Positions 1 through 64,000 of a DNA stretch of 64,000 nucleotides are shown one piece after another; the stretch's first letter is position 1; every line of letters starts with the position of its first letter. The DNA lies in contig NZ_JADFCO010000066.1 of the NCBI RefSeq assembly GCF_015356755.1, positions 124,001 through 188,000 of the forward strand, read 5' to 3'. Below the pieces are notes generated by a model. It was not told where the DNA came from. It worked only from the letters and a program-made list of their open reading frames with translations, and searched no databases. Position numbers and translations under genes: made by a program. Origin of the DNA: Nonlabens antarcticus. GTDB lineage: Bacteria > Bacteroidota > Bacteroidia > Flavobacteriales > Flavobacteriaceae.

Positions 1-2
1 GC

Positions 3-104
3 AATCTCATTCTTGTTCAAGGTCAAAATAACCAATTTCTCATCATGTTTGCATTATCTGGCGGTGATAGCGAGGTAATAAGTGCACGATACACCAGATT
101 ATAA
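3..104 (+). CDS. 3' end of an unidentified gene (partial)
   Basis: An open frame enters from the left edge and ends at a TAA at 102-104, giving 33 C-terminal residues that end in SARYTRL. The composition (NLILVQGQNNQF, then a GGDSEV turn) looks like real protein. The stop is followed directly by a terminator hairpin, which supports a true gene end. The fragment is too short to assign a family. The other two plus-strand frames close earlier or look like noise. Confidence 0.45.
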   Translation, partial: NLILVQGQNNQFLIMFALSGGDSEVISARYTRL

Positions 105-108
105 AAAA

Positions 109-139
109 AAAGTTCCGATAAAATTTATATCGGGACTTT
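109..139. terminator. Hairpin terminator between convergent genes
   Basis: Arms 109-120 (AAAGTTCCGATA) and 128-139 (TATCGGGACTTT) pair over 12 bp with one G-T pair around a 7-nt A/T loop. On the minus strand the stem is followed by a run of T residues (the A-run at 103-110), so it best serves the minus-strand peroxiredoxin operon. It may also stop the plus-strand gene on the left. Confidence 0.8.
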
Positions 140-162
140 CAATTCTGAACTTAGGGATATTC

Positions 163-411
163 TTACTTATCTATGGATCCCATTACTTTTTGTGCAAAAG
201 CATTTGCTGCTTCAATGCCGCTCATTCCTTGATTCACATTATTATGAACCTCTAGCGCTCCACAGATATTAGTTATCAACTCGCCTACCACGTCCATTTC
301 CTCTTCAGATACAGATCTGTGTTCGACAAAGTATTCAAGAACTTCCAGGGTAGTTTCTAATTGCTCTGGTGTAGTTCCTTTTTGAAGGTGTCTAATTACT
401 GGTAATTTCAT
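163..411 (-). CDS. Small conserved flavobacterial protein (DUF6952-like)
   Basis: An 82-residue, mostly helical, acidic protein starting MKLPVIRHLQ, with no signal peptide or membrane segment. From memory it resembles a small family found in Flavobacteriaceae next to thioredoxin and peroxiredoxin genes and labelled DUF6952; I could not check the name. Its start lies inside the upstream thioredoxin-like gene (20-bp overlap), so the two are translationally coupled. The context suggests a role in thiol or peroxide stress handling, but no catalytic residue can be seen and the function is unknown. Confidence 0.75.
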   Translation of the reverse strand: MKLPVIRHLQKGTTPEQLETTLEVLEYFVEHRSVSEEEMDVVGELITNICGALEVHNNVNQGMSGIEAANAFAQKVMGSIDK

Positions 412-703
412 TTACTAGGTCTTTAAGGTTTTCAAATTTGTTAGTCTGTACTTGATTGACAAAGCTTCCGCCCTTGAAAGTAGCAAATGTGGGTAGATTA
501 TCCACGCTAGCTAGTTTTCTAGATTCAGGGAATTTCTCTGCGTCTGCAAGGATAAATATGGTGTCCTCGTTTTCTGAAGCTAGTTTTTTAAACTTAGGCT
601 TCATCACGCGACAGTTTCCACACCAGCTCGCCATATATTGTACTACAACTGTTGGATTGTTTGCTACAATTTCCTGTAAGTTATCTTGTTCTAATGTTTG
701 CAT
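392..703 (-). CDS. Thioredoxin-like protein with a CGNC active site
   Basis: A cytoplasmic single-domain thioredoxin fold of 103 residues. The active site is WCGNC (Cys28, Cys31) in place of the usual WCGPC, and NLPTF provides the cis-proline region. The length matches classical thioredoxins. It lies about 200 bp downstream of the peroxiredoxin gene on the same strand and overlaps the next small gene, so it is a plausible dedicated reductant for that peroxiredoxin. The Asn in the CxxC motif should change the redox potential relative to general thioredoxin. The pairing is inferred from gene order; the fold and motif are seen directly. Confidence 0.88.
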   Translation of the reverse strand: MQTLEQDNLQEIVANNPTVVVQYMASWCGNCRVMKPKFKKLASENEDTIFILADAEKFPESRKLASVDNLPTFATFKGGSFVNQVQTNKFENLKDLVNEITSN

Positions 704-905
704 TTTTCTAGTATTAAGTAGTCCATATTTAGTAGTTGGATCAAAGAAAATGTCTAGACATTTCTATAAGTTAAAACTACTAAATACTACTACAGATATT
801 GATGATTTCTGAAATATTCAGTGCTAAATATGTAATACTTAGAAGGTGAAAATTAGCATTGTGCTAAGCTTTAAAACCTAATTATTACATTCTAACTACT
901 GAAAA

Positions 906-1541
906 TTAGTTCTGGGATAGGTATGCTGCAGTCGCTAGACGATCTGCTTTCATCGCATCTTTTCCTTCTTCCCAGTTTGCTGGACAAACCTCTCCATTCT
1001 TTTGAACGTGCGTGTACGCATCGATCATTCTTAAGAATTCGTTTACGTTACGTCCTACTGGCATATGATTAACACCTTCATGAAACACAGTTCCTTCCTC
1101 ATCGATTAAGTAGGTCGCACGGTAAGATACCATGTCCCCTTTGAGTAAATAACCTTCTAAGTCGTCGTTATAAACTTCCTCTACATCAAGAATATCGAGC
1201 ATATTTGCAAGATTTCTATTGGAATCTGCAAGGATAGGATAGGTTACACCTTCAATCCCACCGTTATCTTTTGAAGTATTTAACCATGCAAAGTGAACCT
1301 CTGCAGTATCACAAGATGCACCGATAACGATCGTATTTCTTTTTTCAAATTCACCTAGAGCGTCTTGAAAAGCGTGTAATTCAGTTGGGCATACAAAGGT
1401 GAAATCCTTTGGATACCAGAATAAGATTACTTTTTTGTTATTATTTTTTGCTTCTTCCAGAACGTTGATTTGGAACGTGTCGCCCATTTCGTTCATTGCA
1501 TTTACATTTAAATCTGGAAATTTTTTACCTACTATGGCCAT
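906..1541 (-). CDS. Typical 2-Cys peroxiredoxin (AhpC/TSA family)
   Basis: Reduces hydrogen peroxide and alkyl hydroperoxides in the cytoplasm. Its 211 residues carry the peroxidatic motif FTFVCPTELHAF (Cys51) and the resolving cysteine in GEVCPANW (Cys186), as in AhpC-type homodimers. No AhpF gene is nearby; instead a CGNC thioredoxin-like gene follows on the same strand, and trxB lies 6 kb away. Start ATG at 1541 is preceded by a TATCTTTG -7 element. One copy of the GCTTTCGCGAAAGC palindrome sits just upstream of that element. Confidence 0.95.
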   Translation of the reverse strand: MAIVGKKFPDLNVNAMNEMGDTFQINVLEEAKNNNKKVILFWYPKDFTFVCPTELHAFQDALGEFEKRNTIVIGASCDTAEVHFAWLNTSKDNGGIEGVTYPILADSNRNLANMLDILDVEEVYNDDLEGYLLKGDMVSYRATYLIDEEGTVFHEGVNHMPVGRNVNEFLRMIDAYTHVQKNGEVCPANWEEGKDAMKADRLATAAYLSQN

Positions 1542-1573
1542 TATAATATCTTTTTTAGATTGTTTTAGTACTG

Positions 1574-1581
1574 CAAAGATA
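1574..1581 (-). promoter_or_regulatory. -7 element TATCTTTG of the peroxiredoxin gene
   Basis: On the minus strand this reads TATCTTTG, a perfect match to the Bacteroidota -7 consensus TAnnTTTG, 32 bp before the start codon. No well-spaced TTTG -33 element is visible. A TTGACA-like sequence at 1609-1614 is too far away at about 30 bp, and the spacer holds a palindromic repeat. Confidence 0.5.
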
Positions 1582-1586
1582 GGTTC

Positions 1587-1602
1587 CGCTTTCGCGAAAG
1601 CG
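1587..1602. repeat. Dispersed palindrome, copy 1 (intergenic)
   Basis: Exact CGCTTTCGCGAAAGCG. It lies 5 bp upstream of the peroxiredoxin -7 element. Confidence 0.9.
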
Positions 1603-1682
1603 AACTCATGTCAATCTAAACACTCCATTGCATGATAGAGTAAAGTTATGGTTATTTAATAAAATAATAGCTTTTGCTTATA

Positions 1683-2597
1683 TTAATCCTCGTTAGGTTT
1701 AATCTCATTGAGCTCTGTATTCTTACTCGCCGCATAGTTGTAGCCGCTTTCCCACCATTGTGTCATCTTCTCTTGATTGAAAACGAGTGAGTTGGTCGTC
1801 AAAACAGTAGGCGTGTAATACAAATTAATAATCGCCTCTTTATTAGTGGCCACAAATTTACCGATGGATATATTCTGCTTTTCAATGCGATCCATCATAA
1901 AGCCATGTAGGTTTGTAAGAAGCGAAAATGCATTTTTAGAAGGCAGGTTATTCAAATGATTCAATTCTGTTTCTAAAACAATTACATCAACCGTTGTAGC
2001 ACCGCGATCAATGGCTTCTTTTATGGGAACCATACTCCCGAAACCGCCGTCTGCATACTCGCAACCTTCTTTATAAACGATGCTCATAAATGGAACGTAA
2101 TTACAGGAAATCCAGATCCAGTCGCAAAAATCCTCATAAGAAAAATCCTTGATGGATTTATACTGGGTCTCATGCGAACTCAAATTTGAAACAGTAACCA
2201 CAACATCTTTATGAGATGTTTTGAGTTGGTTGAACTCTTCAATCGTCAGTACTCTACCTATTAGTTTTCTGAGGTTTTTACTTTCGCCAAAGGTCTTTTT
2301 ACCTCTTATAAATCGTTTTGCAACATTCCAGTGATTGATACTGATTTGCTGGTTTCCTATTTTATCTTTTTTGATGATAAAAGGAGAGTCGTTAAAGATC
2401 GACTTCTGATTCACATGGGTATAGATCTCTCGTATTTTGTCAATTTTTTGTAAGGCAAGATGCGATATTAACAAACTTCCAGTGCTTGTTCCTAGATATA
2501 AGTCGTAATCATATTTCAATTCTTGAATGAGATATTGTGCCACGCCGCCGGCAAAGGCGCCCTTGCTACCACCTCCAGAAATAACGAGTGCTCTCAT
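1683..2597 (-). CDS. Patatin-like phospholipase
   Basis: A cytoplasmic serine lipid acyl hydrolase of 304 residues with the complete patatin signature. This comprises the oxyanion-hole motif GGGSKGAF (residues 8-15), the nucleophile elbow GTSTG (Ser38) and the dyad aspartate in ADGGFG (Asp183). There is no signal peptide or beta-barrel domain, so it is the soluble RssA/YlbK-like type and not a secreted PlpD type. It follows the metallo-hydrolase gene after a 9-bp gap on the same strand and is probably co-transcribed with it. The substrate is not known. Confidence 0.9.
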   Translation of the reverse strand: MRALVISGGGSKGAFAGGVAQYLIQELKYDYDLYLGTSTGSLLISHLALQKIDKIREIYTHVNQKSIFNDSPFIIKKDKIGNQQISINHWNVAKRFIRGKKTFGESKNLRKLIGRVLTIEEFNQLKTSHKDVVVTVSNLSSHETQYKSIKDFSYEDFCDWIWISCNYVPFMSIVYKEGCEYADGGFGSMVPIKEAIDRGATTVDVIVLETELNHLNNLPSKNAFSLLTNLHGFMMDRIEKQNISIGKFVATNKEAIINLYYTPTVLTTNSLVFNQEKMTQWWESGYNYAASKNTELNEIKPNED

Positions 2598-2606
2598 TTA
2601 AAAATC

Positions 2607-3491
2607 TTATTTATCTGTGTTGGGGTTTGTGAGGCTTTCATAAATGGTCGAACGGATGTTCTTAGAGTTTATAAATCCTGTGCCATAACCTAGATCATCA
2701 TATCTTTTTGTGAGCTCTGTATTTGAAGCAACTTGCTCTAAACTGTTATTTCTACTAATGGCCAGTTGTATGGCAGCTCTCAAATCCTTCAACATATTGA
2801 TGCTGTACTTTAAATCATCAATAGTTGCCAGTTTTCCATGACCGGGAATAATTCTAGTGTCTTCATTTATGGTATTCAAGATTAAAAGCTGCGCAGCAAT
2901 ATAACCATCAATAGACCCGCCAGAATTAAGGTCGATGAATGGATAGGCACCGTTAAAGAATACATCGCCCATATGAATAACATTCTTATCCATAAAGTAA
3001 ACAAAACTATCGCCGTCAGTATGTGCATTATGGACATGTACGACCATGATATTTTCATCTTCTGGCAAGCTCAATTTAATTTCCTCGTCCAGGGTAATTT
3101 CTGGTAAATAACCTGGCGACTTACCCTGACTAGTCAATCTTTTTAGAACATTTTTCTGTGCAATTAACGTTGTTTCATCACTGTTGAAATTCTCATTTCC
3201 ACCAGTATGGTCTCCGTGGTGATGTGTGTTGATTAAATAAGTGATGGGATTTGATGTTAATGCAGAGATCGCTTTTTTTATTTTGTTGCTAAGTGGTGCA
3301 AATTGAGAATCCACCATCAATGTTTCATCATCAGAAATTGCAATCATGATGTTCCCGCCGCTACCTTCCAGCATATAGACATTTTCAACGACTGCAGTAG
3401 TTTTAATGGTTACCGTTGATGGATCTACTTGAGCAAACGCTGCGTAGAAACTGAAGAGCAATAAGGATGCGGAGGTGATTATAGATTTCAT
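2607..3491 (-). CDS. Exported metallo-beta-lactamase-fold hydrolase
   Basis: A periplasmic or secreted 294-residue zinc hydrolase. A Sec signal peptide spans residues 1-20 (ending AAFAQ), and the metal motif HxHxDH is present as HHHGDH (residues 90-95). Further conserved residues are HVHNAHTDGDS, HMGDVFF and PGHG. The overall pattern (long loop, YLINTHHHGDHTGG) resembles subclass B-like or QPE-type hydrolases of Bacteroidota, but beta-lactam hydrolysis cannot be claimed. It is the first gene of a two-gene unit with the patatin-like phospholipase. Confidence 0.88.
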   Translation of the reverse strand: MKSIITSASLLLFSFYAAFAQVDPSTVTIKTTAVVENVYMLEGSGGNIMIAISDDETLMVDSQFAPLSNKIKKAISALTSNPITYLINTHHHGDHTGGNENFNSDETTLIAQKNVLKRLTSQGKSPGYLPEITLDEEIKLSLPEDENIMVVHVHNAHTDGDSFVYFMDKNVIHMGDVFFNGAYPFIDLNSGGSIDGYIAAQLLILNTINEDTRIIPGHGKLATIDDLKYSINMLKDLRAAIQLAISRNNSLEQVASNTELTKRYDDLGYGTGFINSKNIRSTIYESLTNPNTDK

Positions 3492-3520
3492 ATGAGCAGC
3501 AATTTAGTGATTTTATAAAA

Positions 3521-3528
3521 CAAAGGTA
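3521..3528 (-). promoter_or_regulatory. -7 element TACCTTTG inside a terminator arm
   Basis: On the minus strand this reads TACCTTTG (TAnnTTTG), about 29 bp before the start of the metallo-hydrolase gene. It overlaps the 3' arm of the hairpin at 3523-3557, so it may be a promoter, an accident of the stem sequence, or both. Confidence 0.3.
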
Positions 3529-3557
3529 CCTGAATCTAAATCCGATTCAGGTACCTT
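3523..3557 (-). terminator. Terminator after the sorbosone-dehydrogenase-like gene
   Basis: Arms 3523-3536 and 3544-3557 (AAGGTACCTGAATC and its exact complement) form a 14-bp perfect stem with a 7-nt loop. On the minus strand it is followed by TTGTTTTATA. It lies 29 bp after the stop of the gene at 3586-4860. Confidence 0.8.
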
Positions 3558-3585
3558 ATTATTTCTTGATATTGATGTATTATTC

Positions 3586-4860
3586 CTAGATCGCACTCAC
3601 TCTCCAGAGTACACCACTATCATCATCATTGACTAATAAACTTCCATCTTTATGAACGGTAACACCTACGGGTCTTCCATACACATCTTTCTCTGAATCT
3701 GGATCTGTAAATCCAGTCAGGAAATCTTGTGGTTTTTGTGGTTGACCAGCCTTATCGAACGGTATGAATACTACTTTATAACCACTCAATGGTTTACGGT
3801 TCCAGGAACCGTGTTGACCTATAAACGCACCATTTTTATATTTAGTTGGAAACTGATCTGCCTTATAAAACTGGAATCCTAAAGAGGCTGTGTGATTTCC
3901 TAATGGTACATCTGGGACAATAGCATTGTCAACCAATTCTTGATGTGGGTCATCGCTCCATCGTGGATCATTAATAGCTCCATAATAGGAGTAAGGCCAG
4001 CCGTACCAACCGCCTTTCTTAACGCTTGTAGCATAATCTGGAACAAGCTCATTTCCTAACTTATCTCTTTCATTTACGGCAGTCCAGAGTTCTCCAGTAA
4101 CAGGATTCCAGTCCATACCTACTGGGTTTCTCAATCCAGTAGCATATTCTATTTCTCCGGAACCATCTGGATTAATTTCTAAAATGGTCGCGCGGCGTTT
4201 TTCATATTCCATACCGTTTTCACCTACATTACTTCCAGAACCTACAGATACGTAGATTTTAGATTTGTCAGCATTGGTAATCAAGTTTCTAGTCCAGTGG
4301 TTGTTGTAACCGCCTGCTGGCAAATCGAGAATTTTAGTTCCTTTTCCAGTGATTTGATCCATCCCTTCCTTATAGGGAAACATGTAAAGACCGTCTGTGT
4401 TGGCTACATAGAAAGTGTCATCTATAATTAACATTCCAAAGGGCTGATTCAAATCTTCAATGAAAGCGTTCTTGTAATCTGCTGTACCGTCATTGTCAGT
4501 ATCTCTCAATAAAACAACGCGATTTGCGCTATTGCGTGTATTAGATTCTACAACGAACACATCACCATTATCATGAACGTAAGTCCATCGTGGGTGCTGC
4601 AAATCTTTTGCGAAAGCATTTACTTTAAAACCTGCTGGTGCTTTAGGCATATTACCATTTTCCCAGCCAACTACATTACTCACCAACGCAACAGATTCTG
4701 ATGCATAGGGAGGCGGTAAGGTTAAATCACCTATCGCAGTTTTTACTGTTGAATTAGCGTTGTCGCTTAGCTTTACTTTCTTTTCTTTAGGAACACTATC
4801 CTCTGCTGGTTTGCAGGAAAGTAATAATATGGGAAAAAGTAGAAATAGGTACTTGTGCAT
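3586..4860 (-). CDS. PQQ-type sugar (sorbosone) dehydrogenase-like lipoprotein
   Basis: A 424-residue beta-propeller protein of the glucose/sorbosone dehydrogenase family. The N-terminus MHKYLFLLFPILLLSCKPAE is a lipoprotein signal with the acylated cysteine at residue 16. Propeller signatures include HPRWTYVHDNGDVFVVES, LRNPVGMDWNPVTGELWT, FIGQHGSWNR and GRPVGVTVHKDGSLLVNDD. Family members oxidise sugars or aldoses with PQQ in the periplasm. Whether this one is active or makes its own cofactor is not visible, as no PQQ synthesis genes are in the window. It appears to be a single-gene unit with its own terminator. Confidence 0.85.
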   Translation of the reverse strand: MHKYLFLLFPILLLSCKPAEDSVPKEKKVKLSDNANSTVKTAIGDLTLPPPYASESVALVSNVVGWENGNMPKAPAGFKVNAFAKDLQHPRWTYVHDNGDVFVVESNTRNSANRVVLLRDTDNDGTADYKNAFIEDLNQPFGMLIIDDTFYVANTDGLYMFPYKEGMDQITGKGTKILDLPAGGYNNHWTRNLITNADKSKIYVSVGSGSNVGENGMEYEKRRATILEINPDGSGEIEYATGLRNPVGMDWNPVTGELWTAVNERDKLGNELVPDYATSVKKGGWYGWPYSYYGAINDPRWSDDPHQELVDNAIVPDVPLGNHTASLGFQFYKADQFPTKYKNGAFIGQHGSWNRKPLSGYKVVFIPFDKAGQPQKPQDFLTGFTDPDSEKDVYGRPVGVTVHKDGSLLVNDDDSGVLWRVSAI

Positions 4861-4950
4861 CGTATTTGGTTTAGGGTTTAAATCTAATACCTAAAATACT
4901 GAGATTAAGGATCGTTAACTACATTTTAAAAGAAATAAGTAGTTGCGTAC

Positions 4951-6471
4951 CTACAGATTTACCCGCTCATCACTGGCAGCATTACCACTCAACTCCTTAA
5001 TCTTGATGCGGAAAGCGGCAAAAATAAGTGTCATAAACGGTGATAAATAGTTGAATATGGCATAAGGTAAAAAGGAAATAACATCCACCCCCAGAGTCGT
5101 GCTATGATAAGCCCCACACGTATTCCATGGTATCAATACAGAGGTGACAGTTCCAGAATCCTCTAATGTTCTAGAAAGGTTTTCTGGTGCAAGTCCTTTG
5201 TCTTTATAAGCTTTGGCATACATTTTTCCAGGAACTACAATCGCAAGATACTGGTCACTTGCGGTAATGTTGATAGCAAGACAACTTACTACGGTACTCG
5301 CAAACAGACCGAAAACGGAATCAAACATATTCAATAGTGCTTTACTAATAGTTGCTAGCGCCCCTATCGCATCCATTACTCCACCAAATACCATGGCGCA
5401 GATGATCAACCAGATGGTTCCCATCATTCCTGCCATCCCACTCGCTTCAAATAAACCAGCAAGCTTTTCACCTATCTCTGCATTATCTGTGACGGGAGCA
5501 ATCGAGGTATCTACCGTGATCGCATTCATAATGCCCTTGTAAGCCGAAACAAAATCCCATTTTTCCAGTCCACTAGCGGCGTGAACCAGTTCTGGTTGAA
5601 AAATCAACGCCGCTGCTGCTGCCAGTAATGTTCCTACTAGTAGCGCTATCAATGGAGAAACTTTTTTTACAATCATCGCAATGACAAGAACGGGAACTAC
5701 AAATAGCCATGGCGAGGTATTAAATGTGCCATCTATAGCTGTTTGATAAGCAGAAATATCTGCTTTACCAGTATGATCGATTGAGAATCCGATAATTATA
5801 AATACAATTAAGGTCACAATTATAGTTGGGACTGTTGTCAAAAGCATGTATCTAATGTGAGTGAACAGGTCTGTTCCAGCCATGGCAGGAGCAAGGTTTG
5901 TAGTATCACTAAGCGGAGAAAGTTTATCGCCAAAATAAGCGCCACTGAGCACAGCGCCAGCCGTCATCCCTGCATCGATGTCTAAGGCTCCTGCTATTCC
6001 TATAAGTGCAATACCTACCGTTGCACTCGTTGTCCAGCTGCTTCCTGTAGCCACAGAAATCACTGCACAAATTACCACACAGGCGGCTAAAAATATTGTG
6101 GGGTTTAAAATGTCTAATCCGTAGAAAATCATGGTGGGAATGATCCCACTTATTAACCATGTCCCTGCTAACGCACCTACCATTAGTAATATAAGGATGG
6201 CTCCGGTTGTCGATTTTAAGTTTTGGGCAACTTCTTCCACCATGCTTTCATAAGAGATTTTATTTCTAAAACCTACTATGGCTGCTACCGCGGCACCTAA
6301 TAAAAGTATGAATTGGTTGGACCCTGATAATGCATCATTACCGTAAACCAGCAACACGTTAAAGGCAAGCATACCTATTAATGCAGCAACTGGAATTAAT
6401 GCTTCCCAGATGTTTAACTCTTTGTTTTCTATTATTTTTTCGTCCTCGTGGTTGATGTTTTGGCTTTCCAT
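4951..6471 (-). CDS. nhaC: NhaC-family Na+/H+ antiporter
   Basis: A 506-residue inner-membrane protein with roughly 11-12 hydrophobic segments. It has NhaC-family features such as ATGSSWTTSATVGIAL, GAYFGDKLSPLSDTTNLAPA and the C-terminal LIPWNTCGAY. These fit a sodium-proton (or malate/lactate-coupled) antiporter of the ion transporter superfamily. The N-terminus is a charged cytoplasmic tail (MESQNINHEDEK). Marine flavobacteria commonly carry several such antiporters for sodium homeostasis. The exact coupling is not predictable here. Confidence 0.9.
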   Translation of the reverse strand: MESQNINHEDEKIIENKELNIWEALIPVAALIGMLAFNVLLVYGNDALSGSNQFILLLGAAVAAIVGFRNKISYESMVEEVAQNLKSTTGAILILLMVGALAGTWLISGIIPTMIFYGLDILNPTIFLAACVVICAVISVATGSSWTTSATVGIALIGIAGALDIDAGMTAGAVLSGAYFGDKLSPLSDTTNLAPAMAGTDLFTHIRYMLLTTVPTIIVTLIVFIIIGFSIDHTGKADISAYQTAIDGTFNTSPWLFVVPVLVIAMIVKKVSPLIALLVGTLLAAAAALIFQPELVHAASGLEKWDFVSAYKGIMNAITVDTSIAPVTDNAEIGEKLAGLFEASGMAGMMGTIWLIICAMVFGGVMDAIGALATISKALLNMFDSVFGLFASTVVSCLAINITASDQYLAIVVPGKMYAKAYKDKGLAPENLSRTLEDSGTVTSVLIPWNTCGAYHSTTLGVDVISFLPYAIFNYLSPFMTLIFAAFRIKIKELSGNAASDERVNL

Positions 6472-6524
6472 GTACAGATAAAGATGTCCGTAATGTTACG
6501 ACATTGTTGTAGCAGTTGCAAACG

Positions 6525-7100
6525 CTAGGTGTGTCGCACGTATTTTTGAAGCAGTTTTTTTTCATATCCCAGCTTTCGCGAAAGCGAATAAACGACATTG
6601 AGTACTGGAAGAAAAAGTTTAAAGAACAAGGTATCTACCTGCGTATCACCCCATTTTAGTAAGATAACGGCATAAATAGGATTGAGCGGAATTTGATTTG
6701 CACCAAAAGTTTTACCAGCTGAAACCAGTCCAAAAAGTGCTGCCATAAAATTTTCAAAACCAGGCTGTCCCGGTTCTAATCGTGCACGGAATATAATAGC
6801 TGTCTGTCCGGGATTGTAAAATCTATGATTATCTCCAACGGGAACTTTAAACTTGCGACCCGGTTCTAATTGCAATTCCTTACCTAGATAATGAACCCCT
6901 AAAACGCCAGTTACCGGTTCAAATTCCTCGGTAAATTTATTATGGTAATGAATAGGATTACCGCCTTCTGGTTGCAATTCAACTTCAATATAGGTGTATT
7001 TGCCACCTGTGCCGTGACTGGTTTCTAACAAGGTTGCTTTTTCCTTAGTGATGGGATTTTTATAAATAACTGGCATATCCAAAGCTAAGTGTTGCAGCAT
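6525..7100 (-). CDS. Cupin-domain protein with C-terminal hydrophobic region
   Basis: A protein of about 191 residues with a double-stranded beta-helix. Cupin motif 1 is seen as HYHNKFTEEFEPVTGVLGVHYLGKE and motif 2 as PVGDNHRFYNPG, with His and Glu as candidate metal ligands. The C-terminal third (LFGLVSAGKTFG, NPIYAVILLKWGD) looks like a membrane-associated tail. I chose ATG at 7100; ATG at 7076 (MPVIYKNP) is possible, and the TTG at 7133 is unlikely. A palindromic repeat codes for SLSRK near the C-terminus. The ligand or enzymatic role is unknown. Confidence 0.75.
   Translation of the reverse strand: MLQHLALDMPVIYKNPITKEKATLLETSHGTGGKYTYIEVELQPEGGNPIHYHNKFTEEFEPVTGVLGVHYLGKELQLEPGRKFKVPVGDNHRFYNPGQTAIIFRARLEPGQPGFENFMAALFGLVSAGKTFGANQIPLNPIYAVILLKWGDTQVDTLFFKLFLPVLNVVYSLSRKLGYEKKLLQKYVRHT
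6572..6585. repeat. Dispersed palindrome, copy 2 (in cupin gene)
   Basis: Exact GCTTTCGCGAAAGC. It is read as SLSRK in the C-terminal tail of the cupin protein. Confidence 0.9.
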
Positions 7101-7165
7101 CCATTTGTTTGATAAAGTAATAATAAATACCAATTGGCTAACTTTCTAGAAGCCGCTTTAAACCT

Positions 7166-7173
7166 TATTTTTG
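7166..7173 (+). promoter_or_regulatory. -7 element TATTTTTG of trxB
   Basis: A match to TAnnTTTG, with TTTC at 7143-7146 as a possible -33 element (19-bp spacer). It overlaps the TTG at 7171, so that codon cannot be the start; translation must begin at ATG 7189 or 7192. Confidence 0.5.
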
Positions 7174-7188
7174 TACTCCAAAATTTTT

Positions 7189-8175
7189 ATGATGGCAGAG
7201 CAAATTGAGAGAATAAAATGTTTGATCATAGGATCAGGCCCAGCAGGATATACGGCAGCAATCTATGCCGCTCGTGCAGACATGAATCCGGTTATGTATA
7301 CGGGAATGGAGCCTGGTGGACAATTAACGACCACGACAGAGGTTGATAATTTCCCAGGATATCCAGATGGAATCGACGGTCCAGCCATGATGGTTGATTT
7401 GCAAAAGCAAGCAGAGCGTTTTGGAACCCAAGTAAGGTTTGGGATGGTGACTGAAGTGAATCTTGCTACTGAAAAAGGAGGCATTCATAAAGTTGTTGTG
7501 GATGGAAAAATCCATTTGGAGGCAAATACGGTAATTATATCTACTGGAGCTTCTGCAAAATATTTGAACATTCCCAGTGAACAAAAGTTACGCGGTGGTG
7601 GTGTAAGTGCTTGTGCAGTTTGTGACGGCTTTTTCTACAAGAACCAAGAAGTAGCGATCGTAGGAGCAGGAGATACAGCAGCAGAGGAAGCTTCATATCT
7701 CGCTAACATCTGTAAAAAAGTAACGATGTTGATCCGCAAGGATCATATGCGTGCTTCTAAAGCTATGCAACATCGTGTGAACCGACTAGAAAACATCGAA
7801 GTTCTTTACAACTGTGAGGTAGATGAGGTTCTAGGAGAGCAAGTGGTAGAAGGTTTGCGCATCGTTAACAATCAAACAAACGAAAAGCACGAGATTGAAA
7901 TCACGGGATTGTTCATCGCTATAGGACATAAGCCCAATACAGACATTTTTAAAGGACAGCTGGACATGGGGTCTGATGGTTATTTAGTAACCACTCCAGG
8001 AACTACAAAAACGAATCTGCCAGGAGTATTTGCAAGTGGAGACGTTCAGGATAAAGTTTATCGTCAAGCAGTCACTGCAGCTGGAACAGGCTGTATGGCA
8101 GCTCTTGATGCAGAACGCTACCTAGCAGATATAGGCGTTGTCGACGAGGTGAAAGCTGGAGATTACAGTGTTTAA
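7189..8175 (+). CDS. trxB: Thioredoxin-disulfide reductase
   Basis: An NADPH- and FAD-dependent reductase that keeps thioredoxins reduced. It has the FAD-binding GSGPAGYTAAIYAAR at the N-terminus, the redox-active CAVC (about residues 142-145), a second nucleotide motif GAGDTAAEEA, and the C-terminal FAD motif GVFASGDVQD. Length is about 328 residues, standard for the low-molecular-weight type. The start is ATG 7189 or 7192 (MAEQIERIK), because the promoter -7 element covers the upstream TTG. It is transcribed away from the cupin gene and ends before a strong terminator. Confidence 0.97.
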   Translation: MMAEQIERIKCLIIGSGPAGYTAAIYAARADMNPVMYTGMEPGGQLTTTTEVDNFPGYPDGIDGPAMMVDLQKQAERFGTQVRFGMVTEVNLATEKGGIHKVVVDGKIHLEANTVIISTGASAKYLNIPSEQKLRGGGVSACAVCDGFFYKNQEVAIVGAGDTAAEEASYLANICKKVTMLIRKDHMRASKAMQHRVNRLENIEVLYNCEVDEVLGEQVVEGLRIVNNQTNEKHEIEITGLFIAIGHKPNTDIFKGQLDMGSDGYLVTTPGTTKTNLPGVFASGDVQDKVYRQAVTAAGTGCMAALDAERYLADIGVVDEVKAGDYSV

Positions 8176-8237
8176 AAGTTGATTAGTTGCTATTAAAAAC
8201 TTGTCGTTTTCCATAATTGATGGATATACGGAATTTA

Positions 8238-8280
8238 AAAAAACCTCCCTTGCTGGCGCAGCCAGCAAGGGAGGTTTTTT
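8238..8280. terminator. Strong bidirectional terminator after trxB
   Basis: A near-perfect 20-bp stem (8238-8257 with 8261-8280), with core CCTCCCTTGCTGGC, a 3-nt loop, A-run on one side and T-run on the other. It sits between the convergent trxB and head-GIN genes and can serve both. Confidence 0.95.
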
Positions 8281-8369
8281 TTGAAACAGTGTCTAAGTTA
8301 AGTGTTGTGTAAAACAGTGAATTCAAGCATTTGACCTTACAATTTACAAATCCTAACCCTAAACTTGAT

Positions 8370-9188
8370 TTATCCCTTCATCAACATTGCTTTATTAGCA
8401 AATTCTACCATGTTCATTTTTGGGTTATCATAAACCGTTAGCTTAGAATCACCAGATCCTTTGTATTCTAGGTTATTTCTAACATTCACGGAAGCCTCTG
8501 CATCTCTGGAGATTCTCAATTTAAGATCATTAATATCCAGTTTTTCTGAAACTAACTTGGCTCTTCCTTCCAAAACCATGGAAGAATCATCAGCATCACC
8601 CTCAATTTTAGCTTCTGCGCGGTCTGTCATCATAAAATCAATATTCTTAAATTTAAGAAGAGCTTCTGTATTAGAAGAACCAGTCAAATTAAGTTGGGCA
8701 TTATCACCACTTAAATTACACTTTGATTTAGAATCTGCGGTAGCGTTAAAAATAAGTTTGCCTACACGTCCCGTCAAGAAAACCTTAGCATCGTCTTTTA
8801 CGAGAACTTCTAGATCTTCCATTCTTAGATTAGTTAGTGAACTCAATTCTGCCTCATCAAAAGCTGTTATTTTTTTGAGTTGAGGTGTGTAAACAACGGT
8901 AATTTTCAAACGTTTACTTCTTCTGATGTCTGCTGTTGTTTTGATGGTTAAAACTCCACCGATAACGTCAACATTAATGTACTGATGTAGGTTTGAGTCT
9001 GTTGCAATGTCAACTTTAGCGGTTGAACCTTCTGCAAGAGAAACCTCAAAATCTTCACCTACTATGACTTCTTGAAAATCAGCTACGTCTATTATCCGAG
9101 TGGTTACATCCCGATTGCCTTTTACTTTTTGTGCTTTCGCGAAAGCGAAACTCATCAACAGTATCATTGCAATTCCTATATTTTTCAT
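8370..9188 (-). CDS. Secreted head-GIN domain protein (DUF2807)
   Basis: An exported protein of 272 residues. The signal peptide MKNIGIAMILLMSFAFAKAQ is followed by a repetitive beta-rich region (VIGGVLTIKTTADIRRSKRLKITVVYTP, then LNLTGSSNT) typical of the head-GIN or putative auto-transporter adhesin fold, DUF2807. I moved the start to ATG 9188, because the signal peptide begins there and upstream residues are implausible. It lies downstream of PadR/PspC genes on the same strand, a common Bacteroidota cluster linked to envelope stress. A palindrome copy encodes FAFAKA at the end of the signal peptide. Confidence 0.88.
   Translation of the reverse strand: MKNIGIAMILLMSFAFAKAQKVKGNRDVTTRIIDVADFQEVIVGEDFEVSLAEGSTAKVDIATDSNLHQYINVDVIGGVLTIKTTADIRRSKRLKITVVYTPQLKKITAFDEAELSSLTNLRMEDLEVLVKDDAKVFLTGRVGKLIFNATADSKSKCNLSGDNAQLNLTGSSNTEALLKFKNIDFMMTDRAEAKIEGDADDSSMVLEGRAKLVSEKLDINDLKLRISRDAEASVNVRNNLEYKGSGDSKLTVYDNPKMNMVEFANKAMLMKG
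9133..9146. repeat. Dispersed palindrome, copy 3 (in signal peptide)
   Basis: Exact GCTTTCGCGAAAGC, encoding AFAKA at the signal-peptidase region of the head-GIN protein. Confidence 0.9.
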
Positions 9189-9303
9189 GTAGTATGGTTT
9201 AAGAACAAGAATAAACAAAAACCGCTCCACAATAGCGGAGCGGCTCTTAATGTCATGCCTAATTAATGAAGCAAGGCATCGATGAGGTAAAAGATAATTG
9301 CTA

Positions 9304-11100
9304 TCATAATGACATGTTTTTAGAGGCCCATCGATAGGTCTTTGTTTCAGTTTTTGATGTCAACCACTTTTGATTCTTGTTTGACTTATCATTTTCCTTG
9401 TAGGAAACCCCATCGTTACCATCGTACTGCCACTCGCCATCATTTTCTGGAACGATGGTGTCGTTGTCGGGAATGCTGTCGTTCAATAGCTCTTGATTTT
9501 CTGGAGTCTTTTCAATTATAGGGCAATCTACACAAACGGCCTTGCCATCCTTAATCTGGTAAGTATATTCAATATTGTTGCCCAGATTGAAGGCATCGTT
9601 GCTTATGTACGATCTGTACCGTTCTCCAAAACGCTCATTGAACTTTGCGTTAGCACCTTCTGGTAGATAGATCATGATCTCGATATCTGGATCAATAAAT
9701 CGATCTTCCTTAGGCAGCATAAAGAAGTCAGAGGCAACAAATGAGGAATCAGTCAGTTTATAATCGAACCGGATCGCTCGTGCTCGCTCTTTTGCCTCCT
9801 CAAAGCTGGCGCCTTTACCCTTGTAGGTAATCTCAACCCTCGCAACAGAATCGGTGGTGGAGCTTATGGCAAATTTAGTCTCGTAGTATTTAATCAATTC
9901 CTTACCATCAACTTCATCAAAGTCAAACTGAAAAGCTCTGCGATTACTATTAAAACGGCCAGATTCCCCAGAATCAATCAATTCTAACGAGAAGATCTTT
10001 TCTTTGTTAATGCCAAATTTCTCGGTTTTCTGTACCGTGGCTTCAATCGCCTGACTCGCTACAATTCTACCTATCATAATACTCAAGGCAATTACAGCGA
10101 CAATCCATATAGCGCCTAGCGCGATGTAAACTATGGAACCTAGTGCTCTTAAATTACTAACTAATAATTTAAGTCCCAGAACGGCTAGAAGAAATAGCGG
10201 TATCCCTAAAGCAAGAATCATGGCTAGAATAAGCCAGAAGGTGGCATAATCAGAAGGAACAACCAGATCAAAAATATTAAGTAAGCTGTACCCATCAATG
10301 TTTACGGCACTTGCCGTGATCGTTGAAACAATCAACGCCACAAGAGTTATGGTGGAAGTTAAAAATAGGAGCAAACCGAAGGTTTTCATGATAAATTTCA
10401 ACACTCCCAAAATGAAACGACCTATGAAACTAAAAAATCTCACGGTGCTACGTTTTTCTTTTTGACCTACAATACGGTAGTCGGCGTCAGTCTGCCCATC
10501 GACTACCGGCTCAAAACCCGACTTGAAATTCTCTTCAATGTTTGTGATATTCACTTCTTTGCCCATCATCGTCAAACGCTGATTTGTAGTTATGGCGTCT
10601 GGAACAAAAATCCATAGGATTATGTAAACGGGAATAGCCCATCCAGCGGTTAGCAATATCGCAAGAATCCATAAAACACGAACCCATACGGCTTCAATAC
10701 CTAGATAATAACTTAAGCCAGAACTCACGCCGCCTATATAACCGTTGAGTGTATCCCTAAAAAGTTGTTTATTCTTTCCTTTGAAATTAGTGCTACTACC
10801 TCTAGAAGACTTTGAAGATTCCTCAAAAATTTCTTCGTTTACCTCATAATCCTCCGGTTGACCCATGATATCAATTACAGACTCAACGTGAATGATGGAA
10901 ATAACCTGTTGATCGTTGGCTCTTTTTTCCAGAAATAATTCTGCAATACGGGATTCAATGTCAGACATGATTTCGTCTGCGCCATTAGTTCCAGCAAAGC
11001 TATTGCGTACAGCAGCTAAATAGCGCTGAAGACGTTTAAAAGCATCTTCATCTATATGGAAGAACAGTCCAGCGAGGTTGATGTTGATGGTCTTGTTCAT
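9304..11100 (-). CDS. PspC-domain membrane protein
   Basis: A 598-residue inner-membrane protein. A cytoplasmic N-terminus (MNKTININLAGLFFHIDEDAF) is followed by the PspC domain at about residues 108-170 (NGYIGGVSSGLSYYLG, WVRVLWILAILLTAGWAIPVY). Three or more further hydrophobic segments lie at about 225-345, and then a long soluble C-terminal domain. PspC proteins are part of envelope or phage-shock responses in other bacteria. The gene starts 4 bp inside the PadR gene (ATGA overlap), so the regulator and membrane protein are coupled; the PadR protein probably controls the operon. Confidence 0.9.
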   Translation of the reverse strand: MNKTININLAGLFFHIDEDAFKRLQRYLAAVRNSFAGTNGADEIMSDIESRIAELFLEKRANDQQVISIIHVESVIDIMGQPEDYEVNEEIFEESSKSSRGSSTNFKGKNKQLFRDTLNGYIGGVSSGLSYYLGIEAVWVRVLWILAILLTAGWAIPVYIILWIFVPDAITTNQRLTMMGKEVNITNIEENFKSGFEPVVDGQTDADYRIVGQKEKRSTVRFFSFIGRFILGVLKFIMKTFGLLLFLTSTITLVALIVSTITASAVNIDGYSLLNIFDLVVPSDYATFWLILAMILALGIPLFLLAVLGLKLLVSNLRALGSIVYIALGAIWIVAVIALSIMIGRIVASQAIEATVQKTEKFGINKEKIFSLELIDSGESGRFNSNRRAFQFDFDEVDGKELIKYYETKFAISSTTDSVARVEITYKGKGASFEEAKERARAIRFDYKLTDSSFVASDFFMLPKEDRFIDPDIEIMIYLPEGANAKFNERFGERYRSYISNDAFNLGNNIEYTYQIKDGKAVCVDCPIIEKTPENQELLNDSIPDNDTIVPENDGEWQYDGNDGVSYKENDKSNKNQKWLTSKTETKTYRWASKNMSL

Positions 11101-11438
11101 GATTTTTGGTTTTTAGGTTTGGTAACTAGATTAACTGCATTTCTTAGGTCATCCCAGGTTCCCGATAGTTCGGTTAGGAAAATTTTCCCGGTTTCTGTGA
11201 GGCCATAATATTTACGTGGCGGCCCACCAGTACTTTCTTCCCACCTGTAATTAAGGAGTCCAGCATTTTTAAGTCGTGTTAACAACGGGTAGATCGTTCC
11301 TTCTACCACTAGAAGTTTAGCATCTTTCAATGTCTCAAGAATCTCTGCAACATAGGCATCTTCTTCTTTGAGAATGGATAGAATGCAGTACTCCAGTACG
11401 CCCTTGCGCATTTGCGCTTTTGTGTTTTCTATCTTCAT
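11097..11438 (-). CDS. PadR-family transcriptional regulator
   Basis: A 113-residue winged-helix DNA-binding protein. The PadR pattern is clear in KGVLEYCILSILKEEDAYVAEILETL, VEGTIYPLLTRLKNAGLL and STGGPPRKYYGLTETG. Such short PadR proteins usually repress their own operon. It overlaps the PspC gene by 4 bp and follows the DUF4870 gene by 1 bp, giving an apparent DUF4870-PadR-PspC transcription unit. The inducer is unknown. Confidence 0.93.
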   Translation of the reverse strand: MKIENTKAQMRKGVLEYCILSILKEEDAYVAEILETLKDAKLLVVEGTIYPLLTRLKNAGLLNYRWEESTGGPPRKYYGLTETGKIFLTELSGTWDDLRNAVNLVTKPKNQKS

Positions 11439-11439
11439 T

Positions 11440-11943
11440 TTAGTTTGTATTAGTTGTTTCGCCTTCGAGAATCGCAGTATCCGGAATAAAATTGATCGTC
11501 AGCGGGTAATTATAAAGTCTACCCTCATGAGCACTGATAGCCGCTTTAATGGTGCACACTAAGTCTACAATAGCAAGAGCAAGAATCAAAGTCCCACAAA
11601 TAATTCCACTGGTTACAATGGTGGAAAAGATTCCCATGTTCTCAGAAAACGGAAAATTACCATGATCAAATTGATCCCATAAAGCAGGACCACCAGAAAT
11701 CATACTTCCTATAATAATACCGCCACCTACAAGTGCCAGAATCACCGTCCAAAGCGTGATGCTCAATTGAAAGTTGATTGCTTGTTTCCCATGCTTGTCA
11801 ATAAAATTAGACTTCTTGGAATTTATCATCCATATTAAGATGGGTAGAATAAAGTTTCCCAACGGGAATACCCATTTTCCGAAAGTGGCTAAATGAATTG
11901 CCATAGCAATATTGCGATGGTTGAATTGTGTATTTTTTTCCAT
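11440..11943 (-). CDS. DUF4870 family membrane protein
   Basis: A 167-residue protein with about four hydrophobic segments. It includes NIAMAIHLATFGKWVFPLGNFILPILIWM and the conserved KHGKQAINFQLSITLW block that marks DUF4870 (Tic20-like small membrane proteins). Start ATG 11943 has a TATATTTG -7 element 19 bp upstream and is the first gene of the unit with PadR and PspC. The function is not known; its place in this operon suggests a membrane-stress role. Confidence 0.88.
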   Translation of the reverse strand: MEKNTQFNHRNIAMAIHLATFGKWVFPLGNFILPILIWMINSKKSNFIDKHGKQAINFQLSITLWTVILALVGGGIIIGSMISGGPALWDQFDHGNFPFSENMGIFSTIVTSGIICGTLILALAIVDLVCTIKAAISAHEGRLYNYPLTINFIPDTAILEGETTNTN

Positions 11944-11962
11944 GACCTATTAATTTCTTATG

Positions 11963-11970
11963 CAAATATA
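11963..11970 (-). promoter_or_regulatory. -7 element TATATTTG of the DUF4870-PadR-PspC unit
   Basis: On the minus strand this is a perfect TAnnTTTG match, 19 bp before ATG 11943. Confidence 0.5.
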
Positions 11971-12041
11971 TATCTAAAAGATAGTATTATGCAATACAAA
12001 GTACCATATATTTTAAATACGCCTTTAAATGTGCCAAGTCC

Positions 12042-12055
12042 GCTTTCGCGAAAGT
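12042..12055. repeat. Dispersed palindrome, copy 4 (intergenic, 1 mismatch)
   Basis: GCTTTCGCGAAAGT; the last base departs from the palindrome. Confidence 0.8.
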
Positions 12056-12237
12056 GTAATGAAATCAACTGTTCAGGAAGGTTTAGAGCAGCGTAATTTT
12101 TTTAATATTTCTGGAGGTTGAAATCGAAAATTGATCAAATTATGTTGCTTTTTATGTTGCTTTTTATGGTGCAGACAACTGTCAAATCTTATGAAAATCC
12201 TGTTCAATTGGACAGATTAGTATGATATTAGATCTAT

Positions 12238-13276
12238 AACACCTTCACCCTATCCGTCTCCGTCGCTATCGCGCCTGGATCCACCTTTCCTATTTCTAGG
12301 AAAGGAGTTTTTTTTGAGAGCTCTGTTTACGTTAGGAGTACAAATACGGCTCCTCGCCTCAGAAGAGGAGAGGACAGATTGACTTTGCCATTCATGGCGA
12401 TGCAATCAGGAGTGGTTGAAGGTGTTGTATTTTGATATTTAGCTTTACCATTAGAACAACGCCACTTCGGACTACCTTTTTTCATAGGGGTAGACTTCAC
12501 TCTACTCGTAAGAAATGTCTATTGAGAAGTGGGACTATAAGTATTTATCCAAATTCACTACACCTTAAACCTATCCGTCTCCGTCGCTATCGCGCCTGGA
12601 TCCACCTTTCCTTTTTCTAGGAAAGGAGCTTTTTATTGAGAGTTCTATTTACGTTAGGAGTACAAATACGGTTCCTCGCCTCAGAATAGGAGAGGACAGA
12701 TTGACTTTGCCATTTATGGCGATGCAATCAGGAGTGGTTAAAGATGTTGTATTTTGATATTCAGCTTTACAATTAGAACAACTCCACTTCGGACTACCTT
12801 TTTTGATAGGGGTAGACTTCGGTCTACTCTTATGAAATATCTATTGAGAAGTGGGACTATAAGTTTTTATCCAAATTCACAACACCTTCAACCTATCCGT
12901 CTCTGCCGCTATCGCTTCAGATCTACCTTTCCTTTTTCTAGGAGAGGAGTTCTTTTTTGAGAGTTCTATTTACATTAGGAGTATAAATACGGCTCCTCGC
13001 CTCAGAAGAGGAGAGGACAGATTGACCTCGCCATTCATGACGATGTAATAATGAGTGGTTGAAGGTGTGGTATTTTGATATTCAGTATTACCATTAGAAC
13101 AACGCCACTTCGAACTACCTTTTTTCATAGGGGTAGACTTCAGTCTACTCTTATGAAATATCTATTGAGAAGTGGGACTATAAGTTTTTATCAATATTCA
13201 CATCACCTTCAACCTCTCCGTCTGCGTTGCCATCGCGTCAGATCCACCTTTCCTATTTTTAGGAAAGGAGTTTTTT
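12238..13276. repeat. Tandem array of about 321-bp units (three full, one partial)
   Basis: The phrase ACCTTCAACCTATCCGTC recurs with small changes at about 12241, 12562, 12884 and 13205, a period of 321-322 bp. Each unit contains a hairpin CCTTTCC-N8-GGAAAGG (12284-12305 in the first) followed by a T-rich run, which is terminator-like on the plus strand. Each full unit also has a second dyad CTCCTC-N-GAGGAG and the phrase CATTCATGGCGATGCAATCA or a variant. The fourth copy stops after the first hairpin. The units have diverged by point changes with few indels. No transposase or terminal inverted repeats are visible. Confidence 0.9.
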
Positions 13277-13356
13277 GGCTTTTATACTATCGATATCTCT
13301 AGAATCTCATTCATCATTTAAACAAGTCTTTATTATTATCTAAAAACCAAATCGGT

Positions 13357-13364
13357 TAGTTTTG
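13357..13364 (+). promoter_or_regulatory. -7 element TAGTTTTG upstream of the DUF4442-menC genes
   Basis: A perfect TAnnTTTG match, 38 bp before ATG 13403. No clear -33 element is seen. Confidence 0.45.
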
Positions 13365-13402
13365 TTTAAAGCTCACGAACTCACGGACTCAACAATTCTC
13401 AA

Positions 13403-13855
13403 ATGATCACGCCCTTTAAAATCAATACTTTCACATTTTTTAAACTACCCAGCTGCTGGTGGAGTGGTGTCCGGGTCAAAGAAATAGATATAGAAAAATG
13501 TGTGGTAACCGTTAAGCATAAATGGTTCAATCAAAATCCTTTTAACAGCATGTATTTTGCGGTGCAGGCCATGGCAGCAGAGCTTTCTACAGGAGCACTT
13601 GTAATGTCTTTTATTAAAGAATCTGATGCTACAGTGAGTATGCTTGTAGCTAACAATGAAGCGACCTTTACAAAAAAAGCTACCGGTAGAATTATATTTA
13701 CCTGTAACGATGGGCTCGCAATTAAGGAAGCTATCCAGAAAGCGATAGAAACTGGTGAAGGCCAAACGGTCTGGATGGAATCCACCGGAATCAATACTGA
13801 CGGGATTCAAGTGAGCAAGTTCAGGTTTGAATGGACCGTTAAACTTAAAGGGTAA
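13403..13855 (+). CDS. DUF4442 hotdog-fold protein (thioesterase-like)
   Basis: A 150-residue cytoplasmic protein of the DUF4442/PaaI-like hotdog superfamily. It shows NPFNSMYFAVQAMAAELSTGALVM, the equivalent of the hotdog central helix, and a C-terminal beta-strand ending in KFRFEWTVKLK. Its position directly before menC and near menE makes it a candidate for hydrolysing DHNA-CoA in menaquinone synthesis. That is inference only; no catalytic residue can be assigned with certainty. Confidence 0.8.
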   Translation: MITPFKINTFTFFKLPSCWWSGVRVKEIDIEKCVVTVKHKWFNQNPFNSMYFAVQAMAAELSTGALVMSFIKESDATVSMLVANNEATFTKKATGRIIFTCNDGLAIKEAIQKAIETGEGQTVWMESTGINTDGIQVSKFRFEWTVKLKG

Positions 13856-13920
13856 GGATTTTAGTATATTTTCCAATTTTTCTAACAAAACCGCATTACT
13901 TCATATCCTATCTTGCTTAC

Positions 13921-14964
13921 ATGAAAGCAACCTATCAGAAACATAATCTAGAGTTCAAACAACCTGCAGGAACCTCACGTGGCATTTTAAAAACTAAGGA
14001 CACCTATTTTTTAAAGCTCGACAACGGCAGTGAGAAAGGGATAGGAGAGTGCAATTTATTTAAAGGTCTGTCGAGTGATGATCGACCGGACTATGAAGAA
14101 AAACTGCAATGGGTTTGTGACCATATAGAAATGAAACCAGCCGAAATGATGGAAACTCTTCAGGAGTGGCCGTCCATTTTATTTGGTTATGAAATGGCAA
14201 TGAAATCTATGCAATCAGCAGATCCATTTACCTTATTTCCATCGCCATTTACGGAGCAACAGGACAGCATTCCTATCAATGGATTGGTCTGGATGGGAGA
14301 TCAGGATTTTATGATGAAACAGCTTGAAGAAAAACTAGCTTCAGGTTTTGATTGCATAAAATTGAAGATAGGCGCGATCAATTTTGAGGCAGAAATGAAG
14401 TTGTTGAAATCGATACGAGCACGTTTTCGCGAAAGCGAAATCACCATTAGAGTCGATGCAAATGGTGCATTTACGGCTGAGAATGCATTAAGTAAATTAG
14501 AGGAACTTTCTAAATATGATGTGCACAGTATTGAACAGCCTATTGCACAAGGGCAATGGGAGGAGATGGCACATTTGTGTGCTGACACTCCAGTGCCTAT
14601 TGCACTTGATGAAGAACTTATAGGTATTTATAATTCTAGTCGCAGGGCAGAGTGTCTGGATGTTATCAAACCGCAATATATTATCTTGAAACCTGCGCTA
14701 GTGGGTGGTTTTGCAAATTCTAGAGAATGGATCAACCTTGCGGGTGATCGCAATATAAAATGGTGGATTACGAGTGCTCTAGAATCCAATGTGGGACTCA
14801 ATGCTATTGCTCAATTTACATACACCCTAGGCTCCAGAATGCCCCAAGGTCTAGGAACTGGCGGTCTTTACACTAACAATATTGAGTCGCCCCTAGAGGT
14901 TAAGAAAGGGCATTTATACTGTAACGATGTAGCTGCATGGGACACTAATGCATTAAATTTTTAA
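13921..14964 (+). CDS. menC: o-succinylbenzoate synthase
   Basis: Dehydrates SHCHC to o-succinylbenzoate in menaquinone synthesis. A 347-residue enolase-superfamily protein with the catalytic lysines in FDCIKLKIG (KxK), metal ligands in VDANGAFT (Asp), SIEQPI (Glu) and ALDEEL (Asp-Glu), and the second lysine in ILKPALVGG. An N-terminal capping domain precedes the barrel. It is followed after 1 bp by the CPBP gene and then menE. One palindrome copy encodes RFRES within the barrel. Confidence 0.93.
   Translation: MKATYQKHNLEFKQPAGTSRGILKTKDTYFLKLDNGSEKGIGECNLFKGLSSDDRPDYEEKLQWVCDHIEMKPAEMMETLQEWPSILFGYEMAMKSMQSADPFTLFPSPFTEQQDSIPINGLVWMGDQDFMMKQLEEKLASGFDCIKLKIGAINFEAEMKLLKSIRARFRESEITIRVDANGAFTAENALSKLEELSKYDVHSIEQPIAQGQWEEMAHLCADTPVPIALDEELIGIYNSSRRAECLDVIKPQYIILKPALVGGFANSREWINLAGDRNIKWWITSALESNVGLNAIAQFTYTLGSRMPQGLGTGGLYTNNIESPLEVKKGHLYCNDVAAWDTNALNF
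14422..14438. repeat. Dispersed palindrome, copy 5 (in menC, 1 mismatch)
   Basis: CGTTTTCGCGAAAGCGA. One arm base differs from the consensus. It is read as RFRES. Confidence 0.85.
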
Positions 14965-14965
14965 T

Positions 14966-15940
14966 ATGTTTATAGAGAGAGCGGCTAACAAATATAATGA
15001 GGCGTGGCGGTGGTTGTTAGGGTTTATAGTGATTTTTGCTGGATGTCAGGTTTTAGGTGGGATTCCCTTCGTTATTGCCATTCTATTTAAATCTGTTGCT
15101 GAGGGTGATATGAACGTCTTAAAAGATGAAGCGGGTTTGATGTCGTATTTACCTTCAAATCTGTCTTTCTTTTTACTTATGCTCACTTTTGTTATAGGCA
15201 CCATAGTCTGGTGGATCTGGATCAAATATGTTCATAATCTCACCTGGACTCAAGCTACAACCTCACGAGCTAAGTTTGACTGGAGTCGTGCAGGATTTGC
15301 ATTTATGGTGGTAGGTGTTGTTTCCATTGTTACGACTATCGCAGGTTACTACTTGATGCCAGAGGATTTTATATGGAATTATAATCCTACAAATTTCTGG
15401 ATATTAGTGGTAATTGCTATTCTATTAGTACCCATTCAAACAACTTGGGAAGAGCTGTTTTTCCGCAGTTATATGATGCAAGGATTGGGTCTCATGGCAA
15501 AAAATAGAGCGGTACCGTTTATCGTGACCTCTGTTGTTTTTGGAATGATGCACATTTTTAATCCTGAGATTGCAAAGCTGGGTTATATAATTATGTTTTG
15601 GTACGTAGGCACAGGATTTCTACTGGGACTTTTTACATTAATGGATGAAGGAACAGAGCTTGCCATAGGCTTTCATGCCGCAAACAATCTATTTATAGCT
15701 ATACTGGTCACTGCCAACTGGACAGCTTTTCAAACTGAATCGCTGCTGATCGATATATCTGAACCCTCTGTGAATTTTGCTACATTTATCCCTTTATTCG
15801 TTTATTATCCACTGCTTGTTCTTTTATTTGCATGGAAATATAACTGGACAAACTGGAAGGAACGTTTATTCGGTAAGATTGAGCTTCCTCTTGATAACAA
15901 CCACCAAGATTCAACATTTGAAAACCGATTAAACAGCTGA
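14966..15940 (+). CDS. CPBP-family intramembrane metalloprotease
   Basis: A 324-residue polytopic membrane protein with about eight hydrophobic segments. The ABI/CPBP motifs are all present: EELFFR (motif 1, Glu-Glu and Arg), FGMMHIFN (motif 2 His) and HAANN (motif 4). Members resemble Rce1 CAAX proteases and often process peptides or act in bacteriocin immunity. It lies 1 bp after menC and 1 bp before menE, so it is co-transcribed with menaquinone genes, a link seen often in flavobacteria and without a known reason. Confidence 0.9.
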   Translation: MFIERAANKYNEAWRWLLGFIVIFAGCQVLGGIPFVIAILFKSVAEGDMNVLKDEAGLMSYLPSNLSFFLLMLTFVIGTIVWWIWIKYVHNLTWTQATTSRAKFDWSRAGFAFMVVGVVSIVTTIAGYYLMPEDFIWNYNPTNFWILVVIAILLVPIQTTWEELFFRSYMMQGLGLMAKNRAVPFIVTSVVFGMMHIFNPEIAKLGYIIMFWYVGTGFLLGLFTLMDEGTELAIGFHAANNLFIAILVTANWTAFQTESLLIDISEPSVNFATFIPLFVYYPLLVLLFAWKYNWTNWKERLFGKIELPLDNNHQDSTFENRLNS

Positions 15941-15941
15941 T

Positions 15942-16997
15942 ATGATTCCTGAAGTACACCCTAGTTTTAAACTTAATGGCGTTTCACTTGACCATAATGG
16001 ATTAATGACGGTGGCGTATAGCTACGTGAAAGAGGGCGAACTATGGGAGCGTCAGGTAGGTGAATTTTTATTGAACTGGATGGACGATTTTTCATACCAC
16101 ACGGTTTTTTCTAGCGGTTCAACAGGCACACCTAAAGAATATAGACTAGAAAAACAACACATGATCAATAGTGCCCGATTGACGGGAGAGCGATTTAACC
16201 TGCACGCAGAAAATGATATTCTAGGCTGCTTGCCTTTGAGCTATGTTGCCGGTAAGTTAATGATGGTGCGGGCCATAGAATTAGGCTTGCATATTGATTT
16301 AGTTGCGCCATCTAAGAACCCGCTAGAGAAAGTAACTAAGCGATACGACTTTACGGCACTCACGGCATATCAAGTCAAACACTCTCTAGATCATCTTTAT
16401 AAAAGTAGAAAAACCATCATAGGTGGTGGGCCAGTAGATGAAGCAATGGTGGAGAGTTTAAAAAACAGACATACCCGCGCTTATCATACCTATGGAATGA
16501 CAGAAACGAGTACGCATATAGGTGTAAGGGAGTTGTACCCTAACTATGAAGAATACTTCACGGCACTTCCAGGTATTAAAGTGAGGTTGAATCGCGCTGA
16601 CTGTTTGATCATCGATGCTCCTGAATTGACTAAGGAACCTGTAATTAGCAATGACCTGGCCGTTGTTAAAACAGAAAAAACTTTTAAAATATTAGGGAGA
16701 ACGGACAATGTTATTAATACGGGAGGTGTAAAAATCCATCCGGAAAGTGTGGAGAACAAGCTGTCAAAACATCTAGACAGTCGTTTTTTCATCGCTTCAG
16801 AGCCAGAAAAAGATCTGGGGCAGCAAGTAATTCTTTTTGTTGAAGGAGAAGAGACCGATTTAAATTCCGCTTTCGCGAAAGCGAAATTAGATAGGTTTGA
16901 AAAACCCAGAAAAGTCATTTTTGTAAAAGAATTTGCGGAAACACACACCGCTAAAATTGACAAGAAAGTGATAATTGCAAAATACCGAAAAAATTAA
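15942..16997 (+). CDS. menE: o-succinylbenzoate-CoA ligase (AMP-binding)
   Basis: Activates o-succinylbenzoate to its CoA thioester. At 351 residues it is a short member of the AMP-forming ligase family. The P-loop-like SSGSTGTPKEYRL, YGMTETSTHIG and GRTDNVINTGGVKIHPE motifs and the C-terminal catalytic lysine (AKIDKK) are visible. Menaquinone context (menC upstream) supports MenE. Its last 4 bp overlap the 3' end of the convergent phosphatase gene. A palindrome copy encodes AFAKA near the C-terminus. Confidence 0.9.
   Translation: MIPEVHPSFKLNGVSLDHNGLMTVAYSYVKEGELWERQVGEFLLNWMDDFSYHTVFSSGSTGTPKEYRLEKQHMINSARLTGERFNLHAENDILGCLPLSYVAGKLMMVRAIELGLHIDLVAPSKNPLEKVTKRYDFTALTAYQVKHSLDHLYKSRKTIIGGGPVDEAMVESLKNRHTRAYHTYGMTETSTHIGVRELYPNYEEYFTALPGIKVRLNRADCLIIDAPELTKEPVISNDLAVVKTEKTFKILGRTDNVINTGGVKIHPESVENKLSKHLDSRFFIASEPEKDLGQQVILFVEGEETDLNSAFAKAKLDRFEKPRKVIFVKEFAETHTAKIDKKVIIAKYRKN
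16868..16883. repeat. Dispersed palindrome, copy 6 (in menE)
   Basis: Exact CGCTTTCGCGAAAGCG, read as AFAKA. Confidence 0.9.
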
Positions 16998-17467
16998 TTC
17001 TCTTTTGACTCCAGTTCTTTACCAATGGAAGTGGTGACTTGATCAAGCATCTTATATATATTGACAAAGCCTTGATCGCCGCCGTAGTAAGGGTCTGGAA
17101 CATCTAGATCCTCGCCTGGAAAGGAAACGTCTAAAATCTTTCTAATTTTTTGACGTTGGGAATCTGTTGTTGTCATTCCCAGTACATCTGTTAGGTTAGA
17201 AGAGTCCATAACATAGATGTAATCAAATTCTTCTAAGTCCTCAACCGTCAATTTGCGACTGCGTTGTTGTGAAATATCTAGACTGTTTTTTGCAGCAATT
17301 TCAATGGATCGTTTATCTGGAGCTTCACCTTTGTGTCCACCACTAGTTCCAGCACTATCTACATTGAATTTAGTAAAGTTTAGTTTAGAACGCATCAAAC
17401 CTTCAGCAAGAGGTGAGCGGCAAATATTTCCTAAACACACCATGAGTATGGAGGTTTTATCCTTCAT
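16994..17467 (-). CDS. Low-molecular-weight protein-tyrosine phosphatase
   Basis: A 157-residue cytoplasmic phosphatase. It carries the P-loop CLGNICRSP near the N-terminus (C-x5-R-S) and the general-acid loop DVPDPYYGG near the C-terminus. These enzymes dephosphorylate tyrosine or, in related families, arsenate or phosphoarginine; the DPYYGG loop favours tyrosine. It begins 1 bp after the dnaA stop and is likely co-transcribed with it, a frequent arrangement in flavobacteria. Confidence 0.95.
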   Translation of the reverse strand: MKDKTSILMVCLGNICRSPLAEGLMRSKLNFTKFNVDSAGTSGGHKGEAPDKRSIEIAAKNSLDISQQRSRKLTVEDLEEFDYIYVMDSSNLTDVLGMTTTDSQRQKIRKILDVSFPGEDLDVPDPYYGGDQGFVNIYKMLDQVTTSIGKELESKEN

Positions 17468-17468
17468 A

Positions 17469-18896
17469 CTAATTGGCTAATTTTTTTCTCAAATCTTCAA
17501 CGTATTTATTGAATTGCTTATCGGTAGAAGCGAGGTTGTCAACTGTTTTACAAGCATGTAATACTGTTGCGTGATCCCGTTTCCCGATTTTAGAACCTAT
17601 ACTTGCAAGAGAAGCTTTGGTCATTTTTTTAGAGAAATACATCGCTAATTGACGCGCTTGTACAATGTGACGTTTTCTAGTTTTTGATTGAAGAGTCTCT
17701 ACATCCATCTGGAAATAATCACTGACAACTTTCTGTATTTGATCGATACTGATCTCACGTTTGGTATTTTTTACGTAGTTCTCTACGATTTTTTTAGCTA
17801 GTTCAATTGTAATATCCTTGTGATTAAAAGAGGAATGCGCTATTAATGAAATGATCGCACCTTCTAATTCTCGAATGTTGGTTTTAATGTTATCAGCTAG
17901 ATAGTTGATAATATCTTCCTCCATTTCTACACCATCGCGGTACAATTTGTTCTTGATGATGGAAACGCGGGTCTCATAATCTGGATGGTTAAGCTCAGCA
18001 CTCAATCCCCATTTGAATCTTGAAAGTAACCTTTGTTCAATATCCTGCATATCTACAGGTTTCTTGTCACTGGTAAGAATGACCTGTTTGCCATTCTGGT
18101 GCAAGTGATTAAAAATATGGAAGAATACATCTTGAGTTCCTGCTTTACTAGCAAAGAATTGAATATCATCCACAATCAATACATCCACAATCTGGTAAAA
18201 ATGAATAAAGTCATTGCGATTATTCTTACGAACAGATTCAATAAACTGCTGCGTGAACTTCTCAGCACTTATATAAAGAACCGTCTTATCTGGATAATTT
18301 TCTTTGATGCCTACACCTATAGCATGTGCAAGGTGGGTTTTACCTAATCCCACGCCGCCGAATATGAGTAAAGGGTTGAAAGAGGTACCACCTGGTTTGT
18401 TAGCAACTGCCATTCCCGCACTACGGGCAAGACGGTTAGAATCACCTTCTAAGAAGCTATCAAAGTTATACGACGGGTTCAATTGAGATTCAATCTTTAC
18501 ATGTCGTATTCCAGGAATAATAAACGGATTTTTAAGCTCTGGACTCTTACTGCGCACCGGTGCATCTACACTTTGTGAATTGCTAATAGATCTATTGCTA
18601 CTGGGAATCTTCTCTGTAAACGGTTCCATACCATTCAAGGCATTTTCCATTTTAATAGCATAAATTAACTTAGCGCCTTCACCTAACTCTTTGGTTAGTG
18701 CGGTTTTAAGTAATTTAATATAGTGTTCTTCTAACCACTCGTAGAAAAAACGACTGGGTACTTGAATGCTTAAAGCGGTATCAGTGAGCTTCACTGCTTT
18801 TATAGGTAGAAACCAAGTCTTGTAAGCTTGTGGATTAATATTATCCTTTATAAACTCTAGACAATTTTCCCATACCGATTCTGCAGTCGATGTCAT
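17469..18896 (-). CDS. dnaA: Chromosomal replication initiator DnaA
   Basis: The origin-binding AAA+ initiator, 475 residues. Domain I is at about 1-90, followed by a variable linker and the AAA+ core with Walker A GGVGLGKTH and Walker B VLIVDDIQFF. The C-terminal DNA-binding domain carries the signature GKRDHATVLHACKTV. No dnaN is adjacent, which is normal for Bacteroidota. A perfect DnaA box overlaps the likely promoter upstream, suggesting self-repression. The phosphatase gene follows 1 bp later. Confidence 0.98.
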   Translation of the reverse strand: MTSTAESVWENCLEFIKDNINPQAYKTWFLPIKAVKLTDTALSIQVPSRFFYEWLEEHYIKLLKTALTKELGEGAKLIYAIKMENALNGMEPFTEKIPSSNRSISNSQSVDAPVRSKSPELKNPFIIPGIRHVKIESQLNPSYNFDSFLEGDSNRLARSAGMAVANKPGGTSFNPLLIFGGVGLGKTHLAHAIGVGIKENYPDKTVLYISAEKFTQQFIESVRKNNRNDFIHFYQIVDVLIVDDIQFFASKAGTQDVFFHIFNHLHQNGKQVILTSDKKPVDMQDIEQRLLSRFKWGLSAELNHPDYETRVSIIKNKLYRDGVEMEEDIINYLADNIKTNIRELEGAIISLIAHSSFNHKDITIELAKKIVENYVKNTKREISIDQIQKVVSDYFQMDVETLQSKTRKRHIVQARQLAMYFSKKMTKASLASIGSKIGKRDHATVLHACKTVDNLASTDKQFNKYVEDLRKKLAN

Positions 18897-18974
18897 AAAA
18901 CTCTTTTTTAATAGTTAGATTTGGCTCTTGTGAGTAGGAAAATATCACATAAAATGGATCCCTCAAGAGCGGTA

Positions 18975-18982
18975 CAAATATG
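18975..18982 (-). promoter_or_regulatory. -7-like element CATATTTG of dnaA
   Basis: On the minus strand it differs from TAnnTTTG only in the first base and lies about 78 bp before the dnaA start. Its upstream end overlaps the DnaA box at 18981-18989. Confidence 0.4.
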
Positions 18983-18989
18983 TGGATAA
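18981..18989 (-). promoter_or_regulatory. DnaA box TTATCCACA upstream of dnaA
   Basis: A perfect consensus 9-mer on the minus strand. It is the only clear box in the 190 bp between dnaA and the divergent thioesterase gene, so it looks like an autoregulatory site. It does not look like an origin, which would need a cluster. Confidence 0.7.
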
Positions 18990-19086
18990 AAAACCTTAAA
19001 AAAAATTAAAAAAGGGTTTGATATTCTCCAAATATAGTCGCATGCAAATAAGGTTTTTATCTACCTAATATAAATTCACAATTTTA

Positions 19087-19497
19087 ATGAAAACTTCCTA
19101 CCTGAAAATCAAACCTAGATACTCAGAAACAGATCAAATGGGAATTATACACCATGCTAACTATTTGATATACATGGAACAAGCAAGACTGGAGTGGCTG
19201 AACGCTTTAGGATTTTCATACGAAAAAATGGAAGCCGATGGTATCCTTTTACCTGTCTATCAGATAGATATAAAGTATAAAAATCCGATCAAATTTGGGG
19301 ATGAAATTTCAATCAAAACCACCCTTAAGAATATTCCTACAACCAGAGTTGTTTTTCAATATGAAATCTGTAAAAATCAGGATATAATTTGTGCTGTTGC
19401 CGAATTAACTCTGGTATTTACTGATGCCACTACTTTTAGACCCAGAAAACCAATTCCAGAATTTACTGCGATGTGTGAGAAATTGTTTACAAACTAA
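19087..19497 (+). CDS. Acyl-CoA thioesterase, 4-hydroxybenzoyl-CoA/YbgC type
   Basis: A 136-residue hotdog-fold thioesterase. The catalytic pattern RYSETDQMGIIHHANYLIYMEQARLEWL (Asp and His) is the hallmark of the YbgC/4HBT family. It hydrolyses short-chain acyl-CoA thioesters in the cytoplasm; in other bacteria YbgC goes with Tol-Pal, but no tol genes are here. It is divergent from dnaA and followed 30 bp later by a PNPOx-like gene on the same strand. Confidence 0.93.
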   Translation: MKTSYLKIKPRYSETDQMGIIHHANYLIYMEQARLEWLNALGFSYEKMEADGILLPVYQIDIKYKNPIKFGDEISIKTTLKNIPTTRVVFQYEICKNQDIICAVAELTLVFTDATTFRPRKPIPEFTAMCEKLFTN

Positions 19498-19527
19498 TTC
19501 GACTGATTTCTATAATTAATAATTCTT

Positions 19528-20076
19528 ATGCTAGACGATTACTTTTCTGATCTTAAACATGATTTGCGAGGCGCACTTAGTAAACGCAATCATCCATTCA
19601 AATACGCTTACTTATCTACGGTGGATGAAAACCTACAGCCACGGGCTAGAACAATTGTCGTTAGGGAGATTAGTGAGAACTTAGAGTGTACTTTGTTTAC
19701 TGATTCCAGAACCACAAAAGTTCATCAACTCAAAAACATCCCTAAAGCGAGCTTGTTATTCTATAACAGCAAATCCTTACGCCAGATTAGAATTGATGGG
19801 GTTTTAGAACCCATCACAGATGAAAAACTAATCAAGCACTTGTTTTCTAAGGTGACCGATAAGTCCATTAAGGATTATACGACATCATTACCACCGGGAT
19901 CAATTATTAAAAACCCGGATCACGTGGAATACATGGAAACTTCTGAGAATCATTTCTTGCCATTGCGGTTAGTTCCTGTTTCCATAGAATTGTTGCAGCT
20001 TAAAAGACCAAACCATTTAAGAGCACTTTACACAAGAATAGACGAGGAATGGCAAGGGCAATGGTTGGTTCCCTAA
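19528..20076 (+). CDS. Pyridoxamine 5'-phosphate oxidase-family flavoprotein
   Basis: A 182-residue split-barrel FMN-binding protein related to PNPOx and the Alr4036 group. The N-terminal half has the typical YAYLSTVDENLQPRARTIVVRE strand and LECTLFTDSRTTKVHQLK, and the C-terminus ends in a PNPOx-like domain (LRLVPVSIELLQLKRPNHLRALYTR). The conserved FMN-contacting arginines are plausible. Whether it oxidises pyridoxamine phosphate is uncertain. Its 3' end overlaps the convergent YigZ gene by 4 bp. Confidence 0.85.
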   Translation: MLDDYFSDLKHDLRGALSKRNHPFKYAYLSTVDENLQPRARTIVVREISENLECTLFTDSRTTKVHQLKNIPKASLLFYNSKSLRQIRIDGVLEPITDEKLIKHLFSKVTDKSIKDYTTSLPPGSIIKNPDHVEYMETSENHFLPLRLVPVSIELLQLKRPNHLRALYTRIDEEWQGQWLVP

Positions 20077-20672
20077 GATTTTGCAGTTATAGGGTACATT
20101 TTGTTCAATTCTACAACAATCTCTTCCACTTTTGATAACGGGACAGAAATGTCAATCTCACAATTTATCGTAAGACGCTGTTCTTTTATGGTATAATTAT
20201 TTTCATCAATAAAGCGCATGACTTGGCTCATTTGAGGGTATTCAAAGAAAATATGAACGGTTCCCGTAATAACTCTCATGACAACGTCTGCTTGATCGAG
20301 GGCTTGTTTTGCGGCCTCGCGATAGGCTTGGATCAGTCCGCCTACACCCAGTTTTGTTCCGCCAAAGATGCGGGTCACTACCACTAATACATCACTCATT
20401 TCATAAGCATTGATTTGTGATAGAATAGGATCTCCTGCGCTATGACTCGGTTCGCCATCATCATTTGACCTGTAATTGTCATCGCCAGGACCTAATTTCC
20501 AGGCATAACAATGGTGATTAGCTTTTTGATATTTATTACGCAGTGGCTGGATGTAATCGGCGAGTTGTGATTCATCGGTAAATGGGAATGCAGTTGCATA
20601 GAATTTACTGCTGCGTTCTTTAAAAAGAATTTCTTCGGTAGGAGATAGAATGGTTTTGTAAGAATCTTTCAT
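20073..20672 (-). CDS. YigZ/IMPACT family protein
   Basis: A 199-residue cytoplasmic protein of the UPF0029/IMPACT family. The N-terminal domain has YKTILSPTEEILFKERSSKFYATAFP and the signature NDDGEPSHSAGDPIL then FGGTKLGVGGLIQAYREAA, followed by a small C-terminal ferredoxin-like domain. I placed the start at ATG 20672 because it overlaps the stop of the upstream transporter gene as ATGA. The longer frame would include residues encoded by a palindrome copy. The family's role is probably RNA or ribosome related but is unsettled. Confidence 0.92.
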   Translation of the reverse strand: MKDSYKTILSPTEEILFKERSSKFYATAFPFTDESQLADYIQPLRNKYQKANHHCYAWKLGPGDDNYRSNDDGEPSHSAGDPILSQINAYEMSDVLVVVTRIFGGTKLGVGGLIQAYREAAKQALDQADVVMRVITGTVHIFFEYPQMSQVMRFIDENNYTIKEQRLTINCEIDISVPLSKVEEIVVELNKMYPITAKS

Positions 20673-21544
20673 GGGAATGAAGCTTTCGCGAAAGCGATAC
20701 AAACAATCGCCATCACTGCTAGCAATATACCCCAGTAATTTTGAGGAAGCAATCGCTCCTTAAATATAAGAACTCCCAAAAGTGCGGCAAATAAAACGGT
20801 ACCCACGTGATTTATAGGGAAAACGACGCTGCTCTCCATATCTGTTTTTAAGGATTTAATTATAAAGTAAATGGAGAAGTAATTGGGAATGCCTAGCACC
20901 ACTCCCGCAATCACAGACTTCCACTGTAAGAACCTGCCTTGAATCGCTTCATATATCAAGACTAGAAGTCCTATCCCAAAAGCCATGGAGAAACAAATCG
21001 CACTGAAAAGCGCTTCATCACCGCTGGGAACATGCAGTTTCTCTGCGTACTTGATCACGGTGTCGATCGTACCACTTCCTATAAAGAGCAGTACCGGGAG
21101 TATGAAATAACTTTTGACAAGTGGTAGTTCCTGTTTGGATTTAATGGTTACTAAATAAACAGAAATTAACGCCAATATAATTCCTATAATTTTGAGCCAA
21201 TCAAGAGATTCCTCATACAACCAGATACCGAATGTTACTGGGATTACAAGGGACATTTTACTAGCAACGGCGGCAACGGAAACTCCATTGATTTGACTGG
21301 TTAAAGCAACGACATTAAAAACGCAAATGAATAGAGCTCCTAAAATAATAGAATACCAAATCCATGGGCTACTTACTATTTCAGAAGTTTGAACAGTACC
21401 TTGATAAGCAATAAATCCTGTGATGGATGCAATAAGATAATTTACAATGATTGCATGTAGCGTGTTTACCCTAAAAATGCTGAAATATTTGAAAATAACA
21501 TACAGTAAACTTGAGGTGACAATGCTTAAGATCAACCAAATCAT
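20669..21544 (-). CDS. EamA/DMT-family transporter
   Basis: A 291-residue inner-membrane protein with ten predicted hydrophobic segments in two EamA repeats of about 140 residues (drug/metabolite transporter superfamily). The second repeat contains FPINHVGTVLFAALLGVLIFKE. Substrate unknown; relatives export amino acids or metabolites. It is coupled at both ends: it starts 4 bp inside ribD and its stop overlaps the YigZ start. The C-terminal AFAKASFP comes from a palindrome copy. Confidence 0.9.
   Translation of the reverse strand: MIWLILSIVTSSLLYVIFKYFSIFRVNTLHAIIVNYLIASITGFIAYQGTVQTSEIVSSPWIWYSIILGALFICVFNVVALTSQINGVSVAAVASKMSLVIPVTFGIWLYEESLDWLKIIGIILALISVYLVTIKSKQELPLVKSYFILPVLLFIGSGTIDTVIKYAEKLHVPSGDEALFSAICFSMAFGIGLLVLIYEAIQGRFLQWKSVIAGVVLGIPNYFSIYFIIKSLKTDMESSVVFPINHVGTVLFAALLGVLIFKERLLPQNYWGILLAVMAIVCIAFAKASFP
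20682..20695. repeat. Dispersed palindrome, copy 7 (3' end of transporter gene)
   Basis: Exact GCTTTCGCGAAAGC. It encodes the last residues of the EamA protein and lies 10 bp upstream of the YigZ start. Confidence 0.9.
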
Positions 21545-22545
21545 ACTTTGGTAAATATTTTCAATACATCGTTTTGAATCAGCTCTCTACTTTTCATAGA
21601 GATATTAGAAGGCAATTGAGGCGCGGGAATTCCTTCTTTTAAATAAACTTGTGCACCCATATACTGGTGAATCTCGTCCCATGAACCCGCTTTTATAAAT
21701 TCCTGTAAGGTTGTCAAACCACCTTCTACAATAACGGACTGTATATTCAAATGAAAGAGGTCCTCAAGAATTACCGAAACCTCATTACTTTTTCTGCGTA
21801 AGATTTGAGTTGTCGACTGATCATTAAAAACATTCAAATTTTCGGGAAGGTCATTTCTAGAATCCAGTATGATTCTGATAGGGTTTTCACCACACCAGTC
21901 TCTAACAGTTAAACTGGGGTTATCGTCCAGAACGGTTTTAGCGCCTACTAAGATGCTCTGCTCTTGAGCTCGCAGTTGATGAACGCGCTGTCGGGAGTAT
22001 TCGTTAGTAATCCAAACTGGTTTTTGTTCTTCCTTCTCGAGCGGAGCGATAAAGCAATCGGCACTTTCTGCCCATTTTAGAATGATGTATGGGCGTTTGT
22101 GTCTATGATAAGTAAAAAACCGTTTGTTTAGTTCGTTGCATTCTGTCCTTAGAAATCCTACTTCGACAGCGATTCCAGCTTCTTCTAATAGTTGAACACC
22201 TTGACCTGCAACTTTTTCATGAGGGTCAAGTGTACCTACGATGACTTTTTTAAAACCTTTCTCTATAATTAGGGAAGCACAGGGTGGAGTTTTCCCGTGA
22301 TGAGAGCAAGGTTCTAAATTGACATAAATGAAGGCTTTTGAAAAGTCAGAATGCCCGCAACTTTCAGCATGGGCAATAGCATTGACCTCCGCATGTGGCT
22401 GTCCTGCTTTAAGGTGAAAACCTTCTCCTATTATTTTGCCTGAAGCATCTACAATCACAGATCCCACGAGCGGGTTGGGATAACTGGTCCCTAATCCATT
22501 TGCCGCGAGCTGCAAGCAACGTTGCATGTAAATATTGTGATCCAT
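21541..22545 (-). CDS. ribD: Riboflavin biosynthesis deaminase/reductase
   Basis: Bifunctional enzyme catalysing the second and third steps of riboflavin synthesis. The deaminase domain (residues 1-145) has the zinc motifs HAEVNAI and PCSHHGKTPPC. The reductase domain follows with KWAESADCFIA, SILVGAKTVLDDNPSLTVR and VIVEGGLTTLQEFI. I start it at ATG 22545 (MDHNIYMQRCL), because the TTG at 22557 overlaps a TAAATTTG -7 element. It is 334 residues long, normal for RibD, and the first gene of a unit with the EamA and YigZ genes. Confidence 0.95.
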   Translation of the reverse strand: MDHNIYMQRCLQLAANGLGTSYPNPLVGSVIVDASGKIIGEGFHLKAGQPHAEVNAIAHAESCGHSDFSKAFIYVNLEPCSHHGKTPPCASLIIEKGFKKVIVGTLDPHEKVAGQGVQLLEEAGIAVEVGFLRTECNELNKRFFTYHRHKRPYIILKWAESADCFIAPLEKEEQKPVWITNEYSRQRVHQLRAQEQSILVGAKTVLDDNPSLTVRDWCGENPIRIILDSRNDLPENLNVFNDQSTTQILRRKSNEVSVILEDLFHLNIQSVIVEGGLTTLQEFIKAGSWDEIHQYMGAQVYLKEGIPAPQLPSNISMKSRELIQNDVLKIFTKV

Positions 22546-22554
22546 AAGAGTTTG

Positions 22555-22562
22555 CAAATTTA
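22555..22562 (-). promoter_or_regulatory. -7 element TAAATTTG of ribD
   Basis: A perfect TAnnTTTG match on the minus strand, ending 9 bp before ATG 22545. It implies a very short leader and rules out the upstream TTG as start. Confidence 0.5.
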
Positions 22563-22636
22563 GGTTTTGTGAATTTAAAGTGATGTCCTAATAATAAGTT
22601 TAGCTTAATAATAGAACTGCATTTTTACCGCATTGC

Positions 22637-22644
22637 TATCTTTG
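22637..22644 (+). promoter_or_regulatory. -7 element TATCTTTG of the GNAT-prmC unit
   Basis: A perfect TAnnTTTG match ending only 4 bp before ATG 22649. If used, the transcript would start at or next to the start codon. Confidence 0.45.
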
Positions 22645-22648
22645 GAAT

Positions 22649-23134
22649 ATGAAGATTAGAAAAATTACTCCGCAAGATAACGCCGCTATTAAGGATATTA
22701 TCCAAAGTACCATTTTGGAACACAACGCACCTAAAGAAGGAACAGCTTACAGCGACGCAGCAACTCAAAGCATGTATGCCACCTATCAAAAGCCTAGGGC
22801 GGCTTATTTTATAGTGGAAAGTGATGGAGTTATTTATGGAGGCGCTGGAGTTGCAGCCTTGGATAATTTTGATGGGAATATTTGCGAACTGCAAAAAATG
22901 TATTTTCTACCGGAAGCTCGTGGCAAAGGTTATGGAAAACAGCTCATGGAACGCTGTCTGGAAGTAGCTAGCGCTTTTAAATACAGTAAGATCTATCTTG
23001 AAACCATGGATAATATGTTTGATGCACAAGGTTTATACAAACGCGTGGGGTTCGAATTGCTCACACAACCGCTGGGAAATACGGGTCATTACAGTTGCCC
23101 AATCCAAATGATCAAAAATTTACAAGAATTATGA
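22649..23134 (+). CDS. GNAT-family N-acetyltransferase
   Basis: A 161-residue acetyltransferase. The acetyl-CoA binding motif is visible in LQKMYFLPEARGKGYGKQLMERCLEVA (R/Q-x-x-G-x-G/A), and the C-terminal YLETMDNMFDAQGLYKRVGFEL completes the fold. The acceptor is unknown. The stop overlaps the prmC start as ATGA, so the two are co-translated; because PrmC modifies release factors, a protein-modification role is possible but unproven. Confidence 0.92.
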   Translation: MKIRKITPQDNAAIKDIIQSTILEHNAPKEGTAYSDAATQSMYATYQKPRAAYFIVESDGVIYGGAGVAALDNFDGNICELQKMYFLPEARGKGYGKQLMERCLEVASAFKYSKIYLETMDNMFDAQGLYKRVGFELLTQPLGNTGHYSCPIQMIKNLQEL

Positions 23135-23991
23135 TACTGCGACAAATCAGGGATATTTATGTAAATAGACTCCAGAATCTATATGTGGATCAGGAATCCA
23201 TTTCGATTTTCAAGATTATCTGTGAGGATTTATTACACATGACAAAGTCAGAGATTATGATCAGTGGTGAAGAAAACCTCTCTCATCTAAAAGAAGGTAT
23301 TCTACTTAAATCACTGGAATCTTTGACAGAAGGTAAGCCCTTACAACATATTACAGGAATCGCGCATTTTTATGGTCATCAGTTCAAGGTAAGCCCAGAT
23401 ACGTTGATCCCGAGACAGGAAACGGAGGAGCTGGTGCAGTGGATTCTAGATGATCATAAGAATAAATCGGTTAATAATTTGCTCGATATTGGTACGGGAA
23501 CGGGTTGTATTGGGATTAGTTTAGGGTGCGCTTTAAATAATTCAAACCCTTCATCAAGTTCAATTAAGATAACGCTCATCGATATATCAGAGGAAGCTTT
23601 ACAAATCGCAGCAGTCAATGCAGAGCAGATCGCCACAGGAATTCCCATCGTTTGCATGGAACAGGATATTTTAGCAACGGAATCGCTGGAAGAATATGAC
23701 ATCATCGTTAGCAATCCGCCATACGTGCGGGAGTTGGAAAAATCGCAACTGCATACTAATGTAATTGACCATGAGCCACACGGCGCGCTGTTTGTACAAG
23801 ATAATGATCCGCTGGTATTTTACCGAAAAATTATGGAGCTCGCTTCCGCACAGGAAAAACCATTGATTTATTTTGAGATCAACCAATACATTCCGGAACA
23901 ATTGAAAACACTTGCGAGCGAACTCGGCTATCAATCAGAGCAGCGCAAGGATTTGAATGGGAACTGGCGCATGATGAAATGCTGGAAGTAG
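23131..23991 (+). CDS. prmC: Release factor glutamine methyltransferase
   Basis: Methylates the GGQ glutamine of peptide-chain release factors. An N-terminal helical domain is followed by the SAM-binding LLDIGTGTGCIGISLG and the catalytic SNPPYV motif. I start it at ATG 23131 (MILRQIRDIY), which forms an ATGA overlap with the GNAT gene; a TTG at 23095 would need a 40-bp overlap and adds non-family residues. The result is 286 residues, the usual size. Confidence 0.95.
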   Translation: MILRQIRDIYVNRLQNLYVDQESISIFKIICEDLLHMTKSEIMISGEENLSHLKEGILLKSLESLTEGKPLQHITGIAHFYGHQFKVSPDTLIPRQETEELVQWILDDHKNKSVNNLLDIGTGTGCIGISLGCALNNSNPSSSSIKITLIDISEEALQIAAVNAEQIATGIPIVCMEQDILATESLEEYDIIVSNPPYVRELEKSQLHTNVIDHEPHGALFVQDNDPLVFYRKIMELASAQEKPLIYFEINQYIPEQLKTLASELGYQSEQRKDLNGNWRMMKCWK

Positions 23992-23997
23992 CTCAAT

Positions 23998-26526
23998 TTA
24001 AATCCCGAGTTTCGCTTTATGAATCAGCTCATTCAAGGTTTTGACTTGTAAAACACCACTTTCATTTGAAAAGCGTTTTAGGTAAATAATTTTTTCCTTG
24101 TTTGGTTCCAAGTCAAAAAAGTTATCAGAAAAATGCCCTTTGTCGCTGTAGATAACAAAAACGTCTTTAGCAAAAACATCGGTTTTCAATGTGATTTTAT
24201 AACCGTCTTTTGTTTTTTTACTTTTCATTTGAATTTTTGGACTGGATAACTTCAAATCTTTTGGTTTTATGAGTATATCGATAACCTTTTTTGAAGCAAA
24301 TTCGGTCACAACGTAAACTTTCTGTGGATCAAAGTCCAACTTGTCTAGATCCAATTGCATAATCACCTTACTTGCGCCGGCTTTTGCAGTTGCAGTAATC
24401 GTTTTTTTATGAATTTCTGTTCCATTGAAGTCTTTTATCGTGATGCTATAGTTTCCAGTTATGTCATTGAGATTGTCGTTTACAATGTAGCCGGAGAGCG
24501 TGTTTGCTTTTAGATGCGTACTTAATAAAACATTTTCAAAATCCCGCTTGACTTGATAATGCAAAGCTTTCCAGTTACCAAAATAATCGATGCTCGACCA
24601 GCTCACCGCCGGCCAGCAATCATTCAATTGCCAGTATAGGGTTCCCATGGACCGCGGTCTCGCTCTGCGTTGTGCATTTATCCCTTTTGAAACGCCGTAA
24701 GCCTGTAGCAGCTGGCTCACATAAACATAATCTTCATCATTATCAGGAACCGGAAAATCACGCTGCATATATTCCTGAATCAATGCTTTGCCTCGCGAGT
24801 GCTTTTGATGTGTAGAATAATCAACCGAATTAATATTAGTACTGCCATCCTCATTTATAAACCTGATCGTCTCATAGGAAGGATGCGATTGAAAGCCAAA
24901 TTCAGCACTAAATCTAGGGACGTGCTCTTCATAATGTTCAAAGGGCAACCCGTCGTGCCAGACCCACCAGTCGTGGGAATTTCCATGTGTTTCATACCGC
25001 GCGTCGCCACGACCGTACATAGGTGAAGTCTCCCAGTAGGGAATGTCGCTGTATTGTTCTACGGCGTTGGGAAGGACCTCCTGAAATATGGTTTTGTAAT
25101 CATTCCAGAGGTATTCCTTGTCTTCCGATGATCGTCCGTCCTGCCAGCCCCAGCGGTTCCAGCCTTCACTAATCTCATTATTTCCGTTGAACAAAACCAG
25201 ACTGGAATGATTTCTCAATCGTTTTACTTGCTGTGAAGCTTCTGTTTTTACGCTTTCGCGAAAGCGTTTATCTGCAGGATACATGCCACCAGCAAACATA
25301 AAATCTTGCCAGACCATGATTCCCTTTACATCGCAGGTTTCATAAAAAATATCTTCCTCGTAATTCCCACCGCCCCAAACGCGCAGGAAATTCATGTTTG
25401 CAGCAACCGCATCTGACAACAATCGCTCATAATCTACTGGTTTCACCAGGTTTTGCATGCTGTTTTGAGGAATGTAATTGGCTCCTTTGGCATACACGGG
25501 AACGTTGTTGACTTTGAAATAGAAGGACTCACCTATGGAATCTTGCTCATTCACGAGTTCTATTGTGCGCAAGCCTTTCTTGAAATTCCAGTGATCTCGC
25601 TCAACGCCATCCTGATGAGCAACAACCTTGATGTCATATAAATAAGGGTCGCCCAGATTGTGCGGCCACCATTTTTTAGGATTCGGTATTGTAAACGGAA
25701 GATTAAAGGCTTGCGTTTTCTTAGTCGTTTTTTTAAAGTTTATAGTGCCTGATTTCGTCCCATTCACGTACACATCAAATTCCAAATCTTCATAAACATC
25801 AGACTCTACCAATTCAATCTGAGCTTCGAGCGATGCGATGGAGTCGGTCAAATTGTTTTGTTTCAAATAGACATCTTTAATCTTTAGACCGTTGTAAATG
25901 TCTAGATAAACGGGTCTGGAGAAACCCATGGTGTTCAATTCAGGTCCCCAATCCCAACCGTATTCAAATTGTCCTTTCCGTGTAAAGACGCGGTGATTGT
26001 TGTCTGCACTAGTAAGTGGTAACGTATATGGATGCGCCGAGTCTGCCGCAATTTCAAACGGAGTTGTGGGTTTGAAAGTGACTTTAAGTTGGTTGCTTTC
26101 TTTGAGAATTCTTTTAACGTTGATACGCGATTTTATGAAGGCGTTTGTGTTTTTTAGAACCAGGGAATCGTTTAAAAAAACATCGGCATAGGTATTCAAC
26201 CCGTCAAAATTCAGATATAAATGATCGCTTCTTAGCTGCTCTCGACTTAAACCAAATTCTGTGGAATAAGTCCACTCTTCTTGTGCGACCCAACCCACTT
26301 TTTCTTCATTATTTGCCACAAACGGATCTGGAATAATCCCTACATCCAGCAAATCAGATTGCACTGTGGTGGGAATGCTGATATCGTCTGAAATCAATTT
26401 GAAACTTGATTCCTGAATCAAAGACCAATTTTCAGAAAGTTCCAACCTTGTGGGGTATTCTTTATTTTCAGAACAGTTGTAAAGCAACATCAAACTACTA
26501 AAAAGATAAAACAGCTTTCTAATCAT
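23998..26526 (-). CDS. GH2 beta-mannosidase-like lipoprotein
   Basis: An exported 842-residue glycoside hydrolase family 2 enzyme. The lipoprotein signal ends LMLLYNCSEN (Cys18). The sugar-binding and immunoglobulin-like domains precede a TIM barrel with the acid/base glutamate in LVLFNGNNEISEG and the nucleophile in RFSAEFGFQSHPS. WQLNDCWPAVSW is characteristic of beta-mannosidases. It is the last gene of a GH20-CutC-GH2 unit (8-bp overlap with cutC), consistent with trimming mannose and N-acetylhexosamine from N-glycan-like or chitin-related substrates. A palindrome copy encodes RFRES. Confidence 0.92.
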   Translation of the reverse strand: MIRKLFYLFSSLMLLYNCSENKEYPTRLELSENWSLIQESSFKLISDDISIPTTVQSDLLDVGIIPDPFVANNEEKVGWVAQEEWTYSTEFGLSREQLRSDHLYLNFDGLNTYADVFLNDSLVLKNTNAFIKSRINVKRILKESNQLKVTFKPTTPFEIAADSAHPYTLPLTSADNNHRVFTRKGQFEYGWDWGPELNTMGFSRPVYLDIYNGLKIKDVYLKQNNLTDSIASLEAQIELVESDVYEDLEFDVYVNGTKSGTINFKKTTKKTQAFNLPFTIPNPKKWWPHNLGDPYLYDIKVVAHQDGVERDHWNFKKGLRTIELVNEQDSIGESFYFKVNNVPVYAKGANYIPQNSMQNLVKPVDYERLLSDAVAANMNFLRVWGGGNYEEDIFYETCDVKGIMVWQDFMFAGGMYPADKRFRESVKTEASQQVKRLRNHSSLVLFNGNNEISEGWNRWGWQDGRSSEDKEYLWNDYKTIFQEVLPNAVEQYSDIPYWETSPMYGRGDARYETHGNSHDWWVWHDGLPFEHYEEHVPRFSAEFGFQSHPSYETIRFINEDGSTNINSVDYSTHQKHSRGKALIQEYMQRDFPVPDNDEDYVYVSQLLQAYGVSKGINAQRRARPRSMGTLYWQLNDCWPAVSWSSIDYFGNWKALHYQVKRDFENVLLSTHLKANTLSGYIVNDNLNDITGNYSITIKDFNGTEIHKKTITATAKAGASKVIMQLDLDKLDFDPQKVYVVTEFASKKVIDILIKPKDLKLSSPKIQMKSKKTKDGYKITLKTDVFAKDVFVIYSDKGHFSDNFFDLEPNKEKIIYLKRFSNESGVLQVKTLNELIHKAKLGI
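25251..25266. repeat. Dispersed palindrome, copy 8 (in GH2 gene)
   Basis: Exact CGCTTTCGCGAAAGCG, read as RFRES in the barrel domain. Confidence 0.9.
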
Positions 26527-27244
26527 TAAGGAGACTTAAAATGTTTTTGATATTGGTTTCTTTAGAAACGGCGATGCTGTTTTCTGCCATAAATTTAGGG
26601 CTGTTCATGGGGATCTTTTGGTGATCGGTCTGTTTCAAAACCTGGGTTGCTGATGCATGGATTTCTGAAAAACCTGCTTTCGCGAAAGCAGAACAATTCT
26701 CCGCATTGATTCCGCCACTTGGAAGGATCATCAATTTTTTACCCGCAACTTTCTGATATGCTTTCAAGTTATCTAGTCCATCAATGGCTTTCTCAGATTG
26801 CCCAGAAGTCAAAATCCTACTGACTCCCATCGCCGCCAATTGCTCCACAGCCACTAGCGGATTCACAGCATGATCAAAAGCACGATGAAAGGTAAACTCT
26901 AAAGGCTTTGCAGCTTCAACCAACAGTTTTGTACGCTCCACATCAATCGTGAAGTCCGAATTCAAAACACCCGAAACCACGCCGTGAAAACCTAATTCTT
27001 TACAGATCTTAATGTCTTTCAACATGATCTCAAACTCATCTTTAGAATATAAAAAATCACCAGATCGCGGCCTGATTAGTACCATCACTGGAATTTCTAT
27101 TTGCTCTGCAACCTGCTTCATAAACCCATACGAGGGAGTGATGCCACCCATGGCGAGTTCGCTGCACAATTCAATGCGCTGCGCGCCAGCTTGCTGTGCA
27201 TTTACAGCACTCTGAAAATTTGCGGTGCAGATTTCTAGGAGCAT
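26519..27244 (-). CDS. cutC: CutC family TIM-barrel protein
   Basis: A 241-residue cytoplasmic protein of the CutC family, starting MLLEICTANFQSAVNAQQAGAQRIELC. Conserved blocks are GGITPSYG, VLIRPRSGDFLYS, FHRAFDH, RILTSGQ and PSGGIN. The family is named for copper homeostasis in E. coli, but the biochemical role is doubtful. Here it sits between two glycosidase genes with a 1-bp (TAATG) and an 8-bp overlap, which points to glycan metabolism. I start it at ATG 27244; the longer frame reads into the GH20 gene. A palindrome copy encodes AFAKA. Confidence 0.93.
   Translation of the reverse strand: MLLEICTANFQSAVNAQQAGAQRIELCSELAMGGITPSYGFMKQVAEQIEIPVMVLIRPRSGDFLYSKDEFEIMLKDIKICKELGFHGVVSGVLNSDFTIDVERTKLLVEAAKPLEFTFHRAFDHAVNPLVAVEQLAAMGVSRILTSGQSEKAIDGLDNLKAYQKVAGKKLMILPSGGINAENCSAFAKAGFSEIHASATQVLKQTDHQKIPMNSPKFMAENSIAVSKETNIKNILSLLND
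26676..26689. repeat. Dispersed palindrome, copy 9 (in cutC)
   Basis: Exact GCTTTCGCGAAAGC, read as AFAKA. Confidence 0.9.
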
Positions 27245-29586
27245 TATTGAATCGTGATTTCGTCGATGAAGGTCCATGCTTTATTTCCAGCGCCTTGAAG
27301 TCCGTCGGGAATGATGCCGTAGTTGGGAATTGTCAGTTTTAAAGAATTAACTAGGGTCGGCGGTATTTCTTTTTTATTATCCAAATGGAATTTTAGATAC
27401 TCTTCAATGTATTTTTCAAGCGAAATAAATATTTTTTGAGCGCTATTTTTAGGATCAATAGTAATCGGTATTCTATCAATAATTGTCGCGGAATACTGTA
27501 ATTCAATATAAATATCAACGTGTTTAGACACATACACCCATTGACCGTTTGCTTCAAAAAACCGCAGCTCTAAGCTCTTCAAATCTTTAGGTTCTTCAAA
27601 CTCGATGTTGACCTCAATATCTTCTCCCCAAAATCCTAACCATTCACTATCACCAAATCGTGTATCACTTCCCTTAATTCCATTGATCAATCCTTGCGCA
27701 CCGCTACCGGTGTAGGATGGGTGTGGTTCTTTGTTTATGGAGATCGTCGCACCCACAGCTTTATGAAGTGTTAACTCTTGCGCAAAAACATTACCTAGTT
27801 GTTTGTTGTCCTTAAAAACAGCCGCTTTAATTTTTAAGTTTTTATCAAATAGAATAGGAGCACTGTATAATTCAGAAGAGGCTGATAGCGCTGTGCCATC
27901 TATTGTAAAGCGTATTTGCTTGTCCTTCGTTAGGGTTGTAAGTGAATAGTTCTCAGCATCTGTGAACGCTCCTTTTACTTCAAATAGATGGTTTGCATAA
28001 TTGATATCTAGCATATCTAGTCGGTTGTGGAAACCTTCTAAGCGTCCTATGAAATCTTCATAATTTCTAGTTTCTTGGGGCGACCAGGCGACCTCGCTCA
28101 TCGCAATCATTCGTGGGAAAACCTGATATTCCACCTGCTTTTCTGATGTTACATATTCCGTCCATAGATTTCCTTGTGGGCCTAGGATGTGAGTGGCTTC
28201 TGCTTTTGATAGCTCTTTAGGAATAGGATTGAAGCTGTACACTTTTTCCAGCGGTAGGAACCCGCCTATGGCAGTGGGCTCGTCTGCGTTTTCGCTTTGA
28301 TAGTAATCAAAATAGGCGTTAGAGGTAGGCGTCATAATCACGTCGTGTCCAGATTGTGCCGCAGCAACTGCACCGTCCGTTCCTCTCCAGCTCATAACGG
28401 TCGCGTTGGGAGCAAGGCCACCTTCTAGAATCTCGTCCCAGCCTATGATCTGTTTGCCTTTGCTGTTAATATACCGCTCTATACGATGTATGAAATACGA
28501 CTGTAATTCCTCCTCGTTTTTCAAGCCGTTATCCTTCATGACTTGCTGTGCCACTAGACTTGTTTTCCATTGTGTTTTAGGTGCTTCATCGCCTCCTATG
28601 TGGATGTATTTTCCGGGAAACAGCGCTATCACTTCGTCCAGCACATTTTCTAGAAAGTTGAAAGTGTATTCGCTGGGGCAGAAAATATTATCAAAAACGC
28701 CCCATGTTCCCGCAACTTGTACCGGTTTGTCCGTGCAGCCCAATTGTGGGTAGGCAGCGATAGCGGCTTGTGCGTGACCCGGCAGCTCGATTTCTGGGAT
28801 GATGTTGACATGTCTCGCTTTCGCGAAAGCGATAACTTCAAGAACCTCTTCTTGTGTATAGAAACCACCGTATTTATTAGTGTCATACTGCTGCGGTTGA
28901 TCGTTATAATGACCGATGAGCGTGCTGTCGCGATAGGCCGCAATTTCCTGAAGTTTAGGGTATTTTTTAATCTCGATGCGCCAGCCCTGATCATCAGTGA
29001 GATGCCAGTGAAAATTGTTCATTTTGAGCATGGCCATCGCGTCGATGTATTTCTTGATGAAGTCGACATCAAACATATGACGACTCACATCCAGATGCAT
29101 CCCGCGGTATGAAAACCTGGGTTCGTCCTTTATAATAAGTGTGGGAATCGGGAGGATTTGAGAGCCATTGCTGCGCTCCATTTCTGGTGAAGTGAGTTGG
29201 CGCAGGGATTGCACGGCATAAAAAGCGCCAGCATCTGTAGCTGCAATTATTGAGATTTTTTCTGGCGTAATCTTTAGGGTATAACCTTCTGGATTTGTGA
29301 TGGTTTCATCCTTTTGAAACACAATTACATTTATTGTGGAAGTACCATCATGGAGTTCGATAGCAGAGTTCCCCAGAAAACTTTTTAAAAAGTCTGCGGA
29401 GATTTGAAAATCACTGGAAGCGTTCAAAACCGTATTTTGATTCAGCTCAAAAATACCGCTTGAGATTTCCTGAAAAACAGGCGCAGGAAGTATTTGCGGA
29501 TTTTGAACTACCGCTATCATGGCGGGTTTTGAACAACCCGCCATTGCAGAGACGACCAGAAATATTAACGCGTACTTTACTTTCAT
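27244..29586 (-). CDS. GH20 beta-N-acetylhexosaminidase lipoprotein
   Basis: An exported 780-residue exo-hexosaminidase. The lipoprotein signal ends VVSAMAGCSKP. The N-terminal GH20b domain is followed by the catalytic barrel with RGMHLDVSRHMF, NNFHWHLTDDQGWRIEIKKYP, the catalytic pair in HIGGDEAPKTQW (Asp-Glu) and GWDEILEGG. A C-terminal region of about 250 residues carries chitobiase-like and F5/8-type sequence (HPSYTGSGAQGLINGIKGS). It releases terminal GlcNAc or GalNAc and is the first gene of the glycan operon. A palindrome copy encodes AFAKA. Confidence 0.95.
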   Translation of the reverse strand: MKVKYALIFLVVSAMAGCSKPAMIAVVQNPQILPAPVFQEISSGIFELNQNTVLNASSDFQISADFLKSFLGNSAIELHDGTSTINVIVFQKDETITNPEGYTLKITPEKISIIAATDAGAFYAVQSLRQLTSPEMERSNGSQILPIPTLIIKDEPRFSYRGMHLDVSRHMFDVDFIKKYIDAMAMLKMNNFHWHLTDDQGWRIEIKKYPKLQEIAAYRDSTLIGHYNDQPQQYDTNKYGGFYTQEEVLEVIAFAKARHVNIIPEIELPGHAQAAIAAYPQLGCTDKPVQVAGTWGVFDNIFCPSEYTFNFLENVLDEVIALFPGKYIHIGGDEAPKTQWKTSLVAQQVMKDNGLKNEEELQSYFIHRIERYINSKGKQIIGWDEILEGGLAPNATVMSWRGTDGAVAAAQSGHDVIMTPTSNAYFDYYQSENADEPTAIGGFLPLEKVYSFNPIPKELSKAEATHILGPQGNLWTEYVTSEKQVEYQVFPRMIAMSEVAWSPQETRNYEDFIGRLEGFHNRLDMLDINYANHLFEVKGAFTDAENYSLTTLTKDKQIRFTIDGTALSASSELYSAPILFDKNLKIKAAVFKDNKQLGNVFAQELTLHKAVGATISINKEPHPSYTGSGAQGLINGIKGSDTRFGDSEWLGFWGEDIEVNIEFEEPKDLKSLELRFFEANGQWVYVSKHVDIYIELQYSATIIDRIPITIDPKNSAQKIFISLEKYIEEYLKFHLDNKKEIPPTLVNSLKLTIPNYGIIPDGLQGAGNKAWTFIDEITIQ
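28816..28831. repeat. Dispersed palindrome, copy 10 (in GH20 gene)
   Basis: Exact CGCTTTCGCGAAAGCG, read as AFAKA within the barrel. Confidence 0.9.
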
Positions 29587-29736
29587 AGAATCAAAATTAA
29601 TGGATTAAGATACAAAGATGGAATTTAAGGATTGCTCATACTTGACGATGTAATCCCATTCTTAAAATAAGAGTGGTTATCTAGATTTAAGATCAATTTT
29701 TAGTAACTTGCACAGTGGATGTGCAAAATTCAAATT

Positions 29737-29959
29737 ATGGCAACTAAAAACTTAACAATCAGACTATCAGATAAATTGATCGAGGCAAATAAGGAATATG
29801 CAAAAAATTTGGGGAAATCATTGAATGAAATAATTCGGGAATTTTTGCAGCGTAATGTTCAAAAGGAGTCATCTTACAGTTGGGTAGATGAGCTTTTAGA
29901 AGTAACCGAAGCCACCGCTAGATACGACATAGATTATAAGTTTGACCGAGACGAGCTAC

Positions 29960-29970
<11 letters not shown>
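29737..29970 (+). CDS. Antitoxin, ribbon-helix-helix type
   Basis: A 77-residue protein starting MATKNLTIRLSDKLIEANKEYAKNLGKSLNEIIREFLQ, the typical beta-strand plus two helices of a CopG/VapB-like or DUF6364-like DNA-binding antitoxin. The C-terminus (SWVDELLEVTEATARYDIDYKFDRDEL) is acidic and would bind the toxin. ATG 29737 is preferred over ATG 29719. The gene overlaps the PIN toxin gene by 11 bp, the usual antitoxin-first arrangement. It probably represses its own promoter. Confidence 0.85.
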
Positions 29971-32821
<2,851 letters not shown>

Positions 32822-33016
32822 GAATTTTTAAATTTTGGAATAACAAGGACAGTTGGTTAAGATAACCTACTATGAAGGCATTAGATAATTGAATTAAAAT
32901 CACAGCGTCTTTGAGTATCTCCATCTTCTCTTCATTCACCTTTAGCTCGCGTCTCTATAAGATTTTAAAAACTACAAGTCTATAATCATCAATCCACGAT
33001 CAGAATTTGTCACCTT

Positions 33017-33040
33017 CTAACCTCTAACCTCTAACCTCTA
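33017..33040. repeat. Heptamer tandem repeat (CTAACCT)x3 plus CTA
   Basis: Three perfect 7-bp units plus a partial fourth. The final CTA is the complement of the TAG stop codon of the gene at 33038-33967, so the repeat starts exactly at the end of that gene. Confidence 0.9.
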
Positions 33041-33967
33041 CACTTCATAAACCACATTCTCACCACTCGCTAGTTTTCCTTTATGCATGTAGAAATCAAT
33101 CCGACCTACATTGATACCATAGCAGCCTACCTGGTTTACCATAACGGTTTCTCCAGCAGCGTTAGTAACTAGATCTGGTTGATCTAGAAAAGTATGGGTG
33201 TGACCGCCTATAATCAGGTCTATCCCACTAGTCTTCTGAGCGAGCGAGATATCGCTAATTTTATCATTGCCGTATTTGTATCCTAAATGCGACATACAAA
33301 TTACAATATCACAGTTTTCTTGATTGCGCAACACATTTACCATATCCTGAGTCACCGTGAGAGGATCCCGATATTTAGTTTCCTTGAACATTTCAGGAGC
33401 CACTAATCCTTCCATTTTAATTCCCAGACCGAACATTCCTATACGCACGCCATCCTTTACCATAATTTTATAAGGCTTGGTTTGACCATCCATTATGGTG
33501 TTGCTAAAATCGTAATTAGAGATAACGAAATCAAAACTAGCATTTGGAACTTGAGCATAAAGTCCGTCAATTCCATTATCAAAGTCATGGTTTCCTATAG
33601 TTGCTGCGTCATAGCCCATCATGGTCATGAGTTTAATCTCCAGCTCGCCACCATAAAAATTAAAGTAGGGAGTTCCCTGAAAAATATCTCCGCAATCCAA
33701 CAATAGTGTATTAGGATTTTCTGCACGCACCTTTTTAATAAGTGCTGCGCGTCTGGCGACGCCACCCTTGCCATCATCACGACCGCCGCTTATGGGTTCA
33801 ATGTGTGAATGAGTGTCGTTTGTATGAAGGATCGTGATTTTAGTCAAACCCTTTTTTTCTTCACGCTCAGAGAAAAATCCAGCGGCCAGTGCGCTATTGC
33901 TCCATAAAGCCGTACCAGCGATTAAACTTGCCGTTGTGGTATTTCTGATAAATTTTCTACGTTCCAT
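33038..33967 (-). CDS. Metallophosphatase half of a split 5'-nucleotidase
   Basis: A 309-residue exported calcineurin-like phosphoesterase. The N-terminus MERRKFIRNTTTASLIAG resembles a twin-arginine signal. Dinuclear-metal motifs are HTNDTHSH, DCGDIFQGTP, GNHDFDNG, MSHLGYK and GGHTHTF. It corresponds to the N-terminal domain of UshA-type 5'-nucleotidases; the C-terminal domain is encoded by the gene 2 bp upstream. The two products probably assemble to hydrolyse nucleotides in the periplasm. Confidence 0.92.
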   Translation of the reverse strand: MERRKFIRNTTTASLIAGTALWSNSALAAGFFSEREEKKGLTKITILHTNDTHSHIEPISGGRDDGKGGVARRAALIKKVRAENPNTLLLDCGDIFQGTPYFNFYGGELEIKLMTMMGYDAATIGNHDFDNGIDGLYAQVPNASFDFVISNYDFSNTIMDGQTKPYKIMVKDGVRIGMFGLGIKMEGLVAPEMFKETKYRDPLTVTQDMVNVLRNQENCDIVICMSHLGYKYGNDKISDISLAQKTSGIDLIIGGHTHTFLDQPDLVTNAAGETVMVNQVGCYGINVGRIDFYMHKGKLASGENVVYEV

Positions 33968-33969
33968 TT

Positions 33970-34755
33970 TTAGTCTTCTTTAGTAAATCTATTATCGACG
34001 TCAAATCCCAGCGTGTCGTTTTCTTTAAAGTAATCGATCATGGCATTACGTATTTTGTAATCTATTCTCGTACTTGATATGGCTTTGGTAAAAAAGTCCA
34101 TATTATCACCACCCGTCATTAAATAATCGCTGGTCATTACAAAATAGTTGCGGTCATAAGCAATTGGTTTTCCATCTAGAGTCACTGATTTAATTTCATC
34201 TCCTTTCAGGTGAATTTCCAGTCCATCAAAAGGATGAGCACGTTTGTGAAAAGCAAGATATTCCACGAGTTCCTTCATTTGAGCGGGAGCAAGCTCTGCT
34301 ATGACCATTTCGTTATCAAAAGGCATCACTTCATAGGCAGTTCTTGTAGTCACATTTCCAGCAGGAATTCCTGCGCGTATACCACCATGATTAATAAGAA
34401 CAACGTCGACGCTATTTCCAGTTCTTGATTTGAAAACTGGTTCTCCTTGAGCCCTTGATATTGCTGCCATCATGTTTCCTATGCGGGTGTTAAGCGGCGT
34501 GTCATTCTTGTACATGTCTGCTGGATTAAAGCTTAGCGGCATATCCAGCTGGGAATCCAGGCTTTTTTTATAGGGTGCGATATAGGCACTGATGCTTTCC
34601 ACTTCGGCAATGGTGGAATCGACTCGGGTCTGGCTTGCAACCAGCTTTTCGGCGGTGTAGGACTCTGTCTTGCAAGAGGTTGTTATGAATAACGCTTCCG
34701 CGAAAGCGAAAACCATTAAACCTTTCCTGCAAGTAGCCGTCATAGATATTTTCAT
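33970..34755 (-). CDS. 5'-nucleotidase C-terminal domain protein
   Basis: A 261-residue exported protein carrying only the substrate-binding 5_nucleotid_C domain: VVLINHGGIRAGIPAGNVTTRTAYEVMPFDNEMV and GGDNMDFF are the hallmark segments. The N-terminus ends FITTSCKTES, a probable but weak lipoprotein box. It is transcribed before the metallophosphatase half, the reverse of the domain order in single-chain enzymes, and each half has its own signal, so it is not a frameshifted gene. A one-mismatch palindrome copy encodes AFAEA in the signal peptide. Confidence 0.9.
   Translation of the reverse strand: MKISMTATCRKGLMVFAFAEALFITTSCKTESYTAEKLVASQTRVDSTIAEVESISAYIAPYKKSLDSQLDMPLSFNPADMYKNDTPLNTRIGNMMAAISRAQGEPVFKSRTGNSVDVVLINHGGIRAGIPAGNVTTRTAYEVMPFDNEMVIAELAPAQMKELVEYLAFHKRAHPFDGLEIHLKGDEIKSVTLDGKPIAYDRNYFVMTSDYLMTGGDNMDFFTKAISSTRIDYKIRNAMIDYFKENDTLGFDVDNRFTKED
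34693..34708. repeat. Dispersed palindrome, copy 11 (1 mismatch, signal peptide)
   Basis: CGCTTCCGCGAAAGCG. One arm base differs. It encodes AFAEA in the signal peptide of the 5'-nucleotidase C-domain protein. Confidence 0.85.
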
Positions 34756-34767
34756 AGGTGATTGTTA

Positions 34768-34775
34768 TACCTTTG
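34768..34775 (+). promoter_or_regulatory. -7 element TACCTTTG of the DUF6913-like/dapA unit
   Basis: A perfect TAnnTTTG match, 18 bp before ATG 34794. It lies in the 38-bp gap between divergent genes. Confidence 0.5.
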
Positions 34776-34793
34776 TTGGGATAGTAAATATAA

Positions 34794-35300
34794 ATGATTT
34801 TTAACGTTTTAAAGAGCCGGTGGCTGCGCAAACAGCAAGATAAATTGCAGAAAGGAACTCGGGATCGAAAGCCCACAACCCCTTCTTCAATGGTCGTGTT
34901 ATATAATGCAGATGCAGAAAAATCTATTTTATTTCTTGAGAAATGGGCACAGGATTTAGGAGTTAAGAGACTTGTTACTTTAGGCTTCACAAGAGATGAT
35001 AAAGCAGTTTCAACGGCTGATAGTATTATGATCAACTCTAAGACGATCAAGTGGTCTGGTGGTATTGCCGACGATAGTCTGTCCAAAGTTTTGACCATGC
35101 AGTTTGATCTGCAGGTGAATTACTTTGATGAGAAAGATGATTTGCATCATTATCTGGCAATGGCTATAAATGCCAATTTTAAAGTAGGTATTCCCAGACA
35201 GTCGGAAGAGATATATGATCTTGCAATAGAGGTGCGGCTCGAGCAAAAAGAAACGTTTATTAAAGAATTAAAAAAATATCTAAATATCATAACTCAATAG
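34794..35300 (+). CDS. Conserved flavobacterial protein before dapA (DUF6913-like)
   Basis: A 168-residue cytoplasmic protein with a basic N-terminus ([19 protein letters not shown]) and alternating alpha/beta pattern. It has no membrane segments. From memory it matches a family found upstream of dapA in Flavobacteriaceae and labelled DUF6913; the name is unverified. It ends 1 bp before dapA, so the two are co-expressed. No enzymatic motif is visible. Confidence 0.8.
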
Positions 35301-35301
35301 T

Positions 35302-36183
35302 ATGCAGGAAATCATAGGAACAGGAGTCGCCTTAATTACACCTTTTGAAGAAAGTGGATGTGTAGATCATGCAGCGCTGACAAAGTTGGTAAATTTTCAA
35401 GTAGATAATGGTGTAGATTATCTAGTAGTTTTAGGTACTACAGCAGAAAATGTGACTCTTTCTACCGAAGAAAAAGAAGCCGTTGTTGCCACTATAATAA
35501 AAGCTAACGATAAAAGATTGCCTCTAGTGATAGGTATAGGCGGCAATGATACCAGAGTAGTAGTAGAGCAGATCAAAAACACAGATTTAACTGAGTTTGT
35601 CGCGATCCTTTCAGTTTCTCCTTATTATAACAGACCTACACAAGAAGGTATTTATGAACATTTCAAGGCGGTCGCACAAGCTACAGATAAACCCATTATT
35701 GTTTATAACGTTCCTGGACGAACGGGATCAAACATAGCTGTAAATACTATTGTAAGACTCGCCCATGATTTTGAAAATATTGTGGCTATCAAAGAAGCCG
35801 CTGGTGATATCGTTCAGGCGATGAAAATGATTCAATATTCTCCTCAAGAATTTTTGGTAATTTCTGGTGATGATATGATTGCCTTGCCTATGACACTTGC
35901 GGGTGGAGCAGGAGTTATATCAGTAATAGGACAAGCACTAGTTCAGGATTTTAGCGATATGATTCGTTATGCTTTGAACGGTGATGTGCAAGAAGCTTAT
36001 GAATTACACTATAAAGTAGCTCCTAGCATAGATATGATTTTTGAACAAGGCAACCCAGCAGGAATTAAAGCGCTGTTGTCTCAATTAGATATTTGTGAGG
36101 AACACATACGTTTACCATTGGTACCTATAGACGACGACTTGCGGGATCGTTTGAAATCCTTTTTAGAAACATACGAGAATTAG
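35302..36183 (+). CDS. dapA: 4-hydroxy-tetrahydrodipicolinate synthase
   Basis: Condenses pyruvate with aspartate semialdehyde in lysine and diaminopimelate synthesis. It is 293 residues, standard length. Motifs: [10 protein letters not shown] at the N-terminus, GTTAEN, the tyrosine in [20 protein letters not shown], and the Schiff-base lysine in VAIKEAAGD. It follows the DUF6913-like gene by 1 bp. Confidence 0.96.
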
Positions 36184-36227
36184 AATTAACACGTTAACTA
36201 TCAAAGCTCAAATGCTCTTTAAAATGT

Positions 36228-36235
36228 TACATTTG
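36228..36235 (+). promoter_or_regulatory. -7 element TACATTTG of the bamD unit
   Basis: A perfect TAnnTTTG match, 20 bp before ATG 36256. It separates the bamD-rpoZ-coaBC unit from dapA. Confidence 0.5.
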
Positions 36236-36255
36236 TGCCCCATTAAAACAATAAA

Positions 36256-37053
36256 ATGAAGCAATTCACGATTCTAATTTTAATCGTTCTAGCAATATCA
36301 AGTTGTAGTAGCTATCAAAAAGCTATGAAATCTGAAGATAACCAACTCAAAATACAAGTGGCAGATTCTTTATATGCTGCAGAGAAGTATGGTAAGGCTA
36401 TCAATCTTTTAGAAAAAATTGTTCCTCAATATCGAGGTACAGATAGTGCGGCGCCACTAGCTTTAAAATATGCAAATGCGCTATATTTTGATGAACGCTT
36501 TCCAGAAAGTGGTTATCAATTTGAAACCTATCGCAATAGTTATATAGGGGATCCTAATAGAGAATATGCAACATTTATGATAGGTAAAAGCTTGTATGAA
36601 ATGGCGCCTATTTATTCTAAGGATCAGGAGCCTACTGAACGTGCAATGGCAAAATTTCAAGATTATATCAACATATATCCAAATGGTGAATATCTAGAAG
36701 AGGCTAATGCTTTTGTAGATGAGATGCGCTTCAAACTAGATAAGAAGGCTTATGAGATTGCAAAGAATTACCATAAGCGGGCACCATTTTCCCGCGGTGG
36801 TTTTGTGTCGGCGATCACAACATTTGAAAATTTCATTACAGACCATCCCGGATCAGAATTTCAGGATGACGCTCAGTTTTACCTTATTGATTCTCAGTAT
36901 AGTTATGCGATCAATAGTTTTCCAAGCCTAATTCCCGAAAGACTTAAGATTGCTAAAGAATATTATGATACCTTTGCAGACCGTTTTCCGGATAGCGAGT
37001 ACAAAGCTGAAGCAGACGAGTTGATGGCATTAATCAACGATTACAATAACTAA
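36256..37053 (+). CDS. bamD: Outer-membrane assembly lipoprotein BamD
   Basis: A 265-residue lipoprotein of the beta-barrel assembly machinery on the periplasmic face of the outer membrane. The signal ends LAISSCSSYQ (Cys17). It is built of helical TPR-like repeats (residues 35-250), for example DSLYAAEKYGKAINLLEKIVPQYRGT. It is followed 13 bp later by rpoZ and then coaBC, a gene order usual in Flavobacteriaceae. Confidence 0.93.
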   Translation: MKQFTILILIVLAISSCSSYQKAMKSEDNQLKIQVADSLYAAEKYGKAINLLEKIVPQYRGTDSAAPLALKYANALYFDERFPESGYQFETYRNSYIGDPNREYATFMIGKSLYEMAPIYSKDQEPTERAMAKFQDYINIYPNGEYLEEANAFVDEMRFKLDKKAYEIAKNYHKRAPFSRGGFVSAITTFENFITDHPGSEFQDDAQFYLIDSQYSYAINSFPSLIPERLKIAKEYYDTFADRFPDSEYKAEADELMALINDYNN

Positions 37054-37066
37054 GAACACTATTTTC

Positions 37067-37390
37067 ATGGATACTAAAAACCTTAAAGCACCCAATACTT
37101 CTGTTACTTACGATAGAGACCTATTAACGGCTCCAACTGGTAACATGTATGAGGCAATTTCCATTATAGCTAAACGCGCAGAGCAGATCAATACTGACAT
37201 TAAGGAAGAATTGATCGAGAAATTAGAAGAGTTTGCAACTTACAATGACTCTCTTGAAGAAGTCTTTGAAAATAAGGAGCAAATTGAAGTTTCTAAATTC
37301 TATGAGCGTTTGCCTAAACCACACTCCATTGCCGTACAGGAATGGATGGATGGCAAGATTTACTTTAGAGACACAGGAGTTACTGAATAA
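37067..37390 (+). CDS. rpoZ: RNA polymerase omega subunit (flavobacterial type)
   Basis: A 107-residue cytoplasmic protein. The segment TGNMYEAISIIAKRAEQINTDIKEEL is the omega signature (YE-x-I-x-I-x-x-RAxQ), and the acidic C-terminal half is the longer form found in Bacteroidota. It assists assembly of RNA polymerase. It lies between bamD and coaBC with short gaps. Confidence 0.92.
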   Translation: MDTKNLKAPNTSVTYDRDLLTAPTGNMYEAISIIAKRAEQINTDIKEELIEKLEEFATYNDSLEEVFENKEQIEVSKFYERLPKPHSIAVQEWMDGKIYFRDTGVTE

Positions 37391-37396
37391 ATTTTC

Positions 37397-38605
37397 ATGA
37401 ACATATTCAGCGGGAAAAAGATATTACTAGGAGTTACTGGTGGTATTGCCGCTTACAAATCTACATTCTTGACGCGCCTGCTTGTAAAAGCAGGCGCTTC
37501 TGTTAGAGTGATATTGACACCCGCAGCACGTGATTTTGTAACGCCATTAACCTTATCCACACTTTCTAAAAACCCAGTCTTATCTTCATTTACAAATGAA
37601 GATGATGACAATGATTTGTGGAACAACCATGTAGATCTAGGGCTGTGGGCAGATCTTATGATTATTGCCCCAGCTACAGCAAATACCATGAGTAAAATGG
37701 TCACGGGCAACATTGATAACTTGTTACTAGCCGTTTATTCTAGTGCTAAATGTCCGGTTTATTTTGCTCCAGCCATGGATCTTGATATGTACAAACATCC
37801 ATCAACGACGGCAAATTTTGAAAAGCTTGCCAGCTATGGAAACTACATGATTCCTGCTGGAGATGGTGAGTTAGCCAGTGGGCTTTCTGGTAAAGGGCGC
37901 ATGGCAGAGCCAGAAGAAATCATGTCTTTTGTAGGGAAGCAACTGGAACAAGACTTGCCATTATTTGGTAAAAAATGTTTGATCACTGCTGGACCTACTC
38001 ATGAATCCTTAGATCCAGTGCGGTTTATAGGAAATCACAGTACTGGTAAAATGGGAATGGCGCTGGCACATAATCTTGCTAATCGTGGAGCTCAGGTAAT
38101 TTTAATTATGGGACCTAGTTCGGTTAATTCTGAGCATTATTTCATCCATAGAATTGATGTTACCAGTGCGCAAGAAATGTATGATACGGTTCATAAGCAT
38201 ATTGCTCATCAGGATTATGCTATTTTTAGTGCTGCCGTTGCAGACTACCGACCCGCAACTACTGCAGATCAGAAAATAAAGAAGAGTGCTGACACGTTAA
38301 CTATAGAACTGGTTAAAAATCCTGATATTCTGGCAAGTGTGGGAGCGATGGAAAACCGACCTTTTTTGGTAGGGTTTGCATTAGAGACCGAGAATGAGCT
38401 GGAGCACGCTTTCGCGAAAGCGAAAAAGAAAAACACCGACTTGCTCATCTTAAACTCCATGAAAGATAAAGGAGCAGGATTTGGAACCGACACAAATAAA
38501 ATAACCATGATCGATCGATTGGGAAATGCAGAAGTATTTCCGCTAAAATCGAAGGAGCTGGTTGCAAAAGATATAATTGATGAAGTTATTAAACGTACGC
38601 AATAG
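37397..38605 (+). CDS. coaBC: Coenzyme A synthesis CoaB/CoaC fusion
   Basis: Bifunctional phosphopantothenoylcysteine decarboxylase and phosphopantothenate-cysteine ligase, 402 residues. The N-terminal flavoprotein domain has GVTGGIAAYKS, the catalytic His in NHVDLGLWADLMIIAPATANTMSK and PAMDLDMY. The ligase domain begins near residue 195 with LITAGPTHESLDPVRFIGNHSTGKMG. The last 26 bp overlap the DUF4835 gene. A palindrome copy encodes AFAKA in the ligase domain. Confidence 0.96.
   Translation: MNIFSGKKILLGVTGGIAAYKSTFLTRLLVKAGASVRVILTPAARDFVTPLTLSTLSKNPVLSSFTNEDDDNDLWNNHVDLGLWADLMIIAPATANTMSKMVTGNIDNLLLAVYSSAKCPVYFAPAMDLDMYKHPSTTANFEKLASYGNYMIPAGDGELASGLSGKGRMAEPEEIMSFVGKQLEQDLPLFGKKCLITAGPTHESLDPVRFIGNHSTGKMGMALAHNLANRGAQVILIMGPSSVNSEHYFIHRIDVTSAQEMYDTVHKHIAHQDYAIFSAAVADYRPATTADQKIKKSADTLTIELVKNPDILASVGAMENRPFLVGFALETENELEHAFAKAKKKNTDLLILNSMKDKGAGFGTDTNKITMIDRLGNAEVFPLKSKELVAKDIIDEVIKRTQ
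38407..38422. repeat. Dispersed palindrome, copy 12 (in coaBC)
   Basis: Exact CGCTTTCGCGAAAGCG, read as AFAKA. Confidence 0.9.
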
Positions 38606-39491
38606 CGCTTTAGGAATTCTAGCCTTGCTGTTGGGAGCTGCTTCCATGGCTCAGGAGTTCAACATGACCGTCCAAGTCAATGTTCAAAATATTTCCCAGC
38701 CGGACAGAACGATTTTCAAAACATTAGAAACCTCGCTTCAAGAATTTATCAATAATACAAAATGGACAGAAACCGATTTTAGCGATGAGGAGCGTATTAA
38801 TGGAGCGCTAATTTTTGTTGTTACTAATTTTGACAATAATAGATTTCAAGGCAATTTCCAATTATCTGTTTCAAGACCAGTTTATAACTCTACTTACACG
38901 TCTACCATCTTTAACTATAAAGACAACGATATCAATTTTGAATATATAGAAAACGCTCCATTTTTCTATAATGACAATCAGTTTGAAAGCAATATAACGT
39001 CACTGGTAACTTTTTATATGTACACCATTCTAGGACTAGATGCTGATACGTTTGAACTTAAAGGCGGTCAGCGTTACCATGAAGAAGCACAACAGATCGT
39101 AAACCTAGCGCAATCCTCCAGAAACATAGGTTGGAATCCTAATGATGGAAATGGGTTGATTTCTAGATATCGATTGAATAATGATCTTTTGTCAGAAACT
39201 TTTAAAGAGTATCGGGAAATTATGTATGAGTATCACATCCATGGGATGGACAGATTTGCCCTCAATCCTAAACAGGTAAAGCAGGACCTGCAAGGTTACA
39301 TTATGAAGTTTGAGGATTTGAATTCCAGACGGCCTAATAGTTTATTGCAACGCACATTTTTTGATGCAAAAGCTGATGAAATTTTGAGCATTTACAGCGC
39401 GGGTCCATCAGTTAACATCGCAAAATTTAAGGAAAGTTTGCAAGGGCTTGCACCTAACCAGTCCACAAAATGGAGAAGTATTAAGGTATAA
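38580..39491 (+). CDS. DUF4835 family exported protein
   Basis: A 303-residue secreted protein. The signal peptide MKLLNVRNSALGILALLLGAASMAQ is followed by EFNMTVQVNVQNISQPDRTIFKTLETSLQEFINNTKWT, the conserved start of DUF4835. Further conserved blocks are LSVSRPVYNSTY and FYMYTILGLDADTF. I start it at ATG 38580; it overlaps coaBC by 26 bp. The family is nearly always found between coaBC and recN in Bacteroidota; its function is unknown, probably at the cell envelope. Confidence 0.92.
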   Translation: MKLLNVRNSALGILALLLGAASMAQEFNMTVQVNVQNISQPDRTIFKTLETSLQEFINNTKWTETDFSDEERINGALIFVVTNFDNNRFQGNFQLSVSRPVYNSTYTSTIFNYKDNDINFEYIENAPFFYNDNQFESNITSLVTFYMYTILGLDADTFELKGGQRYHEEAQQIVNLAQSSRNIGWNPNDGNGLISRYRLNNDLLSETFKEYREIMYEYHIHGMDRFALNPKQVKQDLQGYIMKFEDLNSRRPNSLLQRTFFDAKADEILSIYSAGPSVNIAKFKESLQGLAPNQSTKWRSIKV

Positions 39492-39633
39492 ATGACTAGG
39501 CCATACAAGTCTTTTTTCATTAGCTTTGAGTACGTTCGAATAATAGGATTTGCACTCATTTAAAAGGTGTTTTGAATCGGTTATTTAAATATATTTCGCT
39601 CATCTTTTCATCAATTAATATCGAGAATTAGTA

Positions 39634-41313
39634 TTGCTTAAAGAAATTCACATACAAAATTATGCGCTTATCGACCAGCTGGATCTTCCATTAGATTCAG
39701 GACTAACGATGATTACTGGAGAAACAGGAGCGGGTAAATCTATTCTTTTAGGAGCGTTGGGTTTAGTAACGGGAAAGCGTGCAGATTTGTCAGCTATTCG
39801 AGATACGTCCACAAAATGTGTGGTAGAAGCTCATTTTGATATTACAAAATTAGGATTAAAACCCTTTTTTGAATCTGAAGATTTGGACTATCAAGATATT
39901 AGTATCATTAGACGTGAGATACTCCCATCGGGAAAAAGCCGATCGTTTATAAATGATACTCCGGTAACTTTAGCAACAGTAGGTGAGATAGGTGGAAATT
40001 TGATAGATATACATTCCCAGCATCAAACACTGCAGCTGGCTACTGATCAATTTCAAATGGACACATTGAATGCTTTTGTGAACCAACAAACCAGCACTGC
40101 AAAACGTCCAGGAAGTTTTATTATTAAAGAATATCAAAGTAAACTAAAAGAATACCGCACTCAGGTCAAATCTTTAAAGGATTTTAAAGAAAATCAAGTG
40201 GCTCTAGCTAAAGAGTTAGATTACAATACTTTTTTATTAAACGAGCTGGAGGAAGCCCAGATAGACGGGTTAAACCAGGAGGAACTAGAGCGGGAAAATG
40301 AGCAGCTTAGTAATGTAGAGGTAATTACAGAAGCCCTAGGTTCACTAGAGCACAAACTCTCAGCAGATGCTGATGGCGTGATTGACGAACTGCGAGAGAT
40401 CAAAGCCAAATTGAAAGCAGTAGAATCTTTTTCTCCAGCCTATCAAGCACTTCACGTACGTTTGACGTCAGTAATTGTCGAGCTTGAAGATATGGCCGTA
40501 GAAACAGAACGTCAAAAGGATCAAGTAGAGGTAGACCCGCAAAGACTAGAAGTGGTAGATGCTACCTTAGGGATGCTGGACAATCTTTATCGCAAACATC
40601 AAATGGATAACGTACAGGATCTTATTCATTTAAGAGATAATCTCGCAGACAAGGTTTTGAGCGCACAAAATATTGACAGTAAGATTAAAAAAATGGAAAC
40701 TTTGATTGCTGTCTCCATGAAGGAATTAGATGTTTTTGCTAAAGAATTACATGGTTTACGTCAGGACTATAAGAAAGCGATGGAAAGCCAAATTCTGGAA
40801 ACGGTAACATTGTTAGGGATGCCAGACGCCCAGTTTATAATCGAGTTACAACCTTCAGGTTCTTATAACGATTACGGGAAGGATGAGGTGCTATTTACAT
40901 TTACGGCAAACCGTGGTTCTCAATTGTTAGCTCTAGATAAAGCAGCTTCTGGCGGTGAGCTTTCCCGATTAATGCTGGCTATTAAAGAACTTCTATCCAG
41001 GTGCAAGCAATTGCCTACCATTATTTTTGACGAGATTGATACAGGCGTCAGCGGTTCTATAGCCGAAAAAATGGCAGTAATTATGAAAAGCATGTCTCAA
41101 ACTATGCAGGTTATTACGATCACGCACTTACCACAAATCGCTGCAGCGGGCGATGATCATGTGATTGTCAGAAAGAAAAACGACGGCGACCGCACGGTTT
41201 CCACCATTGAAAAATTAAACCAAAACTCTAGAATAGAAGAGATTGCACAAATGTTGAGCGGCGGTAGCATATCAGACGCAGCACGTGAAAATGCACGCAT
41301 TCTACTTCAATAG
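39634..41313 (+). CDS. recN: DNA repair protein RecN
   Basis: An SMC-like ATPase for double-strand break repair, 559 residues. Walker A is GETGAGKSILLGAL at about residues 29-42; two coiled-coil arms fill the middle; the signature SGGELSRLMLAIK and Walker B TIIFDEIDTGVSG close the ATPase head. The only start that keeps the family N-terminus (MLKEIHIQNYALI) is TTG at 39634, since an in-frame stop lies 18 bp upstream and no ATG is available. Confidence 0.95.
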   Translation: MLKEIHIQNYALIDQLDLPLDSGLTMITGETGAGKSILLGALGLVTGKRADLSAIRDTSTKCVVEAHFDITKLGLKPFFESEDLDYQDISIIRREILPSGKSRSFINDTPVTLATVGEIGGNLIDIHSQHQTLQLATDQFQMDTLNAFVNQQTSTAKRPGSFIIKEYQSKLKEYRTQVKSLKDFKENQVALAKELDYNTFLLNELEEAQIDGLNQEELERENEQLSNVEVITEALGSLEHKLSADADGVIDELREIKAKLKAVESFSPAYQALHVRLTSVIVELEDMAVETERQKDQVEVDPQRLEVVDATLGMLDNLYRKHQMDNVQDLIHLRDNLADKVLSAQNIDSKIKKMETLIAVSMKELDVFAKELHGLRQDYKKAMESQILETVTLLGMPDAQFIIELQPSGSYNDYGKDEVLFTFTANRGSQLLALDKAASGGELSRLMLAIKELLSRCKQLPTIIFDEIDTGVSGSIAEKMAVIMKSMSQTMQVITITHLPQIAAAGDDHVIVRKKNDGDRTVSTIEKLNQNSRIEEIAQMLSGGSISDAARENARILLQ

Positions 41314-41320
41314 ATAATTT

Positions 41321-41328
41321 TATATTTG
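41321..41328 (+). promoter_or_regulatory. -7 element TATATTTG of fabI
   Basis: A perfect TAnnTTTG match between the recN stop and ATG 41346, implying that fabI has its own promoter. Confidence 0.5.
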
Positions 41329-41345
41329 CCTTATATAACTAACTT

Positions 41346-42152
41346 ATGTCTTACAACTTACTTAAAGGAAAACGAGGAATCATTTTTGGCGCATTGGATG
41401 AGAATTCTATCGCTTGGAAAACAGCAAAACTAGCACATGCAGAAGGTGCAACTTTTGTTTTGACAAACGCACCAGTCGCTATGCGCATGGGCGAGATTAA
41501 CAGACTTGCAGAAGAATGTGGATGCGAGATTATCCCAGCAGATGCTACTAGCGTTGAAGATTTAGAAAATTTAGTATCTAAATCGGTAGAGATTCTAGGC
41601 GGGAAACTGGACTTTGTCTTACATTCTATAGGAATGTCAGTAAACGTGCGTAAAGGGAAACACTATACAGATCAAAACTATGCCTGGACAGAAAAGGGAT
41701 GGGACGTAAGTGCAGTTTCATTCCACAAAACCATGCAAACATTGTATAAGCAGGATGCCATGAACGAGTGGGGAAGTATTGTTGCCTTGACCTATATGGC
41801 AGCACAACGTACATTCCCAGACTACAACGATATGGCAGATAATAAAGCTTATCTAGAAAGTATTGCACGCAGCTTCGGCTATTTCTTTGGAAAGGATAAG
41901 AAAGTTAGAGTGAATACTATATCTCAATCACCTACACCTACCACGGCTGGAAGTGGGGTAAAAGGCTTTGAGGGATTCATGAACTATGCAGAAAAAATGA
42001 GCCCACTAGGTAATGCTACAGCTCAAGATTGTGCAGAATATACTATGACCTTATTCTCTGATTATACAAAGAAAGTAACGATGCAAAACCTCTTCCACGA
42101 TGGCGGTTTCTCTAACACTGGAGTAAGTCAGGAAGTGATCGAGAAGTTTTAA
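41346..42152 (+). CDS. fabI: Enoyl-ACP reductase (NADH)
   Basis: Performs the last reduction step of fatty-acid elongation. A 268-residue short-chain dehydrogenase fold with FabI features: GKRGIIFGALDENSIAWKTA at the N-terminus, HSIGMSVN in the middle and the catalytic YNDMADNK (Tyr-x6-Lys), followed by SQSPTPTTAGSGVKGF. A terminator follows immediately, so it is probably monocistronic. Confidence 0.96.
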   Translation: MSYNLLKGKRGIIFGALDENSIAWKTAKLAHAEGATFVLTNAPVAMRMGEINRLAEECGCEIIPADATSVEDLENLVSKSVEILGGKLDFVLHSIGMSVNVRKGKHYTDQNYAWTEKGWDVSAVSFHKTMQTLYKQDAMNEWGSIVALTYMAAQRTFPDYNDMADNKAYLESIARSFGYFFGKDKKVRVNTISQSPTPTTAGSGVKGFEGFMNYAEKMSPLGNATAQDCAEYTMTLFSDYTKKVTMQNLFHDGGFSNTGVSQEVIEKF

Positions 42153-42175
42153 ATATTACTTAATAATTAATATCT

Positions 42176-42200
42176 AAAAGGCTGTTTATACAGCCTTTTT
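42176..42200 (+). terminator. Terminator after fabI
   Basis: Stem 42176-42185 (AAAAGGCTGT) with 42190-42199 (ACAGCCTTTT), 4-nt loop, followed by T residues. It lies 24 bp after the fabI stop. Confidence 0.9.
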
Positions 42201-42209
42201 CAGTTTCTA

Positions 42210-43214
42210 ATGGAAGAGTTACAATTTTCATTTATTATTCCCGTCTACAACCGGCCATCGGAAATGGAAAAATTGCTCGGGAGTCTGAGCAATGTTCGCA
42301 GTGTGCATTCTTTTGAGGTTGTGGTGGTAGAAGATGGATCAGATATAAGCAGTAAAGCTGTTTGTAATCGCTTTCGCGAAAGCGTAAATATCTCCTACTT
42401 ATATAAGGAAAACACAGGACCAGGGGATTCTAGAAACTATGGAATGCAACACGCTAGTGGAAATTATTTTATAATTCTAGACAGCGATTGTATTGTGCCG
42501 GATGGATATTTAGAAATTGTGGAACGGGAGTTGAAATCCAACTTTACGGACTGCTATGGTGGTCCCGATGCTGCTCACGAGAGTTTTACAGACCTTCAAA
42601 AGGCAATTAATTATTCCATGACCTCTTTTTTAACGACGGGAGGAATCCGTGGTGGCAGTGAGCAATTAGGGAGGTTTCAACCTCGCAGCTTTAATATGGG
42701 GCTTAGTAAGAAGGCATTTGAAGCTACACAAGGATTTAGTACAATTCATCCAGGTGAAGATCCAGATTTGAGCATCAGATTGTGGAATGCCGGGTTTGAA
42801 ACCGCCCTTTTTAAAGAAGCTCACGTATATCATGAACGCCGCATTTCATGGAAATTGTTTCAAAAGCAAGTTAAAAAGTTCGGTATGGTACGAGTGATTT
42901 TAAACAAATGGCATCCATCAACTTCAAAATTAACCTACTGGTTTCCAACACTGTTTTTAATTTACGGAGTTTTTGCGATAATCAATTTCCTATTGGGAAA
43001 CTGGTATTTTTTAGTTCCTATTATTTTATATTTAGGGTTGATAGCTATAAGTTCCTCTATCAAAAACGGTATAACTGTTGGGATTATGAGTGTTTATGCT
43101 GCTCTGGTCCAGTTTACAGGATATGGTTGGGGTTTTTTAAATAGCTATATTCAAATTGGTATTAAAAAAAGGAACGAACGCGAAGCATTCCCAAATCTAT
43201 TTTTTGAAAAATGA
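42210..43214 (+). CDS. Family 2 glycosyltransferase with C-terminal membrane segments
   Basis: A 334-residue inner-membrane glycosyltransferase. The N-terminal GT-A domain has FIIPVYNRPSEMEKLLGSL, VVVEDGSD and the metal-binding ILDSDC; GEDPDLSIRLWNAGFETAL follows. Two or three hydrophobic segments lie at about 235-300. Donor and acceptor are unknown; an envelope polysaccharide or lipid is likely. The start of the YbbR gene overlaps its stop by 4 bp. A palindrome copy encodes RFRES near residue 56. Confidence 0.92.
   Translation: MEELQFSFIIPVYNRPSEMEKLLGSLSNVRSVHSFEVVVVEDGSDISSKAVCNRFRESVNISYLYKENTGPGDSRNYGMQHASGNYFIILDSDCIVPDGYLEIVERELKSNFTDCYGGPDAAHESFTDLQKAINYSMTSFLTTGGIRGGSEQLGRFQPRSFNMGLSKKAFEATQGFSTIHPGEDPDLSIRLWNAGFETALFKEAHVYHERRISWKLFQKQVKKFGMVRVILNKWHPSTSKLTYWFPTLFLIYGVFAIINFLLGNWYFLVPIILYLGLIAISSSIKNGITVGIMSVYAALVQFTGYGWGFLNSYIQIGIKKRNEREAFPNLFFEK
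42369..42384. repeat. Dispersed palindrome, copy 13 (in GT2 gene)
   Basis: Exact CGCTTTCGCGAAAGCG, read as RFRES. Confidence 0.9.
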
Positions 43215-44146
43215 CAAAATCCGATTACAGCAAATTCTTTTCATTTATTGCTTTTACGCTAGCTGCTGCAATTTTGTGGTTTCTGTTCAGATACAATGAT
43301 ACTTATGTAGAAGATACAACGGTAAAGATTGAGTGGTCAAATGTTCCAGTTGATATCAAACTTAATGAGAAATCTAAGAAGATAAGCGTACCTATTAAGG
43401 TCCAGGCAAGCGGTTTTACTCTTTTGTGGCTCAACTATGCAAAGGCAGAAAGTACGTTGGACTTTAAACAATTCGTAAAGTCATCGAACGGTAAAATGTT
43501 ATATTCCCCTGCGAACTCTCAGTCTGCGATTAATATTGCGGTAGGTGATAATATAAAAATATTAGAAATTGATAAGAAAACAATACAACTAGATTTTGAA
43601 AGGTTTGCTTCCAAGAGAGTTTCTTTAGAAAAGGAATTCAAACTCCGGTTTACTGGAAATTACCAGCAAGTTGGTGAAAATCAGTTTGATGTAGAAGAGG
43701 TAACAATAACTGGTAATGATGACTCAGTCGCATCGTTTGAAAATCTAAAGATAGATATTGAAGACATTGAAGTGAGTGATAGCCTTGTTGTCCATGAAAT
43801 TGATTTAAAGAAGTTGTATCCTAAATTGAATATTAAGCCACAAAAAGTAAGTTACACGATTCATGCTGCTCAAATGACCGAAGGCTCCCTAAGAATCCCC
43901 ATTACAATTTTGAATAAACCGGCAGATGCAAAGGTGAAACTGATCCCAGAGAGTGTTAATGTGATATTCTCGAGCAGGTTAAAGGATTATGATTCTATCG
44001 ATGCAAGTGATTTTGCAGTTACTGTTGATATGACTGGTTTAACATCAGGAGAAGCGTCTGCGACACCTGCAATTATATTTGATAACAAGTATATCAATGA
44101 GGCACGAGTGCAACCACAATCTGTTCAAATTCTTATCATACAATGA
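43211..44146 (+). CDS. YbbR-like domain protein
   Basis: A 311-residue protein with one N-terminal membrane anchor (FFSFIAFTLAAAILWFLFRY) and a soluble extracytoplasmic region of YbbR-like beta repeats, for example KKISVPIKVQASGF and KVKLIPESVNVIFSSR. In Firmicutes such proteins (CdaR) regulate diadenylate cyclase; no cyclase gene is next to it here. It is coupled by 4-bp overlaps to the glycosyltransferase gene before it and coaE after it. Confidence 0.85.
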   Translation: MTKSDYSKFFSFIAFTLAAAILWFLFRYNDTYVEDTTVKIEWSNVPVDIKLNEKSKKISVPIKVQASGFTLLWLNYAKAESTLDFKQFVKSSNGKMLYSPANSQSAINIAVGDNIKILEIDKKTIQLDFERFASKRVSLEKEFKLRFTGNYQQVGENQFDVEEVTITGNDDSVASFENLKIDIEDIEVSDSLVVHEIDLKKLYPKLNIKPQKVSYTIHAAQMTEGSLRIPITILNKPADAKVKLIPESVNVIFSSRLKDYDSIDASDFAVTVDMTGLTSGEASATPAIIFDNKYINEARVQPQSVQILIIQ

Positions 44147-44736
44147 AAGTTGTAGGTTTAACTGGAGGTATAGGCAGTGGTAAAAGCACGATAGCCAGAG
44201 AGTTTCAGAAATTAGGTGTTCCTATCTACATCGCAGATGAAGAGTCTAAAAAGATTTTAAATACTCACTCTCTTGCTATTGATGAGATTAAACAATTATT
44301 AGGAAGTGCTAGTTACACCAATGAAAATGGGACGGAAAGAGCGGATAAGGAATTTATTGCTTTAAAAGTTTTTGGGAACCCAGACCTATTAAAAGGCTTG
44401 AATGCAATCTTGCATCCCAAAGTGAAGCTTCACTTTGAGGGGTGGATGGAACAACAAAAATCAAAGTATGTTATCTATGAAGCAGCGATATTATTAGAAA
44501 CCGGTGGTGATAAAAACTGTGATGTAGTACTATTGGTTTCGGCGCCAGAAAATGAAAGAATTACTAGAGTCATGGAAAGAGATAAAATTACAGAGCAGGA
44601 AGTTAGGGTAAGACTCAAAAATCAATGGAGTGAAAATGAAAGGTTGGAAAAATCAGATTTCATAATCTTAAATGATGATCTTAATGAAATCCCTATTAAA
44701 GTAAATAAATTCCATGAATTTATGTTAAATAAATAA
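44143..44736 (+). CDS. coaE: Dephospho-CoA kinase
   Basis: Final step of coenzyme A synthesis. 197 residues with the P-loop GLTGGIGSGKST at the N-terminus, IYIADEESKKIL, LHPKVK and YEAAILLETG, and the lid region RITRVMERDKITEQEVRVRL. It is the last gene of the GT2-YbbR-coaE unit. A second CoA gene, coaBC, lies 6 kb upstream on the same strand. Confidence 0.95.
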   Translation: MKVVGLTGGIGSGKSTIAREFQKLGVPIYIADEESKKILNTHSLAIDEIKQLLGSASYTNENGTERADKEFIALKVFGNPDLLKGLNAILHPKVKLHFEGWMEQQKSKYVIYEAAILLETGGDKNCDVVLLVSAPENERITRVMERDKITEQEVRVRLKNQWSENERLEKSDFIILNDDLNEIPIKVNKFHEFMLNK

Positions 44737-44801
44737 GGATAGTTAATTTTAATCCTAAGTTAATATTGGGTTAAAGGCTATTTAACACTTTCTCTAACTG
44801 T

Positions 44802-44809
44802 TAAATTTG
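44802..44809 (+). promoter_or_regulatory. -7 element TAAATTTG of the two-component pair
   Basis: A perfect TAnnTTTG match ending 4 bp before the GTG start at 44814. If used, the message would begin at or very near the start codon. Confidence 0.45.
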
Positions 44810-44813
44810 CAAT

Positions 44814-46376
44814 GTGCAAAAAAAAATACTCTACACACTAATCGGATTGATGAGTTTATCCCTGATAGGGATTATTGTAGTCCAAATCTACTGGATTACG
44901 AATAGCATACAGTATAATGACGAGCAGTTTTCTTTTGCTGTCAAACAAACTATGGTAAGCGTTGCAAATGAGTTGGAAAACCGAGAAATTGGTAGTTATC
45001 TCGTTGCGCTCAAATCATTAAATGACACTCTAGGTGGTGATGTTGAGCCTAAAATATTGCGCCAGCAATTATTAGCACAACAAACTAAACGACTGGCTGA
45101 AAATAATAGCGCTCTCAATAACAATCCTCTTATTGAAGAATATAAACTAGATCCACATCTGGCAGATTTAGATTTAGATAGCATCAATTTTAAAAAGTTC
45201 TACGAATCAAATGGATTAGGTTCACAGTTTGGAAATTTTAAAGGAGCAATCAGTAGTGACATCAGTTATTCTGAAGTTGATATTTTTGCACGTAAGGTTT
45301 ATGGTGCTTATGCCAGTGATTACTATAGTATTCTCCCGCTTCCTCAACGTGTAACTGCTCAAGAGATATCTGGACTCATTGCAAATGAGTTGAAAGATCG
45401 CCAGATAGATGCCACTTTTGAATATGCCATTTATCAGGATGGATTTGCTACGAGAGTTCAGTCGGATAATTTTGAATATTTTCCAGATGCCACTTGGGAA
45501 TATCCCATCTTTAGAACCACAAACGATACCGTTGAGCCTTATTATCTCTATGTGAGTATGCCGCAGCGCAAAAAGGTGATACTGTCGTCTATTATGGGAA
45601 TGGCATTGCTTTCATTAGTATTTACAACCGTCATTGTAGTTGCTTATTCCAGTGCGATTAGTCAAATTTTCAAACAACGACAAATCTCACAAATCAAAAC
45701 AGACTTTATTAATAATATGACGCACGAGTTTAAAACTCCGATTGCGACCATTAATCTAGCTTTAGATTCTTTAAAACATCCTAAAATTGCCTCTGATCCA
45801 GAGAAAGTGACTAATTATTTACGAATGATTAGAGAGGAAAATAAACGCATGCATGGTCAAGTGGAGAACGTACTGCAAATTTCCAAGCTTGAAAAAAACC
45901 ACCTCAATCTTGAGAAGTCGAGAATTGATATAAATGAATTGTTGGAAGATAGTATGTCTCACGTTCAACTATTATTGGAAGAAAAGAACGGCGTTATAAA
46001 GACACATTTAGGAGCACTTAGAACTGTGGTGTTAGGTAATGAAAGTCATATGACTAATGTATTAGTCAACATATTAGAAAACGCCATCAAATACACGGAG
46101 GAATCGCCTATTATTGATGTTTTTACGGAGAATGTAAAGAATAAACTGGTAATTAAGATACGCGATCAAGGAATAGGGATGGGTAAGTCTGCACAACGTA
46201 AGGCTTTCCAGAAATTCTTCAGAGAGCACACTGGAGATATCCACAATGTAAAAGGTCATGGATTAGGTCTCGCCTACTCAAGACGAATCTTAGAAGATCA
46301 TGAAGGAGAAATATACGTACAAAGTGTCAAAGGAAAAGGAAGTACATTCTCAATTCACTTACCTTTAATAGTTTAA
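44814..46376 (+). CDS. Membrane sensor histidine kinase
   Basis: A 520-residue two-component sensor. The first membrane helix (YTLIGLMSLSLIGIIVVQIYWI) begins near residue 7, then a periplasmic sensor region of about 220 residues, a second helix near 257-280, and the kinase core with the phosphorylated His in MTHEFKTPIATI, N box NILENAIKYT, G1 RDQGIGM and G2 GHGLGLAYS. The start is GTG 44814; the ATG at 44812 is out of frame. The response regulator gene follows 28 bp later. The signal is unknown. Confidence 0.94.
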   Translation: MQKKILYTLIGLMSLSLIGIIVVQIYWITNSIQYNDEQFSFAVKQTMVSVANELENREIGSYLVALKSLNDTLGGDVEPKILRQQLLAQQTKRLAENNSALNNNPLIEEYKLDPHLADLDLDSINFKKFYESNGLGSQFGNFKGAISSDISYSEVDIFARKVYGAYASDYYSILPLPQRVTAQEISGLIANELKDRQIDATFEYAIYQDGFATRVQSDNFEYFPDATWEYPIFRTTNDTVEPYYLYVSMPQRKKVILSSIMGMALLSLVFTTVIVVAYSSAISQIFKQRQISQIKTDFINNMTHEFKTPIATINLALDSLKHPKIASDPEKVTNYLRMIREENKRMHGQVENVLQISKLEKNHLNLEKSRIDINELLEDSMSHVQLLLEEKNGVIKTHLGALRTVVLGNESHMTNVLVNILENAIKYTEESPIIDVFTENVKNKLVIKIRDQGIGMGKSAQRKAFQKFFREHTGDIHNVKGHGLGLAYSRRILEDHEGEIYVQSVKGKGSTFSIHLPLIV

Positions 46377-46404
46377 AATCAATCAATCATTAAATTTAAT
46401 ATTT

Positions 46405-47121
46405 ATGGAAACCGAAAACAAAAAGATACTGCTGGTAGAAGACGACCCGAATTTTGGAACTGTTCTTAAAGATTATCTAATCATGAACGATTTTGATGTT
46501 GTTCATGCAAAAAATGGAATGGAAGGCTTTGAAAAATTTAAGAAGGACAATTATGATCTTTGTATTCTTGATGTAATGATGCCTTACAAAGATGGTTTCA
46601 CGCTTGCCAAAGAAATTCGTGAGAAGAACGAGGACGTACCTATCGTTTTCTTGACCGCAAAAGCAATGAAGGAAGATGTGTTGCGTGGTTACAAAGTAGG
46701 AGCAGATGATTATTTGAATAAGCCATTTGATAGCGAAGTGCTATTAATGAAAGTAAAAGCGATCATACAACGCAAGGGACAAGACAGCATTGCTGATTCT
46801 AAAGAATTTGAATTTCAAATAGGAAGTTTCCATTTGAATTCAAAGTTGAGATTCCTTTCATATGCAGATCAAGAGCCTATCAAACTTTCTCCTAAGGAAA
46901 ATGAATTATTGCGTTTGCTTGCGTTACACTTGAACGATTTAATGCCTAGAGAATTAGCGTTAACTAAAATCTGGAGAGATGATAATTATTTCACATCTAG
47001 ATCTATGGATGTTTACATAGCAAAATTACGTAAGTACTTGAAACCAGATGATAACGTGGAAATTGTAAATATTCACGGTGAAGGTTTCCGTTTACTAATT
47101 AAGGATCAAGTCGATTATTAA
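46405..47121 (+). CDS. OmpR-family response regulator
   Basis: A 238-residue transcription factor. The receiver domain has acidic residues in LLVEDDPNF, the phosphorylated Asp in CILDVMMPYKDG, the Thr in VFLTAKA and Lys in NKPFD. The winged-helix DNA-binding domain covers about 135-232 (LSPKENELLRLLALH, SRSMDVYIAKLRKYL). It is the partner of the upstream histidine kinase. The targets are not visible here. Confidence 0.95.
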   Translation: METENKKILLVEDDPNFGTVLKDYLIMNDFDVVHAKNGMEGFEKFKKDNYDLCILDVMMPYKDGFTLAKEIREKNEDVPIVFLTAKAMKEDVLRGYKVGADDYLNKPFDSEVLLMKVKAIIQRKGQDSIADSKEFEFQIGSFHLNSKLRFLSYADQEPIKLSPKENELLRLLALHLNDLMPRELALTKIWRDDNYFTSRSMDVYIAKLRKYLKPDDNVEIVNIHGEGFRLLIKDQVDY

Positions 47122-47132
47122 TTAAATAGACA

Positions 47133-48047
47133 CTAAGATTCCATAAATAATTCCTGGACCTGCTGCACAATTTTTGTGTGGCTGGTCTTATAGGAAAACC
47201 AATGAACACTGGAATCTTTTCTATACCAGGTCATCTGTCGTTTTGCAAATCTTCTTGAATTGCGTTTGGTCAATCTAATAGCCTCCTCGAGATCATAAGC
47301 TCCATCAAAGTATGGGAATAATTCCTGATAGCCCACGGTTTTAAGCGATGGGAGTTCTTTGAAGTCCTTTAGTTTTTCTGCTTCTTGGACCAGACCTCGC
47401 TCTAACATATCATCAACTCTTTTATTGATGCGATCGTACAACTCCTCTCGCGATGCTTCAAGTCCTACTTTTACAACTTCAAACTTTCTTGACTTACTTT
47501 GACTGCTTCTAAAGCTGGAAAATGGTCGCCCACTAGAGCGATATATTCCTAGTGCACGTAGGATACGTCGTGGATTTGATTGATCCACTTCTTTAAAATA
47601 CTCTGGATCTACTTGTTGTAATTCTGCTACTAGAAACGGTAATCCTAATGATTCTAGCTGTAATTCTAACTCTGAATTCACGCTTTCTGAGACTTCTGGA
47701 AAATCATCGAGCCCATGAGTGACTGCCTTCTCATATAATGCACTGCCACCTACCATGATTATCACATCATGATTTTTAAATAATTCATCAAGTAAACTTA
47801 TAGCATCTTTTTCAAAATCGCCGACGCTGTAGGATTGCTCCACACTCATATTTTGAATGAAGTGGTGCGGTGCTTGAGAAAGTTCAAATGTAGTAGGAAC
47901 GGCTGTTCCTATGCTCATTTCCTTATAGAATTGACGTGAATCGCAAGAAATTATATGGGTATTATACGCTTTCGCGAAAGCGATGCTTAGAGAGGTTTTC
48001 CCTATAGCCGTAGGACCTATAATCGTTATGAGCTTCTTCATAGTCAT
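47133..48047 (-). CDS. miaA: tRNA dimethylallyltransferase
   Basis: Adds an isopentenyl group to A37 of tRNAs reading UNN codons. 304 residues, starting MTMKKLITIIGPTAIGKTSLSIAFAKA, with the DSRQFYKEMSIGTAVPT, GGSALY and NPRRILRALGIY blocks and the C-terminal RRFAKRQMTWYR. ATG 48047 follows directly on the ion-channel stop; ATG 48041 is equally possible. A palindrome copy encodes AFAKA just after the P-loop helix. Confidence 0.96.
   Translation of the reverse strand: MTMKKLITIIGPTAIGKTSLSIAFAKAYNTHIISCDSRQFYKEMSIGTAVPTTFELSQAPHHFIQNMSVEQSYSVGDFEKDAISLLDELFKNHDVIIMVGGSALYEKAVTHGLDDFPEVSESVNSELELQLESLGLPFLVAELQQVDPEYFKEVDQSNPRRILRALGIYRSSGRPFSSFRSSQSKSRKFEVVKVGLEASREELYDRINKRVDDMLERGLVQEAEKLKDFKELPSLKTVGYQELFPYFDGAYDLEEAIRLTKRNSRRFAKRQMTWYRKDSSVHWFSYKTSHTKIVQQVQELFMES
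47967..47982. repeat. Dispersed palindrome, copy 14 (in miaA)
   Basis: Exact CGCTTTCGCGAAAGCG, read as AFAKA next to the P-loop. Confidence 0.9.
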
Positions 48048-48911
48048 CTATAGAGAATATCCACAGTTGTGACAATACACGGCTCCGTCTTGATGTTTTT
48101 TAGCTAAACAATTCTGACAAACCTGAGTGTTTACATGACGGTACTCTGGATTCTTTTTAACCTGATTATCATTATTTTTTGGAGCATTAGTATATTCTGC
48201 ACTCACAATTCCAGTGGGAACGGCAATGATTCCATAACCCATAATCATTATTATTGTGGCTAGAAGTTGACCTAAAGGCGTTACTGGCGCAATGTCCCCA
48301 AAACCTACGGTAGTCAATGTTACAATACACCAGTAGATGGAAACTGGAATGCTCACAAAACCACTTTCTGCTCCTTCTACTAGGTACATTAAGGTTCCCA
48401 TGATGATTGATATCACAACTACAGCAAACAAAAAGACCAGAATCTTAGGCAAACTTGACTTAATAGCTTTCGTGAGCTTATCTGCCTCTCCTATGAATCT
48501 AGTAATTTTTAATATTCTGAATACACGCAATAACCTGAGGGAGCGTACGGCCAGTAAGGCATTATAACCACCTGGCAATATGAAGGTTAAATAAAGTGGA
48601 ATCGTTGAAAGGAAATCAATTATTCCATAAAAGCTAAAAATATATTTAGTAGGCTTATTAATCGCAATAATGCGCAAAAAATATTCTATAGTAAAGAAAA
48701 TTGTAATTACCCATTCTGCTTGTATAAATTCCTCAGAATAAAGTTTACCTAATCTAGGGACACTTTCTAGTAAAACTAATATCACACTGAAGATAATTAC
48801 CACCAACAATAGGATATCAAATAGTTTACCTGCAGGTGTATCTGCTTCGTAAATTATTTCATGCAGCTTACGCCTCCAGGCGCTTGTCAGTGGAACTTCA
48901 GACTGAGACAT
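48048..48911 (-). CDS. Voltage-gated-type potassium channel with a C-terminal zinc ribbon
   Basis: A 287-residue six-helix channel subunit. S1 begins near residue 30. An arginine-bearing S4-like helix (RSLRLLRVFRILKITRF) lies near residues 125-140, and the selectivity filter TLTTVGFGD precedes S6. The cytoplasmic tail ends in a CxxC...CxxC motif (VCQNC then YCHNC), a likely zinc ribbon. The start overlaps the E1 dehydrogenase stop as TAATG, and miaA follows without a gap, so the three genes form one unit. Confidence 0.92.
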   Translation of the reverse strand: MSQSEVPLTSAWRRKLHEIIYEADTPAGKLFDILLLVVIIFSVILVLLESVPRLGKLYSEEFIQAEWVITIFFTIEYFLRIIAINKPTKYIFSFYGIIDFLSTIPLYLTFILPGGYNALLAVRSLRLLRVFRILKITRFIGEADKLTKAIKSSLPKILVFLFAVVVISIIMGTLMYLVEGAESGFVSIPVSIYWCIVTLTTVGFGDIAPVTPLGQLLATIIMIMGYGIIAVPTGIVSAEYTNAPKNNDNQVKKNPEYRHVNTQVCQNCLAKKHQDGAVYCHNCGYSL

Positions 48912-51325
48912 TAAAAGTTTTTAATATACTTACTAGGTTGTGCCTCATTCATAATTTGATAAATTTTATCAAATATGTCATCAGAACTAGGTTTAGAAAA
49001 GTAATCTCCATCGGTTCCATATGCTGGACGATGTGCTTTAGCGGTTAGACATTCTGGTTTGCTGTCTAACACCTTCCACGCATTTTGTGTATTTAAGATC
49101 TCATTTAAGATAAATGCGCTGGCACCGCCTGGCACATCTTCATCTACAATCAACAAGCGGTTTGTTTTTGCTACACTTTTTACAATATCGTGTTCCAGGT
49201 CAAATGGTAATAAAGATTGAACATCTATAACTTCAACATCAATATCAACTGTTTCAAGAATTTCAGCAGCCTCCATAACGATTCGCAATGTTGATCCATA
49301 GGAAACTATAGTGATATCAGATCCATTTCTGAGAACTTCTACTTTACCAACAGGAGTTTTAAATTCCGCTAGATTGCTAGGCATCTTCTCTTTTAGACGA
49401 TACCCGTTCAAACACTCTACGATAACAGCAGGTTCGTCAGACTCTAATAATGTATTATAGAATCCTGCGGCTTGCGTCATATTACGTGGTACTAAAACAT
49501 GAATTCCTCTCACTAAATTAATGATCCCTCCCATAGGGGATCCACTGTGCCATATTCCTTCTAATCTATGACCACGAGTTCTTATGATCAATGGTGCTTT
49601 TTGCTTACCAGCAGTTCTATATTGAAGAGTGGCTAGATCATCACTCATCAACTGCAGGCAGTAAAGGATATAATCTAGATATTGAATCTCTGCAATGGGA
49701 CGCAATCCTCGCATTGCCATTCCTATTCCCTGACCTAGAATAGTGGCTTCGCGGATTCCAGCATCTGCTACTCGCAATGCTCCATATTTTTCCTGCATTC
49801 CCTCTAGGCCTTGATTTACATCACCTATCGCACCTGCATCCTCACCAAAAATTAAAACTTCTGGGTATTTATCAAATAAGGCATCAAAATTATCACGCAT
49901 AATAACGCGAGCATCGACCATTTCTGCTTCGTCATTATATTCTGGTTTTACAGCTTCTATATTTGCCGCTGCCCATTGTGACTCGCTATGAAGAAATTCT
50001 CCGTAATTTTTGTTTTGGCTTTCTATGTATTTAATGGACCAGTTTCTCAACTCAGTTATCGCAGGACTACTTTCCTTTAAGGTCATGCGTAATGTTTTGC
50101 GCACTGTTTCCATAAGTGCTTTGCGCATGGGATCCGTAGAGCCCTCAAAGTCATCGACTAGTGGGAGGATAAAGTTTTTATTTGATGAGGAGTTTGCCAC
50201 TGCTTTCAAAAGTGGAAGTACGGTAGCTTTTTCTGCCTTAATGGGATTTATGAATGCTTCCCAAGCTGCTTTTTTACCTTCTCTAACGCTCTTTTTTATA
50301 TCTTTTTCAGTAGCTGATAATTCCTCTTCTGTAGCAAGTTCCATTTCTAAAATCCACTCGCGAAACTTTACGTTACAATCATGCTCGCGTTCCCAGTTAA
50401 GACGCTCTTCATTTTTATAACGCTCATGAGATCCACTCGTGGAGTGACCTTGTGGTTGTGTCAATTCCTGTACATGAATCATCACGGGCACATGTTCTTC
50501 CCTAGCGATTTCACCCGCCTTTTGATACACGTCCATCAACTCTGTATAGTTCCAACCCTTAACTTCTAGAAGTTCGTACCCTTCATCATTTTCGTCCCGC
50601 TGGAATCCAGCCTGAATCTTGCTAATGTTTTCTTTGGTAGTTTGATGTCTTGCATGTACACTAATTCCATACTCATCATCCCACACGCTAATTACCATGG
50701 GAACCTGTAAAACTCCAGCCGCATTAAAGGTTTCCCAGAAATGACCTTCACTAGTACTCGCATTTCCTATCGTTCCCCAAGCAACCTCGTCTCCCTTGTT
50801 AGAAAAACCGTTGTCCTCTGCGATCTTATCGTTATGTCTGTATATTTTTGAAGCTTGTGCCAGTCCTAAAAGTCTAGGCATCTGAGCTGCCGTAGGAGAA
50901 ATATCTGCACTAGAATTTTTTTGATCGATCAATCGTTTCCACGAACCGTCTTCCTTTAAACTGTGAGTAGCAAAATGGCCACCCATTTGCCGGCCAGCAC
51001 TCATAGGTTCTTGAGCGATATCTGTGTTAGCATACAAACCAGCAAAAAATTGCTGAATAGTTAGCTCTTCAATCGCCATCATAAAAGTTTGATCCCTATA
51101 ATAACCACTACGGAAATCGCCATTTTTAAAAGCACGTGCCCATGCAAGCTGTGGCAATTCTTTACCATCGCCAAAAATTCCGAATTTAGCCTTTCCCGTC
51201 AACACCTCGCGACGGCCTAATAAGCTACATTCCCGACTGGTGACTGCAATTTTATAATCTTTAAGAATTTCGTTTTTGAAATCTTCTTGTAATAGAGGCT
51301 GTTCCGTTGTTTCTTGTGGGTGCAT
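48911..51325 (-). CDS. 2-oxoacid dehydrogenase E1, fused alpha and beta subunits
   Basis: An 804-residue thiamine-diphosphate enzyme. The alpha part (about 1-450) has the cofactor-binding segment GTIGNASTSEGHFWETFNAAG and regulatory-loop-like sequence STSGSHERY. The beta part (about 470-804) has FGEDAGAIGDVNQGL, EIQYLDYI and GSTLRIV. The arrangement and sequence fit a branched-chain or pyruvate-type dehydrogenase; Bacteroidota commonly use this fused form. Substrate choice cannot be settled. No E2 or E3 gene is in the window. Confidence 0.93.
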   Translation of the reverse strand: MHPQETTEQPLLQEDFKNEILKDYKIAVTSRECSLLGRREVLTGKAKFGIFGDGKELPQLAWARAFKNGDFRSGYYRDQTFMMAIEELTIQQFFAGLYANTDIAQEPMSAGRQMGGHFATHSLKEDGSWKRLIDQKNSSADISPTAAQMPRLLGLAQASKIYRHNDKIAEDNGFSNKGDEVAWGTIGNASTSEGHFWETFNAAGVLQVPMVISVWDDEYGISVHARHQTTKENISKIQAGFQRDENDEGYELLEVKGWNYTELMDVYQKAGEIAREEHVPVMIHVQELTQPQGHSTSGSHERYKNEERLNWEREHDCNVKFREWILEMELATEEELSATEKDIKKSVREGKKAAWEAFINPIKAEKATVLPLLKAVANSSSNKNFILPLVDDFEGSTDPMRKALMETVRKTLRMTLKESSPAITELRNWSIKYIESQNKNYGEFLHSESQWAAANIEAVKPEYNDEAEMVDARVIMRDNFDALFDKYPEVLIFGEDAGAIGDVNQGLEGMQEKYGALRVADAGIREATILGQGIGMAMRGLRPIAEIQYLDYILYCLQLMSDDLATLQYRTAGKQKAPLIIRTRGHRLEGIWHSGSPMGGIINLVRGIHVLVPRNMTQAAGFYNTLLESDEPAVIVECLNGYRLKEKMPSNLAEFKTPVGKVEVLRNGSDITIVSYGSTLRIVMEAAEILETVDIDVEVIDVQSLLPFDLEHDIVKSVAKTNRLLIVDEDVPGGASAFILNEILNTQNAWKVLDSKPECLTAKAHRPAYGTDGDYFSKPSSDDIFDKIYQIMNEAQPSKYIKNF

Positions 51326-51382
51326 AGATAAAAAATGGGTTATCTACAAAGATAATAAAATGCCCATCGAGTTCCAACCGGA

Positions 51383-54199
51383 TCAATACCATCGTCTCTT
51401 GAAAAGATTGATAAAAGTATTTATGTCAAGAGTGACAATAAACCGGATTTTTTGATCGTAATCCTTTTGTGCTATTTCCCATCCTTTATTACTGTATAAA
51501 GGGAAATAAAGTTCAAAATAATCTTGCAGCAGGTTGACTCGTACACCGCTGTCATAAACAAACTGAGCATTTCTATCTGAATTTTTCACCAGTCCTATGT
51601 CGCCATAAGCATAAATATATTTCCAAATACTATAAGAAGCATTTGCAGTGGTAATCCATTTATTTGCAAAAGTGGGTTCTAACTGAGATTTAAAACCACC
51701 TTCTGCAACAATTAATTGTTGTGAGAAAAGTCCAGAGTCCTCAGATCTACCATAATAATTGTAATCAAAGAGATAATCTGTGGGACGGTCAAGAGCATAG
51801 GAAAAAAAGTCATCGTTTCCAGTGTCATTGTACAGAAAGGCTCCTGCAAAAACTCTAATATTAAGCTGCCGGTTGTCTTTGAAAAGTTTACGCCATTCTA
51901 CACGGCCGTCAATTTTACCAAATTTTGTAGAGATTTCTGTCCCGATACCATAAGAGAAGTATCTTCTAAAATTAGGATCTGAATGCGACCAGTTGATGTT
52001 AAATACGTTGTAGTCTGGCTCTGAAACTGGATTTATGTCGCTGCGCTCCCTACTCACTAAAACGTTTCTAAAGGTTAGACGTTGTCGTTTATTACTGCGC
52101 AAATCTTCGGGTCTGTAGGATAGATTTAGATAACTTGAAAACTTACGATACAATAAATTCTGCTCGTATGAAAACGTGTTTGCCGTCAACCCATACCTCA
52201 CTTCATACAACCTTTCTGATCGATCTTGTATAGGATGACTGTATGAGAACCCTACAGATCCTATCAATTTTCTAGAGGTAAAACCATAGGTAGGATTAAG
52301 ACTATAATTGAAGGGCTTAGGAAGTAAGTTACCATTGTAAAATCGAGCTCCCAGACTTACCCCATCATAAAGATTATACCCTAAATCGGGTATTAAAAAA
52401 ACTTCCGTTTTCGCTGGATTTTCGACATCCTTAAATAATCTGAGTTGCAACGGTCTATTTATACTGGGAAAATTCTTTAACGTTCTATAGTTGTCTCGTT
52501 GTGAAAACTCTGGAATTAGCTGTTCGTAGTTAAGAGCTAGTCGATTTGCTCGCTTTCGCGAAAGCGTAATGGTAGTATCTCTTGCAAAAGCAGGGATCCA
52601 TTCTTTAGAAACAATACTATCATTGTTCAAGGTATAAAGTGGAACCGGCAGCATCCTCCCAGATTTGTTCTTTAATTTAACCGTCAAGGAATCAGCAGAT
52701 TTTGAAATCGAGCGAATCTTCCAGTCCATGCGTACGTGCGATGTGATGTAATCGTCAAAAAACCAATCTGTATCCTTAGTAGTTTCTGCATTCAAGATGA
52801 TTCTAAAATCTTTAGTTTCTATAGGGTTAAGCGCCTGCGGATTGTACAATTTCTTAATCGCTCGATCTAGGGACCCGTCTTTTAAATAGTCATCTAGATA
52901 CAGAAAACCAACTCCCGCTTTATAAGCCAGTCCTAATTCTTGATTGTATTTGACCAGACTATCTGCTGGGGTTGTTAGCGCTTGATCAAGATTGAGTCTA
53001 GCAGTGTTTAGGAATAGCAAGGAATACTGATCATTAAATTTGAGTTTTGCTACGTTAAACCCGCGCAACCCCCAGACTTTACTAAATTTACCTACAATGT
53101 TTAAATCGGGATAGTTCATTTCCTGATATTTCATCATGGTATAAATGGTAATGGCATTATCTAACCAAAATTCCTTTCTAGAATTAAGCAAATAACCGTT
53201 TTGAACCCATTTGCGAGTCATCGCTTTTAACATACGTATCTCATAACCAAATCCATCTGGAAATGGATTAATAAAACTAGGTAGGGAACTCAATCCGTAT
53301 ACAGGACTTTCTTTATAAAACTCATTTGATATTAAGATCTCATCATGTGGATATGCACCTAAATGCTCTGTAAGAAATTTTGAAATCTTTTTGAGAACTA
53401 CAACTTTCATTTCATCCGCTAGACTTTCCTCTTCTAGGTCTGAAACTATGGTTAATTCGGTAGTAGAGAAGCGCTTGAATTGGTTTGCCTTTTTCCTAAT
53501 ATACAAGTCAGCACCGTTGTAATCCGTACCTTCAAAAAGATAGCTGTTGTAATCTGCAGCAGGTGCTTCCAGCTGTATAGGTATGCTGCTGGTGGCATGA
53601 AAATTACTAGGCACATGTAAAGAAATGGTGAAATCCATGAGTGCGCCATAAAAATCATTCAAATCTTTATGGGAATAATAATCCCATTTACCATCATGAT
53701 ATACCGCCGGATGCAGATACCAGTATTGTAGATTGTAATCCCCTTTACTTGTTTTTCCATAACCTGTAAAGGCATTATTAGGAATCTCAACATCATATTT
53801 GAGTATAAATGTTTTTGATGCTCCTGGTAATAACGGTGTGTCCAGTAACAGTTCTACGATGTCTTTTTGATCTTCAACTCGGCTTATTTTGAAGTCTGCC
53901 GTGGGAATAGGATCACTAAATACAGTTCTTCCTCTATCCTCATCACTTGAAAACTGGAATCTGTTTTTAAAATCTTGTGCAAAACGATCTGCTAGTGCTG
54001 TTTCAACACTACTAAATGAATTTGCCCAGTCTAATAAGACAACACGATCCCAATTATCATTGGAATTATTGATAATCGTGATGGACTGTTCAATTTTTAA
54101 TTGATCTTTTTCCGGATGTAGGTATGCGATTATCTTACTTTCCTGTTGGGAAAATGAAAGTAAGGGAATAAGGTAAATTACAAATCTTAAATGTTTCAA
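51383..54199 (-). CDS. M1-peptidase-like protein fused to an outer-membrane barrel
   Basis: A large exported protein of about 938 residues. With TTG 54199 as start it begins MKHLRFVIYLIPLLSFSQ, a good signal peptide; TTG 54259 would add 20 residues. The N-terminal half follows the aminopeptidase M1 fold (ILKYDVEIPNNAFTGYG, DLNDFYGALMDFTISLHVPSNFHAT). Where HExxH and the third zinc ligand should be, it has AMTRKWVQ and FWLDNAITIY, so zinc binding seems lost. From about residue 600 a series of amphipathic strands ending in FKRRWY suggests an outer-membrane beta-barrel. A palindrome copy encodes LSRKR. Confidence 0.85.
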   Translation of the reverse strand: MKHLRFVIYLIPLLSFSQQESKIIAYLHPEKDQLKIEQSITIINNSNDNWDRVVLLDWANSFSSVETALADRFAQDFKNRFQFSSDEDRGRTVFSDPIPTADFKISRVEDQKDIVELLLDTPLLPGASKTFILKYDVEIPNNAFTGYGKTSKGDYNLQYWYLHPAVYHDGKWDYYSHKDLNDFYGALMDFTISLHVPSNFHATSSIPIQLEAPAADYNSYLFEGTDYNGADLYIRKKANQFKRFSTTELTIVSDLEEESLADEMKVVVLKKISKFLTEHLGAYPHDEILISNEFYKESPVYGLSSLPSFINPFPDGFGYEIRMLKAMTRKWVQNGYLLNSRKEFWLDNAITIYTMMKYQEMNYPDLNIVGKFSKVWGLRGFNVAKLKFNDQYSLLFLNTARLNLDQALTTPADSLVKYNQELGLAYKAGVGFLYLDDYLKDGSLDRAIKKLYNPQALNPIETKDFRIILNAETTKDTDWFFDDYITSHVRMDWKIRSISKSADSLTVKLKNKSGRMLPVPLYTLNNDSIVSKEWIPAFARDTTITLSRKRANRLALNYEQLIPEFSQRDNYRTLKNFPSINRPLQLRLFKDVENPAKTEVFLIPDLGYNLYDGVSLGARFYNGNLLPKPFNYSLNPTYGFTSRKLIGSVGFSYSHPIQDRSERLYEVRYGLTANTFSYEQNLLYRKFSSYLNLSYRPEDLRSNKRQRLTFRNVLVSRERSDINPVSEPDYNVFNINWSHSDPNFRRYFSYGIGTEISTKFGKIDGRVEWRKLFKDNRQLNIRVFAGAFLYNDTGNDDFFSYALDRPTDYLFDYNYYGRSEDSGLFSQQLIVAEGGFKSQLEPTFANKWITTANASYSIWKYIYAYGDIGLVKNSDRNAQFVYDSGVRVNLLQDYFELYFPLYSNKGWEIAQKDYDQKIRFIVTLDINTFINLFKRRWY
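52551..52566. repeat. Dispersed palindrome, copy 15 (in M1-like gene)
   Basis: Exact CGCTTTCGCGAAAGCG, read as LSRKR. Confidence 0.9.
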
Positions 54200-54303
54200 A
54201 AACAAAAATGGATTAGAGGTAACGCTTAAGATTGGAGAGTTTAGGGTATGCAATTTCAATAGCGCTGCAAAGTACGCTTAAGTTCAAAAACTATTCCCCA
54301 ATG

Positions 54304-54993
54304 TTAGAAATTAGGACTTAGGGAATATGTTTTGTAAAATTCATTAATAATTTCTACCGCTTCTTCGCTAGTGTCAACAAGGTGTAAAAGATCGATATCT
54401 TCTGGACTGACTGTAAAAAACTTCTCGTCTAAAGTACTTCTTACCCATTGAAGTAACCCTTCCCAAAACTCGGTACCCATCAAAATAATCGGGAATTTCC
54501 CTATTTTTTTTGTCTGGATTAACGTGATGGCCTCAAACAATTCATCTAAGGTTCCAAAACCTCCTGGCATCACAATAAATCCTTGAGAGTATTTAACGAA
54601 CATCACCTTGCGGGCAAAAAAGTAGTCAAAGTCAAGACTTTTATCGCTGTCGATATAAGGATTGTCATGTTGCTCAAAAGGCAATGCAATGTTTAATCCT
54701 ACTGAGGTTCCCCCAGCGGTATGAGCCCCTTTATTTCCTGCTTCCATAATTCCAGGACCACCACCGGTGATGACACCATAACCATTTTCAACTATTTTCT
54801 CTGCAACTTCCACAGCAAGTTCATAGTATTTGCTTCCAGGCTTTAAACGCGCGCTTCCAAAAATAGAAACGCAAGGGCCTATGCGGCTCATGCGTTCATA
54901 TCCCATTACAAATTCTGAAAGTATTTTGAAAGTTGCCCAACTATCATTGGTTTTCAAGTCGTTCCATCCTTTTTCTCTTATCTGCTTTCTCAT
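54304..54993 (-). CDS. LOG-family (TIGR00730) nucleotide hydrolase
   Basis: A 229-residue Rossmann-fold protein. The motifs VITGGGPGIMEAGNKGA and MPGGFGTLDELFEAIT (PGGxGTxxE) are those of the lysine-decarboxylase-like or LOG family, now known in several bacteria as 5'-monophosphate phosphoribohydrolases (cytokinin-type or PpnN-like nucleotidases). It lies 4 bp after uvrA on the same strand and is probably co-transcribed. Confidence 0.93.
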   Translation of the reverse strand: MRKQIREKGWNDLKTNDSWATFKILSEFVMGYERMSRIGPCVSIFGSARLKPGSKYYELAVEVAEKIVENGYGVITGGGPGIMEAGNKGAHTAGGTSVGLNIALPFEQHDNPYIDSDKSLDFDYFFARKVMFVKYSQGFIVMPGGFGTLDELFEAITLIQTKKIGKFPIILMGTEFWEGLLQWVRSTLDEKFFTVSPEDIDLLHLVDTSEEAVEIINEFYKTYSLSPNF

Positions 54994-54997
54994 AATT

Positions 54998-57829
54998 CTA
55001 CTTCAATTCTTTCTTTAAAAATCTAGCCGTGTGGCTTATTTTATTTTTAGCTACCTGTTCTGGAGTTCCCGTGGCGATCACTTCGCCGCCGCCGCGTCCG
55101 CCCTCTAATCCTATATCAATAACATAATCTGCGATTTTTATGACATCCATGTTATGCTCAATCACAAGTACCGTATTTCCTTTTTCTACTAGTTCATTTA
55201 GGACCTGTAATAATACTCTAATATCTTCAAAGTGCAAACCAGTAGTGGGTTCATCTAGAATATAAAAGGTGTTTCCCGTATCTCGTTTTGAAAGTTCCGT
55301 AGCGAGTTTTATACGTTGCGCTTCTCCTCCAGATAAAGTCGTGGATTGCTGACCTAACGTAATGTAACCTAAACCTACATCTTTGATCGTTTTAAGTTTC
55401 CTGTAGATTTTAGGAATGGGTTCAAAAAAATCAGTTGCTTCATTGATCGTCATGTTTAAAACGTCGCTAATTGATTTTCCCTTATAACGTATTTCTAGCG
55501 TTTCTCTATTAAAACGTTTTCCTTGACAGGTCTCACAAGTCACATAAACGTCTGGAAGAAAATTCATTTCAATAACTCGCAAACCACCACCCCTGCAGGT
55601 TTCACAGCGCCCGCCTTTAACGTTAAAGCTAAATCTTCCTGGTTTGTATCCACGAATTAACGCTTCTGGAGTTTTAGCAAATAAACTGCGTACTTCATTA
55701 AAAGTACCTGTATAGGTGGCCGGGTTTGAACGCGGCGTTCTTCCTATGGGACTCTGATTAATGTCGATAACCTTATCACACTCGTCAATACCTTTAATGG
55801 ACTTGTAGGGCATTGGAACTTTTACACCATTAAAAAAGTGCGCGTTCATTATGGGATAAAGCGTTTCATTGATCAGTGTGGACTTTCCACTACCAGAAAC
55901 CCCACTGACAACGATCATTTTACCTAATGGAAAATCTACACTTACATTTTTCAGATTATTTCCAGTGCAGCCCTTGAGGCTTATTTTCTTACCATTTCCT
56001 TTTCTACGCGTTTTCGGGATTTCAATTTCCAGTTTGCCGTTGAGGTACTGAGCTGTCAATGTATTGTGTTTCAAAATCTCTTGGGGACTTCCTTCACTAA
56101 TGATCTCACCGCCATACCTTCCTGCATGCGGTCCTATATCGATCACATGATCTGCACGCAGAATCATGTCCTTATCATGCTCCACTACAATGATTGAATT
56201 CCCAACATCACGAAGTGATTCCAGAGAATTTATCAATTTTTCATTATCGCGCTGGTGCAAACCTATGCTAGGTTCATCTAATATATACAGTACGCCTACC
56301 AACTGAGACCCTATTTGAGTTGCCAGTCTAATGCGCTGTGCTTCTCCACCAGAAAGTGATTTTGCACCGCGGTTTAAGGATAAATAATCCAGGCCTACAT
56401 CCAGTAAAAATTGAAGCCGTTCCCTAATTTCCTTTAATAACTCTGTGGCAATAAGTTTTTGCTTTCGCGAAAGCGAGGGTTCTAAAGTATCAAACCATTC
56501 AACGAGTTCTACAATATCCATCGTTGCTAGCTGGGCGATATTTTTATCGTTCACTTTAAAGAATAGTGACTCCTTGCGCAAACGAGATCCATCACAGACC
56601 GGACATTCTACCCGATCCATAAATTCTTTTGCCCATCGCTGCAGGCTTGCACTGTCATTATTTTGATAAGTCTGATCGATGAAGTTTGCTATTCCTTCAA
56701 AATCAATTTTATAATTCCTTTTGACACCCAGTTGTTTAGCATCGACAGCAAGCGACTCTTTTCCACCATGGAGAATCATCTGAATTGCCTCCGCTGGAAC
56801 AGCGCTTAATGGATCTGTAAGTTTAAAATCAAACTTTTGAGCAATGAGCTCTAGCTGTTTAAAAATCCAATTTTTCTTATTATCAGGATAGGGGGCAAGA
56901 CCTCCCTTTTTAATGCTTAGACTGGGATCCGGAATGATTTTTTGATCATTCACCTGATAAAGACTGCCTATTCCATTACAATTGGGACATGCACCTTTAG
57001 GTGAATTAAAGGAGAAGTTATTCGGTTCTGGTTCTGGATAGGAAATCCCGCTGGTGGGGCACATGAGATTTCTAGAGAAATAACGACCTTCTTTTGAGCC
57101 TTCTGGCACGACCATGGCAATATCATTCCCATGATACATCGCCGTATTTATAGATTCCTCTAAACGCTTTATATCATCCTCACTGGTTCCCACTTGGATG
57201 CGATCAATAACCATTTCAATGTCGTGGATCTTGTAACGATCCAGCTTCATTCCTTTAGTAATATCTACAATAACACCATCGACGCGCACCTTTACAAATC
57301 CTTGTTTAGCAATTTGCTCAAACAACTCCCGATAATGTCCTTTTCTGGAACGAATTACGGGAGCAAGCAGATTAATGCGCTGACCTTGATATTCCTCCAT
57401 GATAAGCTCGCGTATTTGCTCATCACTATAACTTACCATTTTCTCACCGGTTTCATAAGAATAGGCATCACTAGCCCTAGCAAATAACAACCTTAGAAAA
57501 TCATAAATCTCTGTAATCGTTCCTACCGTACTGCGCGGGCTCTTAGAAGTAGTTTTCTGTTCAATGGCAATAACAGGCGATAATCCATCTATCTTATCAA
57601 CATCGGGACGCTCAAGACCGCCTAAAAACTGGCGGGCATAAGCAGAGAACGTTTCTATGTAACGACGTTGACCTTCGGCATAAATAGTATCAAAGGCTAG
57701 CGAACTCTTTCCAGATCCTGAAAGACCTGTAATTACGACTAGTTTTTCTCTTGGTATATTAACATCAATATTCTTAAGGTTATGAACGCGAGCGCCCTGT
57801 ACCTCAATCATTTCTTCAAATTCAGACAT
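54998..57829 (-). CDS. uvrA: Excinuclease ABC subunit A
   Basis: Damage-recognition ATPase of nucleotide-excision repair, 943 residues. Two ABC ATPase modules are seen: Walker [13 protein letters not shown] and [12 protein letters not shown], with two signature segments [12 protein letters not shown] and [12 protein letters not shown]. Zinc-binding CxxC pairs appear in [16 protein letters not shown] and CETCRGGG...CETCQGKR. The start has a TAACTTTG -7 element 17 bp upstream. A palindrome copy encodes SLSRKQ in the first half. Confidence 0.98.
56461..56474. repeat. Dispersed palindrome, copy 16 (in uvrA)
   Basis: Exact GCTTTCGCGAAAGC, read as LSRK. Confidence 0.9.
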
Positions 57830-57846
57830 ATTTTTTTACAATCCTG

Positions 57847-57854
57847 CAAAGTTA
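57847..57854 (-). promoter_or_regulatory. -7 element TAACTTTG of uvrA
   Basis: A perfect TAnnTTTG match on the minus strand, 17 bp before ATG 57829. No SOS box was recognised. Confidence 0.45.
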
Positions 57855-58028
57855 CCTCATACCGCTTTGATGAGCCTATAATGTTTTCTCAAAAATGAGC
57901 ATATCGTTCTCAACACCGACTCTTGATGAAGTTTGGAATAGCAGTTACTTTTAAACGAGTAATACGGTAAAACATCGTTTTCCCAGGCATTGAGAGATAT
58001 AGGATTCGGTTATTTGCGTACCTAATTA

Positions 58029-58036
58029 TATGTTTG
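58029..58036 (+). promoter_or_regulatory. -7 element TATGTTTG of the DoxX-like gene
   Basis: A perfect TAnnTTTG match, 28 bp before ATG 58065. Confidence 0.4.
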
Positions 58037-58064
58037 CATCACTTTTGACCCCTGAAAAGTAAGA

Positions 58065-58523
58065 ATGAGAGAATTATACAATAAAACAGATTATAGAAGT
58101 ATAGGTTATGCGGTAGGTCGTATAGGCATGGGAAGTTATTTGTTATTTCATGCTATCACTAGCATTATGGATATGGATCAATTCATGGTAACGGCCTTGT
58201 CCTATTTCACTGACAATTCTCCCATTTCATTTTTAACCTATCTAACTCCTATAATTCCATTCATGGAGTTATTTCTTGCAATCATGATTTTAATGGGACT
58301 CTACACGCGTATTGCTCTAAAATGGGCCGTTGGTATAGGTGTGTTTTTTATGCTGTTTTTTCAGTTGACAGGTGATTTTGCCTCAGCACTAGAACATTCT
58401 TACGGCGTGACCGTAAAAATTTCTTTGATATTTTTAATTTATTATAATAAGTTTTCTCTGGATTATTATAATTTATGGAAAGTTTCTAGAGAAATTAAAT
58501 CTATTCAACAGAGATATCGGTAA
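58065..58523 (+). CDS. DoxX-like four-helix membrane protein
   Basis: A 152-residue inner-membrane protein with four hydrophobic helices, including GRIGMGSYLLFHAITSIMD, FLTYLTPIIPFMELFLAIMILMGLYTRIAL and WAVGIGVFFMLFFQLTGDF. The GLYTR-A-x-x-x turn between helices 2 and 3 is typical of DoxX/MauE-like proteins. The function is uncertain; relatives act in quinone or thiol redox. Its 3' end overlaps the convergent gene by 23 bp. Confidence 0.7.
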   Translation: MRELYNKTDYRSIGYAVGRIGMGSYLLFHAITSIMDMDQFMVTALSYFTDNSPISFLTYLTPIIPFMELFLAIMILMGLYTRIALKWAVGIGVFFMLFFQLTGDFASALEHSYGVTVKISLIFLIYYNKFSLDYYNLWKVSREIKSIQQRYR

Positions 58524-59205
58524 TCGGAATCTCTATACCAAAAATTGATTTTTTCATAGAAAGCGGAAAATCGGCATCTGTCATTTCCCAATTATCCCAT
58601 TTTGCCTCAATACCATCAAAAGGTAGAATCTCTACCCACATCTGGAAATTTTGTGGTCGGTAGTTTTGATCTAATTTCCATACATAAACGTCGCCAGGAG
58701 TAGTGCCGCCATTTGTATATCGCACCAGTAATTTTTCTTGCGCGTCCTCTTTAATAATTTCTCGCTCTGTTCCAGGGTCCATAACCTTGTAAGGTGCGAC
58801 AATCCAAAAGCTGTCATTATTGAAGTTTTCTACAGCGTAGTTAATAGCATCTGATCTTTTATCTCCTGCAAGAGGTTTGTTATCTTCAAAAGCACTGCTC
58901 GAGTCTGGATTTTGAGTATCTAGCATCACCCTGTTATCATTCCAGTTTACTTCTACACGTCCTTGTTGAGGTTCCCAGCGATATTTATTTTTACCTCTGA
59001 AGGTCCACGAGATTAATTTAGCCTCCTGGAACTCTTTATATTTAATCGACTCTAGCATTTTAAGCGCCAGTTCATCTGCCGGTTTTCCAGGAATGCCCAC
59101 TGGAATCTCTTCGTTGAAGGTTAGTTTTAGAGTAATAAAAATGATTCCTAGAACAGCTAATATTCCTAGCAATAAACGCAAGATCCATTTTAATAAAGTC
59201 TTCAT
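58501..59205 (-). CDS. Unrecognised membrane-anchored extracytoplasmic protein
   Basis: A 234-residue protein with one N-terminal hydrophobic anchor (LLLGILAVLGIIFITLKLTF) and a soluble beta-rich domain: FRGKNKYRWEPQQGRVEVNWNDNRV, LVRYTNGGTTPGDVYVWKLDQNY, FQMWVEILPFDGIEAKWDNW. The pattern is reminiscent of LolA-like lipid-binding folds, but I see no diagnostic motif and do not recognise the family. It converges with the DoxX-like gene, overlapping by 23 bp. Confidence 0.7.
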   Translation of the reverse strand: MKTLLKWILRLLLGILAVLGIIFITLKLTFNEEIPVGIPGKPADELALKMLESIKYKEFQEAKLISWTFRGKNKYRWEPQQGRVEVNWNDNRVMLDTQNPDSSSAFEDNKPLAGDKRSDAINYAVENFNNDSFWIVAPYKVMDPGTEREIIKEDAQEKLLVRYTNGGTTPGDVYVWKLDQNYRPQNFQMWVEILPFDGIEAKWDNWEMTDADFPLSMKKSIFGIEIPITDISVE

Positions 59206-59521
59206 ACTAGATATTTTGATGTCAAATTTAAGTAGCGGGATTATATTACTTGAAGGAAAGTAAGGTTTTGTTTAGAAACGCTCCAGCATTCCATCCTTAA
59301 CTCTTCCTAAAGGTATAGGAATTGCGATATAGCACTGATCATAATTGTGATGCTGAATTTTATTTAAAGATCAGTTTAGATTTCAACTTCAGCGTTCATA
59401 AATAAATGAGCAGCATTTGATGTGTTTATGACTGACCACATCAACCTCTATATCTTTTTAAGCAAAAAAAAATCTGCTGAAAGAATCTCTCAGCAGATTT
59501 ATGAATGGGTACTTTAAAGAA
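59206..59521. other. Gene-free stretch of 316 bp
   Basis: It holds the start region of the membrane-anchored protein gene and the terminator of ppa at 59462-59500. No frame, RNA gene or repeat was recognised in the rest. Confidence 0.6.
59462..59500 (-). terminator. Terminator after ppa
   Basis: Arms 59470-59480 (AAATCTGCTGA) and 59490-59500 (TCAGCAGATTT) form an 11-bp perfect stem with a 9-nt loop. On the minus strand it is followed by a T-run (the A-run at 59464-59470). It lies 22 bp after the ppa stop. Confidence 0.92.
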
Positions 59522-60067
59522 CTATTTGTTGAATTTCTTCTTGTAGTCTTCTATGGATTGATTAACAATTTCCATCGCTTTTTCACGACCCTGGAAATCA
59601 TCCACATTTACCGTTTTGTTTTCCAGCTTCTTATAATCTTCAAAAAAGTTGCGCATCTCTTTTTTCCAAAATTCAGGAAGTTCAGAAACGTCATTAAAAT
59701 GAGCGACGCTCATGTCGTTTGCTGCTACCGCGATAATTTTATCATCCATCTCGCCGCCGTCCATCATTTGCATGACACCTATTACTTTAGCCTCTACAAG
59801 GCACATAGGAACGATCTCTATTTGAGAAAGCACCAAAATATCTAGTGGGTCGTTATCATCACAATAGGTTTGCGGTATAAATCCGTAGTTCGTAGGATAG
59901 TACATGGAGGAGTAAATTACCCGATCCAGTATCAACATACCACTCTCCTTATCCAGTTCGTATTTTGCTCTTGTATTTTTAGGAATCTCAATAATGCCTA
60001 CAACGCTTTCCGGCGCATTCTCGCCATAGCTTACGTCGTGCCATGGATTCATCTTATTATGTGTCAT
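59522..60067 (-). CDS. ppa: Inorganic pyrophosphatase (family I)
   Basis: Hydrolyses pyrophosphate to drive biosynthesis. 181 residues, cytoplasmic. Family I active-site segments are visible: [40 protein letters not shown] (metal-binding Asp cluster) and [21 protein letters not shown]. It appears monocistronic, with a TAAATTTG -7 element 17 bp upstream and a strong terminator downstream. Confidence 0.96.
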
Positions 60068-60084
60068 AATTTTGTAAAAACCTG

Positions 60085-60092
60085 CAAATTTA
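60085..60092 (-). promoter_or_regulatory. -7 element TAAATTTG of ppa
   Basis: A perfect TAnnTTTG match on the minus strand, 17 bp before ATG 60067. A palindrome copy lies about 54 bp further upstream. Confidence 0.5.
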
Positions 60093-60145
60093 AGGCTTCT
60101 TCGCTTTTGTACCGCTATTCAAGTGCAGGAACTTCTTTGTCATAT

Positions 60146-60161
60146 CGCTTTCGCGAAAGCG
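60146..60161. repeat. Dispersed palindrome, copy 17 (intergenic)
   Basis: Exact CGCTTTCGCGAAAGCG between the divergent ppa and vWA genes. Confidence 0.9.
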
Positions 60162-60287
60162 AACTCGTCATAAAACTCTCAACAATTTTAGAAACACCTT
60201 TGGAAAAGACCGTTGATGCTTACATAAAGCCATGTTAAATGCCCAAGAGCGTAAATTTCCTGAGCTTTTGCCGACTATCTTTAACAT

Positions 60288-61442
60288 ATGATGAGACAAG
60301 AAAGAAGTGGTTTTAAGTTTGAGCACTTTAACCCAAAGGATCTCGACCCATTTGATAAGCTTTTCGATATTTTTAAGGAGCTGATCACGCATACTTCTGG
60401 TGATTTTGATGAGGCCATTGACTGGCTGCGAGAGTTAGATACAGAGTATAAATTGACGACTCCAGAATACACCATTGACGATTTTATTGAGGACCTTAAG
60501 GAGCGCGGTTACATACGTGAGGAATTTGACCCAGAAAAAGGTGGCGATGGAGAAGGAGATGAGGAAGGCAAGGGTCCTGGAAAATATAATATCACTGCCA
60601 AAACCGAACAACTCCTGCGTAAGCATGCCTTAGATCAGATTTTTGGTAATATGCGTAAAGGATTGACCGGGAATCATAAAACCAATAAATTAGGCGCTGG
60701 TGATGAGCATACGGGTGACTTAAGAGAATATAGATTTGGTGATGGACTGGATAGAATTTCCATGACAGAGAGTTTGCGCAACGCTCAAATTAATCATGGA
60801 ATGGATGATTTTCATCTCGCAGAAAGTGATTTGATTGTTGAGGATTCTCAATTTAAAGCGCAAATGAGTACGGTGTTGATGATCGACATTTCGCATTCTA
60901 TGATACTTTACGGAGAAGACCGAATTACACCCGCAAAAAAAGTAGCCATGGCACTGGCGGAGTTAATTACAACTAGATATCCTAAGGATACGCTGGATAT
61001 TATAGTTTTCGGGAACGATGCCTGGCCCATCAAAATAGCAGATTTACCCTATCTGAAGGTAGGTCCATATCATACGAATACTGTTGCGGGACTACAACTC
61101 GCAATGGATATCCTGCGCCGTAAGAGAAATACCAACAAACAAATTTTTATGATAACCGATGGGAAGCCTAGCTGCCTGCGTTTAAAGGACGGTCGCTATT
61201 ATAAAAATTCCAACGGGCTGGATGAATATATCGTGGAGAAATGTTACACAATGGCCGCACAGGCCAGAAGGTTGCACATTCCCATTACCACATTTATGAT
61301 TGCAAATGATCCTTACCTCCAGCGATTCATTGATCAATTTACAGAAGCAAACCAAGGAAAAGCATTCTTCACAGGATTACAAGGTTTAGGAGAAATGATC
61401 TTCCATGATTACGAGGCAAATAGGAGAAAGAGGATGAAATGA
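60288..61442 (+). CDS. vWA-domain protein, partner of a MoxR-like ATPase
   Basis: A 384-residue cytoplasmic protein. A helical, charged N-terminal region with a glycine/glutamate-rich linker (about 80-105, GGDGEGDEEGKGPG) precedes a von Willebrand A domain from about residue 190. The metal-ion site is complete: MIDISHSM (DxSxS), a Thr in HTNT and ITDGKPS (Asp). It pairs with the AAA+ gene 349 bp downstream, like the BchD/BchI-type or CoxE/MoxR pairs that remodel or metallate other proteins. ATG 60288 or 60291 may start it. Confidence 0.88.
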   Translation: MMRQERSGFKFEHFNPKDLDPFDKLFDIFKELITHTSGDFDEAIDWLRELDTEYKLTTPEYTIDDFIEDLKERGYIREEFDPEKGGDGEGDEEGKGPGKYNITAKTEQLLRKHALDQIFGNMRKGLTGNHKTNKLGAGDEHTGDLREYRFGDGLDRISMTESLRNAQINHGMDDFHLAESDLIVEDSQFKAQMSTVLMIDISHSMILYGEDRITPAKKVAMALAELITTRYPKDTLDIIVFGNDAWPIKIADLPYLKVGPYHTNTVAGLQLAMDILRRKRNTNKQIFMITDGKPSCLRLKDGRYYKNSNGLDEYIVEKCYTMAAQARRLHIPITTFMIANDPYLQRFIDQFTEANQGKAFFTGLQGLGEMIFHDYEANRRKRMK

Positions 61443-61791
61443 TTTATTGATTGGTTGATTTGTTAATGTGAAGATGAGAAAATGAGAAAAAAAGTTCAAA
61501 TTTTGATTCGGCTTACTTTCTCCGCTGAAGAGGTGCTGAAGGTAATGAGACCAACACAGGAACAAAAAGAAAAACAGGGAGAAGTTTAAATGAGAAGATC
61601 AGGAGATTAAATGATGAAATAAAAACGGTTCAAAATCTGAATTAACTTTTTTCTCCTTTGGAGAAATGTCCGCAGGACAATGGGGCTTAAGCAAGATTGA
61701 AACGATAACTCACGGCAGGCAAGAAAAATAAACTAAAAACAAAATTCATTGAAGTTCGAATTCAAGTTCAGCTTCAATTTCAAAATAGGAT
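61443..61791. other. Gene-free stretch of 349 bp between vWA and AAA+ genes
   Basis: No coding frame was recognised. It is low in complexity (AGATGAGAAAATGAGAAAAAAAG-like) and contains two adjacent small hairpins at 61651-61679. It looks like degraded repeat sequence inserted between two genes that normally lie together. Confidence 0.6.
61651..61679. repeat. Double-hairpin motif
   Basis: Two adjacent dyads: TTCTCC-TTT-GGAGAA (61651-61665) and TGTCC-GCA-GGACA (61667-61679). From memory, similar double hairpins are scattered in Flavobacteriaceae intergenic regions; only one copy was noticed here. Confidence 0.6.
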
Positions 61792-63255
61792 ATGAATACA
61801 AAAGATATAAAAACGATAGGCGATCTCAAGAAATCGGGATGGGAATCAAAATCCATTAAAGAGGAACTGAGAGATAACCTTAAGGAAAACATCAAAAGCG
61901 GTACAGAATCTTTCAAGGGAATTCATGGTTATGAAAATAGCGTGATTCCAGAATTAGAACGAGCTATACTTTCCAGGCACAATATAAATCTATTGGGATT
62001 GCGTGGTCAGGCCAAAACGAGATTAGCACGGTTGATGACCGGTTTGCTGGATGAATACATCCCATACGTTACAGAAAGTGAGATTCATGACGATCCATTC
62101 CAGCCACTGTCTAGAACAGCGATCGAATTGATCAAGGAACATGGTGATGAAACCCCTATTTCTTGGTTGCACCGCGATGATCGATTCTATGAAAAACTAG
62201 CCACTCCAGATGTTACCGTTGCTGACTTGATAGGAGATATCGACCCTATAAAAGCAGCAAACCTTAAGCTGAGTTATGCTGATGATCGCGTGATCCATTA
62301 TGGAATGATACCGCGGGCAAACCGCTGTATTTTCGTCATCAATGAACTTCCAGATTTACAGGCAAGAATACAAGTAGCTCTTTTCAATATTTTACAGGAA
62401 GGCGACATACAAATTCGCGGTTTTAAATTGAGACTTGCTCTTGATATGCAGTTTGTGTTCACTGCAAACCCAGAAGATTATACCAACCGTGGTAGTATAG
62501 TTACTCCGTTGAAGGATAGAATAGGTTCTCAAATCTTGACCCATTACCCAGAGAACATTCAGATTGCCAAAACCATCACACAGCAAGAGGCTAAAAATGA
62601 TGAGCGTACCAAAGATGGCGTTTATGTTCCTGAATTAGCAAAAGATCTCTTGGAACAAATCAGTTTTGCAGCTCGCGAGAGTGAGTATGTAGATGAAAAA
62701 AGTGGTGTAAGTGCTCGTATGAGTATTACCGCTTATGAAAATCTATTAAGTACTGCAGAGCGCCGAGCGCTGATGAATGGCGATGATAAAACAACGGTGA
62801 GACTATCTGATTTTGCTGGAGTAATTCCATCCATTACTGGTAAGATTGAGTTGGTGTATGAGGGCGAACAAGAAGGAGCTGCATTTGTAGCAAACGAACT
62901 GATAGGCGAGGCAATCAAGACCTTATTCCCTGAATACTTTCCTGAATTGAAAAAGCTCAAAAAGCCAGACGAGGAAACTCCATATGATAAGTTGGTAGAA
63001 TGGTTCTTTAACAGCGATGCATTAGAATTATTGGATGAGTTAAATGATTCTGATTACAAAGAGTTGATTGATCAAGTTGGGCCATTAGAAGATCTCATCC
63101 AGAAATACCAACCAGAAACAACCAAAGAAGATCGCTATTTCCTAAAGGAGTTTATCCTTTGGGCACTGGTCGAGTTTGATAAGCTCAGTAAAAAGAGATT
63201 TACAGAGGGTTATCAGTTCAATGATTTATACAGTGATTTTGTGAAGGGGATTTAA
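61792..63255 (+). CDS. MoxR/magnesium-chelatase-like AAA+ ATPase
   Basis: A 487-residue cytoplasmic ATPase. Walker A is GLRGQAKT (residues 69-76). The Walker B region reads CIFVINELPDL, with Asn-Glu where Asp-Glu is usual. Sensor-like NPEDYTNRGSIVTPLKDRIGSQI follows, and a C-terminal helical region of about 200 residues completes it. It resembles BchI/ChlI and MoxR proteins and surely works with the upstream vWA protein. No porphyrin genes are near, so a chaperone-like role is more likely than metal chelation. Confidence 0.88.
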   Translation: MNTKDIKTIGDLKKSGWESKSIKEELRDNLKENIKSGTESFKGIHGYENSVIPELERAILSRHNINLLGLRGQAKTRLARLMTGLLDEYIPYVTESEIHDDPFQPLSRTAIELIKEHGDETPISWLHRDDRFYEKLATPDVTVADLIGDIDPIKAANLKLSYADDRVIHYGMIPRANRCIFVINELPDLQARIQVALFNILQEGDIQIRGFKLRLALDMQFVFTANPEDYTNRGSIVTPLKDRIGSQILTHYPENIQIAKTITQQEAKNDERTKDGVYVPELAKDLLEQISFAARESEYVDEKSGVSARMSITAYENLLSTAERRALMNGDDKTTVRLSDFAGVIPSITGKIELVYEGEQEGAAFVANELIGEAIKTLFPEYFPELKKLKKPDEETPYDKLVEWFFNSDALELLDELNDSDYKELIDQVGPLEDLIQKYQPETTKEDRYFLKEFILWALVEFDKLSKKRFTEGYQFNDLYSDFVKGI

Positions 63256-63291
63256 CTTCAGGATTATTTAATGCTGGATTTTTAAAGAGGT

Positions 63292-63996
63292 TTACTTTCG
63301 AGAGATCTTCAAAGCCTTAGCTTCCTTTTCGGTAGCTAGGGCTTCTTTTTTAGAGCCTAATTTGCTAAGTAAGTTTGATTTTATTACTAAATTTTTGCTG
63401 GACTTATTAATTTCAATCGCACGATTAATAAGGGAAAGTCCGGATAGTAAATCTTGTTTATCAGTTAAATTATCGCTGATTGAAGCGGCAGTTTGAGCCA
63501 GCAGTTCATCATGGTACCATAATTTGGTCAGATTTCGCTTAGTTAATTTGGGGTGCTTTCCTGTAACCACCTTGTATTTAGTAGGCACGGGTTGATAAGC
63601 TAATAATTCCTTTGTCGCTGGTCGTTTTGCGTTTCTAGCAATAAGGGCTTTCAGGTCGGTATCATTCATAGCACCGGTGTGCTGGTCAATGACCGTTCCA
63701 TTTTTAAGGAAGATGAATGTTGGAACGCCCGGAACCTTGAGAATATCGTCGGTTATGTTTTGATCAATATCCATTTTATATATTTTGCCGGGACTTTTAG
63801 GGTCTTTATCTATCGCCTCAATTGCAGGTTTCATCATACGGCAAGGTCCACACCAGGTAGCTGTGAAGTATAGTATTTTCATCTCGTTGTCAACCGCTAC
63901 GGCAGTAGTGGACACCTCGTCATCCATTATATATTGCTGCGCATTCATCTGTGAAATTGCAAGTAGTGAACAAAAACTGATAAGTATGTACTTCAT
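63292..63996 (-). CDS. Exported thioredoxin-like protein
   Basis: A 234-residue periplasmic protein. A Sec signal peptide (MKYILISFCSLLAISQMNAQ) is followed by a thioredoxin domain with TATWCGPCRMMKPAIEAID (CGPC at about residues 53-56) and cis-proline PGVPTF. A C-terminal region of about 110 residues (TKRNLTKLWYHDELLAQTAASISDN) looks helical and may be a small repeat domain. It could reduce or rearrange disulfides in the periplasm. It is convergent with the AAA+ gene. Confidence 0.92.
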   Translation of the reverse strand: MKYILISFCSLLAISQMNAQQYIMDDEVSTTAVAVDNEMKILYFTATWCGPCRMMKPAIEAIDKDPKSPGKIYKMDIDQNITDDILKVPGVPTFIFLKNGTVIDQHTGAMNDTDLKALIARNAKRPATKELLAYQPVPTKYKVVTGKHPKLTKRNLTKLWYHDELLAQTAASISDNLTDKQDLLSGLSLINRAIEINKSSKNLVIKSNLLSKLGSKKEALATEKEAKALKISRK

Positions 63997-64000
63997 TTTA

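Follow-up and report, generated by a model that had tools for sequence, protein, structure and literature searches.

To our knowledge, uptake sequences have been described in two families only, the Pasteurellaceae and the Neisseriaceae. A large excess of perfect over near-perfect copies is, according to part of PMC1626085, anomalous for regulatory sites and a reported property of USS. The portion of PMC1939737 considered here ascribes to uptake sequences an even spacing, no orientation bias, an excess in non-coding DNA and weak flanks, states that they are not palindromes, and records that others have taken even spacing as the sign of an intracellular role. A pilus-free route of transformation is found in Riemerella, where an excerpt of PMC8459023 describes a DUF5689-domain protein as essential, and the sequence preference of the pilus-free route is left open in the part of PMC7965970 used here.

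The window analyzed here, by which we mean the whole 64-kb stretch of DNA, contains 14 exact and three one-mismatch copies of a 14-bp palindromic word, as stated in a preliminary description, and one more with two mismatches at 4604. Shuffled sequence is expected to yield 0.12 copies at up to two mismatches, and three simulations of the window as an order-2 Markov sequence produced no exact and no one-mismatch copy. Counts over whole genomes, which had been suggested as a check, demonstrate that the word is abundant genome-wide, with 611 exact copies in the 3.27-Mb genome that contains the window (none for the reversed word used as control), roughly one per 5 kb, and 288-857 copies per genome in all 22 other genomes of the same genus. 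Bulk carriage in this group of marine bacteria extends to two further genera of the Flavobacteriaceae, probably near Dokdonia, and the remaining Flavobacteriaceae and Bacteroidota sampled yielded 0-7 matches.

Among 80 uvrA loci from other genera (7.9-24 kb), an exact copy is present in L132 only and one-mismatch copies are present in L085, L130 and L131; at the thresholds used, these loci contain no other GC-containing palindrome repeated to a comparable degree that could constitute a dialect of the word. Some A+T-rich palindromes and 12-mers do repeat there. Inspection by eye of 20 stretches around sporadic copies in other genera identified conjugative, metal-resistance or defence-like genes in about half of them and ordinary genes, including one valyl-tRNA-synthetase-like gene, in the remainder. 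The word was found in no regulator's promoter in these 20 stretches, and an autoregulated regulon in other genera was therefore rejected. The searched open-licence literature yielded no paper recognizable as a report of the word, which does not by itself establish its absence from print.

The core of the word, CGCTTTCGCGAAAGCG, is a perfect 16-bp palindrome, longer than the 14-mer first noticed. It is framed by AKTT/AAMT shoulders and, on both strands, by a G/T-rich flank 5' of the core, with signal extending to about 40 bp on each side. The core carries about 31 bits, a value biased upward by the choice of sites, and each flank 3-4 bits; marking 611 places needs 12.4 bits, so the consensus is tighter than required. 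In a 400-kb sample of G020, perfect copies far outnumber near copies (107, 14 and 11 at zero, one and two mismatches), the half-site GCGAAAGC is almost never found alone (about 228 of 241 instances are accounted for by palindromes), and 107 of 121 instances of TTCGCGAA are part of the full word. A helical period, sought as a wrapping signal, is absent from the A+T content around sites. Two sets show a modest component at 9.5-10 bp in the T-A difference around sites.

With a hand-picked gene set comprising 55 of the 72 ORFs in the window, 14 copies fall within genes, reproducing the earlier figure, and those at 1588, 12042 and 60147 lie outside. The positions first given were broadly right, several being one base low (1588, 14423 and 16869, among others). 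The division into eight AFAKA, three RFRES and three LSRK frames holds if the exact copy at 20682..20695, which lies where ORFs 20073-20702 and 20669-21544 (both on the minus strand) overlap, is read in the latter, and becomes 7/4/3 if it is read in the former.

Eight of the 17 window sites are present in all seven genomes compared. These comprise the copy in the ORF overlap, exact copies in a menE-like AMP ligase (16869..16882, AFAKA), coaBC (38408..38421, AFAKA), a glycosyltransferase (42370..42383, RFRES), miaA (47968..47981, AFAKA), ORF 51383-54259 on the minus strand (52552..52565, LSRK) and uvrA (56461..56474, LSRK), and the one-mismatch copy at 34694..34707, which reads AFAEA and is exact in six of six relatives. 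Six of the seven genomes share the exact copies at 1588..1601, in minus-strand ORF 6525-7133 (6572..6585, LSRK) and near the N-terminus of minus-strand ORF 8370-9230 (9133..9146, AFAKA), as well as the one-mismatch RFRES copy in menC (14423..14436), which is an exact 14-mer in G004, G008, G009, G019 and G020 and has no counterpart in G022. The one-mismatch copy at 12042..12055 is shared by five of seven. Three exact copies, at 25252..25265 in a glycoside-hydrolase-like gene and at 26676..26689 and 28817..28830 (both AFAKA), lie in a segment with no ortholog in the compared regions of six relatives. For the exact copy at 60147..60160, inside a 122-aa TTG ORF (59870-60238) that is not among the counted genes, relatives have instead a non-orthologous site nearby, near 59.87 kb in five and at 61.5 kb in G008. 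The miaA site is found at up to one mismatch in all 12 genomes in which the segment was located (of 19 examined), and all 19 genomes examined within the genus carry an identical uvrA site, which is missing from the aligned uvrA of G197, G211 and L085.

Across all six or seven genomes, eight of the 11 alignable coding sites are identical, as compared with 0.07% of background windows. Orthologous genes that do not contain the site align gap-free at its position (one alignment group with 12 rows; menC of G022; uvrA of G197, G211 and L085), and the sites thus originate by substitution, not insertion. At 16869, where it has the site, G022 presents a two-codon gap just upstream, and two weak matches (~30% identity) contain insertions there. 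Copy numbers exceed the shuffled expectation, the alignments do not show the same residues conserved in distant homologues for protein reasons, and together the genome-wide counts and per-site conservation strongly support the earlier proposal of selection or drive acting on the DNA word itself. Since it is kept letter for letter within unrelated genes, some component inside the cell or on its surface has to recognize it.

Spacing is more even than expected by chance: in G020, five of 101 gaps are shorter than 1 kb versus 28.9 expected, with none of 5000 random placements as low; G000 has no such short gap among 61, and G004 has five among 93. Density varies little along G020 (dispersion index of 0.54 per 20 kb; 0.73 in G197). 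In G020, 40 of 107 exact sites lie outside predicted ORFs, which cover 90.4% of the sequence; G197 shows this non-coding excess weakly, with 8 of its 53 sites in the 8.9% of bases that ORFs leave uncovered. Among 149 sites, 100 are inside genes and 45 between genes, the latter spread over divergent, tandem and convergent gaps (17/18/10) with no clear preference relative to the base shares of these gaps (36/45/19%).

No replichore polarity was detected in G020 (41 and 33 labelled sites, P = 0.82), nor any density gradient from parS (ρ = -0.17, P = 0.47, 20 stretches). The right flanks of the window sites look one-sided (11 one way, two the other and four equal; P = 0.02, post hoc), but the lean fades once a further 40 kb of that contig is included (13 to 7, P = 0.26). 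In G197 there is a weak polarity lean over the best half-circle, with 253 of 5000 permutations as high. A KOPS-like polar motif was rejected on the fading of the window lean on the longer contig and the replichore result in G020. Exact sites are missing from a 53-kb gap in G000 that contains a conjugative transposon, and two phages (70.7 kb) carry no sites at up to two mismatches. G004 has two long gaps with large repeated genes that are not clearly mobile islands, and the phage-like contig L201 carries three sites in 11 kb.

We favor the reading of the word as a genome-wide address of self DNA akin to the uptake sequences of Haemophilus and Neisseria, to which we assign a probability of roughly 45%. 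This candidate, already named in the preliminary description, fits most features, those shown being abundance, clade restriction, an all-or-none consensus, extended symmetric flanks, even spacing, the lack of replichore polarity and the non-coding excess (both in G020), substitution origin, per-site conservation, and the lack of sites in one mobile island and two phages. The pilus-free transformation machinery of Flavobacteriaceae would include a DNA receptor on the cell surface that, probably as a symmetric dimer, binds double-stranded CGCTTTCGCGAAAGCG plus its flanks and prefers fragments bearing the word. Recombination of kin DNA would then allow perfect copies to accumulate by substitution and stay in place, and a second copy on the same fragment would add little, so that sites would spread to one per few kilobases. 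We infer such a receptor and its identity, uptake as the selected step, and natural transformability of these bacteria, for whose genera the literature searched contains no report of natural transformation.

DUF5689 is present in all seven motif-rich genomes tested, in each of which the end of the upstream neighbor resembles, by eye, an outer-membrane barrel. The domain is equally common, however, where the word does not occur in bulk (19 of 20 such genomes), its protein has an acidic pI of 4.1 in each of the seven motif-rich genomes, and in the DUF5689 tree these genomes are not gathered in a single group; nothing, therefore, ties DUF5689 to the word. The T2SSE ATPase (PilB/PilT-type; PF00437 at the Pfam cut-off) was found in none of seven motif-rich genomes, which does not rule out uptake given the pilus-free route described for Riemerella in the excerpt of PMC8459023. 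Counted against the uptake reading are palindromy, the view of others that even spacing points to an intracellular role, the missing pilus motor, the lack of DUF5689 specificity, a density of about 1 per 5 kb and not 1 per kb, the weak non-coding excess in G197, the unclear gaps in G004 and the sites in L201. A doubtful extension is a Bacteroidota uptake sequence read by a symmetric outer-membrane receptor, not a pilin (for example, a DUF5689 lipoprotein and barrel partner as a dimer of pairs); recognition of self DNA in natural transformation would then have been invented independently. Such a receptor would account for the palindrome and its mirrored flanks.

A tentative alternative, and the one that survives best, is that an abundant cytoplasmic dimer binds the palindrome and organizes the chromosome through compaction, loop anchoring or segregation, one site per 4-5 kb and per-site conservation reflecting a need for regular anchoring. 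Palindromy suits such a dimer, and even spacing, uniform density (0.54 in G020; 0.73 in G197), per-site conservation (8/11 identical; 8/17 in all seven genomes) and a flank signal reaching about 40 bp per side, beyond one dimer's need, speak in its favor. A nucleoid or segregation protein, as first suggested, stays a candidate, but neither an additional reader of the ParB/Noc type nor a gradient between origin and terminus finds support: ParB_N has a single match in 20 of 23 genus genomes and two or three in G000, G015 and G019, which is no expansion across the genus, the canonical parS core is kept in all 23, and no gradient from parS is seen in G020. Moreover, a 53-kb stretch manages without exact sites, the consensus is tighter than would be required to mark 611 places, and no reader protein was found.

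It is improbable that the word is a two-way Chi-like site, at which AddAB-type end processing from either side would meet the same sequence and hand the G/T-rich 5' strand to RecA. RecA favors G/T-rich DNA, the G/T-rich flank 5' of the core on both strands is the side that would be handed over from either direction, and absence from two phages and one island also fits, but known Chi sites are short and asymmetric and GCGAAAGC hardly occurs alone. None of the 27 genomes searched has RecC, and RecBCD was rejected as the reader.

That the word is recognized by a conserved DNA methyltransferase or a restriction system, methylation being another of the original suggestions, we regard as quite unlikely. 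Methyltransferase sites are usually shorter than the full 16-bp word, in which 107 of 121 TTCGCGAA in the G020 sample sit, and PF01555, the class examined, occurs in 11 of the 19 genomes tested from the genus; G197 has it and G211 lacks it, and it is thus not conserved. The word is nonetheless palindromic and highly iterated, like HIP1 of cyanobacteria (PMC4390886, in part), for which such a role has been suggested and whose inner sequences have conserved orphan methyltransferases. A selfish palindromic element of the Rickettsia type inserting its own copies, although suggested by high copy number and strict consensus, is contradicted by the gap-free alignments of site-less orthologues, the use of all three frames and a flank signal that stops at about 40 bp, and must be considered highly improbable; so must a transcription-factor or terminator site, which the palindrome and the 45 of 149 sites between genes would suit, with 100 of 149 sites inside genes and no clear gap-type preference among the intergenic ones.

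Letter-for-letter retention of the word in unrelated proteins across the genus implies that a DNA signal sets the residues of many protein segments. Should the word prove an uptake sequence, it would belong to neither of the two families with known ones and would be linked to a pilus-free transformation route; should it prove a chromosome-organizing site, its density and regularity would be unusual. Its reader possibly lets the bacterium tell its own from foreign DNA. The word may also serve as a fingerprint of clade origin: by eye, certain copper-resistance and conjugative elements of other genera look as if they came out of this clade.

Rickettsia palindromic elements are, like the word, palindromic and located inside unrelated genes, but the word arises by substitution and not insertion. 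Chi sites of E. coli have a similar density and lie mostly in genes; the word differs from Chi (RecBCD/AddAB) in being symmetric and 16 bp long, without orientation bias relative to replication (G020), and in the absence of RecC. The sites of Noc/ParB, SlmA and MatP are palindromes of 12-16 bp scattered in the chromosome, and the word shares both palindromy and scatter with them, but presents many more sites, no gradient from parS (G020) and no extra ParB-family gene across the genus. HIP1 (GCGATCGC) is likewise described, in part of PMC4390886, as a highly iterated palindrome of uncertain function in cyanobacteria; the word is 16 bp and not 8 bp long, has another sequence and is not accompanied by a conserved PF01555 methyltransferase. 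From the USS of Pasteurellaceae and the DUS of Neisseriaceae it differs in its palindromic 16-bp core, mirrored G/T-rich flanks, density of about 1 per 5 kb, Bacteroidota clade and lack of a pilus motor in the genomes tested, and in being known here from sequence alone. It nevertheless shares with them, as far as the consulted parts of PMC1626085 and PMC1939737 describe these systems, near-perfect copies in the hundreds that greatly outnumber those with a single mismatch, an origin by substitution, regular spacing without orientation bias, a non-coding excess and weakly conserved flanks.

The palindromic 14-mer is a genome-wide feature of N. antarcticus and its relatives. The preliminary description had reported 14 exact and three one-mismatch copies in the window; this tally was reproduced exactly, against 0.12 copies with up to two mismatches expected by shuffling, and the genome-wide count it proposed yielded 611 exact copies in the 3.27-Mb genome, with none for the reversed control. 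All 22 other genomes of the genus carry between 288 and 857 copies, and none was detected in 16 genomes outside the genus (one from the same family and 15 from other families of the order). Across the phylum, the 14-mer was found in 24 of 392 genomes, exceeding six copies only in N. antarcticus. The 15-mer CTTTCGCGAAAGCGA was found in 52 of 395 family genomes (203 genera by tally), occurring in bulk only in the genus itself (four genomes of this sample) and in G197 and G211, which represent one further genus each; the remaining genomes presented 0-7 matches. On a UvrA tree, G197 and G211 cluster with a Dokdonia MAG, and several word-free genera separate them from the genus, with modest support at the deep nodes.

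Symmetrised profiles delineated a 16-bp core, and AKTT...AAMT shoulders are visible at intergenic copies. In all copies, G and T are over-represented 5' of the core on both strands, out to approximately 40 bp; this enrichment was reproduced in two sets, one of 106 sites and one of 67, and is weak in G197. The flanks of sites in the DNA stretches L030-L049 also show, in two sets, a 4-12 fold enrichment of certain hexamers (including TGTTGT, GATGTT, GTTTGA and TGAGTT) up to 40 bp from the core. The information content of the core is about 31 bits, a value biased upward because sites were picked by their match, and that of each flank 3-4 bits; 12.4 bits suffice for marking 611 places. The word is strictly kept in G020, another genome of the genus, where 400 kb sampled in 20 stretches contained 107, 14, 11 and 15 copies at 0, 1, 2 and 3 mismatches, compared with 0, 0, 0 and 16 in Markov sequence, and where 107 of 121 occurrences of TTCGCGAA belong to the full word. 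G197 is less strict (53, 17, 30 and 58 copies, versus 0, 0, 2.7 and 21 in Markov sequence). Among single mismatches, C in place of T at the fifth base is the most frequent.

Individual sites are conserved well beyond their surroundings. The uvrA site reads CTT TCG CGA AAG C in all 19 genus genomes aligned, while adjacent codons vary, and the sites in miaA and in the ORF at 51383-54259 are each kept with at most one mismatch in 12 of 12 genomes whose fetched stretch holds the segment (of 19 in the case of miaA). Among 11 coding sites with enough orthologs in the seven genomes with the window's region, eight are identical across all six or seven aligned genomes, against shares of 0.07% among 45,515 background 14-nt windows and 0.26% among the 12,137 whose amino acids are conserved. 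The mismatched copy at 34694 is exact in all six relatives, and the menC site at 14423 is exact in five of six, G022 being devoid of it. The region contains 31 site clusters in the seven genomes. Eight of the 17 window sites are common to all seven genomes, four to six and one to five; four are exclusive to N. antarcticus, three of them sitting in a segment without orthologs in the relatives' region. At 60147, the relatives have another site close by in its place.

The question of insertion or substitution, raised in the preliminary description, was settled in favor of substitution, since site-free orthologs align without gaps. In one alignment (group 15) the site is present in six of 18 genomes and the remaining 12 are gap-free at its position; the same is true of uvrA in G197, G211 and L085, a uvrA locus from another genus, all lacking the site. 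Of 54 exact sites in the available G197 and G211 DNA, 13 had an aligned segment in the available genus DNA. Three of these segments bear a site in the genus (47-66% protein identity) and ten do not. Eight of those ten match at 27-45% identity; the other two, at 61% and 84%, are clear orthologs.

In N. antarcticus, a 53-kb gap (G000:C58, ~45.6-98.9 kb; L336-L338) has no copy with up to one mismatch before its far edge and contains genes that, judged by eye, are BREX-like or belong to a conjugative transposon. In G004, of the same genus, two long gaps hold one one-mismatch copy and large repeated genes that are not clearly mobile; two near-identical gene runs encoding very large proteins lie within site-map gaps there (L339 and L341; G004:C4, near 316 and 339 kb). 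The mutually related phages P12024S and P12024L, whose recorded host is Persicivirga (Nonlabens), contain no copy at up to two mismatches in 70.7 kb, against ~13 expected at host density. Matches occur in at least 120 stretches of viral contigs, and some phage-like contigs bear up to three sites; one of these (L201, IMGVR_UViG_2617271332_000001) has three in 11 kb, in contrast to P12024S and P12024L. Of 20 stretches from other genera in which the word occurs sporadically, about half, and likewise L029, appear by eye to be conjugative, metal-resistance or defence-like. By eye, the word lies in copper-resistance-like and conjugative-transposon genes of other genera in L029 (G393), L302, L306, L307 and L315, and in L296, L298, L300 and L313, perhaps a fingerprint of transfer out of this clade.

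Sites avoid close proximity. The shortest of 61 spacings in N. antarcticus is 1,147 bp, among the matches listed and the window, and the coefficient of variation (CV), leaving aside one 53-kb gap, is 0.50, under the 0.01 percentile of simulations (0.61). Five of 101 spacings in G020 fall below 1 kb, versus 28.9 expected (0 of 5000 random placements were equally low), as do five of 93 in G004, versus ~18 expected (94 places among the matches listed). For the G004 matches listed, the CV is 0.92 owing to long gaps, and 0.57 once gaps above 12 kb are set aside. Site numbers per 20 kb show modest under-dispersion, with indices of 0.54 in G020 and 0.73 in G197. The densest stretch encountered, L334 (G004:C4:84000-103999), holds 11 sites in less than 17 kb, one pair 270 bp apart, among his- and trp-like operons judged by eye. 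Exact sites fall outside predicted ORFs in 40 of 107 cases in G020 (90.4% ORF coverage) and in just eight of 53 in G197 (91.1%). Among 149 sites with up to one mismatch in the G020 and N. antarcticus stretches, 100 lie within genes and 45 are intergenic, the latter not clearly favoring promoter or terminator gaps. Several copies (window 9133; L296, L313, L314) lie inside apparent signal peptides, and AFAKA suits a pre-cleavage position.

PMC1939737 records that even spacing has been interpreted by others as pointing to a function in replication, repair or compaction. The strongest rival reading is that the word is the site of a chromosome-organising dimer, which we consider rather unlikely. 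Taking parS as the origin in G020, site counts show no trend with distance from it (rho -0.17, p 0.47) and replichore does not predict flank orientation (p 0.82); orientation leans weakly in G197. The parS core is present in all 23 genus genomes, and in G020 ~1.6 Mb separate the parB gene from the parS pair, between G020:C1:873436 and 2514383. ParB_N yields a single match in 20 of 23 genus genomes and in 15 of 16 outside the genus. N. antarcticus, G015 and G019 have two or three, the extra proteins (G000:C66:20190-20468 and G000:C60:5491-5769 in N. antarcticus) spanning 602-616 aa, compared with ~300 aa for the usual ParB.

The reading we prefer, held tentatively at a probability of about 0.45, is that the word may function like an uptake sequence. 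Searches for the T2SSE ATPase returned no match above cut-off in the seven word-rich genomes (4 of 27 overall), and RecC was absent from all 27; PF01555 was found in 11 of 19 genus genomes tested and in G197, and not in G211. According to PMC8459023, Riemerella transforms without pilus homologs, via ComEC, DprA, ComF, RecA and four further proteins, one with a DUF5689 domain. DUF5689 occurs in 26 of 27 genomes, including all seven word-rich ones, and is therefore not discriminating; in 25 of 26 loci, again including all seven, the gene upstream ends in what looks by eye like a barrel. R. columbina is reported in PMC7965970 to favor its own DNA, and the question of uptake sequences is left open there. 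Because two tested features were not found, the word is not filed as a member of the uptake sequences: it differs from those of the Pasteurellaceae and Neisseriaceae in being palindromic and in the missing pilus, but it shares with them the feature set described in PMC1626085 and PMC1939737.
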